NCBI GenBank assembly: GCA_032622095.1
Contig: CP136061.1
Coordinates: forward strand, 3,472,001 to 3,536,000
Source of the DNA: Siphonodentalium dalli
Taxonomy: Eukaryota > Mollusca > Scaphopoda > Gadilida > Siphonodentaliidae
Reading direction: 5' to 3'
Length of the DNA: 64,000 nucleotides
A program made the translations under genes and the position numbers. Positions 1-64,000 of this stretch are shown here, in pieces; within the stretch, counting starts at the first letter, position 1; each line of letters opens with the position of its first letter. Under the pieces are notes generated by a model that saw only the letters and a list, made by a program, of their open reading frames with translations, did not search any database and was not told where the DNA came from.

Positions 1-1245
1 ATTATATCCGATGGATCGATGTATATAGCATCTGGTGCGAAAATGTGAATAGCCGTGTGCGTGACGTGAGCGTTACCTGCAGTACGGGCGTTACCTAGTT
101 TATATGAATAAGTCTAAGGCAAATAATTGTTAACAATTTGCCAACAAGTGCATATTAAGAATATTCGAGAGAACTTTTGTTTCTCGTGCACTATATTATT
201 TAAATGAATAGTTTAGCCCGGTTTAGCGACTGTATGGACGATTAAAGTAAAATTGTTTGAGCGCAATCGTAATTTGCTATATGCCGACAACAGGCAAGTT
301 AAACTGGTTGGGAAGACATCATGAAGAACTCGAAACATCTAATGGAAATTTATCTAATCCTTCCATTTTACGTTTTTACTGCGCCTTCTTTCCGGTGGGT
401 CTACTAGCGGATAATTGAACAATAAAACTATACAGATAACTCAGTACTTACTTTGAAGTGACAATTCCGTCGGCCATTTGTACACTACAAATAGTAACCA
501 CGTGACAGTATTTGGTGGCCCTGGAAGTGGGTTTATGAGAAATAATATAATTTTGTATGAAAGCCGCCATCTTGGATTTCAAATTTGAATCCATCCGCAC
601 ACACTGCAGCCCTCATTTATTGGTGAAATGTTTGAAATGAAAATAATTTTATCTACACAATACGAGACATTTACTATAACTCTGTGTCTTTCCTTCTTCT
701 TTATCATTCTATTCATTGGTCAGCAAAAATAAACTCCTTCCTAAGTTGAGCTACAGTGTGACTGATACTTTCATTTTTATTACTAATAACTAAGAAATAA
801 CGAGATTGCGCATATCGAAACCAATGTTATATGTGGTTGTTACTTACAGTGGAATTACCAATCAAAGTCCAATTAGTCCAAAAAGATACACAACATTAAT
901 CAATATATTCAAAAGTGTACAGAAAACATTGGAAAAAAAGGTCAAAGCATTTGTTGGTTGACAAATCACTGTACCAGTTTGTTTCCATAACAATTGTTTC
1001 AATACACGAAATGTCATTATTGTGAAGTTATCAATAATATTAAATATAAGAACATAGTTGATATATTTCTCCATGTTCTTCTTGGGGATGATTGTTTTAC
1101 AGACTTGAATTATTTGCAAATTTGCCCACTACGAATGTCATGGTATTAAAGTATCTTTGTCAGTTTTGACAACCCAATTAGTACAAATTTCAGAAATGTT
1201 CAGCTCACCAACAAAAAGAAAATTAAAAATACTTGCAATCATGGT

Positions 1246-1400
1246 CATTCGTATCACGCCAATCACGGTCATTCGTATCAGGCAGGCACCGCGGAAATCC
1301 TCGTATCACGCCAATCACGTCATTCGTATCACGCCAATCACGTCATTCGTATCACGCAGGCACCGCGGAAATCCATAAACTCATTCCTTAGTTAAACGTT
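1246..1400. repeat. Short tandem repeat, ancestral-like state in copy A
   Basis: Three to four units of a repeat of about 23 bp (core TCATTCGTATCACGCCAATC), partly interrupted by GCAGGCACCGCGGAAATCC, are followed by one monomer of the 49-bp unit (CCATAAACTCATTCCTTAG...). In copy B the same position holds seven of the first repeat and about forty of the second, so this locus shows the unexpanded state. Confidence 0.8.
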
Positions 1401-2478
1401 CACCCATTACTGAGAACGCTCTTTATTATCTATCGATTTATGGCGACAGATTGAAGCACTTACGCTCTTTATACTAGTTGACAAGTATGGTACAATTATA
1501 TCTAAATCTTTACAAACACATTTTCGTTTTAAAACACATATATTTTGGACAGTCAAAATATATTAAAAAGTTTCTCTTATCGCGGATTCCAACACTATTC
1601 CGCTATATATTTGTCCCCCGGAAATCAATTTCGGGGGACTGTATAAATCAGCGATGTCCGTCCGCCCGTTCGTCCTTCTGGACGTCCGTCCCAGATGGGT
1701 TCGGGTGATAACTTTAGTTTCAGTTGTCTGATTCTTTTGAAATTCTGTATGTATATTAGCCAAATGAAAATACATGTCAAGTTCGAATTTGGATTCAGTC
1801 CAGCTATGTTACCGAAGTTATGGTCGTTGGCGACTTAGAATTTGACAGGGTTATTTGTGTTTCCGGGTGATAGCTTTAGTTATAGTTGTTTGTTTTCAAA
1901 TTTACTCATGTGAAAAGACAGACCAAGTTCAAATTTAGGTTCTGCCTGCCCATTGTTACCGCAAATATAGTCATTGTCGACTTACAATTTTTCAGATTTA
2001 TTTTTATTTTTTGGCAATGCCAATTTGAGGTCATATTTCGACTTTAAGAGGTTTTTTTCCCGATTCGGTTATATGTATGTAGCTCAGTTATGAGACAATA
2101 CACACGTATGCTATCCCTATAATATATTTCGACAAAGCTCCTCCGCTCCTAATGAAGCCAGTGGCTTCAAGACACCGTTTCTGTGGACAATGTGGCAGAG
2201 CGGCCTTTTATTTAGTCCTAAGATAATACAGTTTGGTACATTCAATCACAAAGTGGAATTCATTGTTCTTGTCTCATCCAGAGTTAGCTACACCCAGCAG
2301 AATTAACAAAATGTTCATCACTTCTTTCACGCATCACACATAAGGCCTCAGTGCCGATCAAATTAGAAATCAGACTCAGTATTTTACGACCCTCTTTTCT
2401 AATGACCCACCCAAATATCTCCCAATTTATTACATGATCCTACCTTTATTCCATTCAATAAACCCGTTCTATAAATAG

Positions 2479-2626
2479 AGGATCTCACATGAGTTTCTAT
2501 TTTATACGGAATTTATCAACCGAGTTCACTAAATTCGATTTGAGCCGAGGTTTACCGAGGCTCAAATAGAATTTAGAGGACGAGGTTGATAAATTAGGTA
2601 TAATATAGGACGAGTGTGAGATACCT
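2479..2626. mobile_element. Foldback MITE-like palindrome
   Basis: A 148-bp imperfect palindrome. The left arm (ATCTCACAT...AATTTATCAACC...TTTGAGCC) is matched in inverted orientation by the right arm (GGCTCAAAT...GGTTGATAAATT...GTGTGAGAT). It lies in a stretch of copy A that copy B lacks, so it inserted after the duplication or was lost from B. There is no coding capacity and no clear target duplication. Confidence 0.65.
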
Positions 2627-3153
2627 TTTATCACATGATCAAATAAACCCGAAGCAACGCGAAATATTCATCGAAAACATCAATCATAAACTACAGCGAT
2701 CGCAAGTTATTTGAAGAACGCCGTGACGTCATCGCACGCGCTGATATTAAACGTGTCTATTACCGATAATTATGAAACTGCTTTTATGGGCAAATTATGT
2801 GATAAATTGTGATATTAAACGTTCGTTTAGTAACAGGAAATAGTGCCAGTCGACATTTGACTTCGGTTTGTCGTCTGTTTACATTCCGTACGCTACGTCT
2901 CAAAATACTATGGATTCCAATATGTTTCCAACAGTCTCTAATGAATGAAGAGTTTGAAAAGTTATTTCATTATATATACGCCATTAAATATGTCAAGGAG
3001 TCTTTATTTATCTGGAACTATTTCTTTACGCGGACGAGCAAACAATAGTTATGTGAAACGTCGTCGCATGTACTTTTGAAGTCGACGTTAGTATCACGTC
3101 CCGTTTGTTGATTTAAGTATGTTTTTGTATGTAGGTTTTGGATCATGTAATCA

Positions 3154-3308
3154 ATAGAATCTACAACTCTTCCCCAGTTTATAGCGGAATTTACAAAACT
3201 TGTCCAGTAAACTAGGTCTGAACCTCGCCAAAGGCTCGGTCCAACCCTAATTTATTGGACTCGTTTTGTAGATTCCGCTATAAACTGGAGACTCGTTGTA
3301 GATCCTAT
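3154..3308. mobile_element. Second foldback MITE-like palindrome
   Basis: The left arm (ATCTACAACTC...CCAGTTTATAGCGGAAT) pairs with the right arm (ATTCCGCTATAAACTGG...GTTGTAGATC) over more than 40 bp. It is unrelated in sequence to the palindrome at 2479. It ends exactly where homology to copy B resumes (3309/50261), which marks it as part of the A-specific insertion. Confidence 0.65.
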
Positions 3309-5087
3309 AATTAACCATCTCCCAATATATAAAACGTGACGAATGTCTAGATTTGTTCTTGCAAAAAATATTATCATTTTAGTTTGGGAAAAATTAGTTT
3401 TCAACTACGATGCTTTTTTGTGTTATCAAAGAAATATAGAGCTAGGTGCATACTTTCTTGGCCATCGGCAACTATAATAGTATCATCTGCATATAATAGA
3501 TCAACAACTTCATGTATGTGCCGAACTGTTTTGACATAAACTGTTTATGTAACAGAGTCTGCATATCTCAGTTTGCAAAAAAGACTCTATATATCATTTA
3601 TAGAACAATAAACTAAGAGAGTGGACAATTTTTGTCCTTGTCTCACCCCTGCATCACGCATACAATAATCGCTGCTCTTGCTATTTTATATAATAAAAGA
3701 CTTAATACTACTATACAGGCTCTTGATGTTAAAATATTTACCCGTGATCCAATTTCTAATTAGTTTCACCCATAATCCATTCCGCCGTACAGCACCGAAG
3801 GATCAGCACACCATTACATCGATGTTCTAATGAACCATTTCTGGGGTTTTTTTTGGTGGGCAGCTTGGTTTGAATCACTAGTTGTTAATATATTTGGGCC
3901 TTAATTTTGTCGTCTGTTGTTTTATGGGATCCCTGCTATAAAAACACTAATGAGATGATTTTTTTAAGAATTCACCTAGAAATAAGATTATCACATCTAG
4001 GAGTAAGGTAGCTCTCATTCCAACCAGTCACTTCACTTGCACTCCGCTAATTTCGGTTTCCATTGCTTATTATTGACGGTTGAGACACACTATTTTAGCA
4101 CTGGATTTATTTGAGCACGTGCAACGAAACAAGTCAATTCATTGGATCACACTGTAACACTATAACAAACAATTCAACGTTGAAGATGGAGCATGGCCTG
4201 CCATTTAAATGTGCCATATGCTATACACGCTTACATTATAGATAGATTGATATGGTTTATTGACAAAGTGCATACAATAATATTAAGGTAGTTAAATATG
4301 AAATAAAGATATGGATACTGAATAGCACTCAGTCGACGCATTGTAATTTGGTACGTTTCTATAGCAGTAAATAATTCGATTGTATCCATGAGGCCATTAA
4401 TATGATGTTTTGATGGCCAGATATTGACTTTCAAAAGAAGTTTCACCAATGAAAATCTCAGGTAAAGAGCGTTCAGACTTTCGTCAGATGCCATAAATAA
4501 CCACCAGTTGCACTCGGTACCGGAATTTAAAGGTGGATTATCTCTTTGTAAACATGTCCGGAAATGCTTCTATCGATTAATATTGATTTTAATTCGAATA
4601 TTTTCTGGTCTAAAAAGGTGTCGTTCAGCTAACGAACAATAGTGGTTACTGTTAACATAGACCAGAAATCATATTGTGCAATTTTGTCACAAATAAACGT
4701 TAATTATACCCATTATCGCTTATAACTATGGAATAAAACAATACAACCAATCAATATGGGACGTTTGACGTTCGGTACGTATTCATAGGAACAGCCTAAT
4801 GCTCTCTATCGCTACACTGTATCACCCGAATGGTCTGTTCTAAAAATAGACAAATAAACGGTCCCAATAAAATATTGGAAATAAAATCAATATTAATTGA
4901 TAGAAGCCTTTCCGGACAGGGGTTTTCAGTTCATACTTATCATTTTATACCCACGCAACTATTTCAAATTTGTTATTTAAAGAGATAATCCATCTTTAAA
5001 TGTAAATGAAAATAACTGCTGCAAAATATATCTTTTGCAGTTGTTTTTGATAATTTATTAATACATTTTTATTTAATGTTTTTTCAG

Positions 5088-5117
5088 AAAAGAGGCCTTT
5101 GGGGTTCCGTACAAAAT
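5088..5117 (+). CDS. Putative micro-exon A1 (peptide KRGLWGSVQN)
   Basis: This 30-nt unit is preceded by a strong polypyrimidine acceptor (TTTAATGTTTTTTCAG) and followed by GTAAGTAAC. Phase 0 gives ten residues starting with Lys-Arg-Gly. Its counterpart in copy B (52157-52198) is 42 nt, so A1 is four codons shorter. The first ten codons differ at about 8 of 30 nt, while the following intron differs at roughly 7 percent. The family is unrecognised; it is inferred to be one of many symmetric exons of a single gene. There is no transcript evidence. Confidence 0.55.
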
Positions 5118-5350
5118 GTAAGTAACTAAACACATATGATTCATATATACGTCACTTGATCCAACCAATGACATGAAAAATGTATACTTTAATCCTTCCA
5201 TGACTGGAGCTTCCTCAAATCTTGCAAAAACCTTGTGCAGCTTCTTTTAAGGATTTTGATTTGTTAAAAATGCATAAATCGCTGGTGTTTTTCATGTGAT
5301 ATACAATATCTTCAATTCGTTTAGTTGGTATATAAGGTTTATAAGATAAA

Positions 5351-5494
5351 AGGTTTATAAGATATGAGGTTGTATAAGATATAATGTATATAATATAAAA
5401 GGTTTATAAGATATGAGGTTGTATAAGATATAATGTATATAATATAAAAGGTTTATAAGATATGAGGTTGTATAAGATATAATGTATATAATAT
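5351..5494. repeat. AT-rich tandem repeat, about 49 bp x 3
   Basis: Three near-identical units beginning GGTTTATAAGATATGAGG start at 5351, 5401 and 5450. Copy B has less than one unit here (about 52420-52440), so the array expanded in A or contracted in B. A 64-codon antisense frame through it is a repeat artefact. Confidence 0.85.
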
Positions 5495-5534
5495 TTTATG
5501 AAACTCACTAGTCTGCGACTCGTTGTGAATCTTG

Positions 5535-6925
5535 GCGTGGTCAAGATAGTATCCGAAATAAATACTATTTTATCAATATAATCATTATCCAAGGGCAACT
5601 TATATATATCCTGTTATCGTTGTTGTTGTTGTGGTTCTTGCTCTACGGAAAATTGAATCATACAACTTCCCTAACCCCAAACACCGGATGGTCGGATGAC
5701 AAAATATGTAGTGACTCTTTAATTAAGAACTATGGATTCTCATACTTTTTTTTCATAGTGAAACACTTCATCAAAATGCGATGGCTATTTACTTGTCCAT
5801 ATCGCTGATAAGCGACCTTTTCATGAAATGTATTCTTTAATATTACCAGCTTTCAAAACGTGTCCACATGGACAGACGGCTATCATCATAAATACTTACG
5901 TATGTATACATGGTACATAGCTTTAAAATTCATTTATTGCTAAATTCTGATTCACTAAACTCTTTGGAAATCACTGGAACCAATATGTGATTACAACATA
6001 GAACTGATGAGAATTAAAGATACACGGTCCAAATCAATGGTCCTAAATCACTATCCCTTTAGGCCCGATGAGAAAAATAAATATCCTATATGTATACATA
6101 TGTATGTATCGTATATAAGTAGTTGACAATGATTAGCATTGATTCTTGATAGTTACTCTAATCTGATAACTAGGTGGTCCTAGGTAAATTGCAATGTTTT
6201 GTTATTGGAATCTGACGATATTGGGATCATTGAGTTGGACTGTGTACTTTTAATTTAATTATAATTATTTAAGGGCATGTTCATGTATATATGCATAAGT
6301 TATCATATAGTAATACTCACAAGTGGGACAGAAGACAAGTCCATGTGCACCAAAGCCTACCACTCGATAATATAATGTTACAACTAAAAACCCATATTGC
6401 TAGAGTAGAAACAAGCTGGTAAATCCGAATAAACGAAGAATGAAATTCACAGGTGAAATGTCACAAACAAATTGAATCCCCGAGAACGAATAAACTAAAC
6501 CTGTTATCCTCCTGGCAGACAACATATGACCTGAAGTAGAACCGTGTTTTTACAGTTTTTGCCCGTGCACATGAGCTGGTCTCCCCGCCCTGCTTTGAGC
6601 TTCGCGTGAATTTATATACGCTGACCTGTCCTGGCCAGTTAATATATGAGTGTACGATCAGTTTGACCTATATTTATTCCCCGACCACTAACTGCAGGGG
6701 CGCGAGCTGGTGGGGCCCCTCCGGTTGCAGCTCGTGTGCCATCGCCCGGGCTGGGTTGGGGTGCTTATCGGGGTCGCGGTGCTGCGGTGGCTGGTTGGGA
6801 TAATTTTGTTGATATATATATGTATGTTTGTATTTGAACGCAGTGGGCAGGCGGGTCAGTGGAGCAATGTAGCACTCTATACCACTAGTTGTGGTCATTT
6901 AAGTGAATAAACGATATATAATTAT
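5535..6925. other. Stretch unique to duplication copy A
   Basis: Copy B passes directly from sequence equivalent to 5534 to sequence equivalent to 6925, so these 1.4 kb were inserted in A or deleted in B. The block includes a GC-rich patch at about 6690-6800 with short frames open on both strands. I find no conserved domain, splice-site-bounded micro-exon, terminal repeat or target duplication, and do not call a gene. Confidence 0.6.
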
Positions 6926-7260
6926 CAAATTCGATTCATAAAATCTCATATCCCAACATACCTCGCTGCAGATCCTCTATATATGCTTTACAGTAAAATA
7001 GCTCTGAATGGCCGGAAAATAAACGACGTATCAATCGCTTGCCCCAGCGAGCAAATACAATTTGTTATTCGCTGTTACCTTCATATTTACCTTCATAGCA
7101 TTGTTACTGGCGAATCACAGTCGCGCGCTCTAACTGAACTGAAAGTCATTAAGACACTGTTCTATATTATTAATATTATTAATGCAAATGTTATTAATGT
7201 TATTTGACTTTTCTCTATGTTGTTTTCTATATTAAACTTGCATATTAAGGTACCTTGGGC

Positions 7261-7330
7261 AAACATTAATGGTGAGTGAAATGGGGACAGCTTACAAACA
7301 TTAATGGTGAGTGAAATGGGGACAGCTTTT
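7261..7330 (+). repeat. 35-bp minisatellite containing a splice-donor-like site, 2 units
   Basis: Two exact 35-bp units start AAACATTAATGGTGAGTGAA. Each carries ATG/GTGAGT, a consensus 5' splice site. Copy B has four units of 28 or 35 bp at 52794-52915. No acceptor at multiple-of-three spacing makes this a convincing exon of the micro-exon set. Confidence 0.8.
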
Positions 7331-7907
7331 TTCATAGAAGGTAGTCAGTTGGCAATAAACTGATTCGTTTCCGTCTACATTTTTATTGCAAAACTAGAGA
7401 ACACAACGGCAATTGAAATAACAAAATGCACATAATAAAAAGGAAACCTACGGCTTTTGACAGACGACGAAAATTATCTTATTCGTGGGTACAAGAAAAT
7501 ACCGAGTTTTCACTTGCGTTAAACTACACAGGAACGTATACAACACATAGAACATATCAACTGAAAAAATCTGATTATACCTTGATTCAGATCACTCTTG
7601 GTAGGAACAGTTAACCTATATCATAACCATTGATGTTCATCAATTGGGTCATTGTTATGTTGTCTCACCGAAGGTGATATATGTGTTCATAAAAGTTAAC
7701 AAGATGTGACACAATTTACGTTTTATGCATTAAGATAATATATTTTGTTGCTACATGTTGCTCTAGATAATTATAAATTGTTCATTCGAAACTAATGCCA
7801 TTGTGCACGACGACGCATGGTACATCGCACTCTTGAATAGACACGAGGTTCCGGTTCAATCTAAGGCAAATGAGTGTATATGACAACATAGAGTCACATT
7901 CCCACAG

Positions 7908-7955
7908 GAAGGTGTGTTAGTTAGACTGTGGAACAACTGAACAGGCTTGGTGTTT
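7908..7955 (+). CDS. Candidate micro-exon with in-frame stop (EGVLVRLWNN then TGA)
   Basis: This 48-nt interval lies between a good acceptor (CATTCCCACAG) and a good donor (TTTGTAAGTAA), the same architecture as the neighbouring micro-exons. In phase 0 it reads ten residues and then a stop. The copy-B equivalent (53500-53547, peptide KSVLVRLWNN) keeps the length, both splice sites and the stop. It could be an alternative terminal or poison exon, or chance. It is weaker than the other exon calls because it is the only one with a stop. Confidence 0.28.
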
Positions 7956-8800
7956 GTAAGTAATTGTGAGAAAATGCAAACACCGGGAAAATATGATTTC
8001 TGACCAGACACCCTCCACGACCCTGCACGATGAATTTGTCGTCAGAGTCCACCTGCTTCGGTAGGAAAACAAATTTACTTTACAAACAGAAAGTTTTTTT
8101 TTCTCCAAAAACAAACACATGTTGCACCAGTTAAATGGATATGTACTCAATTGTTGTTGTTGGTTTCTATAGTCTCTGAGTCGTAGAATAGGGTAACCAG
8201 ATTTCCATTATTTGAAAGTTTGTTGAATACGAAGTAATGTTAAGGATGGCAGATTAGCCGGAATGCGAAAATACCAATTGTCGTTGTCGAGTAATTTTTG
8301 GACAGTTTTCAAGCAAATGTATCAAATACATGTTATATTATATGCATACTAGTCCCATATACTAATTTAAGTCATTGTACAATCACTAGTCAGTGTGTGG
8401 CTTGAGTTTACGCCCTGTGTCAACATAATTGTTTATACGATCATCCGTGCCACGCATTGCCAAATCCAATGTCAGTGAATCAATTTTAATTACGTCTTGT
8501 ACACGGAAATTCGTAATTTAATTTATAGCTCCAGCCACATATTAAAGTTATATCAAATTATTAACTTTGATTTTAAGATAACCTATTAACCTGAACGTCT
8601 ACACAATACATCTTCGACTCAAATTACTTAGTTTTCTACATATGATTGCTATTAGACCGTTGTTATCACCATGAATTTATTGAAAATGGCGTACAGTACC
8701 CCTTCAACCCGTTCTATACTGAATGGATACTAAACATGGGAACGGTAAATTATTCATTAGGACAGCATACATAACAGATAAATAGATATATTAATTACAG

Positions 8801-8851
8801 ATACAACAAGGACGGAATGATTCGTATTCATTGATCGGAATTGTTCATATA
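8801..8851 (+). CDS. Putative micro-exon A2 (IQQGRNDSYSLIGIVHI)
   Basis: This 51-nt unit follows TTAATTACAG and is followed by GTAAGTTCAAC. Phase 0 is open for 17 residues, and +1 contains a stop. The copy-B equivalent at 54413 has three substitutions, two changing residues (Leu to Phe, Ile to Asn). The exon 3' half and its donor form an imperfect hairpin of about 50 bp with intron sequence at 8879-8930. That could modulate splicing, or could mean the unit is part of an inverted repeat and not a true exon. Confidence 0.42.
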
Positions 8852-9206
8852 GTAAGTTCAACAAATGACTATAGGTCGTTTGTTGAACTTAGTATCTGAA
8901 CATTTCCGAAGGGAACGAATCGTCAATGAGTATTTAGCATAGGCAGATTGAATTGCTGTAGCTTTTTGGCGAATGTACTAGTTTGAAGATGCAACTCTGT
9001 ATGAAATATTGAGTTTGTGTCATGTCTATCAGTGTCTATGGAAAGTCAAACAATCAATCTCTGTGGGACATTAAATCAACTGTCAAATTGCAAGAAATAT
9101 ATTGACACTTCCATAGGCTAAGTACATATGCTTGCTTTCTTACCAAGATTATGAATAGTTGCAATTATCTAGACGATATGCTAATATCAACATGTTTGTT
9201 TCACAG

Positions 9207-9236
9207 GTAATCAACGACGGAACGAAGGCTGTAGTG
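9207..9236 (+). CDS. Putative micro-exon A3 (VINDGTKAVV)
   Basis: Thirty nt between GTTTGTTTCACAG and GTAAGTTAGC. Phase 0 gives ten residues; the +1 frame begins with a stop. The copy-B equivalent (54811-54840, VYNGGKKAVV) differs at 5 of 30 nt, four of which change residues, while the next 40 nt of intron differ at about one position. The C-terminal part of the peptide (KAVV) is conserved and the first half is not. Confidence 0.55.
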
Positions 9237-10159
9237 GTAAGTTAGCTAATCTAAATAAGTTGTGATTATCTGTCCCGGGACGACTGGTAGGAGTGATGGA
9301 TATTTATAAATTGCTTTTGACCGCACAGTTTTGAGATAAATGTGGTGACCATAAGAAATGGCAACGAAATCACTGCATTGTTTAACAATGCAAAGCACTC
9401 CGGGGTCAGGTTTTTTCTTTTGAGGCGTTAATTTGTCATCTTGCTAGTCCCCACCCCCGAGGAACACACATTCTGTATATGAGTATTTCATGTATTGGTT
9501 GACATGTATGGATTGAGAGAACCATAGTCTGTGGCTAGTGCAATTCCAGATGATGTGAGCCAACCAACTAATCATATTCAACAGTTGTCCAAGTTTCCTT
9601 TGACGTAAACCAGTTATATTGGTGGGAATAGATACTTGTTCACGTTGAAATGCGTTTCACTTACATGTCAATAGTGGACTTTCTGCATTTTTCACCCACT
9701 CATCTAAAATCACCGATAACGTTAATAAAATGTGACAGCAAACCAGTCTATTCAATAGAACAAATATGTGTTGTGAACTTCAAATGAGGTGTCAACTGAA
9801 CGCAGTAATGTATTATGAAGATATATTTTAACACAATGATTACATAATTTCATAAGAATAAGAACCCATTTGACCTCGGGAAGTTACTTCTGATAGGTTA
9901 TTCCGTCGTTCGGGAAAACGTTTACATGATTTCCGTAACTTCCGCTCCGCATTGTCGTATCGAAAGAAATTATATAATGTAATTGGTAATTGGTGAATTG
10001 GAAAATACATACATCACGAGACGTCCAGTGTAAGAAATGTTTAACAAATAAGTAATGTTTACGATTTACAATTACAATTACAACAAAAAACACAATACAA
10101 AATAAGGGATGCAAACAAAAGGGTGGGTCACTGCATACGAGATATCCACACATTTACAA

Positions 10160-10785
10160 AGGTATTGTCAGATAATGGACGGCCCCGTGAACAACATCAC
10201 GATAAGTTGGTTTCATGGATGATATTGTCCATCTATATCTAAACTACACCGTGTTCATATTAGCTTTGAGTATGTGATCACAATTGCATGGATATGTCAG
10301 TATGACGCTCGAGACACACTGTCATACAGTGGACACATTTAATGATTTTATCTCATGTACGATATATATAAGGGGTCCTATATTTATAATAGAAACAGTC
10401 TACGGTATCTGCGCAACATAAATTATATTATGCATCAATCAATACAATCTTGCGAGTATAGTAAACAAATGGAACATAATTTCACAGGAATATGTTTTAT
10501 AAGTAGAATCATTGGCAATACTCATCACTGGATTAAATGTAGTAGTTTGATTTTAACACGATCAATTTTATTGTTACAGGACGTTGTTCAGGACAAAGGC
10601 AAAGACATTGCTGTAAGTGTAATTTTTACCATAAATTACGCGAAGGGTTCCAGGCCGATTTTCGAGGAAATCGCCAAACTCTGGAAAAATGGCTTCAAAC
10701 CACTTTTTGTAAAAATACAAATGTTTCTGACACACTACACCTTACCCAGTCATTGTTTATTTCATCACGAACTTCCATAACATAT
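10160..10785 (+). repeat. Exon module, copy 1 of about 4
   Basis: This module of about 600 bp recurs at 12600-13200, 56560-56990 and 57230-57780. Shared landmarks in order: TTGGTTTCATGGATGATA, a TATATATAAGG box (here 10363-10373), GGTCTACGGTATCTGCGCAA, CATAATTTCACAGGAATATG, an acceptor TTGTTACAG, a variable micro-exon, then GTAAGTGTAATTTTTACC. The TATA-like motif about 200 bp before each exon might be a promoter, but no other core element supports that. Intron sequence is nearly identical among modules; the exon is the variable part. Confidence 0.8.
10580..10612 (+). CDS. Putative micro-exon A4 (DVVQDKGKDIA)
   Basis: Thirty-three nt between TTATTGTTACAG and GTAAGTGTAA, phase 0. It belongs to the exon module repeated at 12994, 56932 and 57578. 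Compared with 57578 it differs at 8 of 33 nt, all amino-acid-changing, while the first 175 nt of the following intron differ at about five positions. The eleven residues fit three helical turns with hydrophobic V, V, I and A on one face. The frame stays open for some 56 codons past the donor (to 10780), so a longer unspliced exon is a possible alternative reading. Confidence 0.58.
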
Positions 10786-12599
10786 GAAAATTGTTAAATA
10801 TGTTGATCTTTAACATTTCCAAAGATAAACTGTTTCCACAATTAACTTTCGGTCGATATAAGTGACGAAAGCACTGTCCCGAGCCGTGGGGAAGGGTTCT
10901 GTTAGTGAATGTGTAGCTTTATGCTACGGTCTGTTGACATATATCTGTATTTATTGTCAAGTTTGTGTGTGCTTGTTTTTATATATTTAATTATTTATTT
11001 ATTTAGGTATTTATTTATTGTGTGCCTGTGTGTGATTGTTTTGATGACTGCTTGTGTTTCATGGTGGCGGGAATTACTATTGATGTCCTTTCTATATTTA
11101 TATTAACATGTATTTTGTAAAACGTACTCTCCTAGCTGGAGGAAATAAAGATATATATATAATGCATATGCCACAGCGAGTCATGTCGCCCACTGCATAT
11201 TCACAGAGTGAGTCTACTGGGCCAATTAACCAATTGCGTTTCACCAAGGTTGATCTCTACTCATTACGTTTTGCTACATTGTATTATATATGCGAAAACA
11301 CACTCATTGTGCGAATATGCAGGGTTGTATTAATTCACTACAACCAAGTTTATATCTCCACTAGGTCAGGTAAACACTGAGATTATGTTTGACAAATATT
11401 AAACCGGTTGTCATTGAGACGTTGACCTATTAAGAACCTGTTATCTATTCGCCGCACCTCTGGGTCATATACTCTAATGAATAGCCAGTGATCTCATTCA
11501 CAACACGCGATATTAACTTAACCTTATTTCCGATTTACAAATATGTGATTTAAAGCAATACCATTCATTCAAATTTAGTTGGCTTTCACTTGACACAAAA
11601 GGCTATAACAAAAGAAAATATACTAATATAAAGGACGACCCATATAAAGATAGTTCAAGGTCACGACTCTTTGGCCTATATACAGGCCTGGTCGCTGGTC
11701 TAGTACTGGTATAATGATCCTGTTAAAAAGTTCTCTATACTACTAATAATGGTTATTTTTGGGGGTTTTGTTATAAGATATGCCAAAAAATAATATGTAA
11801 GTCCTATATTTGATTTTAGTTTACTTTATTTTACTTTAGTTTATGTAGTTAGTTTAGTAAAAGGGAAATAGTATTCAATTAACTGATAGCCTGAAAATAA
11901 TTTATAACCCATTGGGCGCCCCTGGGGTATAGTGAAGTGAATTATGGGTAATTTTAATTTAAGTGCGCATGTCTGTTCAGTTGGAGTAATCACGATCTTT
12001 TTATTTTCTGGTCATATACACAATGTGTTTGCACCGATGCATGTATCGTGACTCGACTCGTTTTCGTGGTAATATAGGCCCTATATAGCCTATGATCACG
12101 AAAACGAGCAGAGTCGCGAAATCTGATAGAATTCCCGGAATTGTACATTCACTTTCAATAGTATACATTCTCTGAATCTGCGGAATTCCCACAATTGTAA
12201 TTCACTTTCAATAGGATTCTCCGAATTTGATAGAATTTTCACTATCACTGTTCATTTTTACCACGCAAAGCGACCTTAGTTGACACAGATATGTGACACA
12301 CTGGCTGAGTCGATGACAAATAGTTTATGTAGCATTGCTTCTTTCATTTAATTAAAGCTCACCTCGTTAAAACGCATGTTAATCGTATTTGTTTTCAAAT
12401 TGCATTTCAGTTTTGACAAACTATTTATGGAGCCAGAAGTGAGTTTGTTTGAAGCCAATGTTATCTCACTTGACCTCATAACTGAAAATTTCCGTAACCG
12501 GTTCGTACAAAGATAATTGATAACGGCAAAATTTAATAAATTAGTTACCTTGTTTATGTCAAACGTTCTTGATTATTATACATAGATGTATGGTCAATT
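10786..12599. other. Non-coding stretch without recognised gene
   Basis: I see no supported coding exon. The stretch contains a small inverted repeat at 12047-12118 (CGTGACTCGACTCGTTTTCG paired with an inverted copy), followed by two diverged direct copies of a unit of about 55 bp around ATTCACTTTCAATAG (12140-12225). The 65- and 90-residue frames at 10909-11380 lack domain signals and a duplicated counterpart. Confidence 0.5.
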
Positions 12600-12993
12600 A
12601 CTTATAGTATATAGTTGGTTTCATGGATGATATTGTCCATCTATATCTAAACTACACCGTGTTCATATTAGCTTTGAGTATGTTATCGCAATTGCAATAA
12701 TATGCATGGATATATCAGTATGACGCGCGAGACACAGTGTCAGACAGTGGACACATTTAATGATTTTATCTCATTTACGATATATATAAGGGGTCCTCTA
12801 TTTAGAAACGGTCTACGGTATCTGCGCAACATAAATTATATTATGCATCACTCAATACAATCTTTCGAGTATAGTAAACAAATGGAACATAATTTCACAG
12901 GAATATGTTTCTATCCGTCGAATCATTGGCAATACTCATCACTGGATTAAATGTAGTAGTTTGATTTTAACACTATAAATTTTATTGTTACAG

Positions 12994-13026
12994 GGCGTTT
13001 TTCAGGACACAGCCATTGACGCTAAT
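12994..13026 (+). CDS. Putative micro-exon (GVFQDTAIDAN)
   Basis: Thirty-three nt after TTTATTGTTACAG and before GTAAGTGTAA. It lies in a full copy of the exon module (12600-13200). Against the exon at 57578 it has 4 of 33 nt changed, all non-synonymous (Val to Phe, Lys to Gln, Ile to Ala). The first 175 nt of the downstream intron have about three changes and the 210 nt upstream about five plus a small indel. This is the cleanest exon-versus-intron contrast in the window. Confidence 0.58.
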
Positions 13027-13397
13027 GTAAGTGTAATTTTTACCATAAATTACGCGAAGGGTTCCAGGCCGATTTTCGAGGAAATCGTCAAACTCTGGAA
13101 AAATGGCTTCAAACCACTTTTTGTCAAAATACAAATGTTTTTGACACACTACACCTAACACACTCATTGTTTATTTGATCACAAACTTCCATAACATATG
13201 ATAGGCCGATACTAGGTTGAAGAAATCGATCTTGAAAAAAACGCCTATATGTCCGTCTACCAAGTACCTGTTTCTGTAACAGACTGCGCATGCGCAAAAA
13301 TGAAACAATCTTGTTGGATATATTTGTACACCGGGTACATATTAACTTCGAATACATGAAGCCATTATGTGGCACATACATGTGTAAATCTTAGCCT

Positions 13398-13466
13398 GGG
13401 CCCAGTTTTATGAAAGCAACTTATGACATAGTTGGGACTTAAAATGGTCATAAGTCATAAAACCGC
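13398..13466. mobile_element. Short hairpin MITE
   Basis: CAGTTTTATGAAAGCAACTTATGAC is answered by the inverted GTCATAAGTCATAAAAC at the other end. A related left half occurs at 57985-58045 with a different right end. This TTTATGAAA / ACTTATGAC hairpin resembles widespread invertebrate non-autonomous DNA elements, though I cannot name the family. Confidence 0.5.
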
Positions 13467-13524
13467 CCTGACCAACCCACCTTTTCGATTAAACAATCAT
13501 TATTAGCCAAGAGCATGATAAATG

Positions 13525-13630
13525 CTGGACGTTTCGGCACTTGGACGTTTCGGCACCTGGGGTTGCCGTTCGGCACCTGGACATTTCGGCACCTGCTTTT
13601 TCGGCACTTCGGACGTTTCGGCACCTTCTA
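13525..13630. repeat. GGACGTTTCGGCACCT minisatellite
   Basis: Five to six imperfect copies of a 16- to 20-bp unit built on TTTCGGCACCTGGAC. An inverted fragment (AAGTGCCGAAAATCTAGG) follows at about 13676. No coding potential. Confidence 0.8.
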
Positions 13631-13954
13631 ATTTTCGGACCAACGAAACGTGCAAGCACCTAGGCCGATACAACCAAGTGCCGAAAATCTAGGTGCTGCA
13701 CCCATTCTGATACATTCTTTTAAACAAAAATCAATTACTGCTCTTTCCAGTTCAGTGAGCTGCACTTGCCAAAAAAGCAGATAAAAATAGAATAGTCCAA
13801 CTGCAGTGCTTCGGTATTCTTTTCATTTAAATGTGACAGTGGCTACCTCCACTGCCACCAACAATTACATACAAACGGAAAATTCATACATATAAATATA
13901 ACCTATCTATGGTACCTTTCAGTCAAGTAAATCATTTCCAACTTAAGCGGCGAT

Positions 13955-13982
13955 TTTGGAGAGAGAGAGAGAGAGAGAGAGA
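13955..13982. repeat. (GA)n microsatellite
   Basis: About twelve GA dinucleotides in a row, just upstream of the likely 5' region of the LINE. Confidence 0.9.
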
Positions 13983-14855
13983 AAATCCCGAAACACGTCG
14001 TCGACCAATGGACACCTGCACGCGATTTCCAAAATAAACCATTTGACCACATTTCATTAATTGTACGTCGCGTCAATAAAACAAATCGTTTAGTTCCTCG
14101 ACCTAAATATTGATATTGGTCCAACTGATCATTATACAAACCACCAATAAATTAAATCTTAACCATACCGGGACCCTAGAAGTGAGAAATAACACAATAC
14201 CGGTGCATGTAACCCATTTTGTTTAACCTTTTTGAATAAATCGTGACCCCTGATAATTTTAACCGAGATCATAGTATTACTTTACCTATCAAATCAATTA
14301 AAATCACGAACCAAGGACCAAAACAACGACAGCTCTCTCTCTCCCCTCACAAAAAAAATCGCTACAAGTTTGACCTGCTGAACATCGTACATAAATGAAG
14401 CACCTCTCGTCTTGAACCCAAAACCGCGCCAGCCGACTCACGGTGGAACCCCATCACCAAACCATCATTATGTCATATCACCATTTCCTCATCTTTGTTA
14501 CTCTCATTTTCATATTTTCATCTATGCCCACATCGTATCATGTTGCTTTCATGTTTTGTACATACCAGGGTCTCCATCAACCGACCACATTTACATCGAA
14601 CTATTCCCTCCCACTCAGCAACATAACTTACGGGTGTCAGGTGCCAACACCAAATCAGCTCTATATATAGGACGGATCTTCTACAAGACCAGGACTCAAT
14701 CGCTCTCCTATACTCATATCGAATCACAGACGAAAACACGGTTATGACTTGTTCGACAGTAGTATAGGGCAGGGATTGGAGTCTTCGACTTGAGGAAGAA
14801 AACTCACAAAGCTCAGGCGGCAAAAAATGTCGGACTCTTAAAATGCAACTTCTGA

Positions 14856-15134
14856 ATACTCGATCTGAAGATATGTTTGATTCTGATCTTCCTAACCCTC
14901 ATGTTATCCGGCGACATCGAAAAGAACCCAGGGCCTACTACCTCACCTGTAAATAGTCATTCAATCTCCATATTTCATTACAATATCCGAAGTATTCGTA
15001 ATAAGCTCGAAACAATAGTCGATATCATTAACGAGTATGATATTCTGTGTTTTTGTGAGACCCATCTTGAATCCTCATTTCCCTCCGATAAATTAATTAT
15101 TCCTGGCTGCTACCCCCTGTCCACAAGGACCTGA
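14856..15134 (+). pseudogene. LINE ORF2 N-terminus: hydrophobic leader, 2A peptide, start of endonuclease
   Basis: The open frame runs from just after a stop at 14853. It reads a hydrophobic leader (ILDLKICLILIFLTLML), then SGDIEKNPGP, then endonuclease motifs (NIRSIRNK, YDILCFCETHLE with the catalytic Glu). There is no ATG in this frame upstream of the 2A except Met 14901, inside the 2A, so the original start was probably lost by frameshift; an ATG at 14873 is in another frame. After 15134 the frame shifts, and the endonuclease continues in another frame (GGGICVLFANH...) to 15322. Confidence 0.85.
14895..14936 (+). other. 2A ribosome-skipping motif (LTLMLSGDIEKNPGP)
   Basis: The motif D-I-E-K-N-P-G-P matches the canonical D(V/I)ExNPGP signature in full, with the preferred upstream L-S-G context. 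In characterised 2A sequences the ribosome fails to form the Gly-Pro bond (here the codons at 14931 and 14934) and continues, releasing the leader from the downstream protein. Here this would free a short hydrophobic leader from the endonuclease-RT. Confidence 0.92.
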
Positions 15135-15322
15135 TTCCAAAAGGAGGGGGAATATGCGTTCTGTTCGCAAATCATATCGTCCACAGACGCAGACACGATT
15201 TAGAATTCGATTCCTCGTTATTATGGTTTGAAATTTTCTCAAAGAAAACTCACATTCTCTTAGGAATGTCCTATAGATCAGAACAATATTGTGATCGAAA
15301 CTATTGGGAGTACCTTGATGCC

Positions 15323-15882
15323 CAGTCGACATAAATTTCGACTCAGTATATCATATAAATTCATCTGAGTCGAACAGGACTGGCCGGAAAGCTATTTCCA
15401 GACTTGGGGATATACCAGGAAATTCCTTGTTTTGATTGGAAGCGGTACCAGAAACCGCTAACCCCGATTGGCTAACCGATAGCAGCTGCGCGTGTCCCGT
15501 AAAAATATATGTCATCAAAAACACGTGTGTATATTGATCTAAATTTAAGACATTTATTCATCGGTAAAACTCGTTTTCGACGCTTTTAATAATCTCATCA
15601 AAATAGGAAAATGAGTGTTACAGTGGACAAAGACCGACACGATGTGTTATTGAAGTGTGTTTCGTCTATCTTGAAAGAGACAGTTATTTCAGAGTTGAAA
15701 TCAGAACAATTTCAAGTGTTGTCGGCAATATTGACGCGCATAAATTATTCCTTATTTGGAATGTCTGCGACATCAGTATGACGTCACTATATTGGGGGAA
15801 GCCCATTGTTCTGGAAATGGGTTTTTACATGAATTCGTGTCGACGTAATATTATAATTATTACGAGATGTTTACGTCGACTG
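15323..15882. mobile_element. 560-bp MITE inserted in the LINE endonuclease, 9-bp target duplication
   Basis: The termini are CAGTCGAC...GTCGACTG. The flanks are CTTGATGCC at 15314-15322 and CTTGATGCC at 15883-15891. Removing the element and one flank restores the endonuclease frame WEYLDASIADALEIS, so the insertion came after the LINE and the boundary is certain. Each end also folds internally (GTCGACGTAA...TTACGTCGAC at 15839-15880; TCGACTCAG...CTGAGTCGA near 15338-15375). A 9-bp target duplication fits MULE (MuDR)- or Merlin-type transposition; the family is not proven. Confidence 0.88.
15611..15781 (+). CDS. 56-residue ORF inside the MITE, helicase-N-terminus-like
   Basis: An ATG-started frame of 56 codons lies wholly within the MITE. 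The segment ELKSEQFQVLSAIL resembles the short motif that precedes the Walker A region in RecQ-like helicases (pattern LKxEQxxVxxAI), but no Walker A or later motif follows; the frame stops at 15779. It may be the first exon of an autonomous parent's gene or a captured host exon. This rests on a weak motif memory and no search was run. Confidence 0.35.
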   Translation: MSVTVDKDRHDVLLKCVSSILKETVISELKSEQFQVLSAILTRINYSLFGMSATSV

Positions 15883-16221
15883 CTTGATGCCTCAATAGCA
15901 GACGCACTAGAAATATCCGAAAATATTATCATTATATGTGACTTTAATTCTAACCTTTTTGATAGCTCCTCTAAACTGAAAGAAATTGTAGACTGGTATA
16001 GTATTAAAAATGTGATAACTAGTACTATAATCACAAATACATCGAGCACACTTCTTGATCCAATTGTAATTAGCAATACCTTCTGCGCTCTTGACACTGA
16101 CGTCATTGATCAAGAAGTCTCAGACCACCGTGGCGTATATATAACATTAGAATACGATTACTCCCAATCGCCTCTTTCCAGAGAACGGTTTGGAATTATA
16201 CCAGAGCTAATTTTGAAATAG
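15883..16221 (+). pseudogene. LINE endonuclease C-terminal half
   Basis: It resumes after the MITE with DASIADALEIS, followed by the catalytic ICDFNSN motif (GDFN equivalent), LLDPIV and VSDHRGVY (the S-D-H motif that closes APE endonucleases). The frame ends at 16221, and a frameshift moves the linker (ERTVWNYTRANFEIANSLL) to another frame. The apparent 188-residue ORF starting at 15655 is a chimera of MITE sequence and this domain, not a gene. Confidence 0.85.
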
Positions 16222-16681
16222 CAAATAGCCTGCTTAATACTACAAACTGGGATAATTCCGACATCAGAAAAGAAATCCGCAAAAGAGAAAAATTACGAAA
16301 CAAAGCGCTAAAAAAACAATCGCCCTGATACGTGGCAACAGTATAATAATACCAGAAACAAAATTAATAACATGAACAAGTTCGCAAAAGCAAAATTTGA
16401 AGAGAAACTGTAAAACCGGGTTAAGGACTCACCACCCCCTTCCCTCCTCGCGACTTTTGGCAATCAATTAATTTCTTACAATGTAAAAAGAAAAACAAAT
16501 TGTACTTGCCCCTATCTGCTCCAAGCTCCTTCCCCAGCACGAGCAACACTATTGATGTTAATGGAAAATTATACGTAACAGACGATCTGGACAAAGCCAA
16601 CCTGCTCAATAAAAGTTTCATTTCAAATTCCTCGATTTAAGATTCATCCCACAAAGTACCATCATTCAAATCGCGTTGTGA

Positions 16682-17600
16682 AAAAGAGCTAACGGAATTT
16701 GAATTTACACATGCTGAGATAATCTCGGCCTTAAAATTGCTCAAACTGAATAAAACCCATGGTCATAACGGAATAAGTGCGAAAATGTTAAATTCAACTG
16801 CTGACTTAATCGCATATCCACTGTCAATAATTTTCAATAAATCCTTCAACAACGCAAAATCTCCATCTACCTGGAAAAAGGCTAACGTATTCCCAATTTT
16901 CAAAAAAGATGACCCAGCCGACACAAAAAAACTATCTCCCTATCTCCCTTCTTGATTGTCTTGGGAAAGTGTTTGAAAAAATTGTACTAAAACAAATAAG
17001 TCCGTTCTTTGACGACAATAAATTACTTTATTCCAACCAATCGGGTTTCATAACTGGTCACAGCACATCTCACCAACTCATAGACCTTTACAATCACATG
17101 TGCCTATCTATCGATAAAGGACTATATACATGCTCTGTTTACTGTGTCATTTCTTAGCCTCCGAGAGAGTTTGGCACAGGGGACTGTCACATAAGCTATA
17201 TACTTATGGAGTTCGTGTGAGAACTTTGAGATGGATAGAGGACTACCTTCGTAAACGACAACAAAGAGTTTTAGTAAATAACACCTTTTCTGAATATGAG
17301 ATCATTCCAGCTGGTGTACCGCTGGGCCTTATGTTAGGACCCTTTCTATTCTTTGTCTATATCAACGACTTACCAGACAATATACTTTCTTTTAGGAGAA
17401 TGTACGCCGACGACTCTTGGCTTACAAATAGTTACTATGACATAAATGAATTAGGCCGCGTTATGAATAGTGACCTCCAAAGGATAGCACAATGGTCTGA
17501 AAATTGGCTAGTAAAATTCAATCCTTCTAAAACAATAAGTATGTCATATGCACTAACAGGAACTTCTGGGGAAGCTCCCGACTTAACCTTTAAATAAGAT
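16682..17600 (+). pseudogene. LINE reverse transcriptase domain
   Basis: Fingers and palm motifs are present across three frames: FTHAEIISALKLLKLNKTHG, WKKANVFPIFKKDDP, YLPISLLDCLGKVFEKIV, SNQSGFITGHSTSHQLI, RVWHRGLSHKL, VPLGLMLGPFLFFVYINDLP and YADDSWLTNS. The catalytic pair at YADD (17403-17414) is intact. The usual P-Q-G is P-L-G here. A frameshift at about 16950 and another near 17150 (where ISKAFDRVWH would be expected) break it. Confidence 0.88.
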
Positions 17601-18478
17601 CCAGTCTCATTTGTTGAAACACATAAATACCTCGGTCTGGAACTCCAAGCCAACTTAAATTGGAATAATCACATAAATAGAATAACAATCAGTATAGCAT
17701 CACGCTTAGCACAGCTCCGAAGATTTAAGTATCAGCTTGACCAAAGATGGCTTGAAAGCATTTATAAAACTTATCCTACCACTATTTGATTACTCCGATG
17801 TAGTCTGGGATTGCGCCCCCAAATACCTCACCGAGAAGATCGACCGATTACATTGCGACGCCGCCCGAACAGTTGGTGGCCTCACACAATCGGTTTCCAA
17901 TATAAACCTCCTAAATGAAGTTGGCTGACCAACACTGAGCAAGAGAAGAGAGATCCATAAACTGCAAGCAGTGTACAAAATAGTAAATTATGATGCCCCC
18001 ATATACCTGCAGAATCTGCACTCACCTTGATCATGAGAAGTCTCTGGATATAACTTTAGAAAACCGGGACAATTATATTCATACTTCTGTAACACTGAAC
18101 ACTATAACAAATCAGTCTTCCCCGCTACTTTAAAATCATGGAATAACATATCCACATAAATATCATATGCCAAGTTGCGGAACAGATGCAGTAGCCTACG
18201 TTCTGATATGTTTCAAAATAACGTCTCTGACAGCCCTCAATGCCATTGTGGAAATCCATGCGAAGACACTTACCACTACCTCTGGGCGTGTCCCCTATTC
18301 CACACCAAAAGAATGGAAATGTGTCAAAAATTATATCAAGAAGGACTGAAAATTAAACATATCAACGATTTACTTTTCGGAACTCCCGATACCTCAAATA
18401 GAAGAAACACAATTCTCTTCAAAATAGTCCATCGATATATAACAGCCACAAAACGATTAGAAGTCGGATAGATCGAAC
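17600..18478 (+). pseudogene. LINE C-terminal region with CCHC-like zinc finger
   Basis: HKYLGLELQANLNWNNHI and PLFDYSDVVWDCAPKY...LHCDAARTVGGLT are the familiar post-RT segments of CR1/Jockey elements. A segment at about 18175-18300 reads RNRCSSLRSDMF...CHCG...EDTYHYLWACPLF, a C-x-C...H...C arrangement found at the C-terminus of several CR1-type elements. Stops at about 17926 and 18030 disrupt it. Confidence 0.8.
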
Positions 18479-18720
18479 GCATTTCAGAATAGCCACAAAA
18501 GCAAATTAGTCGCGAAATCGGTGTTGGCGCCTCCCACCAAACCCACTCATTGTAAATGTAAATATGTTTAACCTATATATGAGATTTACTCTTTTCTTCG
18601 CCATTTTGTATGAATAAAATTATTGTAAACAGGGATAGGGGATAAGTAAGTTTTTGTAACTTGTCTCCAGGGCCATTTGTATTGTTTCGAAATACAAATA
18701 AAATATGTTTAAAGTAAAAG

Positions 18721-20385
18721 TCAAAAGTTCAAACTTCAATCATAAGTGCGTTTCACGAACAACGTCCTAACTTAATATGTTCTTAACGTTGGTCTAAACT
18801 TTAAGTCAGATGTGAGGTGTCTTAAGATAATCTTAAAGTTAAGACCTACATTGTAAGTTATGATCCGCCTTTTGTCAGAAATATAGATGGGATCTTGTTC
18901 GTGTATATTATTATAAATAAACTTAACTGAATAACATCTTGCGAACAGCATGGAAGGATGTTTCTGAAATGGTAGTAATTAAAAATCAACTGGCACGCTG
19001 TGGTAGGGACGTGACCAGTGGTTGGCAATTGGCGGGGTGTGACTGCGCGGTTGTCCATGCACTGATCTAACTGCAAACCACCAAGACCGGACTATACATT
19101 TCTAATTGCTGTAACAAAAAGAATATGTTTTCACAGAATAGGACATTATTTGCGATTCATATCACACAATTATAATGTAGACAGTAACCATGTTGTGACA
19201 ATTGGTCCGAACATTTTAACACCTATATATGATAATAGTGAATGACTTATATAGTCAGCTATTTGATAAATTCTGATGTCGGCTATTATTAGTATACGCT
19301 TTCCTTTCTATATTAAAAGGAGGCACTGCGTGATTCGTAAACAAAAAATGAAAAACAAGTTGGAATTATCGACAGATTTCTCCTGTATAGAAATTGTTTA
19401 CTGACGATGTGTTGATTTGTATGAGTAAATAAATTATTAGCCGACAAGAAATCCCTGAGCGCTAGATGTTTAGTTGATCGTTTGACCGATTTTTAATTAT
19501 AGTAAGCCGTGCGGGGTGAATTTATTGGAACACATCGTCCATTGTTTTTTGAGCCGGAAAATTTACGCTCTTCGGAGACAATATTCGGTGGTTAAAAATT
19601 TATCAAATGCTATGTATATGAATGGTTCTGGTGGGAGTTTCTGGTATTGACTGAAAGATGAATCCTTCGCCGATACATCACTGGCTATATCATTAGCATT
19701 ACTGGTGTGAACGGCCTAAATTTGTCCGATTGCCGAGCGATGGTAAAAAGGTGAATTTCCAGAGTTCCCCTTGTCTCTATAATACTACTATTAACGTGAA
19801 GCAGGCGCGTATATAGAAGCGGCGTATATGGGCAGCACAAAAGGGGGCGGACAGCGGAGCGCGTTACAGGCCCCTGTGCCAGGCCTTAATATTGGCATGT
19901 GCTATAGGCGAAGTTACGCCTCCAGAGTTATGATGTATAAGACTTTAATAACTTAACTAGTATACTGGGGCTCGTTCTGTTGTATATTATAGGTGTTGAG
20001 TGCATGCAGCTATGTGTGCATGGAATCTCACGTGAACAGTTAAAAGGAGTGCCCATGCAGTATGCACCAGTCACTATTCTGATTATCGCCCTTTCATTAC
20101 AACATCATAGTTGTGCCTAGACACGCCATATTATCTATCACCAGACAATATACCTATAGGCATATAGCATACACAGAACCAATATTTTCTGCGCATAGCT
20201 GTAATAAGTTGTCGAGTGCCAGTCTAAAAGCGCGGGAACTTAACTTCCTAGTTAAGAGTGACTTAAGACTGTTTTGTGAAACGCGTTCGTGAAACGGAAA
20301 AGTAACATAAGATCCACACTACATCTTAGATTAAGACCATCTTAAGATCATCTTAGTGGGAGATAATTATTTTCGAATATGCCTT
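18721..20385. other. Non-coding stretch with CTTAAG-rich MITE-like fragments
   Basis: At 18745-18850 and 20235-20365 there are two related CTTAA/TTAAG-rich segments containing GTTTCACGAAC. The second has an internal near-palindrome around TGTGAAACGCGTTCGTGAAA. They may be two short elements or the ends of one larger one; terminal homology is too weak to decide. Nothing coding is recognised between them. Confidence 0.4.
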
Positions 20386-20389
20386 TCTT

Positions 20390-21294
20390 AGCTGCTGAGA
20401 ATGAAACATTTGGTATTATACTAGGTTTTTCAACTCCTCTTTGTGGTCCGAAGCAATTACACTCAGGCATTTATTTACTATAATGTTCAAGATACACGCA
20501 TCGCCACTTCCTCAACGCAACCATTGATGTATGATATAATGCACAATCTGTCACAATTGTTTAAATATTCCCCGATTTGCTATTTATTGTTTAAATGTAG
20601 TCATTGACAACCATAGAATGAGTACATATATCAGCGTGATCTTTACGATCATGTACTTATTGTTTAACTGCAAACGTAAGGCCCTATATCATAGAATGAG
20701 TACATATATCAGCGTGGTATTTAACATCATGTATTTATTGTTTAACTGTGTAAACGTAAGGCCTTATATGTCACCATCGTCCATCGTTGACATATTAAGT
20801 ATTCCATGAGTTGCTATTAAAGGCACGCGAGGCCTTAGTTGTCGAAAATATTCATATTTGTTCCAATCACCGTAAACAGAAAAACATTAAAACGCATACA
20901 GTTTCGTTCATATATACCATGACCATCGCGTAAACAGCATGTTATCATAAAGACCTACTATATTTTACCTAAGCAAGAGCCTGATTGCGCTACACAAATG
21001 ATATAAACGCTCTTTATTAGTTCCATATCAGGAATTCAGCAACAAAGAACGCTCTTTATGTTTGCCATCATGATATAAACAAACACCAGGAAAGTTACTT
21101 TTTATGCTTTTGTTTACATAACAATGGTCAAACATATGACAATAACATACTGTTTATGTGATATTTCTTATTTGTATATGGACTAAGTCTGTCTACATTT
21201 TAATATTCTTTCTGTTCGTGGCGGTTTTTAACCGGTGGAAATATTTTCACAGCATACCCACCACCAAGGCCAATCGTACCTTTAATTTTATAGT
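20390..21294. repeat. Duplicated block with degenerate exon relics
   Basis: 20390-20830 matches 23005-23400 (landmark ATGCCTTTCTTAGCTGCTG). Within it, GAATGAGTACATATATCAGC...TTGTTTAACTG...AAACGTAAGGCC recurs at 20617 and 20695, with further copies at 23215 and 23345. Each resembles the sequence around the exon at 21357, with the acceptor TTACAG changed to AACTG and the GTAAG donor kept, so these look like dead copies of that exon. Confidence 0.6.
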
Positions 21295-21356
21295 CATTGA
21301 CAATCATAGAATGACTATATATCAGCATGATATTTATCATCATGGATTTATTACAG

Positions 21357-21401
21357 GATGGATTACAGAATGGTTATGGCATCGTCGCAAACGGCTTAGT
21401 G
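21357..21401 (+). CDS. Putative micro-exon (DGLQNGYGIVANGLV)
   Basis: Forty-five nt between GGATTTATTACAG and GTAAGTTGATC. A second in-frame acceptor (GATTACAG, exon from 21369) would shorten it to 33 nt and eleven residues, so two lengths in the same frame are possible. Glycine- and asparagine-rich with an imperfect internal NG.xxV repeat. A relic with a weak donor (GTCAGT) sits at 27180-27203 in the foldback loop. Confidence 0.48.
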
Positions 21402-22521
21402 GTAAGTTGATCAATTTATGACACGTTAATCAGCGCTATGCATGGTTAAAATTACCATTGAGTGTGCGATCGCCATAGTATGGCACATGTATGTTTGCCT
21501 TCCACACGGGGAACGCTGTCAAATAATGCACGAATTTTACGATGACTTCATCTGATTTAATAAGTCAGTATTCACATATTTGTACATTTATCTAAATATG
21601 TAAACAAAAATACTAAATATTTATTCATTATTAAATTTTTAAGTTGAACTTGTCTCTAAATAAAATATCTCCAAGCGATTTGGTGGTATTTCTCAACGAC
21701 TTTAAACTAGTTCTAAATAATTTGAGAAAGGTTTAAGACTTGCCGTAATTAAATACACTCCATATTTCTACTTGGAGAGATATACACATTTTATTATCTA
21801 CCACGTTTGTGCGTTGGAAACATGGACGCTCCTTATAAAAGACGAGTATTGAAAGTGTTGCCAGGCTGAAAAAAAAATTAATGTGTTAACACTTCCTCTT
21901 TTGAAAGTCGATATCTGCCATCAAAACCCTCATAATAATGGTCCGATCTAACTATTTTCTGGTACATCTATTGACCATCAAAACATCAGAGTAATGCCAG
22001 GGCTTACGCCTTCAACCTAATTGTGTTTCAAATGGATGGTATATGGCGTCAAATATATGACATGATATTGTTTTTTAATATTTCTATTTGCATATTAACT
22101 TCAAGATACATAAACATAGCCACGTGTGTCAGTATATTTTGTGAACGCATGACATGATATTTTAATAGTATCATCTGCAGTGTCATCAAGTTTGCACTAA
22201 GCAAAACATGACATAGTTTTACTGGGATGTGTATTTTTTAATCGAGTGATGTGGACATTTCCATCCAAGATTTAGAATTCCCCATTGCAATGGAAGTGCT
22301 TACGTCCTGATATTTGTATAATACTAATTGTCCGATACACGCATTTTCCATACTGCAATCATTACAGCATGATGAATGCAAGTAACAAAATATAGTTAGA
22401 CAGAAAATACGTCTTGTAAATAATCACGCGCTGTTTTAAAATTTATTGTTTTATTGGGAATACTCACCACTGGATTAAATTTAGTATTTTGTTGTTAACA
22501 TTATACATTTGTTTTGTACAG

Positions 22522-22563
22522 GAAGGTGTTGATGTGGTCGAGGGCACAGCTAACAACATCGCT
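22522..22563 (+). CDS. Putative micro-exon (EGVDVVEGTANNIA)
   Basis: Forty-two nt between TTTGTTTTGTACAG and GTAAGTGTAATG, phase 0. It belongs to the same exon family as 10580, 12994, 56932 and 57578; the following intron begins with the same 70-nt stretch (ATAAATTACG...CCGATTTTCGAGG). The fourteen residues fit about four helical turns. It is acidic, unlike the cationic peptides encoded at 35640 and 52157. The duplicate at 28344 differs at 7 of 42 nt. Confidence 0.57.
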
Positions 22564-22763
22564 GTAAGTGTAATGTTTATTATAAATTACGTGAACGGTT
22601 CCAAGCCGATTTTCGAGGACATCACACCAACTCTGGTTGTACTTTTTGTCAAACTACAAATGTTGACAGCATTACCCCTTACCTAGACATTGCTTATTTG
22701 AACACTAACTTCCATAAAATATGATATGGCTATTCTAGATTGATCAAATCGATTTTGAAAAAG

Positions 22764-23773
22764 CCTATATGCCCATCCATTAACTATCTGTTTCTGTAAC
22801 TAACTGCGAAAATAGAAACAATGTTCTTGGACACATGTGTACACCGGGTTCACATTAACTTCGATTATGCGATGCCGTTACGTGGCACCTGAACGTTTAT
22901 AACACTTGGAGATAATGCTTATATGTTGCTATTTAACCTCATTTAGAAAATTAATAGTATTGGTATAGTCAGTTGAGTGCACACTGAGTGAGTAGGAGAT
23001 AATTAGTCTCGAAGATGCCTTTCTTAGCTGCTGCGAATGAAACATTGTATAATGTACTAGGTTTATCTACTCGTCTTTGTGTTCCGACGCAATTACACTC
23101 AGACATTTATTTAGTATAAAGTTCAAGATACTTGCATCACAAATTCCGCAATGCGATTATTCAAGTTTTATATACAAAAAACCTATAACTATATAAACGT
23201 AAGGCTCTACAATCATAGAATAGTATATATATCATCGTGATATTTACCATCATGGATGTATTGTTTAACTGTGTAAACGTAAGGCCCTATATGTCACAAT
23301 CGTTGACATAAGTATTCCATAATTTGCTGTTTGTTGTTTAAATATAGTCATTGACAATCATCGACATGAGCATATATATTAGTGTGATTTTTACTATCAT
23401 GGATGTGTTAAGGGTGGATTAAAGGGGGTGCTTATTTATTGCTTGTTGAAATGCCAGTGAGTAAACATATTGTCAAGAGTACTGTATATTGGCGAATTTC
23501 AGGGTATAAATTATTTTTTTGAATGTCAGTTTTAGTATATAATTTGTAAAAGAAACTCATGATTTATAACTCATGACAATTTATGCGAATACTATAGATG
23601 TATAATGAGATGTATGTATATAATGGAACATATACGCTACATGTGCCTCCATAGACATCATGATGATTATTTTCAAGACAAACAGGGAACTTATGTACTC
23701 GATTTCATTACATAATAGTTGTGCCTAGACAATCCCTATTATATATCATCAGATAATATACCTATAGTGCCAA
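22764..23773. repeat. Second copy of the 20000-20830 type blocks
   Basis: 23005-23400 repeats 20390-20830, including degenerate exon relics at about 23215-23290 and 23345-23405. 23700-23773 repeats 20090-20155 (TTGTGCCTAGACA...AATATACCTATAG). The order differs from the first copy. No intact micro-exon is seen. Confidence 0.6.
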
Positions 23774-24571
23774 AGTGCGATGAAACATGCCGTTCTATCT
23801 CTGGTTGTTTCTATAGTTGACACTTTTAATCCATTATTAACTCATCTTACAAAGGGAAGTGCCGGAGGATTGACCTTTTATTGACAAGCTGCGCTCGTCT
23901 CATTTCTATTGCACCAAGATACAGCAAAATAACACATGTCATGAAAAAACTACACATGTTGAAGTTTGAGTACCGTGTCAGATACAGTTGTGCCTTAATT
24001 GTTTTCAAGTCTCTGCACGGAGATACACCATCTTACATTTCTGAAATGTTTACCAAACATAGCTCAGTTACTCGAAATGGCCGAAGTGAAGTCCAACTGT
24101 CTCATATACTCGACAAACTAAATGTGAACTATTGAAAGTGCTCATTCCAAAATGTATCAGTCTCTATTTGGAACAGCCTACCCGTTGATATGAGAAAGAT
24201 TGACTCAGTATCATCTTTTAAAACAGCTCTTAAAACTAACCTGTCCAAAACGTGTTATTCGTTATAAGTGCACCATCTGTTTTTTAACTTTATTTTATTT
24301 TTTTAGGCTTATACGTTAGAGTTGGAAATTGATATTAACTTAATATTTTAATCAGGTCTTTAATCTACTGGATATTTTATTGTTAATTGTAGTGCCAATT
24401 TCAGTCATCTTTCCGAGTTATCTGCCATATATCGGTGAAGCTTGTATTCCTTTTTGTGTGTAAATAGGCGCGATGTTATCTTGTTTGTGTATATTTGTGT
24501 ATGTAAATGCGCATTGAAACTAATTGCTGTTGAATGCGTTTCTTAAATGAATATATAATAATAATAATAAT
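23774..24571 (+). mobile_element. 5'-truncated L2-type LINE fragment
   Basis: The frame from 23881 reads CARLISIAPRYSKITHVMKKLH...YSCALIVFKSLHGDTPSYISEMF and, after a frameshift, VSIWNSLPVDMRKIDSVSSFKTALKTNL. This is the C-terminal signature of L2/CR1-like ORF2 (ARLI..., W-N-S-L-P, SSFK..LKT). The 3' end is an AATAATAATAATAATAG tail typical of L2. The empty site is visible at 20155 (ACCTATAGGCATATAG), placing the junctions at ACCTATAG and GCATATAG with no clear target duplication. Confidence 0.85.
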
Positions 24572-27179
24572 AGGCATATAGCATACACAGAACCAATATT
24601 TTCTGCGCATAGCTGTAATAAGTTGTCGATGGCCAGTCTAAAAGCGCGAGAACTTTAATACCCTTGCTCTCAAAGTGTTACACTTATTCTCATAAATTGT
24701 ATATCCAAATGGCATCACAAAACATGATTCTTATAAGTAGTGGCTCACCTTGTCAGATCGGAACAATTATCATTTTGTTTATCGCGTTTAATCCGTCCCA
24801 CCAATAAAGAAGTTTTTATTTATTTACAACTGTGTATACTTCAGACGTTATAGCATGAAATATGAACATCAAAAACATATTAGTTCGAAAAAATAAAAGA
24901 CGACAATTGTGTTTTACATAGAGATGTATCAATCAATCAATCAATCATGAAGATACAGACGTTTTAAAGATATGTCCAGGTGCTCCTCTGTTCTGGTGCT
25001 ATATACTGGCTAATCATTTTCAGTTTAAAAGAATTGATGTTATGCATGTATAGCAGCTACATATGCCCGACACAGCGAGATTTTGAGTTGTTTATGTTAG
25101 GCGATGAGTCTGTTCTAAAAAAATGAAAGAAATCCTCTGTATCGGGCAAATATACCCTTGTCAGATGTCAATATTGGATGATTCCGAAATGTCATGTGCC
25201 ACAAACTGCGTTTTCCTTTTTCTCAGAAGTAACCATATTTTGAACAGGCCTGCTCTACATTTCCATATCTCTTGGCAATTGTAATTTTTTGTGGAAACTA
25301 TATTGAATGGGACTGACTCAATCGTGTTATAATATATACATGAGTCATTCTAATATGCAATCCTCTAATGATTCAAGGTCCCTCAGTTTGAATGAATATA
25401 TGCATCTCTTAAATATATTGATATAAATATACTGTTAATGCTTTCTTCTATGTATCTGTGTTGCTAGAACATTATCGGAATGCCCTGATTGCCATCCCCA
25501 TATAAACATGACAGTTGAGAAGATATATAATTGTTCAAGTGACTTAATTCGGTCACCATTTGTCGAGATTGTGAAATTGGAATGCCAAACACTCCTTAGA
25601 ACGACATGGAGATGGCCTGGGAGATGACTATATATAACTTTGTTGGATATCGGCGAATTGAACAATCTTATAAATGCTAGTGAATCTCCTCTCGCCATCC
25701 ATGACCCAAACGACCCCAAATGTGATTTAATTCATCATATCATTAGAGAAGAACGTGCATGAATTTGGTAGAATCAGTGCTAATTATATTTGTGTCAACT
25801 TTGGTGCAACTCGATTGTACCCTTAAAGTTATATAAAGAAAACAGACATATTCGCAAATATTTGATTCATTGTATCATTTGAGAAGAACGTGTATGAGTT
25901 TGATGGTAATTGACACTAAACATATTTTTATAAGTTTTTGGTGACCCTCCGGTCCCTATTTCGGACTCAAGCGGCGCCAATTTTGACGTCCTTAAACCAC
26001 ACACTTAGACTCATTATAGAGATGAATATGTATACAAGTTATGAAAATTGGCGAGTATACAAATTCGTATCAAATTTAGGGTCACATTTGCATATCTCTC
26101 ACCCAAAAGGCAACAATTTGGCGCATTTAAACCACACGATTAGATTATTCGTATCACGGAGAAGAATATGTATCAATCAGGTGGAAATCGGCGCTATACA
26201 TATTGTTTATCAATGTTTGTGTCCCTCTCATCCTCTAGGAGCTCCTGACTCGAATAGCCCCACTTTTGACATCTTTAAACCACACAATTAGACTCCTGAT
26301 ATCATGGAGATTATTGTTTGTAAGTTTGGTGCTGATCCGCGACTAAACAATTTTTATCAAATTTAATGAACCATCCCACCCCACCACCATCTCTGACCAA
26401 AGCAGCACCAATATGACGTCTTTAAAATTACACGATTAGATTCCTCATATCATGGATAAGAATGTGTATCAATTTTGGTGCCCCTCTCCCTTTCAGTGCT
26501 CTCCTGACTCGAATGACGCCACTTTTGACAACTTTTAGCCACGCCATTAGACACCTCATACTATGGGGATGAATTTGTATAAGTTTCGAGGCAATCGGCG
26601 ACTAAATCAATTCTTGTCAGATTTAGTACCCACCGACCGCGCCCACCCCAAATCTCTCATCCCAACGACACCAATTTGGCGTCTTTAAATCACACAATAA
26701 GATTCCTTGTATCATGGAGAAGATCTCAGAAGAATGTACATCAATTTGGTGGAATTCGGCGCTAAAATTATTTTAAAACAAATTTGGTTCCCCTCTCCCC
26801 TTCCGGGCATACCTGACGCGAACGGCGCGACTTTTGACATACTAATCCACACCATTAGATTCCCCATGTTATGGGGATGATTATATATAAGTTTGGTGGC
26901 AATCGGCGACAATGTTTTTTTCTGCCCTCCCCCTTTTCTGCCCCTGACAACAACGGCGTCACTTTAGAAAATTCTAACACTCGCCATTATCTTTCTCGTA
27001 AAAAGATACTCCTATTAGACCCCTTTTGTGCCATATAGGTGGTCCCCTGTGAATTTCTATAGAACACAGACAGACAGACATATTAAGTATTCCATGATTT
27101 GCTATTTATTGTATAGTCATTGACAATCATAGAATGACTATATACCAGCATGATATTTAACATCATGGATTTATTACAG

Positions 27180-27203
27180 AATGGAGTCACAAACGGCGTC
27201 AAT
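27180..27203 (+). pseudogene. Shortened exon relic (NGVTNGVN)
   Basis: The counterpart of the 21357 exon. The acceptor TTATTACAG is kept, the interval is 24 nt and the donor is GTCAGT in place of GTAAGT. The reading frame is still open. Confidence 0.4.
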
Positions 27204-27889
27204 GTCAGTTGATCAATTTATGACACGTTAATCAGCGCTATGCCTGGTTAAAATTACCGTTGAGTGTGCGATCGCCATTGTATGGCACATGTATGTTTGC
27301 CTTCCACACAGGGAACGCTGTCAAATAATGCACGAATTTTACGATCACTTGCATCTGATTTAATAAGTCAATATTCACATTTTTGTACATTTATCAAAAT
27401 ATTTTTAAAAAATCACTAAATATTTATTCATTATTAAGTCTTTAAGTTGAACTTGTCTCTAAATAAAATATCTCCAAGCGATTTGGTGGTATCTCTCAAC
27501 GACTTCAAACTAGTTCTAAATAATTTGAGAAAGTGTTTAGACTAGCCGTAATTAAATACTCGCCATAATTCTACTTGGAGAGATGTACGCATTTTATTAT
27601 CTACCACTTGCGTGCGTTGGAAACATGGACGCTCCTTATAAAAGACGAGTATTTAAAGTGTTGCTAGGCTGAAAATATTATAAACGTGTTAACACTTCCT
27701 CTTTTAAAAGTCGATATCTGCCATCAAAACCTCATAATAATGGTCAGATCTAATTATTTTCTGGTACATATATCTGACCTTCAACCTAATTGTGTTCCAG
27801 GTTGATGGTTTATGGTGTCAGATCTCTGACATTATATTTGTTTTTAATATCTCTATTTACATTTTATCTTCAAGATACAAAAACATAGC

Positions 27890-27948
27890 CATGCATTCAC
27901 AACATATACTGACACATGTGTTAACATGACATGTTAACACGTGTGTCA
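27890..27948. repeat. Near-perfect palindrome
   Basis: ATACTGACACATGTGTTAAC and, after a few bases, GTTAACACGTGTGTCAGTAT form a hairpin with arms of about 24 bp. The homologous position at 22115-22140 has only the right arm (CACGTGTGTCAGTAT), so the left arm arose by inverted duplication in this copy. Confidence 0.8.
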
Positions 27949-28343
27949 GTATATTTTGTAAACGCATGACATGATATTTTAATAGTATCATCTGCAGTGG
28001 CATCAAGTTTGCACTAAGCAAAACATGACATAAGTTTAATGGATTATGTATTAATTGTTTTAATCAAGTGCAGTGGACATTTCCATCCAAGATTTAGAAT
28101 TCCCCATTGCGATTGAAGTGCTTACGTCCTGATATTTGTATAATACTAATTTTCCGATACACGCATTTTCCATACTGCAATCATTATAGCATGATGAAAG
28201 CAAGAAAGAAAATATAGTTAGACAGAAAATACGTCTTTGAAATAATGACGCGCTGTTTTACAATTTATTATTTCATTGGGAATACTCACCACTGGATTAA
28301 ATTTAGTAGTTTGTTGTTAACATGATACATTTGTATTGTACTG

Positions 28344-28385
28344 GAAGGTGTTGATGACGTTACGGACACAGCCAACAACATCGCT
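28344..28385 (+). pseudogene. Exon relic with lost splice acceptor (EGVDDVTDTANNIA)
   Basis: The homologue of 22522 with frame and donor (GTAAGTGTAA) intact, but the acceptor reads TTGTACTG in place of TTGTACAG, so normal AG recognition is abolished. The exon differs from its partner at 7 of 42 nt, the next 70 nt of intron at two. Confidence 0.6.
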
Positions 28386-30819
28386 GTAAGTGTAATTTTC
28401 ATTATAAATTACGTGAACGGTTCCAAGCCGATTTTCGAGGACATCACACCAACTCTGGAAAGATGTCCTCAAAACACTGTTTGTCAAAATACAAATGTTG
28501 ACAGCACTACCCCTTACCTAGGCATTGCTTATTTGAGCACTAAATTCCATTTAAAAAAAGTATAGATATATAATATAATCTATATCTATATTTGCGAATG
28601 TCTGTCTGTCTGTGTTCTATATAAATTCACAGGGGACCATCTAGATGATGCCAAAGGGGTCTACTAGGAGTAGCTTTTTACGAGAAAGATAATGGTCGGG
28701 GTTAGAATTTTCTAAATTGACGCCGTTGTTTTCAGGGGCAGAAAAGGGGGAGGGGCAGAAAAAAATTTGTCGCCGATTGCCACCAAACTTATATATAATC
28801 ATCCCCATAATATGAGGAATCTAATGGCGTGGTTTAACTATGGCATAAGTCGCGCCGTTCGCGTCAGGGGTGCCCGGAAGGGGGGGGGGGGGGGCAGATT
28901 TTTTTTTCTGTCGCCGATTGCCACGAAACTTACATATAATCATCCCCATGATATGAAGAATCCAACGGTGTGGTTTAGATATGTCAAAAGTGGCGTCGTT
29001 TGAGTCAGGGATGAACGGAAAGGGAGAGGGTCACCAAAATTGATAAAACTAATTTTAGCGCCGATTTCCACCAAATTGATATATATTCTTCTTCATGTAT
29101 ACAAGGAATCTAATTGTGCGATTTAACAACGCCAAATTGTTGTTTTTGGATGAGAGATTGGGATGGGGTGGGCACTAAATTTGATAATAAGTCGCCGATT
29201 GCCACCACACTTATACAAAATCATCCCCATGGTATGATGTGTCTAATGGTGTGGCTTTTATCTGTCAAATGTGGCCTCATTCGAGTCAGGGTTGCATTGA
29301 AAGGGACAGGGACACCAAAATTGATGCACAAATGTTTTAACGCCAATTTCCACCAAATTGATACACGTTCTTATCCATGATATGAGGAATCTAATCGTGA
29401 TTTAAAGACGCCATAGTGGTGCTGTTTGGGTGAGAAATGGAGAGGGGAGGGATTGGCACCAAATTTGATATAATAAATTGTTTAGTCGCCGATTATCACC
29501 AAACTTATAAACAATCATCTCCATGATATCAGGAGTGTAATCGTGTGGTTTAAGGATGTCACAAGTGGGGCCATTCGAGTCAGTGGTGTATAGAGATGAG
29601 AGGGACACAAAAAATGATATCTATATGTTTAGTGCCGATTTCCACCAGATTGATACATATTCTTCTCCGTGATACGAGGAATCTTATCGTGTGGTTTAGA
29701 TACACCAAATGGGTGCCCTATGGGTGAGAGATATGGGGACCTTAAATTTGATACGAATTTGTATACTCGCCAATTTTCTGTCTGTGTGTGTTCTATATAT
29801 AACTTCACGCGGTACAATCGAGATGCACCAAGGCGTTCTAAGAGGGGTAACTTTTTACAAGGAAGATAATGGTGCGGGTTAACATTTTCTAAAATGACGC
29901 TGTTGGTGGGAGGGGAAATTAAAAAAATATGGTGAAATAGTTTTGTGGCTGATTTCAACCAAACGAATACATAATCACCTTCGCAATATGGCGTTGTTCG
30001 AGTCAGCGTTGCTTCAACAATTGATTTAATAAACCAAATTCCACCAAATTCATACACGTTTTTCTCTGATGATATACCATGAATTAAATCACACTCGGTG
30101 TCGTTTGCGTCACGGATGGCGAGCGGATATGCACTATCATTGATAAGATTGCTATTCGCCGATATCCACATATAAGTTATATACAGTCAACAGGCCATCT
30201 CCATATCATTTTAAGTAGTTGGGCCTTCACATTTCACAATCCCGACATATGGTGACCCACATAAGTCACTTGAACAATTATATCTTCTTAACAGTAATAT
30301 TTATATGGGAATGGCAATCGAGGCATTCATACAATGAGCTAGCAAAAAGAGATAACTAGAAGAAGCATTAAACGTATATTTATCATTCTATTGAAGAGAT
30401 ACATATATTCGTGCAAACTGAGACCTCGAACCGTCAGAGGATTGCATATATATAATAACAAAATTTAGTCTGTTCCATTCAATACAGTTTCCACAAAAAG
30501 TAACAATTTGTCAAGAGATATGGAAGGCCTGTTCAAAAATAGTGGTCACAGTGTGCAGTCAAATATAGTTTCTTCTGATATACAAGAAAAGGCAGTTAGT
30601 AGCACAAGACTTTTCAGGATCCTACCAATACTGACATCTGACAAGGGTTTTAGAACAGACTCATCGACTGACATAAACAACTCAAAATCTCGCTCTGTGC
30701 ACATGTATCTGCTATATGTGCACAGCAACATTTCGTTTAAACTAAGAATATTTAGCCAATATATAGCACCATGAACAGAGGAGCACCTGGAAATTTCTTT
30801 GAAACATCTGTATCTTCAT

Positions 30820-32480
30820 CGAGATATGATAGCCAGGTGTCCTCGAGATCTTAGTCCAACCCACTAGATTTGATCGAATGTGTTGCGGATTGCGCAAGGA
30901 TATATTGTGCGAGAGGGTTGCTCGATCGAAATATAACTTTGCGCCGTCCGCAACGAGTTAGATAAAAGATTCTAGATTATGATGCAAGTTGTGCTCTGTA
31001 TTTATTCTACACCGTTCAGTCAAATAAGTTCAATCCATGAAAGTCACCTCCATTGTTACTATAGCTATATACCTTTATTGTGATTTAAGTTTGACAAATT
31101 TAAAGAGTAATTATCAGTAGGGCTCACTCCTCTCCTTTCTCCCTTCTTTTACATCGGCTGAACATAGGCATTTACATGATTTATGAAGCCATTGCCCATA
31201 GTGTATGTAAATGAAATCCTTTTCTACCTAAAAGTCTGAAACAGCAGGTTACATCACCGCTGGTCGGCGCCCGACAATGAATAGCTAACTATATCGCTAT
31301 TCCATGATTGTAGATGTCCATCATTTAACCGCAAAAGTGGTATATCACACACTTTATTCGGCGGCTCCATTCATTGTTTCGACCTATTATTGATTGACCG
31401 GGTCATCGTCAGGGGCGCTGGTCATTCTGTGAGAATCATATGTACTAGCAAAAACTATAGAAAAAAACTAGTAATATCAGCCGATCCCAGAACAATTCAA
31501 TATGGCGATGGTGGCATGTGGATCATTCACAAGTGATAACAGCTGAGCCAACATATTTCAATCTATGTGGCGAGACATAGGTGGATTAACCACGGTTAGG
31601 CTGTAGCAGCTGAGCCAGGAATATACATCGCTCTATGGCGGGAATATCAGGTGGATTAACCACAATATTGAGTCACTGGCATCTTCACTCCACCGAGTCT
31701 ATCGCTAGACTGACCATTCGCGCCAAAAATTGTCTTGATGTGGGATCGCGCCTTGCCAGATGGTGGCTGATTGGATCTTCAATAATGCCACCAATCCACG
31801 TGATACGCGCTTAGAGTGACACACAGACTAATTCGTGAGACTAATTATCATGTTTTCCTATAAACGTTCGTTCGGTCGATCGAAAAATAAAAAAAATAAA
31901 ATGGAACGTTGAAACATTAAAATTGATTTTAATCGATGTATAATTAAACAAAGCGTCAGCTCGATTGGAGCCGCAGTATGAAATATGAAGCTATCCATTA
32001 GCATATTATAAATTGAAAACTTAGTTAAGACAACAATGCATAGATATTGTGTATTTGTTTGTTTGGTTAGGCCAAAGCACGACTGAGAAAACTGAATCAG
32101 AATAAAGCGACGCAACTGTGTATAGACGTAACCGTGATTGATTGACTGGGGTTCAACATCGTTTTAGCAACAAAGCCATGTCACGCCGAGAAGAAACAGA
32201 TTATCAAAATTGACTGCGATTAGAAATGACAGACAATTAGACTAAAATGAAACAAAATATAGACAAATAAAAACACCCAAATCAGAGCGTGAGTGCCCGA
32301 TTGGGGCCAGAACCATTAATAAACTGACCATTGTGCAAACACATCTAAACAATATCAAAACAGATAGCAATACTGCTTTGAAAACAGCAAATATAAAACC
32401 TTCATGCAATGCTTTCATCGAATATAAATAATTTATTAAGACATCTGCATATCGAAATATTTAGAATAGCTGACATCGTT
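30820..32480. other. Non-coding stretch, no gene recognised
   Basis: It holds a two-unit direct repeat at about 31540-31665 (AGCTGAGCCA...GGTGGATTAACCAC) and otherwise unremarkable AT-rich sequence. The 85-residue antisense frame at 31858-32115 shows no domain. If the LINE ORF1 on the minus strand had an ORF2, it should lie here, and none is visible. Confidence 0.5.
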
Positions 32481-32502
32481 TTCTGGATGATTGGCAAGAT
32501 AT

Positions 32503-33753
32503 TTATAATATCTGTTGAATCTGGGTCTGTATCAATTCATCAAGTTGACAATCAGGTGGTTGACTTAGTAGGCGACCGCTCACACAAAAGCCAGGATCCC
32601 TCCACATATTTATACTAGAGTCTTTGCCACGTTCAAACAAAATTTGCCCTTCAGCTCGAAGCATCTTATCAAACTTTAAAAATTCAATGACCAACCTCGG
32701 CTTCTGAGAGTCAAAAGACCTTGGAAATGTTTGTTTTGGAACAATGGGATCAACTTCCTTGGTTGGTTTCGGAGAAAACGTAAAAGACTGCAGTAGCTGT
32801 ATCCATTACCTGTGAGACAGGTTCTGGAACAGGAGAAACATCATTCTCTTTAACTTGTGTTGCTAATGATATACTGACGAGTTTTGTTTGACTCTCTGTC
32901 TGAGTGCTGGCATCTACATACTATTTCTTTGAAACGGCAGACGAGTATGCGACTTGAGAAATTGATGGCCTGGCACCAAATAATTTCTTCGCATCCATAT
33001 ACGATAAATGTTTCTCAGACTTACATCTTTGTAACTTGAAGTCATAGTCCCATATGGGACATGAACGTTCCACTGCATCATGTGAACCTTGACAATTCGA
33101 ACATTGTTTAGAATTTGTACGATCCTTATGATCATGACCAGAAATAGAACATCGTGCACAAATAGTTTCTTTACTTCTACAATGTTCCCGGCCATGGCCA
33201 TAGGCATGGCGTTTAAATCATCGTAATTGATTTGGAATATAGGTACTAATACCTACCTTCATATACCCAACATTCAATGTCGGTGGATGTTCGCACCAAT
33301 TGAAGACCAGAAGATAACTATTCAGATGAACTCGACTACCATAAAATTTTGTTGTAAATCGACGGACTTCTGTAACTCTCTGTGGTACCAACTCCGCTAA
33401 TATTGTTGATTCCGAAAAATAAGCTACATCGCGGGTCCACGACACAGCTCTGCTACTATTCAATGTCTTGGTGTTTGTGCAATAGTTGTTTATAGCAGCA
33501 GAGCAACAGATGGAACTTTCTTTGATCATTCAATCAAGTGAGAGCCACTTATTGGCCCAGTTCTGATTGGTTTAACAGATTTCAATTGTCCAGCAATGCT
33601 TTGTAGCGTTTTATCAATCACAAAGATAGAAGGTCGTTTCAAATGTGGGTCAAAGCCAAGAACCAAGTACTGTGGGAATACCACAGCTTCATTGGAACTT
33701 GGTGAGTCATCATTCTTACGAGCAATATGTTGCTTTTTGTTCTGACTTGCCAT
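32503..33753 (-). pseudogene. LINE ORF1 (gag-like, zinc knuckles), I/Jockey type
   Basis: Read on the minus strand: FVIDKTLQSIAGQLKSVKPIR, a frameshift near 33527, then TLNSSRAVSWTRDVAYFSE, ILAELVPQRVTEVRRF, LNVGYMKVGISTYIPNQLR. A TGA follows where a Cys (TGT) is expected, then FKRHAYGHGREHC, CARCSISGHDH and CSNCQGSHDAVERSCPIW. These are the CCHC zinc knuckles and surrounding motifs of ORF1 proteins that bind element RNA. A further TAG follows at about 32920. The break in the first knuckle is a single-base change. No ORF2 follows. Confidence 0.82.
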
Positions 33754-34340
33754 ATGAAAAGCAGAAAATCGACAACTAGCTCAGTAGCCGCCGTGAACTA
33801 CCTTTGGATTCTAGTGGGCCAAAGACCGTACCTAGCTGACGCGGTCACCATTTAGCAATTGAATATAGCAGCCTCCCAGTACCTCTCAACAGTGAGACAG
33901 GCGTGAACAATACACGATTCAATACTCAACAATATTAAGGACGAACACAAAAGAGACAAGAGAGAACAGAAACATCATACGTTAAAAACAGAAAACAACA
34001 TTTCAAACATCAGACGAGCAATACAACATAACAAAAATTTAATCTGAATCACTGTGGAGAAGCGTGACTAGCCGATTGGTTGAACCGGGTCAACTCGACC
34101 ACCCGTTGTGAAGAGATGTAGGATCAACGAGGACAATGAGCTAAGTCGATGCCTCGCGTTGAACGACCGCCCTAGTACCTCCTGGGCTCCTACACCACAT
34201 ATCACGGGGTGCACCCCACGGCAAACAGGGTGCCACATTAGGGGATGTTTATCCCTCGCAGTGGGGTGGTAGGCTTATTCTACCCGGGGCCCACACGGGT
34301 GCATTGTGTATTGCTTTTGAGATTAAATATAATAGATTAC
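33754..34340 (-). mobile_element. Probable 5' UTR of the antisense LINE
   Basis: A GC-richer stretch upstream of ORF1 on the minus strand, including GTGGTGTAGGAGCCCAGGAG, GCGAGGCATCGACTTAGC and CACAACGGGTGGTCGAG. Its composition contrasts with the AT-rich flanks and ends near 34330. Assigned by position and composition; the exact 5' boundary is unknown. Confidence 0.5.
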
Positions 34341-35639
34341 TATATACATATATAACATATATATTGGTTTTTAAACGGGCAGACTAATGACAACGAATAT
34401 ACAATCGATAAAACGTTGTGCGGGTGAGGAAATCCCCTACCACTACCTTCATCCCCTACCAGATCACACGATCGATATTCATGCTCCATATTAATGTTCA
34501 TTGAAGTTATGTAATACAATTAATAAAATATTTTTTTACGAAAATGATATTTCTTTTTTAGAAGCCCTCTTCGGTATCTACTATAGCTCTGATCAAATGA
34601 TAATTCCCAGCTTTCACGGGCGTCTTAGGAAAGCTCCTGATAGGCACCGCCCAAATGCGGTATATGCATAGAGCTCGGCACATTGCACGTAACCAACTGT
34701 AAACGACCTTGTGTTTGACAACAATATACTACTGGTCCTATGGGCTGGTAGAACCCACCGTGCACCCCACCACTTAACTTCAAAATGGCCGTCAGAAGTG
34801 GAAAATAAACTATTTTTCACTAATATCTTCTAAATTAGTTTCTACTGTTTGGAACTGGTTGAGAATTCAACTTTATTTTTTATTCTTCATGTTAAATTGG
34901 AGCAATGAAATGTGTAATTCTGTGAGTACCAGCCCCTTCCGATCCCTCAAAAATTAGATTTTACAGAACGCGGTTACAAATTTTTCCAAAAAAATCACCA
35001 TTTGGATTCTAGTCTTATTTCAACAAGAAATGAGCAGAAGTTTGCAATGTAAGTCAGCTATACAATTTCTTATGAATATTCCAACTCAATTGATAAAAAA
35101 ATGTTTACAAGTTAATATGCCTTCTATACATTAAATACTAACATTGATGATGTACCTTGTTTAATTTAATTTGATACCAGTGGATAAAGTATTCAAATAC
35201 GTACACAATGACACATCACCTGTTAAACATCCAGTCACAATGATATCATGTATATGGGATATCAGTTTCCCCACCCCACGAAGGGTCCTACGAGCTCATA
35301 AACTATTCTGCTTGAGGTTCATTCCAAATATTTCCACGATCTCTCATTGTACTAACGTATAGATCTCAATAGTTTTCTATCTTCAATTTAACACTGGAAA
35401 CCTCCGAAATTTGAATTGACCTATCACTTTAATAGACGATATCAACGCGGCCCGACTGGATCATGCCTCAGACATTATTTTGTGTTCACTACAGTATCAT
35501 TAAGAACGGATATATAACGGATTGCGTCAAAACATACTCTTTAAGACTATATTCCCAAAGCGTTAGTTTTTTGTGTAGTATCATAGACAGTGGTGGTGCA
35601 TAATTATCCTGCTTACTGTGTATATTCTTTTCATTTCAG
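34341..35639. other. Non-coding stretch, no gene recognised
   Basis: AT-rich sequence without duplicated blocks, palindromes or a supported exon before the acceptor at 35639. The short frames (for example 35171-35362) have no recognisable motif. Confidence 0.45.
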
Positions 35640-35678
35640 AACGATATAGCCAAGAGCTTTATGTCATTATTTCGGAGG
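35640..35678 (+). CDS. Putative micro-exon (NDIAKSFMSLFRR)
   Basis: Thirty-nine nt between CTTTTCATTTCAG and GTAAGTATTC, phase 0 (+1 has a stop). It encodes a cationic amphipathic helix-like peptide ending in Arg-Arg. The next recognised exon (52157) begins Lys-Arg, so direct splicing would place four basic residues together. The intron beyond the donor begins with a 64-bp tandem array. There is no paralogue of this exon elsewhere in the window. Confidence 0.5.
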
Positions 35679-35905
35679 GTAAGTATTCGCCTCACGAAGG
35701 ATGCAGACGTGGCCTTAAAGTTTATTTTTTCTTTTGTAGTAGAGGAAGTATGCGCCTCACGAAGGATGCAGACGGGACCTTAAAGTCATTTTTCTTTGGT
35801 AGTAGAGGAAGTATTCGCCTCACGAAGGATGCAGACGGGGCCTTAAAGTAATTTTTCTTTGGTAGTAGAGGACGTGTTTGCCTCACGAGAGATACAGACG
35901 GGGCC
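35679..35905 (+). repeat. 64-bp tandem array starting at a splice donor, about 4 units
   Basis: Units share AGTATTCGCCTCACGAAGGA, TGCAGACGGGGCCTTAAAGT and TTTTTCTTTGGTAGTAGAGG. The first unit begins at the exon donor (GGAGGGTAAGTATTCGCC), and the later ones read GTAGAGGAAGTATTCGCC, so the duplicated register includes the exon end and donor region, with GT lost. The 77-residue frame through it is a repeat artefact. Confidence 0.85.
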
Positions 35906-36549
35906 GATGAGCCCGACGTTGTCCGGGCTATTCAAAAATAAAATTTAAAGTCGATAGCTCCATCCGTTTCCGAGATCTGGTCTGCGCATGCGCGAATCTG
36001 GCGTCGCACGGGCTCGGCGACCCGATAAAATTCGTATCCGGGGCAAGATACATTCAAGTCGATAGCTCTACCCAGCCCGACGTTGTCCGGGCTATTCAAA
36101 AACAAAATTTCAAGTCGATAGCTCTACCCGTTTCCGAGATCTGGTCTGCGCATGCGCGAAGCTGGCGTCGCACGGGCTCGGCGACCCGATAAAATTCGTA
36201 TCCGGGACAAGATACATTCACATTGCAAATTTCAAGTCGATAGCTCCACCCGTTTCCGAGATCTCGTCTGCGCATGCTCGAAGCGGGCGCCGCATGGGCT
36301 CGCCAATACGACAAAGTCGACCGCCTGGTCAAACTACACACACGTACCAAGTTTCGTCCCGATCGGTCGAGAATCGTAGGTTTGTATAAATGACAGACAA
36401 ACATACAGACAAACAAACAGAGGTCTTCAAAATATACTATCTCTGTTTGTCTGTTGGTTTATGAATAGCCCGACAACGTCGGGCTGGGAAGAGCTATCGA
36501 CTTGAAATTTGGTTTTTGAATAGCCCGGACAACGTCGGGCTCATCGGCT
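35902..36549. mobile_element. TIR element with internal direct repeats
   Basis: The left terminus GCCGATGAGCCCGACGTTGT is matched by the inverted right terminus ending ACAACGTCGGGCTCATCGGC, with about 55 bp of terminal inverted repeat. Inside are two and a half direct repeats of about 168 bp (CGTTTCCGAGATCTGGTCTG, GGCGTCGCACGGGCTCGG), each with TGCGCATGCGC. Near the right end are CAGACAAACAAACAGAG and an inverted CTCTGTTTGTCTG. Non-autonomous; family undetermined; no clear target duplication. Confidence 0.75.
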
Positions 36550-36627
36550 AGTTGTTATATAAAATAATATGGAGGTATTGAGGATATCAGGAAATGTATT
36601 ACCTCATAATTATTATGTTTTATGGCA

Positions 36628-37809
36628 TTATGCCCAATGTTTTTAAGTACATGCATTCAGCATTTCCACATTTTATACTAATAGAATTATCTCCGTTTAG
36701 AGGTTTATTAAAATGCTGGAATAGAATTAAATAATAAGAAACAGAACAATTCTTTGCTAGGCTATGATTTGGTTTATATTTTATGTTTTAAAATTTGTCC
36801 GCGACCCCCCCCCCCCCCCCTGTGTTATAGCTGATAAAATACTTCGGCTAGATAACATAGTTTTTGTTTTACTATGGATTGAGGTTATCAATTGGTACCG
36901 ATGCATACACAGTGCAGGGATGCGGTACTCGAATGTCGTTTAGTGGCAACAAGCAAGAATGTACACATTGATGACGTGGATATCTCATGACCCCCCCCCG
37001 ATACACGCACAAATATCCAATTATGCCCAATGTTTTTAAGTACATGCATTCAGCATTTCCACATTTTATACTAATAGAATTATCTCCGTTTAGAGGTTTA
37101 TTAAAATGCTGGAATAGAATTAAATAATAAGAAACAGAACAATTCTTTGCTAGGCTATGATTTGGTTTATATTTTATGTTTTAAAATTTGTCCGCGACCC
37201 CCCCCCCCCCCTGTGTTATAGCTGATAAAATACTTCGGCTAGATAACATAGTTTTTGTTTTACTATGGATTGAGGTTATCAATTGGTACCGATGCATACA
37301 CAGTGCAGGGATGCGGTACTCGAATGTCGTTTAGTGGCAACAAGCAAGAATGTACACATTGATGACGTGGATATCTCATGACCCCCCCCGATACACGCAC
37401 AAATATCCAATTATGCCCAATGTTTTTAAGTACATGCATTCAGCATTTCCACATTTTATACTAATAGAATTATCTCCGTTTAGAGGTTTATTAAAATGCT
37501 GGAATAGAATTAAATAATAAGAAACAGAACAATTCTTTGCTAGGCTATGATTTGGTTTATATTTTATGTTTTAAAATTTGTCCGCGACCCCCCCCCCCCC
37601 CTGTGTTATAGCTGATAAAATACTTCGGCTAGATAACATAGTTTTTGTTTTACTATGGATTGAGGTTATCAATTGGTACCGATGCATACACAGTGCAGGG
37701 ATGCGGTACTCGAATGTCGTTTAGTGGCAACAAGCAAGAATGTACACATTGATGACGTGGATATCTCATGACCCCCCCCCCCCCCCCCGATACACGCACA
37801 AATATCCAA
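36628..37809 (+). repeat. Recent tandem triplication, about 391-bp unit
   Basis: Units start TTATGCCCAATGTTTTTAAG at about 36629, 37021 and 37411 and end ATACACGCACAAATATCCAA. They are almost identical apart from the lengths of two poly-C tracts (about 14 C after GTCCGCGA; 8 to 18 C after TCTCATGA). The high identity points to a recent event or an assembly artefact. Confidence 0.93.
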
Positions 37810-39808
37810 TACAATGATGTAGAGTAATCACTAGGAGGCCCATTGACCATCATTAGGCAGACTGCGACATTATGCAGACGAAATCCGGTCCGCCTAATTT
37901 TTGCATAGATGGTACCGTGCATGTTTGTTTCTCCGTTCATGTGAATGATTATCATGGTGCCACATGTCATACGGAAGTCAATTAGCACTCACAATGGTGT
38001 ATATATATGGAATCACTGAACTAAATGGTTTCCCATAGGCGACAGTGTTAACCGAACAACAACTATCAGTGGGCTGCAGAACGAAAATTATCTATAAAAG
38101 TTGAAATATAAGACTTACAAATTATCTTTTAATTTTTTTTATTGGTAATTGCCATAGCTTGTCACAAACCAAAAATCAACATTATTTACATAATAATGTA
38201 AAGGACAATGAACGAAATTGAAATTCCCAACTACACCTTTTACCGGACTCGGCCTCCTAGTCGCGTAGTTCGACTTTTAAATAAACCAGAATTTCCCATT
38301 CTATAAATAAAACACCAACTGTTAATGTCAGCGCCCACAGCTTTCTAAAATCTCAAGCACAGCATACACCGGTGGTGTTAATAACGTGTCGCATGTATCA
38401 GGTGAAGATAATTCTTCAGTTACCTTCACCTTTAGCATTCCACGGTGTACTCGCTCTAGAACACATTTAGCTCCCCGATTCCAATATATATTTATATCAT
38501 ATGTGTAACACACAGCGTGTCTTATAGTATTTTATCCAAATATAGACCTAATTGAAACCAAAAATGGATTATATCGGGCAGTAGTGGTTTATTTTTTCAA
38601 TATGCGGCATCCTGAAAATTAGTGTCAATCATCAAAATAAAGCAAAACAATTTAGATTTTGTTTTCAATTTTACTAGCCGATTCATCTCGTATAACTGAA
38701 GTATGCCCTTATATACCATAATATTATTAAACATTGAAGAGGACATGTCAATATACATTTTGAGAGGGACATATTGTCCAATTTTTAACCCTTTTCATGC
38801 AGAATTTGGCAATCTATAATAAACATTTACCAAAATTAACAGAAAATTAAAATTAAAAATACTTTAATAGCAATATAAAGCAACCATAAGTCAATTGAAA
38901 TATTTAAACACAATGATACATCAGACAAAGCCTCAGGCATGAAATTTTACCAGATGGCAGGGCATACTGTCTGTTTAACAAATATGCCATGGCAGTCTTG
39001 CACGACAGTAACTCTAGTGGTGATACCATCGCCCCCCCCCCCCAACTTGGGGTGGGGTTACGAACCCCAATATGTCTACTGGGTGCCGGAAGCTTAATAT
39101 GAGGTCAACTGCCACCTTTCCCCAATGGGGGGGGGGGGCTAACACTCCTCAAAATTGTGGGAGGGGGGCTTTAGACCCTCTGACCCCCTAATGGTACCTG
39201 ATGCAAAACTCCCAGATTTATCACTTTCTTTACTATCTACAGGCGAATCCATGCGTTTCTTCTTTAAATGTGTCCAAAATGTGGTCATTATCATTTGAAA
39301 ATAAGAAAAATTTGAAATTAACAACTTATCATGGCGAGACGTGAAATTTCGTAAAATTCAAATTTTTCATATAGGAATCACTTAACTAAATGGATTCCCA
39401 TAGGCGACAGTGTTAACGTTTCGGCCAAATTCACTGAATTGAAGCCTGCAGGCCATACCAGTGATGTTTACCCAGCTAGATTGACACCATTTGATCACGA
39501 AAATGCAAGAAAAATCATAGGTCATGTGTTTACTTTTTTAAATAAATCCCCAAGTGTACGACAGGGCTATCCCACAGACAAATTTGATCTGGAAAAACCC
39601 AGAACTACAGCAGCTAGTTAAATAAATTTCCCGCTCACAAAAAATCCATTCCCCCATTCATTCACCAGTTTAAATTATTTAGATATTATGTACAAATCAA
39701 ATAAACGCGATGTCATCCTTTAATAACGTGTCGCATGTATCAGGTGAAGGTCATTCTTCGGTTACCTTCACCTTTAGAATTCCACGGTGTACTCGCTTAA
39801 GGTCACTT
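37810..39808. other. Non-coding stretch with two diverged copies of a block
   Basis: 38005-38465 and 39368-39800 share GGAATCACTGAACTAAATGG...CCCATAGGCGACAGTGTTAAC at one end and TAATAACGTGTCGCATGTAT...TTCCACGGTGTACTCGCT at the other, with different middles. Poly-C and poly-G tracts at 39032-39043 and 39126-39138 could pair. No gene recognised. Confidence 0.55.
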
Positions 39809-40268
39809 AAGGCCCTTACACACGGCGTATATCGCGTGATACACGCGGTATATGCAGCACGTTTTTCTGCGTTTCTGCGATTACGGCGTTGTCTGCGGTG
39901 ACGGAGTTTTCTGCTTACTCGACGTTTTCCGTTGATATCATGGTTTTATTGTTAATCGCGTTGATGAAGCGTTGATAACTGACCTGGACTGAACTGCTTT
40001 GCTTCCAGTGTATTTGTCCTATATCGTCACTACAAACGGCGGAATTTCATTGTTATTCGCGTTGAAGCGATGCACAATCACAGTCCAAAAACCGACTTGG
40101 ACTGAAAACTGATGTGCTTCCAGTGTCTTCGTTCCATACCGTCACTACAAACGGCGGAATTTACCGCAGAGAAAAAACGCGCGATGTAATCCTGTGGTAG
40201 CGTTTTCTGCGTTTCCTGCGTTTTCTGAGATGTCGCCCGCATCGCACGCCGTGTGCAAGCACCCATTG
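39809..40268. mobile_element. MITE with ACACGGCG terminal inverted repeats
   Basis: The left end GGCCCTTACACACGGCGT and the right end ACGCCGTGTGCAAGCACCC are imperfect inverted repeats; the next segment (TTTTTCTGCGTTTCTGCG) is also matched inversely (CGTTTTCTGCGTTTCCTGCG). Inside is a direct repeat of about 120 bp (GCTTCCAGTGTATTTG... and GCTTCCAGTGTCTTCG..., both with GTCACTACAAACGGCGGAAT). The G-rich termini recall Harbinger-type elements; this is not proven. Confidence 0.65.
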
Positions 40269-40455
40269 CGAATATTCAGTGTGTTCTAAGTCAGCGTGTC
40301 AAGTGCCGTGCCGCAAACGCCATGTTTAAGGGCCTTTAGAAAGATTATTGAATAAAATATGCTTGCGCAAAAGTATGCACAGAATTGTATATGGATATCG
40401 CTCATTTGATGTCGCATTGTTTAGATTACAACATGGCTGTGTATAAGTGAGACAA

Positions 40456-40727
40456 CTGAGTCGCGGCCATGTTTAATTCGTCCAGCCCCCATTCCGCGTT
40501 TTAAGTGCTACAGGTCAAATTTCTGGAGGTGCATTCCATATATATATGAAACGTTTGAATATTCATGATTCCATATATAGAATTCATGAATATCCAAAAG
40601 CTCCATAATTATATGGAATCGTGAATATTCAAAAGTTCCATTTATGAAATGCACCTCCCGAACTTTGACCTGCAGCACTTAAACCGCGGAACGGGGCTGG
40701 ATCAATCCAATATGGCCGCGACTCAGT
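40456..40727. mobile_element. Palindromic MITE
   Basis: Inverted arms of about 90 bp. ACTGAGTCGCGGCCATGTTT...CCAGCCCCCATTCCGCG...AAGTGCTACAGGTCAAA...GGAGGTGCATT is mirrored by AATGCACCTCC...TTTGACCTGCAGCACTT...GAACGGGGCTGG...ATGGCCGCGACTCAGT. The AT-rich centre contains further ATATTCATGAT / ATGAATAT repeats. No coding capacity. Confidence 0.8.
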
Positions 40728-41098
40728 GATTTTGCTTATTGGGGTGCGCAATCAAGCACTTTACCTATAAATAGTGAATTCTGCATTGTCTAATTTAATT
40801 ATACCACTTGCATATAACTATAATAGTTGAACTTAGCATTCGCAAACCTGACAATACTTTGCCTTATTGATTAGATATGACATTTTGTCCAGAACGGCCT
40901 GTTATCGAACTATGTGAATATCGCTTCAATTTGCCCTAACACCGAGTAATATAATTTTATCACACATCCGAGTGATTTGGTTTTATGACATGCGATAATT
41001 TATCTACTTCACTACTAAAGAACGTGAATATATCGATTTTGGTGACGTCACTCATATCAAAGAGCTGTCAGTTACTAAGAGCCGATCTAATTAATAAT

Positions 41099-41247
41099 TA
41101 GGATGTTACTTGGTTGGTTTGATAGTATAGGCCTGATATCAGCCATAGATAACCCAATTTCAGCCTTCGACCCTCGGTCCCAGGCTGTATGAGGTTACCT
41201 CGGGCTGATATCGGGCCTAATATCAAACCAACCAAGTAATATCCTTT
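41099..41247. mobile_element. Hairpin MITE (TTACTTGGTTGGTTTGATA)
   Basis: The left arm GGATGTTACTTGGTTGGTTT...GGCCTGATATCAGCC is answered by GGGCTGATATCGGGCC...AAACCAACCAAGTAATATCC. The central part contains ACCTCGG / CCGAGGT-like pairing. About 148 bp, non-coding. Confidence 0.78.
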
Positions 41248-41324
41248 AAATATTCCGTGGTGGATAAGCATCGCAATTGCACGGAGAAGTGTATTGTATG
41301 TACATGAATAATGTACTGATACGT

Positions 41325-41485
41325 CAAGCTGTCTTCAGACATTAGATTATCACTACATGTAGGATAGTATCGGAATTTGAATTGGAATGAACCATCATCA
41401 GATGTACTTCAAGCTGTCTTCTGACATTTGACTATCACTAGGATAGTATCGGTATTTGCATTGGAATGAACCACATGTACCTCAA
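41325..41485. repeat. Two-unit direct repeat, about 85-95 bp
   Basis: GTCAAGCTGTCTTCAGACAT...GGATAGTATCGGAATTTG...TTGGAATGAACCA is repeated once with small indels (TTCAAGCTGTCTTCTGACAT...). Non-coding. Confidence 0.8.
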
Positions 41486-42590
41486 AATGTGTAAAAAATA
41501 GTCATCATGCAGTATATTAAATGGGTATGACTATACACACATATTTGGGTTCTGTCAGGAGCATATATATATAGTTATGCATGTTGTTAATAATAAACAC
41601 ATCCATGGGCATATTATCTAGAATTTATAATAAAGAATGATTGTGTATCTTAATAAGACATTTTAATCAGTTAAGTAAATAACTGTTGATCGCTTGAAAA
41701 CATGCATTGTTATCCTTCATCCCATTCTCCTCTCTTCTGATTGGCTGAGAGTGTGTCACATGGCTGGCCGCAAATCTCTCGTTACCCTTGAGGGTAAGGT
41801 TTCGAAAGTTGTTGACGGCTCAGCGATTACCAGTATAGAACTACAAAGTACTCAACATGCAGGGATTTCCTCACAGATCTCAAATAATTCCATAAAACAC
41901 TCATTTTATAGACCCTACTGTTTCGTAACACCCGCGAACTGTGGTGTTTGCTAATTTACATTATTGTTATTTTTAATTTGCAATTAAACACGCTATGTAA
42001 AATGATGTTGTGCGGACATAAATCCGTTATAAGGTGTAATGTTCATAATGGACCTTTTTGTATCAATAATGAATACCGTGGAACAAATATATCAACCTTA
42101 GTATGCAGTTGGTATTTATTGTATATCAATTGACAATTTCCTTTCGGCTATACATTCCTTCGACTTCACAAGATTATCCTTATGTTGCGTAACAGTCTGT
42201 AACAGTTGTCAATTTCTTTTGCACCACTAAAACTTGTTAGTTTCACATTTAACGTTCTCGAAATTAACTCGTCTACCTGCTTCTATACGCTCATTTGAAA
42301 CGAAGCGGACAATTTCGCCGCATGGCTATACTCTACTTCGAAATTGCTTTACTCCTCTTTCCGTGAACCGATTCCCACAATACGACCAGCAAACTGACTG
42401 CGCAAATGATGGATGTGTTAATTGATTCACAATTTGAACGTTTTATTTTCTAAAAAGCGAGGATTCCAACTTAAAATAAACTCTTCGAACTGGATTAAAA
42501 AATATACGCGCGCACTTAGGCCTGCCGTTAAGGAGGTGCGTGTGTACTCCTTTGTCAGATAACAAAACAGTTGTCACCCTTGTTTTCGCG

Positions 42591-42697
42591 AGACATGGGG
42601 ATTTGTCGCCGCTCTCGACCTGGAATGTCACCGTCGGGCCTGGTGGCACTCGGGTGACATTCCAGGTCTCGAGCGGGCGACGAATCCCCGTGTCACT
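42591..42697. mobile_element. Hairpin element next to the duplication boundary
   Basis: GACATGGGGATTTGTCGCCG...CGACCTGGAATGTCACC is mirrored by GGGTGACATTCCAGGTCTCG...GGCGACGAATCCCCGTGTC. GC-rich against its flanks. It lies about 220 bp left of the start of duplication copy B, which is suggestive but not proof of a role. Confidence 0.75.
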
Positions 42698-44012
42698 CCC
42701 AATCGTGGGCGACAATATATGTATGAAACTGGCAACGTTTCATTCCATTTATTTGCTTTCGCACACTTTCCTGAATAGAATGTTCGTAGGACACCATATG
42801 CACATGCACTTCTTTTGAGAATTTGGTAGTGATGACTGTCCTGTTCTGGAAATTGGGACATATACAACCTGTCAAACCTGTGGAAAAATCATTCTCAAGT
42901 AAGAAAATAGTTAACTCATTATATCCGATGGATCGATGTATATAGAATCTGGTGCGAAAATGTGAATAGCCGTGTGCGTGACGTGAGCGTTACCTGCAGT
43001 ACGGGCGTTACCTAGTTTATATGAATAAGTCTAAGACAAATAATTGTTAACAATTTGCCAACAAGTGCATATTAAGAATATTCGAGAGAATTTTTATTTG
43101 AATAGTTTAGCCCCGTTTAGTGACTGTATGAACGATTAAAGTCAAATTGTTTGAGCGCAATCGTAATTTGCTATATGCCGACAACAGGCAAGTTAAACTG
43201 GTTGGGAAGACATCATGAAGAACTCGAAACATCTAATGGAAATTTATCTAATCTCCATTTTACGTTTTTACTGCGCCTTCTTTCCGGTGGGTCTACTAGC
43301 GGATAATTGAACAATAAAACTATACAGATAACTCAGTACTTTCTTTGAAGTGACAATTCCGTCGGCCATTTATACACTACAAATAGTAACCACGTGACAG
43401 TATTTGGTGGCCCTGGAAGTGGGTTTATGAGAACTACTATAATTTTTAATGAAAGCCGCCATCTTGGATTTCAAATTTGAATCCACCCGCACACACTGCA
43501 GCCCTCATTTATTGGTGAAATGTTTGAAATGAAAATAATTTTATCTACACAATACGAGACATTTACTATAACTCTGTGTCTTTCCTTCTTCTTTATCATT
43601 CTATTCATTGGTCAGCAAAAATAAACTCCTTCCTAAGTTGAGCTACAGTGTGACTGATACTTTCATTTTTATTACTAATAACTAAGAAATAACGAGATTG
43701 CGCATATCGAAACCAATGTTATATGTGGTTGTTACTTACAGTGGAATTACCAATCAAAGTCCAATTAGTCCAAAAAGATACACAACATTAATCAATATAT
43801 TCAAAAGTGTACAGTAAACATTGGAAAAGGTCAAAGCAATTGTTTCAATACACGAAATGTCGTTATTGTTATTTTACAGACTTGAATTATTTGCAAATTT
43901 GCCCACTACGAATGTCATGGTACTAAAGTATCTTTGTCAGTTTTGACAACCCAATTAGTACAAATTTCAGAAATGTTCAGCTCACCAACAAAAAGAAAAT
44001 TAAAAATACTTG

Positions 44013-44180
44013 CAATCATGGTCATTCGTATCACGCCAATCACGGTCATTCGTATCACGCCAATCACGGTCATTCGTATCACGCCAATCACGGTCATTCG
44101 TATCACGCCAATCACGGTCATTCGTATCACGCCAATCACGTCATTCGTATCACGCCAATCACGTCATTCGTATCACGCCA
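44013..44180. repeat. 23-bp tandem repeat, about 7 units
   Basis: Units of TCATTCGTATCACGCCAATC plus ACG or ACGG. The three overlapping frames through it all stay open and give false peptides of repeated RITPITV or SFVSRQSR. Copy A has three to four units. Confidence 0.9.
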
Positions 44181-44244
44181 ATAATATACTCCACTAATGA
44201 TGTCCAGAGCAGTCGACCTTGTGGTCATTCGTATCACGCAGGCA

Positions 44245-46205
44245 TCGCGGAAATCCATAAACTCATTCATTAGTTAAACGTCGAAACGTTCACAAAAGGA
44301 AATCCATAAACGCATTCATTAGTTAAACGTCGGAACGTTCACAAAAGGAAATCCATAACTCATTCATTAGTTAATGTAGAAACGTTCACAAAAGGAAATC
44401 CATTACTCATTCATTAGTTAAACGTCGAAACCTACACAAAAGGAAATCCATAAACTCATTCATTAGTTAAACGTCGAAACGTTCACAAAAGGAAATCCAT
44501 AACTCACTCATTCATTAGTTAAACGTCAAAACATTCACCAAAGGAAATCCATAAACGCATTAATTAGTTAAACGTGGAAACGTTCACAAAAGGAAATCCA
44601 TAAACTCATTCATTAGTTAAACGTCGAAACGTTCACAAAGGAAATCCATAAACTCATTCATTAGTTAAATGTCGAAACGTTCACAAAAGGAAATCCATAA
44701 ACTCATTCATTAGTTATATGTCGAAACGTTCACAAAAGGAAATACATGAACGCATTAATTAGTTAAACGTCGAGACGTTCACAAAAGGAAATCCATAAAC
44801 GCATTCATTAGTTAAACGTCGAAACGTTCACAAAAGGAAATCCATAAACTCATCCATTAGTTAAACGTCGAAACGTTCAGAAAAGGAATTCCATAAACGC
44901 ATTCATTAGTTAAACGTCGGAACGTTCACATAAGGAAATCCATAACTCATTCATTAGTTAATGTCGAAACGTTCACAAAAGGAAATCCATAACTCATTCA
45001 TTAGTTAAAAGTCGAAACTTTCACAAAAGGAAATCCATAAACTCATTCATTAGTTAAACGTCGAAACGTTCGCAAATGGAAATCCATAACTCACTCATTC
45101 ATTAGTTAAACGTCAAAACGTTCACAAAAGGAAATCCATAAACTCATTCATTAGTTAAAAATCGAAACGTTCACAAAAGAAAATCCATAAACTCATTCAT
45201 TAGTTAAAAATCGAAACGTTCACAAAAGGAAATCCATAAACTCATTCATTAGTTAAAAGTCGAAACGTTCACAAAAGGAAATCCATAAACTCATTCATTA
45301 GTTAAATGTCGAAACGTTCACAAAAGGCAATCCATAAACTCATTCATTAGTTATATGTCGAAACGTTCACAAAAGGAAATCCATAAACTCATTAATTAGT
45401 TAAACATCGAAACGTTCACGAAAGGAAATCCATAACTCACTCATTCATTAGTTAAACGTCGAAACGTTCACAAAAGGAAATCCATAAACTCATTCATTAG
45501 TTAAAAATCGAAACGTTCACAAAAGGAAATCCATAAACTCATTCATTAGTTAATGTCGAAACGTTCACAAAAGGAAATCCATAAACTCATTCATTAGTTA
45601 TATGTCGAAACGTTCACAGAAGGAAATTCATAAACGCATTAATTAGTTAAACGTCGAAACGTTCACAAAAGGAAATCCATAAACTCATTCATTAGTTAAA
45701 GTCGAAACGATCACAAAAGGAAATCCATAACTCACTCATTAGTTAAATGTCGAAACGTTCACAAAAGGAAATCCATAAACGCATTAATTAGATACTGTCG
45801 AAACGTTCACAAAAGGAAATCCATAAACGAATTAATTAGTTAAACGTCGAAACGTTCACAAAAGGAAATCCATAACTCATTCATTAGTTAATGTCGAAAC
45901 GTTCACGGGAAATCCATAAACGCATTAAATAATTAAACGGCGAAACGTTCACTAAAGGAAATCCATAACTCATGCATTAGTTAAATGTCGAAACGTTCAC
46001 AAAAGGAAATCCATAACTCATTCATTCATTAGTTAAACGTCGAAACGATCAAAAAAGGAAATCCATAGCTCATTCATTTGTTAAACGTCGAAACGATAAA
46101 AAAAAAGGAAATCCATAACTCATTCGTTAGTTAAACGTTGAAACGTTCACAAAAGAAAATCCATAAACTCATTCGTTAGTTAAACGTCGAAATGTTCACC
46201 CATTA
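44245..46205. repeat. 49-bp satellite array, about 40 units
   Basis: The monomer consists of GGAAATCCATAAACTCATTC, ATTAGTTAAACGTCGAAACG and TTCACAAAA. Most units differ by one to three changes or small indels, and some share variants (GCATTAATT; CATAACTCACTCATTC), hinting at higher-order duplication. Copy A has a single monomer at the homologous place (1369-1405), so the array arose after the duplication or collapsed in A. No spacers of unique sequence, hence not CRISPR. Confidence 0.95.
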
Positions 46206-47195
46206 CTGAGAACGCTCTTTATTATCTATCGCTTTATGGCGACAGATTGAAGCATTCACGCTCTTTATACTAGTTGACAAGTATGGTACCATTATATCTT
46301 TATAAACACAATTTCGTTTTAAAACACATATATTCTGGACAGTCAAAATCTGTTAAACAGTTTCTCTTATCGACGGATTCCAACACTATTCCGGTATATA
46401 TTTGTCACCCCGAAAAACAATTTCGGGGGACTGTATAAATCAGCGATGTCCGTCCGCCCGTTAATCCTTCTGGACGTCCGTCCCAGATGGGTTCGGTGAT
46501 AACTTTAGTTTCAGTTGTCTGATTCTTTTGAAATTCTGTATGTATATTAGCCAAATGAAAATACATGTCAAGTTCGAATTTGGATTCAGTCCACCGATGT
46601 TACCGAAGTTTATGGTTCTTTGAGACTTAGAATTTGACGATTATTTGGGTTTCCGGGTGATAGCTTTAGTTATAGTTATGTTTGTTTTCAAATTTACTCA
46701 TGTGAAAAGACAGACCAAGTTCAAATTTAGGTTATGCCTGCCCATTGTTACCGCAAATATAGTCATTGTCGACTTACAATTTTTCAACTTAGAATTTTGT
46801 TGATTTTTTGGCAATGTCAATTTGAGGTCATATTTCGACATTAAGGGTACGTTCATACGCTGGCAAGTTTGCACGGTATGTTTTTGTGGGCATTTCGTCG
46901 TAGAAAACGTTATGGTGCCAGACTATGAACGAAAAGATGTACATAACATGCATATTTACCAAAGCAAACGACATGAGAAGTAACATTTATGTAGTTCCGC
47001 TAGTAACGATGCTACTGTAATTTGCCTTCAAATACTTGTATGATTTATTCTTGGGAGATAATTGCATGCTATTTACAGGCAAATTCCGCTGGCATCGCTA
47101 TGTGTGGAACTGCAGAGATTTTACTTCGCACGTAGTTAGCTGTGGTACAGTTGCATATTATATGCTTGTTTCCGTTCATATTCTGGCACCATCTC

Positions 47196-48770
47196 AAAGT
47201 GTGTCTAGTGAATGCAAGATCAGTCAGGAACAAGTCTTCAGCTATTTTCGATCTGATTGAAGACAAGGGGATCGACATGTTATTCATCACCGAAACATGG
47301 CTTCGTGAATCCGGCGACGGGGTTGTCATGTGTGAATTGACACCACCCGGGTACGAACTGCATTCATCCCCCAGATTATATGGCACGGGAGGCGGAATCG
47401 CTCTCGTACATCGAGAATCCTTTCCAGTAAGGGCTACAACGATCTGTAGATTTGAAACTTTCGAAGCCTGTGAGTTTAAATTAGATTTCTCAGGCCAGAC
47501 TCTGACATTTGTATGTCTATATCGACCTCCACCCAGTAAGGAGAATGATCTCAAAACATCTAACTTTTGTAACCACTTTCCAGAGTTTATCAGTGATTAT
47601 GTTTGCCGGGGTGGACGGCTTGTTCTATTGGGAGATTTTAACCTTCATTTTGACTCTACTACAAACTCCAATGTCCTATCGGTTAAAACCTGCTTGAATG
47701 ACTACAACCTCCAGCAAGTCGTTGCGAATGCCACAAACGATCACGGCCACGTTATCGACTGGGTAGTTATTCGTGCCGGGGACCCTGAGCTGAGTTTTCT
47801 AGACGTCGCTGACATGGACATCGCCGACCATTATGCTATCACGTTCGGCCTCGACGTCACCAAACCACCCATAGTAGTTGATCAGATCACCTCTAGGAAT
47901 CTCAAAGATATCGATCCTGTCTCTTTTAGAGCTGAAATTTTGAAACGCATCACTTCGGATCTGATGTCTCAGTGTGATCCAGCAGAAGCTTTCAGTGCCA
48001 TCCTTCGGAATGTTCTCGATGACTTCGCTCCAACAGTTACTAGGGAGATTCACCGTCGCCCGTCAGCACCATGGATGAATGCTGATATACAAGAAGCCAA
48101 GCGAACACGACGCCAGCTTGAACGACAGTGGCGTAAGAGCGGTCTATATTGCCATAGACTTCTTTATTCTCAGCAACATAAGGTCGTCCGCGCCGCCATA
48201 ACATTAGCCAGGACAGACTATTATAGCGATAAAATCATTTCAGCTAGTTCGTCCAGAACTCTATTCAATGTAGTGAATGAGTTGTCCGGAAAATCCAACG
48301 CTCTCGTGCTTCCAGAAAACGTCCCGATTGCGGACTTGCCCAATATATTCAGCACATTTTTCGAAGACAAGATCTCTCGAATTCGGGCAAATCTTGACCA
48401 ACACAATATTCCCACGGAGTTTTCGACATTCTCCGGCACAGAATTGATCTCTTTCAAGCCAGTGTCATCGGATTCTGTAAGGAAAACCATATTATCATCG
48501 CCGCCTAAATCATGCGCTCTTGATCCGCTGCCTACTAACTTACTAATTAAATTCTTAGACCTGCTTATCGAACCTATCACTGACATCATGAACTTCTGCC
48601 TAAAACATGGAACCGTTCCTGAATGTTTCAAACAAGCAGTCATCACACCTCTCATCAAAAAGAAAGGACTTAAACGGAATGAGTTGAAAAATTATCGGCC
48701 TGTGTCTGGACTGCCATTCACGAACCATTCACGAACCATTCACAATCAGAAGTTTGAACATCGGCGGATG
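47196..48770 (+). pseudogene. L2 LINE ORF2: endonuclease, linker, start of RT
   Basis: The frame is open from about 47142 (no ATG; it begins at GTG), and recognisable endonuclease starts at LKVCLVNARSVRNKSSAIFD. Motifs: FITETWL (catalytic Glu), GGIALVHR, FVCLYRPPP, VLLGDFNLHFD, HVIDWVV and DIADHYAITF (usual Ser-Asp-His is Ala-Asp-His). The linker follows (APWMNADIQEAKRTRRQLER), then RT N-terminal motifs KSCALDPLPTNLL, CFKQAVITPLIKK and LKNYRPVSGLPF. There the RT is cut: sequence jumps within 48715-48750 to the C-terminal part. More than 500 uninterrupted codons indicate a young copy. Confidence 0.88.
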
Positions 48771-49425
48771 TGAAATTGAGCCTACAATGTGTGCGAAAAA
48801 TCTCGGTGTCAACATTTCTAATTCTTTATCCATGGACGCTCAAGTACAACACATTTCTCGTACCATACTAATTGAACTTATGCGCCTTAGTCGTCTTCGT
48901 CCATACTTAACAATGCCTGCGGCGAAAAAGGTTGCTTCTTGTAATATTATGTCAAGATTGGACTATTGCAATGCGCTTTTCGTGGGAAGTTCACAAGAAC
49001 AATTAAGTCGTCTGCAACGTCTACAGAACTCAGCCGCGAGGATTGTAGTGCGTGTTCCGAAATCAACCCATGTCTCTCCAATTTTGAAAAACCTACATTG
49101 GCTCCCAGTGCGCGCGCGAATTGATTTCAAGTTAGCAACGTTCTGCTATCGTTACTTTAATTCAACTGCACCAGCATATATCTCGGACATTCTTACGTTG
49201 TATGTACCAGGCCGTGATAACCTCCGTTCAAAGGAAAAACAGCTTCTGGCTGTTCACATGGGTAAATATAAGAAAATTGAACGTCGTCTGTTTACACACG
49301 CCGCACCAAGTGTCTGGAACTCCATCCCTCTCGACATTCGTCGTTCGCACTCTATCGACATCTTCAAGCAACGACTTAAGACGCACCTGTTCAATATTTA
49401 CCCGCATACAACTAGCCATAGATAG
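48754..49425 (+). pseudogene. L2 LINE ORF2 C-terminal part, RT palm missing
   Basis: KNLGVNISNSLSMDAQVQHI, SRLDYCNALFVG, LQRLQNSAARIVVRVPK, ILKNLHWLPVRARIDFKLAT, APSVWNSIPLDIRRSHSI and FKQRLKTHLF are the post-palm signature of L2. The stretch with the catalytic (F/Y)ADD is absent between 48715 and 48770. A short tandem copy of CACGAACCATT (48719-48742) marks the junction. The 3' UTR holds GCGCTATACAAATGCTATAT and an ATTATTAT tail, as in L2. Confidence 0.88.
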
Positions 49426-52156
49426 CAACATTGCATCTTTCTCCGTATCCATTGATAGTAAATATTATAATGTCTGTACATGTATATAACCTGCATATAG
49501 AGTCCCAAGCGCTTCGAGCTACACCAGGGATGAAGCGCTATACAAATGCTATATATTATTATATTATTATATCGTTTTCTACGACAAAATGCCTGGAAAC
49601 CATACCGTGCAAACTTTCCAGTGTATGAACGTACCCTAAGAAGTTTTATCCGATTCGGTTATATGCATGCAGCTCAGTTATGAGACAATACACAAGTATG
49701 TTATCCCTATAATATATTTATACAAAGCCCCCCACCGCTCCTAATGAAGCCATCGTTTCTGCGGACAATGTGGCAGAGCGGCCTTTTATTAGTCCTGAGA
49801 TAATACAGTTTGGTACATTCAATCACAAAGTGCAATTCATCGTTATTGTCTCATCCAGAGTTAGCTAGTTAGTTCATCACTTCTTTGACGCATCACACAT
49901 AAGGCCTCAGTGCCGTTCAAATTAGAAATCAGACCCAGTATTTTACGACCCTCTTGTACAATGACCTACCCCAATAGCTTATCATACGCATCTTGACTTT
50001 TATGAGCAGTATTGTTTTACCTGATCCACCGTAAACAATATACTGAATGCAGTGTACTTCGCTTCATCGTAAAATTAATTGTAGAAACTGATTCAAAATG
50101 TTATCATGCGCTCAGGTTCCCGTGACCCGTACTTCACACACGTACATTGCCCTTAAGTGTTCCTATATCTGATATTCGCTTCACCGCTTTGCAGAATCCA
50201 CCAATATAGAAAATTGTGATACCAAGGTAGGACAATCTTTTAACCACCTCCACTGGTTCATCTCCCAATATATAAAACGTGACGAATGTCTAGATTTGTT
50301 TTTTGCAAAAAATATTAGCATTTTAGTTTGGGAAATATTAATCTTCAACTACGACGCTTTTTTGTGTTATCAAAGAAAACTAGAGCTGGTGCATACTTTC
50401 TTTACCACCGGCAAATATAATAGTATCATCTGCATATAATAGATCAACAACTTCATGTATGAGCCGAAATGTTTTGACATAAACATATGTAACACAGTCT
50501 GCATATCGCAGTTTGCAAAAAAGACTCTATATCATTTATAGAACAATAAATTAAGAGAGTGGACAATTGTTGTCCTTGTCTCACTCCTGCATCACGCATA
50601 CAATAATCGCTGCTCTTGATATTTGATATAATACAAGACTTAATACTACTATACAGGCTCTTGATTATGTTAAAATATTTACCTGTGATCCAATTTCGAA
50701 TTAGTTTGACCCATAATCCATTCCGCCGTACAGCACCGAAGGATCAGCCACCATTACATCGGTGTTCTAATGAACCATTTCTGGGGTTTTTTGGTGGGCA
50801 ACTTGATTTGAATCACTAGGTGTTAATATATTTGGCTTTAATTTTGTCGTCTGTTGTTTTATGGGATCCCTGCTATAAAAACACCAATGAGATGAATTGT
50901 TTAAGAATTCACTTAGAAATAAGATTAGCACATCTTGGAGCAAGGTAGCTCTCTTTCCAATAAGTCACGTCACTTGCAATCCGCTAATGTCGGTTTTCAT
51001 TGCTTATTATTGACGGTTTGAGACACAACATTTTAGCACTGCAATTTATTTGATCACGGGCAACGAAACAAGTCAATTCATTGGACCACACTGTAACACT
51101 ATAACAAACAATTCAATGTTGAAGATGGAGCATGGCTTGCCATTTAAATGTGCCGTATGCTATACACGCTTACATTATAAATAGATAGATATATGGTTTA
51201 TTGACAAAGTGCATACAATAATATTAAGGTAGTTAAATATGAAATAAAGATATGGATACTGAATAGCACTCAGCCGACACAGTGTAATTTGGTACGTTTC
51301 TACAGCAGTAAATAATTCGATTGTATCCATGAGCCCATTAATGTGAGGTTTTGATGTCAGATATTGACTTTCAAAAGAAGTTTCACCAAGTTTTACATTT
51401 TTGTCAGCAAACATTCCAATATAATATCAGATTAAGAGCGTTCAGACTTTCGTCAGATACCATAAATAACCACCGGTCAGATACCATAAATAACCACCGG
51501 GCAGATACCATAAATAACCACCGGTTGTACTCGGGTACCGGAATTCAAAGGTGGATTATCTCTTTGTAAACATTTATTGTAGTGTTACCGGGGTATCAAA
51601 TATTAGATCTGAATCGAAGACTCCTGTCCGGAAACGCTTCTGTCGATTAATATTATTTCGAATATTTTATGGTCTAAAAAGTTGTCGTTCTTCAGCTAAC
51701 GGACAATAGTGGTTACTGATAACAGAGACCAGAAATTTATGGTGTAATTTTGTCACGAATAAACGTTAATTATACTCATTATCGCTTATAATTATGGAAT
51801 AAAACAATACAACCAATCAATCTGGGACATTTTACGTTCGGTGTGTAGCCATATGAACAGCCTAATGCTCTCAATCGATACATGGTATCACCCGAATGGT
51901 CTGTTCTAAAAAGAGACAAATAAACGGTCCCAATAAAATATTGGAAATAAAATCAATATTAATTGATAGAAGCCTTACCGGACAGGGGTCTTCAATTTAT
52001 ATTTATTATTTTATACCCACGCAACTATGTCAAATTTGTTATTTAAAGAGATAATCAATCTTTAAACGTAAATGAAAATAACTGCTGCAAAATATATCTT
52101 TTGCAGGTTGTTTTTGATCATTTATTAATAAATATTTATTTCATTTTGTTTTTCAG

Positions 52157-52198
52157 AAAAGAGGCATTTTTGATTCCATTAAAAAGGGAGTTTCAAAG
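52157..52198 (+). CDS. Putative micro-exon B1 (KRGIFDSIKKGVSK)
   Basis: Forty-two nt between TTTTGTTTTTCAG and GTAAGTAACT, phase 0. A cationic, helix-like fourteen-residue peptide beginning Lys-Arg-Gly. Its counterpart A1 (5088) is 12 nt shorter and strongly diverged in the shared part, whereas intron flanks align well. The Lys-Arg start recalls proprotein-processing sites, but the precursor context is unknown. Confidence 0.57.
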
Positions 52199-52793
52199 GT
52201 AAGTAACTAAATACATATGATTCATATATACGTCACTTGTTCCAACTAATGGGGATGAACATGTATACTTTAATCCTTCCATGACTGGAGCTTCCTCAAA
52301 GTTTGCAAAAACCCTGTGCAGCTTCTTTTAAGGATTTTGATTTGTTAAGACATACGTCGCTTGTGTTTTTCATGTGATATACAATATCTTCAATTCGCTT
52401 TGTTTGTATATAATCTTTATACGATATAAGGTATATAAGATTTTATGAACTTCACTAGTCTACAAATCGTTGTGAATCGAATTTATCGATTCATAAAATC
52501 TTATATCCCAACATAACTCGCTGAAGATCCTCTATATCTGCTTTATAGTAAAATAGCACTAAACGGCCGAAAAATAAACGACGTATCACTCGCTTGCCCC
52601 TGCTTGTTATTCGCTGTTACCTTCATATGTACCTTCATAACGTTGTTACCGGCGAATCACAGTCGCGCGCTATAACTGAACTCAAAGTCATGAAGACTCT
52701 GCTCTACGTTATATTATACAAATGTTATTAATGTTATTTAACTTTTCTCTGTTGTTTTCTATATTAAACTTGCATATTAAGGTACCTTGGGCA

Positions 52794-52915
52794 AACATTA
52801 ATGGTGAGTGAAATGGGGACAAACATTAATGGTGAGTGAAATGGGGACAAACATTAATGGTGAGTGAAATGGGGACAGCTTACAAACATTAATGGTGAGT
52901 GAAATGGGGACAGCT
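52794..52915 (+). repeat. Donor-bearing minisatellite, 4 units
   Basis: Homologue of 7261-7330. Units of 28, 28, 35 and about 35 bp, each with AAACATTAATGGTGAGTGAA. It has expanded from two units in copy A. Confidence 0.85.
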
Positions 52916-53499
52916 TCTTTCGTTGAAAGTAGTCAGGTGGCAATCAACTGATTCGTTTCCGTCTACATTTATTGCAAAACTAGAGAACACATGGCAAATT
53001 GAAATAACGAAAATGCACATAATAAAAAGGAAACCTACGGTTTTTGTCAGAAGACGAGAATTATCTTATTCATGGGTACAAGAAAATACCGAGTTGTCTC
53101 TTGCGGTAAACTACCCAGGAACGTATACAACATAGTTATAGAACATATCAACTGAAAAAATCTGATTATACCTTGATTCAGATCACTCTTGGTAGGAACA
53201 GTTAACCTATATCATAACCATTGATCTTCATCAATTGGGTCATTGTTATGTTGTCTCACCGAAGGTGATTTATATGTTCATAAAAGTTAACAAGATGTGA
53301 CACAATTTACGTTTTATGCATTAAGATAATATATTTTGTTGCTACATGTTGCTCTAGATAATTATAAATTGTTCATTCGAAACTAATGCCATTGTGTACA
53401 ATCGACGCATGGTACACCGCACTCTTGAATAGACACCAGGTTCCGGTTCAATCTAAGGCCAATGAGTGTATATGACAACATAGAGTCACCTTCCCACAG

Positions 53500-53547
53500 A
53501 AAAGTGTGTTAGTTAGACTGTGGAACAACTGAACAGTCTTGGTGTTT
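53500..53547 (+). CDS. Candidate micro-exon with in-frame stop (KSVLVRLWNN then TGA)
   Basis: Copy-B equivalent of 7908-7955, with the same 48-nt length, acceptor CCTTCCCACAG, donor GTAAGTAATT and stop position. Two codons at its start differ (Glu-Gly to Lys-Ser). The same reservations apply. Confidence 0.28.
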
Positions 53548-54412
53548 GTAAGTAATTGTGAAAAATGCAAACCCCAGGAAAATATTATTTCTGACCTGAC
53601 ACCCACCACGACCATGCACGATGAATTTGTCATCAGAGTCCACCTGCTTCGGTAGGAACAAAAAATTTACTTGACAAACATAATTTTTTTTCCAAAACAA
53701 CCACATGTTGCACCAGTTAAAGGGATACTGTACTAAATTGTTTTTGTTGGTTTCTATAGTCTCTGAGTCGTAGAATAAGGTAACCAGATTTCCATTATTT
53801 GAAAGTCTGTTGAGTACGAAATAATGTTTAGGATAGCAGATTAGTCGGAATGCGAAAATACCAATTGTCGTTGTCGAGTAATTTTTGGACAGTTTTCAAG
53901 CAAATGTATCAAATACATGTTATATTATATGCATACCAGTCCCATAAATTCATTTAAGTCATTGTACAATCACTAGTCAGTGAGTGGCTTGAGTTTACGC
54001 CCTGTATCAACATAATTTTTTACACGATCATGCGTGCCACGCATTGCCCAATCCACTGTCAGTGACTTATTTTTGATTACGTCTTGTACACGGAAATTCG
54101 TAATTTAATTTATGGCTCCAGCCACAAATTAAATTTATATCAAATATTAACTTTGATTTTAAGATAACCTATTAACCTGAACGTTTACACAATACATCTT
54201 CGACTCAAATTACTTAGTTTTCTACATATTATTGATATTAGATCGTTGTTATCACCATGAATTTATTGAAAATGGCGTACAGTACCTCTTCAACCCGTTC
54301 TATACTGAATGGATACTAAACATGGGAACGGTAAATTATTCATTAGGAGTGGTTCATGATAAATCAGGAGACTACAGCATACATAACAGATAAATAAATA
54401 TTTTAATTACAG

Positions 54413-54463
54413 ATACAACAAGGACGGAATGATTCATATTCATTCATCGGAAATGTTCATATA
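54413..54463 (+). CDS. Putative micro-exon B2 (IQQGRNDSYSFIGNVHI)
   Basis: Homologue of 8801, 51 nt, acceptor TTTTAATTACAG and donor GTAAGTTCAAC. Two residue changes relative to A2. The exon end and donor again pair with inverted intron sequence ending near 54545 (TGAACATTTCCGATTGGAAC), so the hairpin is preserved in both copies. Confidence 0.42.
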
Positions 54464-54810
54464 GTAAGTTCAACAAATGACTATATTGTGAACTCAGTTT
54501 GGTGAACTTAGTATCTGAACATTTCCGATTGGAACGAATCGTCAATGAGTATTTAGCATAGGCAGATTTAAGTGCTTTAGCTTTTTGGCGAATGTACTAG
54601 TTTGAAGATGCAACTCTGTATGAAATATTGAGTTTGTGTCATGTCTATGGAAAGTCAAACAATCAATCTCTGTGGGTCCTTAAATCAACTGTCAAATTGC
54701 AAGAAATATATTGACACTTCAATAGGCAAAGTACATGTGCTTGCTTTCTTACCAAGACTATGAATAATAGTTGCAATTATCTAGACAATATAAACATGTT
54801 TGTTTCACAG

Positions 54811-54840
54811 GTATACAATGGCGGAAAGAAGGCTGTAGTG
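54811..54840 (+). CDS. Putative micro-exon B3 (VYNGGKKAVV)
   Basis: Homologue of 9207, 30 nt, acceptor GTTTGTTTCACAG and donor GTAAGTTAGC. More cationic than A3 (Thr to Lys, Asp to Gly). Adjacent intron nearly unchanged between the copies. Confidence 0.55.
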
Positions 54841-54887
54841 GTAAGTTAGCTAATCTAAATAAGTTATGATTATCTGTCCCGGACCAC

Positions 54888-55675
54888 TGTTCTAAATTTG
54901 AACAGGGACGGAATACATGTACAAGTTGCACAAATAATAAGGGACCAGTTTATTCAAGGGTTGTATATTGATATCAGTTTATCACGTAAAGGTCAATTTT
55001 ATTCCATCATAAAAGATGAATTCATTTTCGAAAATTACCTGTACGCTAAAAGTCAGAAAGATATATACACGCTCGCACAATTTAGAACACGAAACCACAA
55101 TCTACCCATTGAATCCGGTAGTTGGAATAATATCCCTAAAGATAAACGTTTATGCTCAGGATGCGACTGGAGATTGGAGATGAACTACACTATTTAATAG
55201 ATTGCCATTGTCTTAACCAGTCAAGAGAATATTATTATTCCCATTGTGTATTTTCAAGAACCGAATATAGCTTGAGCAAATTGAAAATGCTTCTAACAAA
55301 TTCGAGACCATCAGTTATGAAAAAACCTGAAGGATGATCAGATGTATCTTATCAACAGCTACCTGTTCTCCAGGCCGAAAGAGGAACATGTAGCAATTAC
55401 CTGTCAGGAGGCAGCCTGATAAACCTGCCATAACCGATATACACCTTATGCTTTTTGTCAAATCCCCTGTCACGTTCTGATAACACATACATATGCAAAC
55501 ATTATGAAGTACATGCAACGAATGGTCTAAAATTAACGTATATTTTAAGTAAATATGCTTTACCATTTAACATAAATTGTTATCCATACGTGACAGGGGC
55601 TATTGTTATTGTTATTGTAATATGCCCTTCTATGTACCATGTAAGTTGGATGATAGAATAAACATATACTCTAAA
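54888..55675 (+). mobile_element. 5'-truncated L1/Tx1-like LINE fragment
   Basis: It is absent from copy A (junction equivalent to about 9290), so it inserted after the duplication. The frame 54898-55194 and its frameshifted continuation read LAQFRTRNHNLPIESGSWNNIP, RLCSGC and then IGDELHYLIDCHCLNQSREYY. This is the C-terminal L-x-x-F-R-x-x-N-H-x-L-P-I-E-x-G-x-W and C-x-x-C...D-E-x-H-Y-x-x-x-C segment common in L1/Tx1-like and related LINE ORF2. The 3' part is non-coding; no target duplication is clear. Confidence 0.7.
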
Positions 55676-56931
55676 AAGAGTGATGGATATTTATAAATTG
55701 TTTTTGACCACACAGTTTTTAGATAAATGTGATTACCATAATAATTGGCAACGAAATCACTGCACCTTTTAACAATGCAAAGCACACCGGGGTCAGGTTT
55801 TTTCTTTTGAGGCGTTAATTTGTCATCTTGCTCGTCCCCACGAGAACACATTCTGTATATGAGTATTTCATGTATTGTTTGACATGGATGGATTGAGAGA
55901 ACCATAGTCTGGCTAGTGCCATTCAGGTGATGTGAGGCAACCAACTGTAAGCATATTCAACAAATGTCCAAGTTTCCTTTGACGTAAACCAGTTATATTG
56001 GTGGGAATAGATACTTGTTCACTTTGAAATGCGTTTCACTTACATGTCTAAAGTGGACTTTCGAGGCATTTTGACCCACTCATCTAAAATAACCAATAAC
56101 GTTAACAAAATGTCACAATTATGACAGCAAACCAGTCTATTCAATAGAAAACATATTTTTGTGAACTTCAAATGAGGTGTCAACTGAACGTAGTAATGTA
56201 TTATGAAGATATATTTTAACACAATGATTACATAATTTCAAAAGAATATGAACCCATTTGACCTCGGGAAGTGACTTCTGACAGGTTATTCCGTCGTTTT
56301 CAGTAACTTCCGCTCCGCATGGTCGTCTTGAAAGAAATTATATAAGGTACTTGGTAATTAGTAAATTGGAAAATACATACATCACGAGAGGTCAAGTGTA
56401 AGAAATGTTTAACTAATAAGTAATGTTTACCATTTACACTTACAACGAAAAACACAATACAAAATAAGGGATGCAAACAAAAGTGTGAGTCACTGCATAC
56501 GAGATATCCATCCATTTTACGAAGGTATTGTCAGAGAATGGACGGCCGCGTGAACAACATCACAATAAGTTGGTTTCATGGATGATACTGTCCATCTATA
56601 TCTAAACTACAGTGTTCATATTAGCTTTGAGTATGTGAGCGCAATTGCCATAATATGCATGGATATATCAGTATGACGCTCGTGACACACTGTCAGACAG
56701 TGGGACGCATTTAGTAGTCTTATATATATAAGGGTCCTCTATTTAGAAACGGTCTACGGTATCTGCGCAACATAAATTACATTATGCATCACTCACTACA
56801 ATCTTTCGAGTATAGTAAACAAATGGAACATAATTTCACAGGAATATGTTTCTATCAGAATCATTGGCAATACTCATCACTGTATTAAATGTAGTAATGT
56901 GATTTTAACACGATAAATTTGATTGTTACAG

Positions 56932-56973
56932 GGCGTTGCTAATGAGGCCAAGGACACAGCCAATGACGTCGTT
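56932..56973 (+). CDS. Putative micro-exon (GVANEAKDTANDVV)
   Basis: Forty-two nt between TTTGATTGTTACAG and GTAAGTGTAA, in the third exon module. Phase 0 gives fourteen residues. The module is cut short about 30 nt into the intron, where sequence equivalent to 56221 resumes, showing that a tandem duplication of the 3' part created the next module. Confidence 0.55.
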
Positions 56974-57577
56974 GTAAGTGTAATTTTTACCATAAATTAC
57001 ACAATGATTACATAATTTCAAAAGAATACGAACCCATTTGACCTCGAGAAGTGACTTCTGACAGGTTATTACGTCGTTCCGGAAAACGTTTACATGAGTT
57101 CCAATTACAACAAAAACACAATACAAAATACGGGATGCAAACAAAAGTGTGAGTCACTGCATACGAGATATCCATCCATTTTACGAAGGTATTGTCAGAG
57201 AATGGACGGCCGCGTGAACAACATCACGATAAGTTGGTTTCATGGATGATACTGTCCATCTATATCTAAACTACACTGTGTTCATATTAGCTTTGAGTAT
57301 GTGAGCGCAATTGCCATAATATGCATGGCTATGTCAGTGGACACATTTAGTAGTCTTATATATATAAGGGGTCCTCTATTTAGAAACGGTCTACGGTATC
57401 TGCGCAACATAAATTATATTATGCATCACTCAATTCAATCTTTCGAGTATAGTAAACAAATGGAACATAATTTCACAGGAATATGTTTCTATCAGTTGAA
57501 TCATTGGCAATACTAATCACTGGATTAAATGTAGTAGTTTGATTATAACACTAACACTATAAATTTTATTGTTACAG

Positions 57578-57610
57578 GGCGTTGTTAAGGACACAGCCAT
57601 TGACATTAAT
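57578..57610 (+). CDS. Putative micro-exon (GVVKDTAIDIN)
   Basis: Thirty-three nt between TTTTATTGTTACAG and GTAAGTGTAA, in the fourth exon module. It is closest to 12994 (4 of 33 nt differ, all changing residues). Eleven residues, helix-like. The frame also stays open past the donor to 57776, leaving a longer-exon reading possible. Confidence 0.57.
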
Positions 57611-58281
57611 GTAAGTGTAATTTTTACCATAAATTACGCGAAGGGTTCCAGGCCGATTTTCGAGGAAATCGCCAAACTCTGGAAAAATGGCTTCAAACCA
57701 CTTTTTGTCAAAATACAAATGTTTTTGACACACTACACCTTACCCACTCATTGTTTATTTGATCACAAACTTCCATAACATATGATAGGCCGATACTAGA
57801 TTGAAGAAATCGATCTTGAAAAAAAACGCCTATATGTCCGTCTACCAAGTACCTGTTTCTGTAACAGACTGCGCACGCGCAAAAATGAAACAATCTTCTT
57901 GGATATATTTGTACACCGGGTACATATTAACTTCGAATACATGAAGCCATTATGTGGCACGTACACGTGTAAATCTTAGCCTGGGCCCAGTTTTATGAAA
58001 GCAACTTATGACATAGTTGGGACTTAAAATGGTCATAAGTCATAAGTAGAAAGGCGTGCACTGTGGAACAACCAAATTATTGGTAATATTTGAATCTAAA
58101 TATTCAACACAAACATTGCATACGCTAAACGAAAGGCACATATTCACACATAAAACAGTTAATGTATCACATTTTAGAACACTCATGCGCTGTTTAACAG
58201 TTCAATAAAAACCTTGCCAATGTCCAAAGTTGGAATATATCTATTAGTTTGATTTTTGCTATCACAATGTTGTCTTTACAG

Positions 58282-58323
58282 GGAGCTTTCAGTAACCTGG
58301 GCAGTGATACCAAGAACATTATG
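58282..58323 (+). CDS. Putative micro-exon (GAFSNLGSDTKNIM)
   Basis: Forty-two nt between TTGTCTTTACAG and GTAAGTTTGT, phase 0; another frame is closed. Its introns are unrelated to the modules upstream, but the exon matches their pattern (G-aliphatic...D-T/K-x-N-I). This independence from recent duplication strengthens the case that these units are real exons. Confidence 0.57.
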
Positions 58324-60509
58324 GTAAGTTTGTTCATTGATCACTATTTTGGATGCCACCCCCTCCTGTCTGCGTACACTTTGATATTGTTACCAGACAT
58401 CCATACCATACTAAGTTGAAGACAGTCTTATTCTATTTTCGACTTGGTTCTAAAAAACTGAAATAAAGTTGAGTGTCATCAGCAAATAGATGACAAGATA
58501 AACCACATTTAGTAATGATTACAGCAGTGTATATAACCATTGTCTTTACATTTTTATCATAGAAAATCATTAGATCGGAACCACAAGCCCATTAACCATG
58601 CCTATACTAAATCATTAATTTTAATTATGGGTGTCGAGAAGTATAATAATGGATGAGGTTAAGGGATAATCTTCCAGTATATTAAATGCACATATACATA
58701 CATATACATATATATACAGAGGGTATATATATACAGAGGGTGTTTATCCCTGGTGACAGGTCCAGTTGTGCGTTTAGTAAACATTTGTAAAAAAAAAAAA
58801 AAGGTAGGCGATTATAGTACCAGTCATGCATGAAAATTGTAGCATGGACCTTGTAAAGATCATATACTTTCAAAATATTTTCTTTTTTAAACAGCGGTGC
58901 GAATGATCAATATCCTCGCGCAAATACGCACGACCTATAATGTGAAATAGGTACATAATGTGATTATTTGATTCTGATATAACAAATAATGGAGCCATAT
59001 TCTTATTTCGTTTTATGGCGCAGGCCAAATTGAAAACACATGTTAAAGAGCGTACTCATGAAGAGTCGTAAGTTGGCTTATTTGTGCTTTTATCCGCTTA
59101 TAATCGCCACATTATGAGTCCATAATGTGACTAAATGGCTCTCATTTTCAACACATAATCGATTCAAAATGAACCGATTCTAAGCAGATAAACTACCTAT
59201 AATAAGTTATGATATCAGCAGATAATACGCGGGTGATCCTGTGATAAGAATACAGGTGATCCTGATTTTCATTTTACTTTTTCCTTGTAAAGTTGCCAGA
59301 TAATCTTCTAATTATAATTCATAATATAACACATAATATTTACTTACACCAATTTAAATGAGACAATACAACGATAACGTAGTTACAGTGACTGCTTAAA
59401 ATATGACACATAATATTTATTTGCATCAGTTTAAATGAGACAATACAATGATGACGTAGTTACAGTGACCGTTTAAAGTATGACACATAATAATTTATTT
59501 GCATCAGTTTAAATGAGACAATACAATGATGACGTAGTTATGATGACTGTTTAAAGTATGATACATAATATCTATTTGCAGCAGTTAGAATGAGTTTATA
59601 CAAGGATTTACATTAGTAAATATTAGTACTTGTCAATAATGTAATGAATTACATGGGGTTTATCCATGTTTTACACATTAAGTCCACTCATGTATACATA
59701 ACTGTAATATTACAATGTATGTCTTACCATGGTATAGACAAATATTAGACATGTGATATAGGCTAATATACAATGTTATCAGTTGCGACGTTACATGATT
59801 TTCAATTTCTTTGTTTATAAAGTAGTTCAATGATGATCGGTTGTGACTTGTATATACATGTACATTAATATACTAATAATTATAATAAATGAGAACAATT
59901 ATACTAATTGTTATACATAATGTTGTCATGCAAAATGTGATCACGAGGCGACATGTTAGTGATTCTGATATCAGCTTTTCATGGGTATCTTAAAGACACA
60001 TAATCTCACATAATACCTGTTCATTATTTGTAAATTATCTTTAAGGGTTACCTTCCTACTTATACAAACACCACTCACTTCTCGGATCCCTATATTTATC
60101 AACAGTTATACCATTTTATATTGCCTTGTTATGTGATAGAGGAATGGCTACCTGCTTGACACATGGATATGTTACCTTAATGCTGTCAGAATAACTTGAG
60201 TTTCAATATTCTGTTCCATGTATCTCATTTGACAAGTCAATAGTATTGACACATGGAGTAATAGAAATCCGCGTCGAGAAAACATTACGCAATCACACAA
60301 CATTGCTTTGATAACAGGGCATATCAAATATTTCAAACAAAGTTTATTCGATATTAAAGATAAATCAGTTGAGCATAATTACGCAGAAATTGTCGTCTAT
60401 TCCTGACCACCTTTTGAATACTGATGCGCCATTTTCCGATTAGTGTAATAAAGTTATTAATACAAGATACTAATTTGAGTTTCATCATGATAATTTTGTA
60501 TTGTTACAG
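58324..60509. other. Intron-like stretch with an 80-bp tandem repeat
   Basis: 59325-59590 holds three and a half units of about 80 bp (TTTAAATGAGACAATACAA, GATGACGTAGTTACAGTGAC). At 59034-59066 an acceptor-like GGCGCAG and donor-like GTAAGTTGG bound 44 nt, which is not a multiple of three, so it is not called. The segment 60290-60480 is duplicated imperfectly at 60640-60810. Confidence 0.55.
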
Positions 60510-60542
60510 AAACAGATGCAAGGGAGATTGGGCAACATCCAG
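60510..60542 (+). CDS. Putative micro-exon (KQMQGRLGNIQ)
   Basis: Thirty-three nt between TTGTATTGTTACAG and GTATGTTCG, phase 0. Eleven residues with alternating polar and hydrophobic positions. Its upstream intron is partly duplicated at 60640-60810, but the exon is not present there. Confidence 0.5.
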
Positions 60543-61076
60543 GTATGTTCGTTATCTGATACTTGTCATTATTTACGTATCAGGAGGTAAAGCTATGCCC
60601 GGTTCATATTACATTGTGGTATATGCATAAAAAACATTATGTAATCACTAAACATTGATTTAACAATTGGACTTATAAAATATTTCAAACAAAGTTTATA
60701 CAATATTAATGATAACTCAAATAATCACAATTACGCAGAACTAGTAGTCTATTCCTGACCACCTTTTGAATACCGATGCACCACTTCCGATTGGTTGAAT
60801 AAAATTATTAATCAATAGTTTATATTTGTTCATATTGTGGTGCATGGAAACGAAACTACTGTATGATACGAGTCGTCATGATATGTTGTCAAACACAAAA
60901 TAAACACCTAAACAAACGTAAGCTCACCCTGATATTTTGAGATATCTTAAGATGGTAATCAGACTGCAATGGAAGTTTTGTAATATATACATAGACCACA
61001 ACACGTGCATGACCTAGTTAATGTTATTGCACTGGTGTGTTGTGATGCAATGGTAAAACGAGAACTAGAGAGCAAT

Positions 61077-62147
61077 AACGTTAAGAAAGCGCCCCCCCCC
61101 CCTCTTGAATTTTCAAAAACATCTCAATTACAAAATATCAATATAAAGGAAACAATCATTATCCGTTATAACCAATGTATGTATTACAACACATGTTTAC
61201 CCTCACAAAGGAGAGATTTGTCCTAATTATGTAAAGAAGTGGTTTAAAACAAATTTTAAGCCAGTTATTTGAGAGTTTGGGAGGAAATATTTGGAAAATC
61301 AAACGCACTGCATTTTCTAGCTTAGGAATCCAACTAGGGTCTACTATCTGCAATATTGACGTTCTGCGAGAAATTAAATAATTAAATTGTTTTTTTGTTT
61401 TAGTGTTTTGGTAGCTATTGTTGTATTGTATGAAGGACAAAAAGAACATAAATATTATTCAATCACGTTTGCAATAATCTGGCAGACATAAGCACCCAAT
61501 ACTGATTCAACTTTCTAGACATTATGTTGTAATATTGATCTGAAAAGTATATATATGATATAGTATAATATAATATTCGAAGATTCAATTGTACGTGTTG
61601 GCATCGAATGAGAACGTTAAGAAAGCGCCCCCCCCCCTCTTGAATTTTCAAAAACATCTCAATTACAAAATATCAATATAAAGGAAACAATCATTATCCG
61701 TTATAACCAATGTATGTATTACAACACATGTTTACCCTCACAAAGGAGAGATTTGTCCTAATTATGTAAAGAAGTGGTTTAAAACAAATTTTAAGCCAGT
61801 TATTTGAGAGTTTGGGAGGAAATATTTGGAAAATCAAAACGCACTGAATTTTCTAGCTTAGGAATCCAACTAGGGTCTACTATCTGCAATATTGACGGTC
61901 TGCGAGAAATTAAATAATTAAATTGTTTTTTTGTTTTAGTGTTTTGGTAGCTATTGTTGTATTGTATGAAGGACAAAAAGAACATAAATATTATTCAATC
62001 ACGTTTGCAATAATCTGGCAGACATAAGCACCCAATACTGATTCAACTTTCTAGACATTATGTTGTAATATTGATCTGAAAAGTATATATATGATATAGT
62101 ATAATATAATATTCGAAGATTCAATTGTACGTGTTGGCATCGAATGT
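61077..62147 (+). repeat. Tandem duplication, 537-bp unit
   Basis: AACGTTAAGAAAGCGCCCCC at 61077 and again at 61614; the units end TTGGCATCGAATG. Only a handful of differences over 530 bp, mainly the poly-C length. The duplicated antisense frames (96 and 61 residues) show no domain. Confidence 0.93.
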
Positions 62148-62583
62148 CAGCTATAGAGATTGTATGTAAATAAGGACATACAGACAGTTAATACGTTAAC
62201 ACTAGTCATACTTTAGTCATGGGCTAGGTCCAATGGGTGTCATTGTAGTAGCTGACCACACCGGGTCCATTACGATATGTTTGATTGATACGTGTGAAAA
62301 TAAATTGAACTCGTTATGACCAGACGGGTGAAATATCCAGAAAGAATGACATCAACATCAGTAAGTAGAATTATAGTATTAAGTTATAATATTTAGTTTC
62401 CGGGGTCTGTATTTGGCTGGCTATCTATCAAATGAGTCGCTTTGCAGACCAGCCGAGGACTACAAGCACATTGACCCCATTTTCCTCAACCAAAGAATCT
62501 CGTCAATTCATATAATTGTCCAATTAAGATGGTGAATAATAGCAATGTTTATAATGGATAGTCATTTTCTATTTTGGTTACAG

Positions 62584-62616
62584 AACCTTCTTCCGGTCGC
62601 AGAATTATCCAAATTG
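62584..62616 (+). CDS. Putative micro-exon (NLLPVAELSKL)
   Basis: Thirty-three nt between TTTTGGTTACAG and GTAAGTAGGA, phase 0. The last exon of this type recognised in the window. Leucine-rich eleven-residue peptide. 62617-63260 holds nothing further that I can support. Confidence 0.48.
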
Positions 62617-63267
62617 GTAAGTAGGAGTACCTGCACATGTTGCTTACATAATTATCTTCAATCTGGATTGGCTATGTAAACACATCGAGACCGAATCACC
62701 TACATAAATATAGGCCAAGCTCAACGACTCGGCCATTTCCGATTCGCTCGGAAATAACCTCTTCCACAAACAGAAGCCATATTCGCACAATGCTACAATA
62801 CAGGCCCTGGTAGTAAGGCGATGACCTTGACACGTTGAGGCCCGTTACAGACGTCGCACTTCCATCGCATCGAATACAATTTTTGTTACAGAAGGTCGCG
62901 CCTTCGATACATTTAAGAAATTGTAGATGCATGTTTTGGACAATTTGAACTTTTCAAAGCACTTCTGATGTCATATTGGTGGCAAATTGTGGCGCCGACT
63001 CTATTTAAATGTTAACATAGCCACCCGTGTAGCGAAAATCAATCTGGAAATATCAGCAGACTAGCGAAATTCACTAATCTTAACCAGTTATGTGCACATA
63101 GCATGAGAGGATAACTAATTTGTTTCTTCCTTTAAAAATAAGTATTTTGTATTAGAAAATTATAACCAACCTTACCTTTGTTGCTTGTGGTCTCCTTCGC
63201 GTTCACTTACTATACATATGCACCACTTGCATCACGGATGAAAACACTTGGTACACTACGATACGAT

Positions 63268-63400
63268 ATTAATAATAATGTATAGCATTTTTAAAGCGCC
63301 TTATCCCATGAGGCCCAAAGCGCTCAATGATACAACAGATGACAGAGCTCCAACACATTCAAACACATACGCATGTACACACAAACAATAACTACAATGA
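63268..63400 (-). mobile_element. L2-type 3' end (tail of a LINE or SINE), antisense
   Basis: Read on the minus strand: TTGAGCGCTTTGGGCCTCAT, GGCGCTTTAAAAATGCTATA and an ATTATTATTAAT tail. The paired GCGCTTT/AAAATGCTATA-ATT pattern is the familiar 3' end of L2 and of SINEs that borrow it. No ORF2 sequence is visible upstream of it. Confidence 0.65.
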
Positions 63401-63572
63401 AATAAATCAAATAATTCATATACAAATCAGGATGAAGGCTGTGTGTATTGTATAAAACAATGCAGGAAATATTTGTCAATATATTGTCAACCAAGCCGGC
63501 CTTTAGCGAAGATCAATATGCCATACAAAGCAAAACAAATTGTTATTTTATATGATTACCTTACTCGCTCAG

Positions 63573-63652
63573 TAATATTTTTCGCTCAGTTTTGAATTCG
63601 CGCACTTTGAATTCGCGCACATAACTGCGCGAATTCAAAACTGACAAAAATA
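63573..63652. repeat. Palindrome around GAATTCGCGCA
   Basis: AATATTTTTCGCTCAGTTTT plus GAATTCGCGCA is mirrored by TGCGCGAATTC plus AAAACTGACAAAAATATTT, with an extra internal TTTGAATTCGCGCAC. A short hairpin element or cruciform-capable site. The rest, 63653-64000, holds no recognised feature. Confidence 0.75.
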
Positions 63653-64000
63653 TTTTCGTAAAATACTTAGATCTTAATAGGTATGAAGATATGTGTTGAA
63701 CACCATCACGGTGACTTTACATCGTCTATAATTTAGCATAACTGCATCATCAATGTCTTGTGAAGATCGGTATTATACGTTCCAAATAGTCTTGATGATA
63801 TTGAAATAGTTGAAACGAACTCGAAAGAAAACTACATCAGAAAAAAAATCAAATTTTGGCTGTTGGATGTGTTGCACTAACTCAGACTGTTTGGTCACGG
63901 TGTACGTGTAACGCCATTGTTGTAAATAGGGGACGTGCTTTCGTGCATCTTTGGTTTTCAATGTGTATTGCTTACAAGTATTTCAACATTTAATGATGTA

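Follow-up and report, generated by a model that had tools for sequence, protein, structure and literature searches.

Short exons of a gene built from tandem units diverge faster than their own introns

Gene architecture and predicted peptides

A signal-peptide-like exon, MKTAVIALGLVLCLGSLQTKGRLV, is located at C1:3448097-3448168, 24 kb before the window, the whole 64-kb stretch of DNA that was analysed. It is followed by tandem multi-exon units, with a KR exon first and a basic-ended exon last. The genome (2.23 Gb, 9 contigs) was searched, with KR exons located genome-wide, and we located four gene copies: W (2 units), an inverted mirror copy (2), X (3) and Y (1). KR exons and closing exons are equal in number in each copy (W 2, mirror 2, X 3, Y 1) and their positions alternate. 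All six units read start with a KR exon, and each has a homologue of the second, VYN-type exon. The closing exons end in RR, RG, GR or SR. The signal-like first exon is conserved in the four copies; a 3' exon at 90981 is common to W, mirror, X and Y, and another at 83752 to W, mirror and Y. The telomere repeat TTAGGG, which is not the arthropod-type repeat, was found at one of six contig ends read. The exons of the window are as follows.

5088..5117, + strand: W1 opening exon KR/GLWGSVQN, 30 nt, phase 0 (splice scan; genome-wide KR exons)
9207..9236, + strand: W1 second exon VINDGTKAVV, 30 nt (all six units read have a homologue)
10580..10612, + strand: W1 third-type exon DVVQDKGKDIA, 33 nt (splice scan, copy comparison)
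12994..13026, + strand: W1 third-type exon GVFQDTAIDAN, 33 nt (splice scan, copy comparison)
21357..21401, + strand: W1 exon DGLQNGYGIVANGLV, 45 nt (homologue SGLKGSYDSVADDVK in X3, from the part of X examined)
22522..22563, + strand: W1 exon EGVDVVEGTANNIA, 42 nt (splice scan, copy comparison)
27180..27203, + strand: NGVTNGVN, shortened copy of the 21357 exon with weak donor GTCAGT (use in mRNA uncertain)
28344..28385, + strand: copy of the 22522 exon, acceptor AG to TG, splice-dead (0 differences from the mirror copy)
35640..35678, + strand: W1 closing exon NDIAKSFMSLFRR, 39 nt (a homologue of the exons that close the other units)
52157..52198, + strand: W2 opening exon KR/GIFDSIKKGVSK, 42 nt (splice scan; genome-wide KR exons)
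54811..54840, + strand: W2 second exon VYNGGKKAVV, 30 nt (splice scan, copy comparison)
56932..56973, + strand: W2 third-type exon GVANEAKDTANDVV, 42 nt (splice scan, copy comparison)
57578..57610, + strand: W2 third-type exon GVVKDTAIDIN, 33 nt (splice scan, copy comparison)
58282..58323, + strand: W2 exon GAFSNLGSDTKNIM, 42 nt (in gene Y the acceptor is lost, and the mirror copy differs by one replacement)
60510..60542, + strand: candidate W2 exon KQMQGRLGNIQ, 33 nt (splice scan)
62584..62616, + strand: candidate W2 exon NLLPVAELSKL, 33 nt, less certain (splice scan)

The B exon at 56932-56973 is an addition to the initial annotation, and the coordinates of the D exon were corrected to 28344-28385. 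Candidate exon 62584 sits in a 3.4-kb segment without a match among the mirror-copy matches listed. Mid-unit exons are 24-63 nt long, closing exons are 39-135 nt long, and several exons are exactly 11 codons. All 29 intact tabulated exons are 30-63 nt long and multiples of three, a property that is partly built in because most exons were first found by a splice scan demanding 3n length. Of the 32 tabulated exon copies, 29 retain their splice sites and frame. Four exon copies are splice-dead, namely 28344, X1_30339, X3_30284 and the GAF exon in Y.

The W1 closing exon at 35640..35678 would meet the next KR exon as RR/KR. Basic cleavage motifs lie between the repeated units, as in polyprotein peptide precursors, and processing at them is predicted. 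The unit peptides of W1 (omitting the 27180 and 28344 exons) and W2 (taking in the two unconfirmed exons 60510 and 62584) have no cysteine and are predicted to form amphipathic helices. The helical hydrophobic moment averages 0.388 in one and 0.390 in the other, and of 1000 shuffled sequences none and one, respectively, came up to it; exon-order shuffles, which lower the moment marginally, reached it in 52 and 50 of 1000. The joined unit peptides gave no protein at E<=1 in a search that needs common words and may miss remote homologues. Among solved structures all matches were weak, with GAPDH the best at E=0.015; Pfam gave nothing above cut-off (LEA_4 12.8 bits against 51.1, Dermcidin 18 bits against 27), and Rfam gave nothing at gathering score on the 64-kb window.

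Divergence of exons and introns

The initial annotation had proposed, from five duplicated pairs, that the exons diverge several times faster than their own introns. This is confirmed, and the contrast grew stronger once genome-wide copies were added. The five exon counts were recovered: 8/33 (10580/57578), 4/33 (12994/57578), 5/30 (9207/54811), 7/42 (22522/28344) and 8/30 plus a 4-codon indel (5088/52157). The first two pairs had been described as differing at nonsynonymous sites (N) alone, which is correct for the second (N/S = 4/0, S being synonymous) and nearly so for the first (7.5/0.5). The remaining pairs have N/S of 4/1, 4.5/2.5 and 7/1, respectively, and the changes in the five pairs are mostly, not wholly, nonsynonymous. 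Against flanking intron (at most 170 nt per side, splice-site bases excluded), three of the five are individually significant (P=0.0003, 0.018 and 0.008). For 9207/54811 the flank count of 82/312 is overstated and cannot serve for this comparison, because the B intron turns to unrelated DNA about 35 nt downstream. For 22522/28344, whose 28344 member has lost its acceptor, the exon count of 7/42 compares with 28/318 in the intron (P=0.16).

Codon-aligned N and S differences were then pooled over more copies from the genome, with the intron as neutral rate. Of the 40 matches from the genome search, the analysis took 20, lying in W, X and Y, as third-type exons and set aside the rest: 6 in the mirror copy, a partial one at C1:30571424 and 13 more that are partial, at other places. 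Disjoint pairing at an intron distance of <=0.13 gave 12 intact pairs, which cover 24 of the 29 intact exons (unpaired are C22522, X4_30253, Y30572, KR of X2 and KR of Y) and leave out three splice-dead copies. N was 68.1/326.7 (21%), S 6.9/90.3 (8%) and flanking intron 163/3943 (4%). Change at N sites outpaces that at S sites and in introns, as in positively selected genes that evolve faster than introns. The odds ratio of N to S is 3.1 (P=0.002, one-sided), and 2.3 (P=0.003) once two pairs of closing exons bring the number to 14. In a separate 14-pair count that keeps the dead exons, S against intron gave P=0.04.

The 12 pairs have 81 exon differences. In 100,000 draws of size-matched intron windows the count averaged 14.6 and never rose above 36; intron stretches with >35% local mismatch had been trimmed, a step that favours the exon/intron contrast. 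Pair by pair, no intron window reached the exon count in 6/12, and 0.1-6.5% of windows did in 5/12; in the last pair every window did, because its exons are identical. Between the W1 and X1 units, N is 14/104, S 2/28 and intron 31/1254 (N against intron P=2e-6), and between A12994 and X2_30312 the exon differs at 11/33 and the intron at 7/331. Intron constraint is disfavoured as the whole cause: over whole blocks the introns of A and B differ by 2-9% substitution, less than the exons do.

The excess of N over S varies between exon sets. In IQ-TREE, codon positions 1+2 evolve 5.2 and 4.3 times as fast as intron in two large exon groups (P=2e-11 and 6e-10), 2.1 times in the KR set (P=0.008) and 2.2 times in the VYN set (P=0.07). 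Third codon positions in the two large groups run at 2.6 and 5.0 times the intron rate. Codon models were run with FQ and F1X4 frequencies, F3X4 being dropped because it is unsuited to so little data. Omega in four exon sets was 4.9 (P=0.002), 2.5 (P=0.08), 1.3 (P=0.6) and 6.9 (P=0.03), significant in two; the value of 1.3 is that of the KR set by itself. In the closing exons taken alone, N (27.8/117.5) has no significant excess over S (6.2/32.5; P=0.37), and both lie above intron (49/593).

Several comparisons depart from this pattern. The VYN exons of X1, X2 and X3 are identical (0/30 against 6-8/331 in the intron), B57578 and X3_30276 differ at just 1/33 exon bases, and the signal exon has no excess, differing between W and X at 1/72 (synonymous) against 15/1021 in its flanks. 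Window and mirror likewise have none over 18 exons, at 3/789 (4.4 expected); the 83752 exon brings the count to 9/910 (5.1 expected). Replacements keep the hydrophobic class no more often than chance would allow, in 37/51 against 32.6 expected (P=0.12), or 34 against 31.3 if Y and G are placed in that class (P=0.26).

Gene conversion, selection and other explanations

Given the architecture, the exon excess, the overall N>S and the exchange between copies, all read directly from the DNA, we suggest that the locus probably encodes a microexon-built secreted precursor, a polyprotein whose peptides act on membranes and evolve under diversifying selection; we infer transcription, processing, membrane activity and a selective agent. 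In brief, one signal exon would lead one to three tandem units of phase-0 microexons, each unit running from a KR opening exon through microexons of about 10-21 residues to a closing exon with a basic or Gly-basic end. Proprotein convertases would cut at the unit junctions (RR/KR, RG/KR) and release cysteine-free amphipathic helices of about 80-130 residues, which may serve in defence, venom or mucus as effectors that act on membranes. In the mature helices, positive selection would bring replacements, whole-codon indels and exon loss by splice-site mutation, while the introns would drift and in part be evened out by conversion between copies; the signal exon changes no faster than its flanks. 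More tentatively, and perhaps against the balance of chances, we speculate that this is an orphan family in which helix-sized microexons are replaceable cassettes: units would be duplicated within the gene, exons selected, lengthened by codons or silenced at their splice sites, and introns reset by conversion, giving a rapidly diversifying, genome-encoded set of membrane-active peptides behind one signal.

DNA exchange between gene copies is seen directly. X3_30284 and X1_30339 have 31/33 exon bases in common and have lost the same donor, and their introns differ at 16/330, whereas the introns of X1_30339 match those of A10580, with its donor intact, at 329/330. W and X are also 99% identical around the signal exon and the 90981 exon. 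This exchange, together with exon synonymous sites that change faster than intron by a factor of 1.8 over the 12 pairs (P=0.10) and of 2.3 over the 14 (P=0.008), would fit a reading in which conversion holds the introns alike and is blocked in exons by selection or lost homology, so that the exon differences are old with little positive selection. We consider this unlikely, yet deserving of weight: conversion of introns does not produce the N>S found within exons in both pair sets. Gene conversion, named at the outset as what could undo the exon/intron contrast, accounts for part of it, exon S being about twice intron. Because of conversion between copies the introns are a slow, unclean neutral clock, and for this reason the fivefold N/intron contrast overstates selection, which on the exons is nearer two- to threefold than fivefold. 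Diversifying selection as initially proposed is partly supported: it keeps its footing, independently of the introns, in the pooled N>S, uneven by exon set.

LEA-like, antifreeze-like and lipid-binding proteins are the comparison for 11-residue amphipathic repeats. Exons of exactly 11 codons and the sub-threshold LEA_4 match would suit helices of a structural or stress protein with such repeats, changing fast under loose sequence demands. Relaxed constraint predicts N = S where we observe N > S, and the dibasic junctions suggest processing, and we find this explanation improbable. Slightly less so is that exon segments were swapped in blocks, with no serial point changes. Such segment switching has been proposed for viperid three-finger toxins (PMC2474615). 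It would agree with whole-codon length differences between copies, with unlike exons in near-identical introns (A12994 and X2_30312) and with the W2 and X3 closing exons, whose differences fall on N and S sites alike. Many third-type and VYN pairs, however, can be aligned codon for codon and show few synonymous changes. That the exons are hypermutable, or the locus a decaying non-coding array, is scarcely credible. The four splice-dead copies and the exon S above intron in the 14-pair count point that way, against splice sites and frame kept in most copies and a conserved signal exon. The 9/910 exon differences between window and mirror rule against a fivefold intrinsic rate, which predicts 25.6 (P=0.0001); a threefold rate gives P=0.06.

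Comparison with known systems

At this locus the fast-exon pattern occurs in many exons of one gene, whose copies have introns mostly a few percent apart, and this allows replacements, indels, exon deaths and conversion to be told apart and counted. With exons only 24-63 nt long that lie kilobases apart, and with no homologue found, it is also a gene type that ordinary annotation can miss. Protein-changing substitution above the intron rate is uncommon and usually marks arms-race genes. Abalone sperm fertilisation genes encode single-domain proteins, not microexon polyproteins; in them nonsynonymous substitution reportedly exceeds intron substitution (Metz et al. 1998). Dermcidin-type antimicrobial precursors are similar in their amphipathic helices, and the Pfam Dermcidin match is sub-threshold; a microexon, multi-unit layout is not known from that family.

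In snake venom multigene families, namely phospholipase A2 and three-finger toxins (the latter with exon segment switching), paralogues resemble each other more in introns than in parts of their exons, as here (PMC2474615). Those toxins have a cysteine scaffold, whereas the two unit peptides here are cysteine-free, and the exons here are more numerous and smaller, with repeats internal to one gene.

The schistosome micro-exon genes (MEGs) are described as secreted, with short mostly-3n exons, long introns and a conserved signal peptide; some form amphipathic membrane-binding helices, and the mature part has raised dN/dS, MEG-1, -9 and -15 being named as exceeding 1, at 1.14, 1.10 and 1.11 (PMC10526429, PMC5825161, PMC4350168). 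The joined peptides matched no protein at E<=1 in the word-based search, and hence no MEG protein that the database may contain. The likeness, as far as those sources go, lies in mostly short symmetric (3n) exons, predicted amphipathic helices and N > S, and the signal-like first exon is a candidate for a further parallel. The exons here are longer (24-63 nt mid-unit, closing 39-135 nt) than the MEG sizes quoted, 6-36 nt or 6-81 nt, and here whole multi-exon units with KR boundaries repeat inside one gene. The fast-exon pattern is known from venom and immune-effector genes, and a venom, reproductive or immune role may be considered a candidate for this locus.

Architecture of the gene family

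The window (C1:3472001-3536000 in the nine-contig, 2.23-Gb genome) and 30 kb on each side were scanned on the plus strand for exons of 3n length with good splice sites. At the scan threshold 21 candidates were found, 13 of them within the window, and 12 of these 13 are exons of one gene copy, W. Candidate 26239-26319 was not counted among its exons; exons 56932 and 60510 were gained at lower thresholds. Exons outside the window include the following (bare coordinates are window coordinates).

C1:3448097-3448168, putative signal-peptide exon, 24 kb before the window, found by a first-exon search
83752-83874 (C1:3555752-3555874), 3' exon shared by W, M and Y, rich in proline and glutamate
90981-91022, 3' exon shared by W, M, X and Y

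The signal exon has four matches in the genome (all four candidates scored): W, an inverted mirror copy M, and the copies X (30.369 Mb, 99%) and Y (30.605 Mb, 88%). Unit-opening exons, called KR exons, number at least 2, 2, 3 and 1 in W, M, X and Y, with 40 of 429 candidates scored. Basic-ended closing exons, homologous to 35640-35678 and 69161-69295, number 2, 2, 3 and 1 (8 of 8 candidates scored). Since KR and closing exons were found in equal numbers and alternate in position, the duplicated blocks in the window (A and B) look, from their sequence, like repeated units within a single gene. The two shared 3' exons support this reading.

The inverted mirror copy, some 1.6 Mb distant (C1:1812985-1933928), is 95-99.5% identical to the window with its flanks over the long pieces among the matches listed. 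It may be a haplotype or allele misplaced in the assembly, or a recent inverted duplication. A 3.4-kb segment, 60849-64272, has no match among those listed in M; it carries a candidate exon at 62584 and a 535-bp tandem duplication (61077-62146). The window also contains a 5.9-kb palindrome-like structure made of nested inverted repeats (24947-30819), which encloses tandem units of roughly 141 and 281 bp; a 49-bp unit repeated about 40 times in tandem (44249-46199); and LINE-like remnants at 47136-48773 and 17118-17597 with endonuclease-type and reverse transcriptase domains (Pfam Exo_endo_phos, RVT_1).

Exon and intron divergence

The initial annotation reported five exon pairs that differ more than their introns. 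Its exon counts proved exact on recount (8/33, 4/33, 5/30, 7/42 and 8/30, the last with a four-codon length change). With up to 170 nt of intron per side, the excess is individually significant in three of the five. It is not significant for 22522/28344 (P=0.16), where exon 28344 has lost its acceptor AG. For 9207/54811 the intron in block B becomes unrelated DNA about 35 nt downstream, so that this flank gives no valid reference. Part of the intron after exon 57578 (about 57618-57785) is an interspersed repeat, since 13 other stretches of the genome are similar to it at 74-83% identity.

From W, X and Y we collected 20 exons of the third type (like 10580, 12994 and 57578), 6 KR exons and 6 of the second type, VYN; splice sites are intact in 29 of the 32. 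Twelve disjoint pairs, comprising 24 of the 29 intact exons, were picked by smallest intron distance.

Differences/sites in paired exons (N, nonsynonymous; S, synonymous) and flanking introns
Pairs; N; S; intron
12 pairs; 68.1/326.7; 6.9/90.3; 163/3943
W1-X1 closing exons; 4/31.5; 0/7.5; 9/266
W2-X3 closing exons; 23.8/86.0; 6.2/25.0; 40/327
All 14; 95.9/444.2; 13.1/122.8; 212/4536

In the 12 pairs, N exceeds intron divergence (odds ratio 6.1, P=1.4e-24) and S (odds ratio 3.1, one-sided P=0.002). S against intron gives an odds ratio of 2.0 (P=0.10; P=0.04 in 14 pairs with splice-dead exons kept). As a distribution-free check, windows of exon size were moved along up to 420 nt of intron per side, with strongly mismatched stretches trimmed: the exon pairs hold 81 differences, and random intron windows a mean of 14.6 and a maximum of 36 (100,000 draws).

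Codon-position rates relative to intron (intron tree fixed) and codon-model omega
Set; positions 1+2; position 3; P of rate difference; omega (P)
Third type, large group 1; 5.2x; 2.6x; 2e-11; 4.9 (0.002)
Third type, large group 2; 4.3x; 5.0x; 6e-10; 2.5 (0.08)
KR; 2.1x; 2.2x; 0.008; 1.3 (0.6)
VYN; 2.2x; 0.8x; 0.07; 6.9 (0.03)

Rates thus differ significantly in three of four sets. In the X2 KR copy a tandem array in the downstream flank inflates the intron distance; here (C1:30320339-30321408, read on the reverse strand) the exon's splice donor is part of a unit of some 52 bp that has expanded to about 20 tandem copies immediately after the exon.

The closing exons weaken part of the rate contrast. 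By themselves the two closing pairs show no excess of N over S (P=0.37). Pooled with the 12 pairs, the excess persists (odds ratio 2.3, P=0.003) and S exceeds intron significantly (odds ratio 2.4, P=0.008); exons overall are therefore older or faster than introns, and nonsynonymous sites faster still.

Conversion, hypermutability and selection

Gene conversion had been named beforehand as a possible refutation, and this is partly borne out. Exons X3_30284 and X1_30339 have a common lost donor (GT to TT) and are alike at 31 of 33 bases; their introns differ at 16/330, and those of X1_30339 differ at only 1/330 from those of A10580, which has an intact donor. Copies therefore exchange DNA, and some of the intron similarity is secondary. 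Conversion accounts for the raised synonymous divergence but not for N above S, and selection is therefore still needed. The fivefold excess should be read as an upper bound; measured against S it is two- to threefold.

Strong hypermutability of the exons is contradicted by the mirror copy. In 19 exons, among them one splice-dead and one weak exon, W and M differ at 9/910 sites, with flanks at 64/11362. An intrinsic fivefold exon rate predicts 25.6 differences (P=0.0001); a threefold rate is still compatible with the count (P=0.06). Exon 83752-83874 differs at 6/121 aligned sites, well above the rate in the other 18, and without it there are 3/789 (4.4 expected), giving no sign of an exon excess over the very short time between W and M. 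The signal exon differs between W and X at 1/72 sites, synonymously (flanks 15/1021), and between W and Y at 6/72 (flanks 76/910), with a nine-codon indel.

We suggest, as the best and somewhat probable reading, that the gene encodes a secreted precursor that would be cut into amphipathic helices acting on membranes, with positive selection diversifying the helices while conversion slows the introns.

Predicted product and known systems

The joined peptides of units W1 (82 residues, net charge -5) and W2 (128 residues, +7, including candidate exons 60510 and 62584) lack cysteine. The mean helical hydrophobic moment is 0.388 for W1 and 0.390 for W2, peaking near 95-100 degrees; shuffled means are 0.206 and 0.213, and 0/1000 and 1/1000 shuffles reach the observed values. 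The moment is lost when residues are shuffled within exons (0/1000 each) but drops only slightly when exon order is shuffled (52/1000 and 50/1000 reach it), as expected if every exon is a helical module. At the W unit junction the sequence would be RR|KR, and in X1 and X2 a closing exon ending in RG precedes a KR exon; Gly-Lys-Arg is a classical context for amidation and cleavage. While the sequence shows the architecture and the rates, transcription, cleavage and membrane action of the product are inferred; the product could serve in defence, venom, mucus or reproduction.

Homologue searches with the predicted peptides gave nothing convincing, and a narrow search of the open literature found no description of this family and layout. 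In an abalone sperm gene study, nonsynonymous change reportedly exceeded intron change. Viper three-finger toxins have introns more alike than exons (PMC2474615). With these two precedents the phenomenon is known in kind.

The nearest model is the micro-exon genes of schistosomes, which combine 3n microexons with a signal peptide and secretion, and have amphipathic helices and an elevated dN/dS in their mature parts (PMC10526429, PMC5825161, PMC4350168). Our searches, as far as they reached, found no sequence homology to them. The window family appears to work alike, and adds KR-bounded units repeated within one gene.
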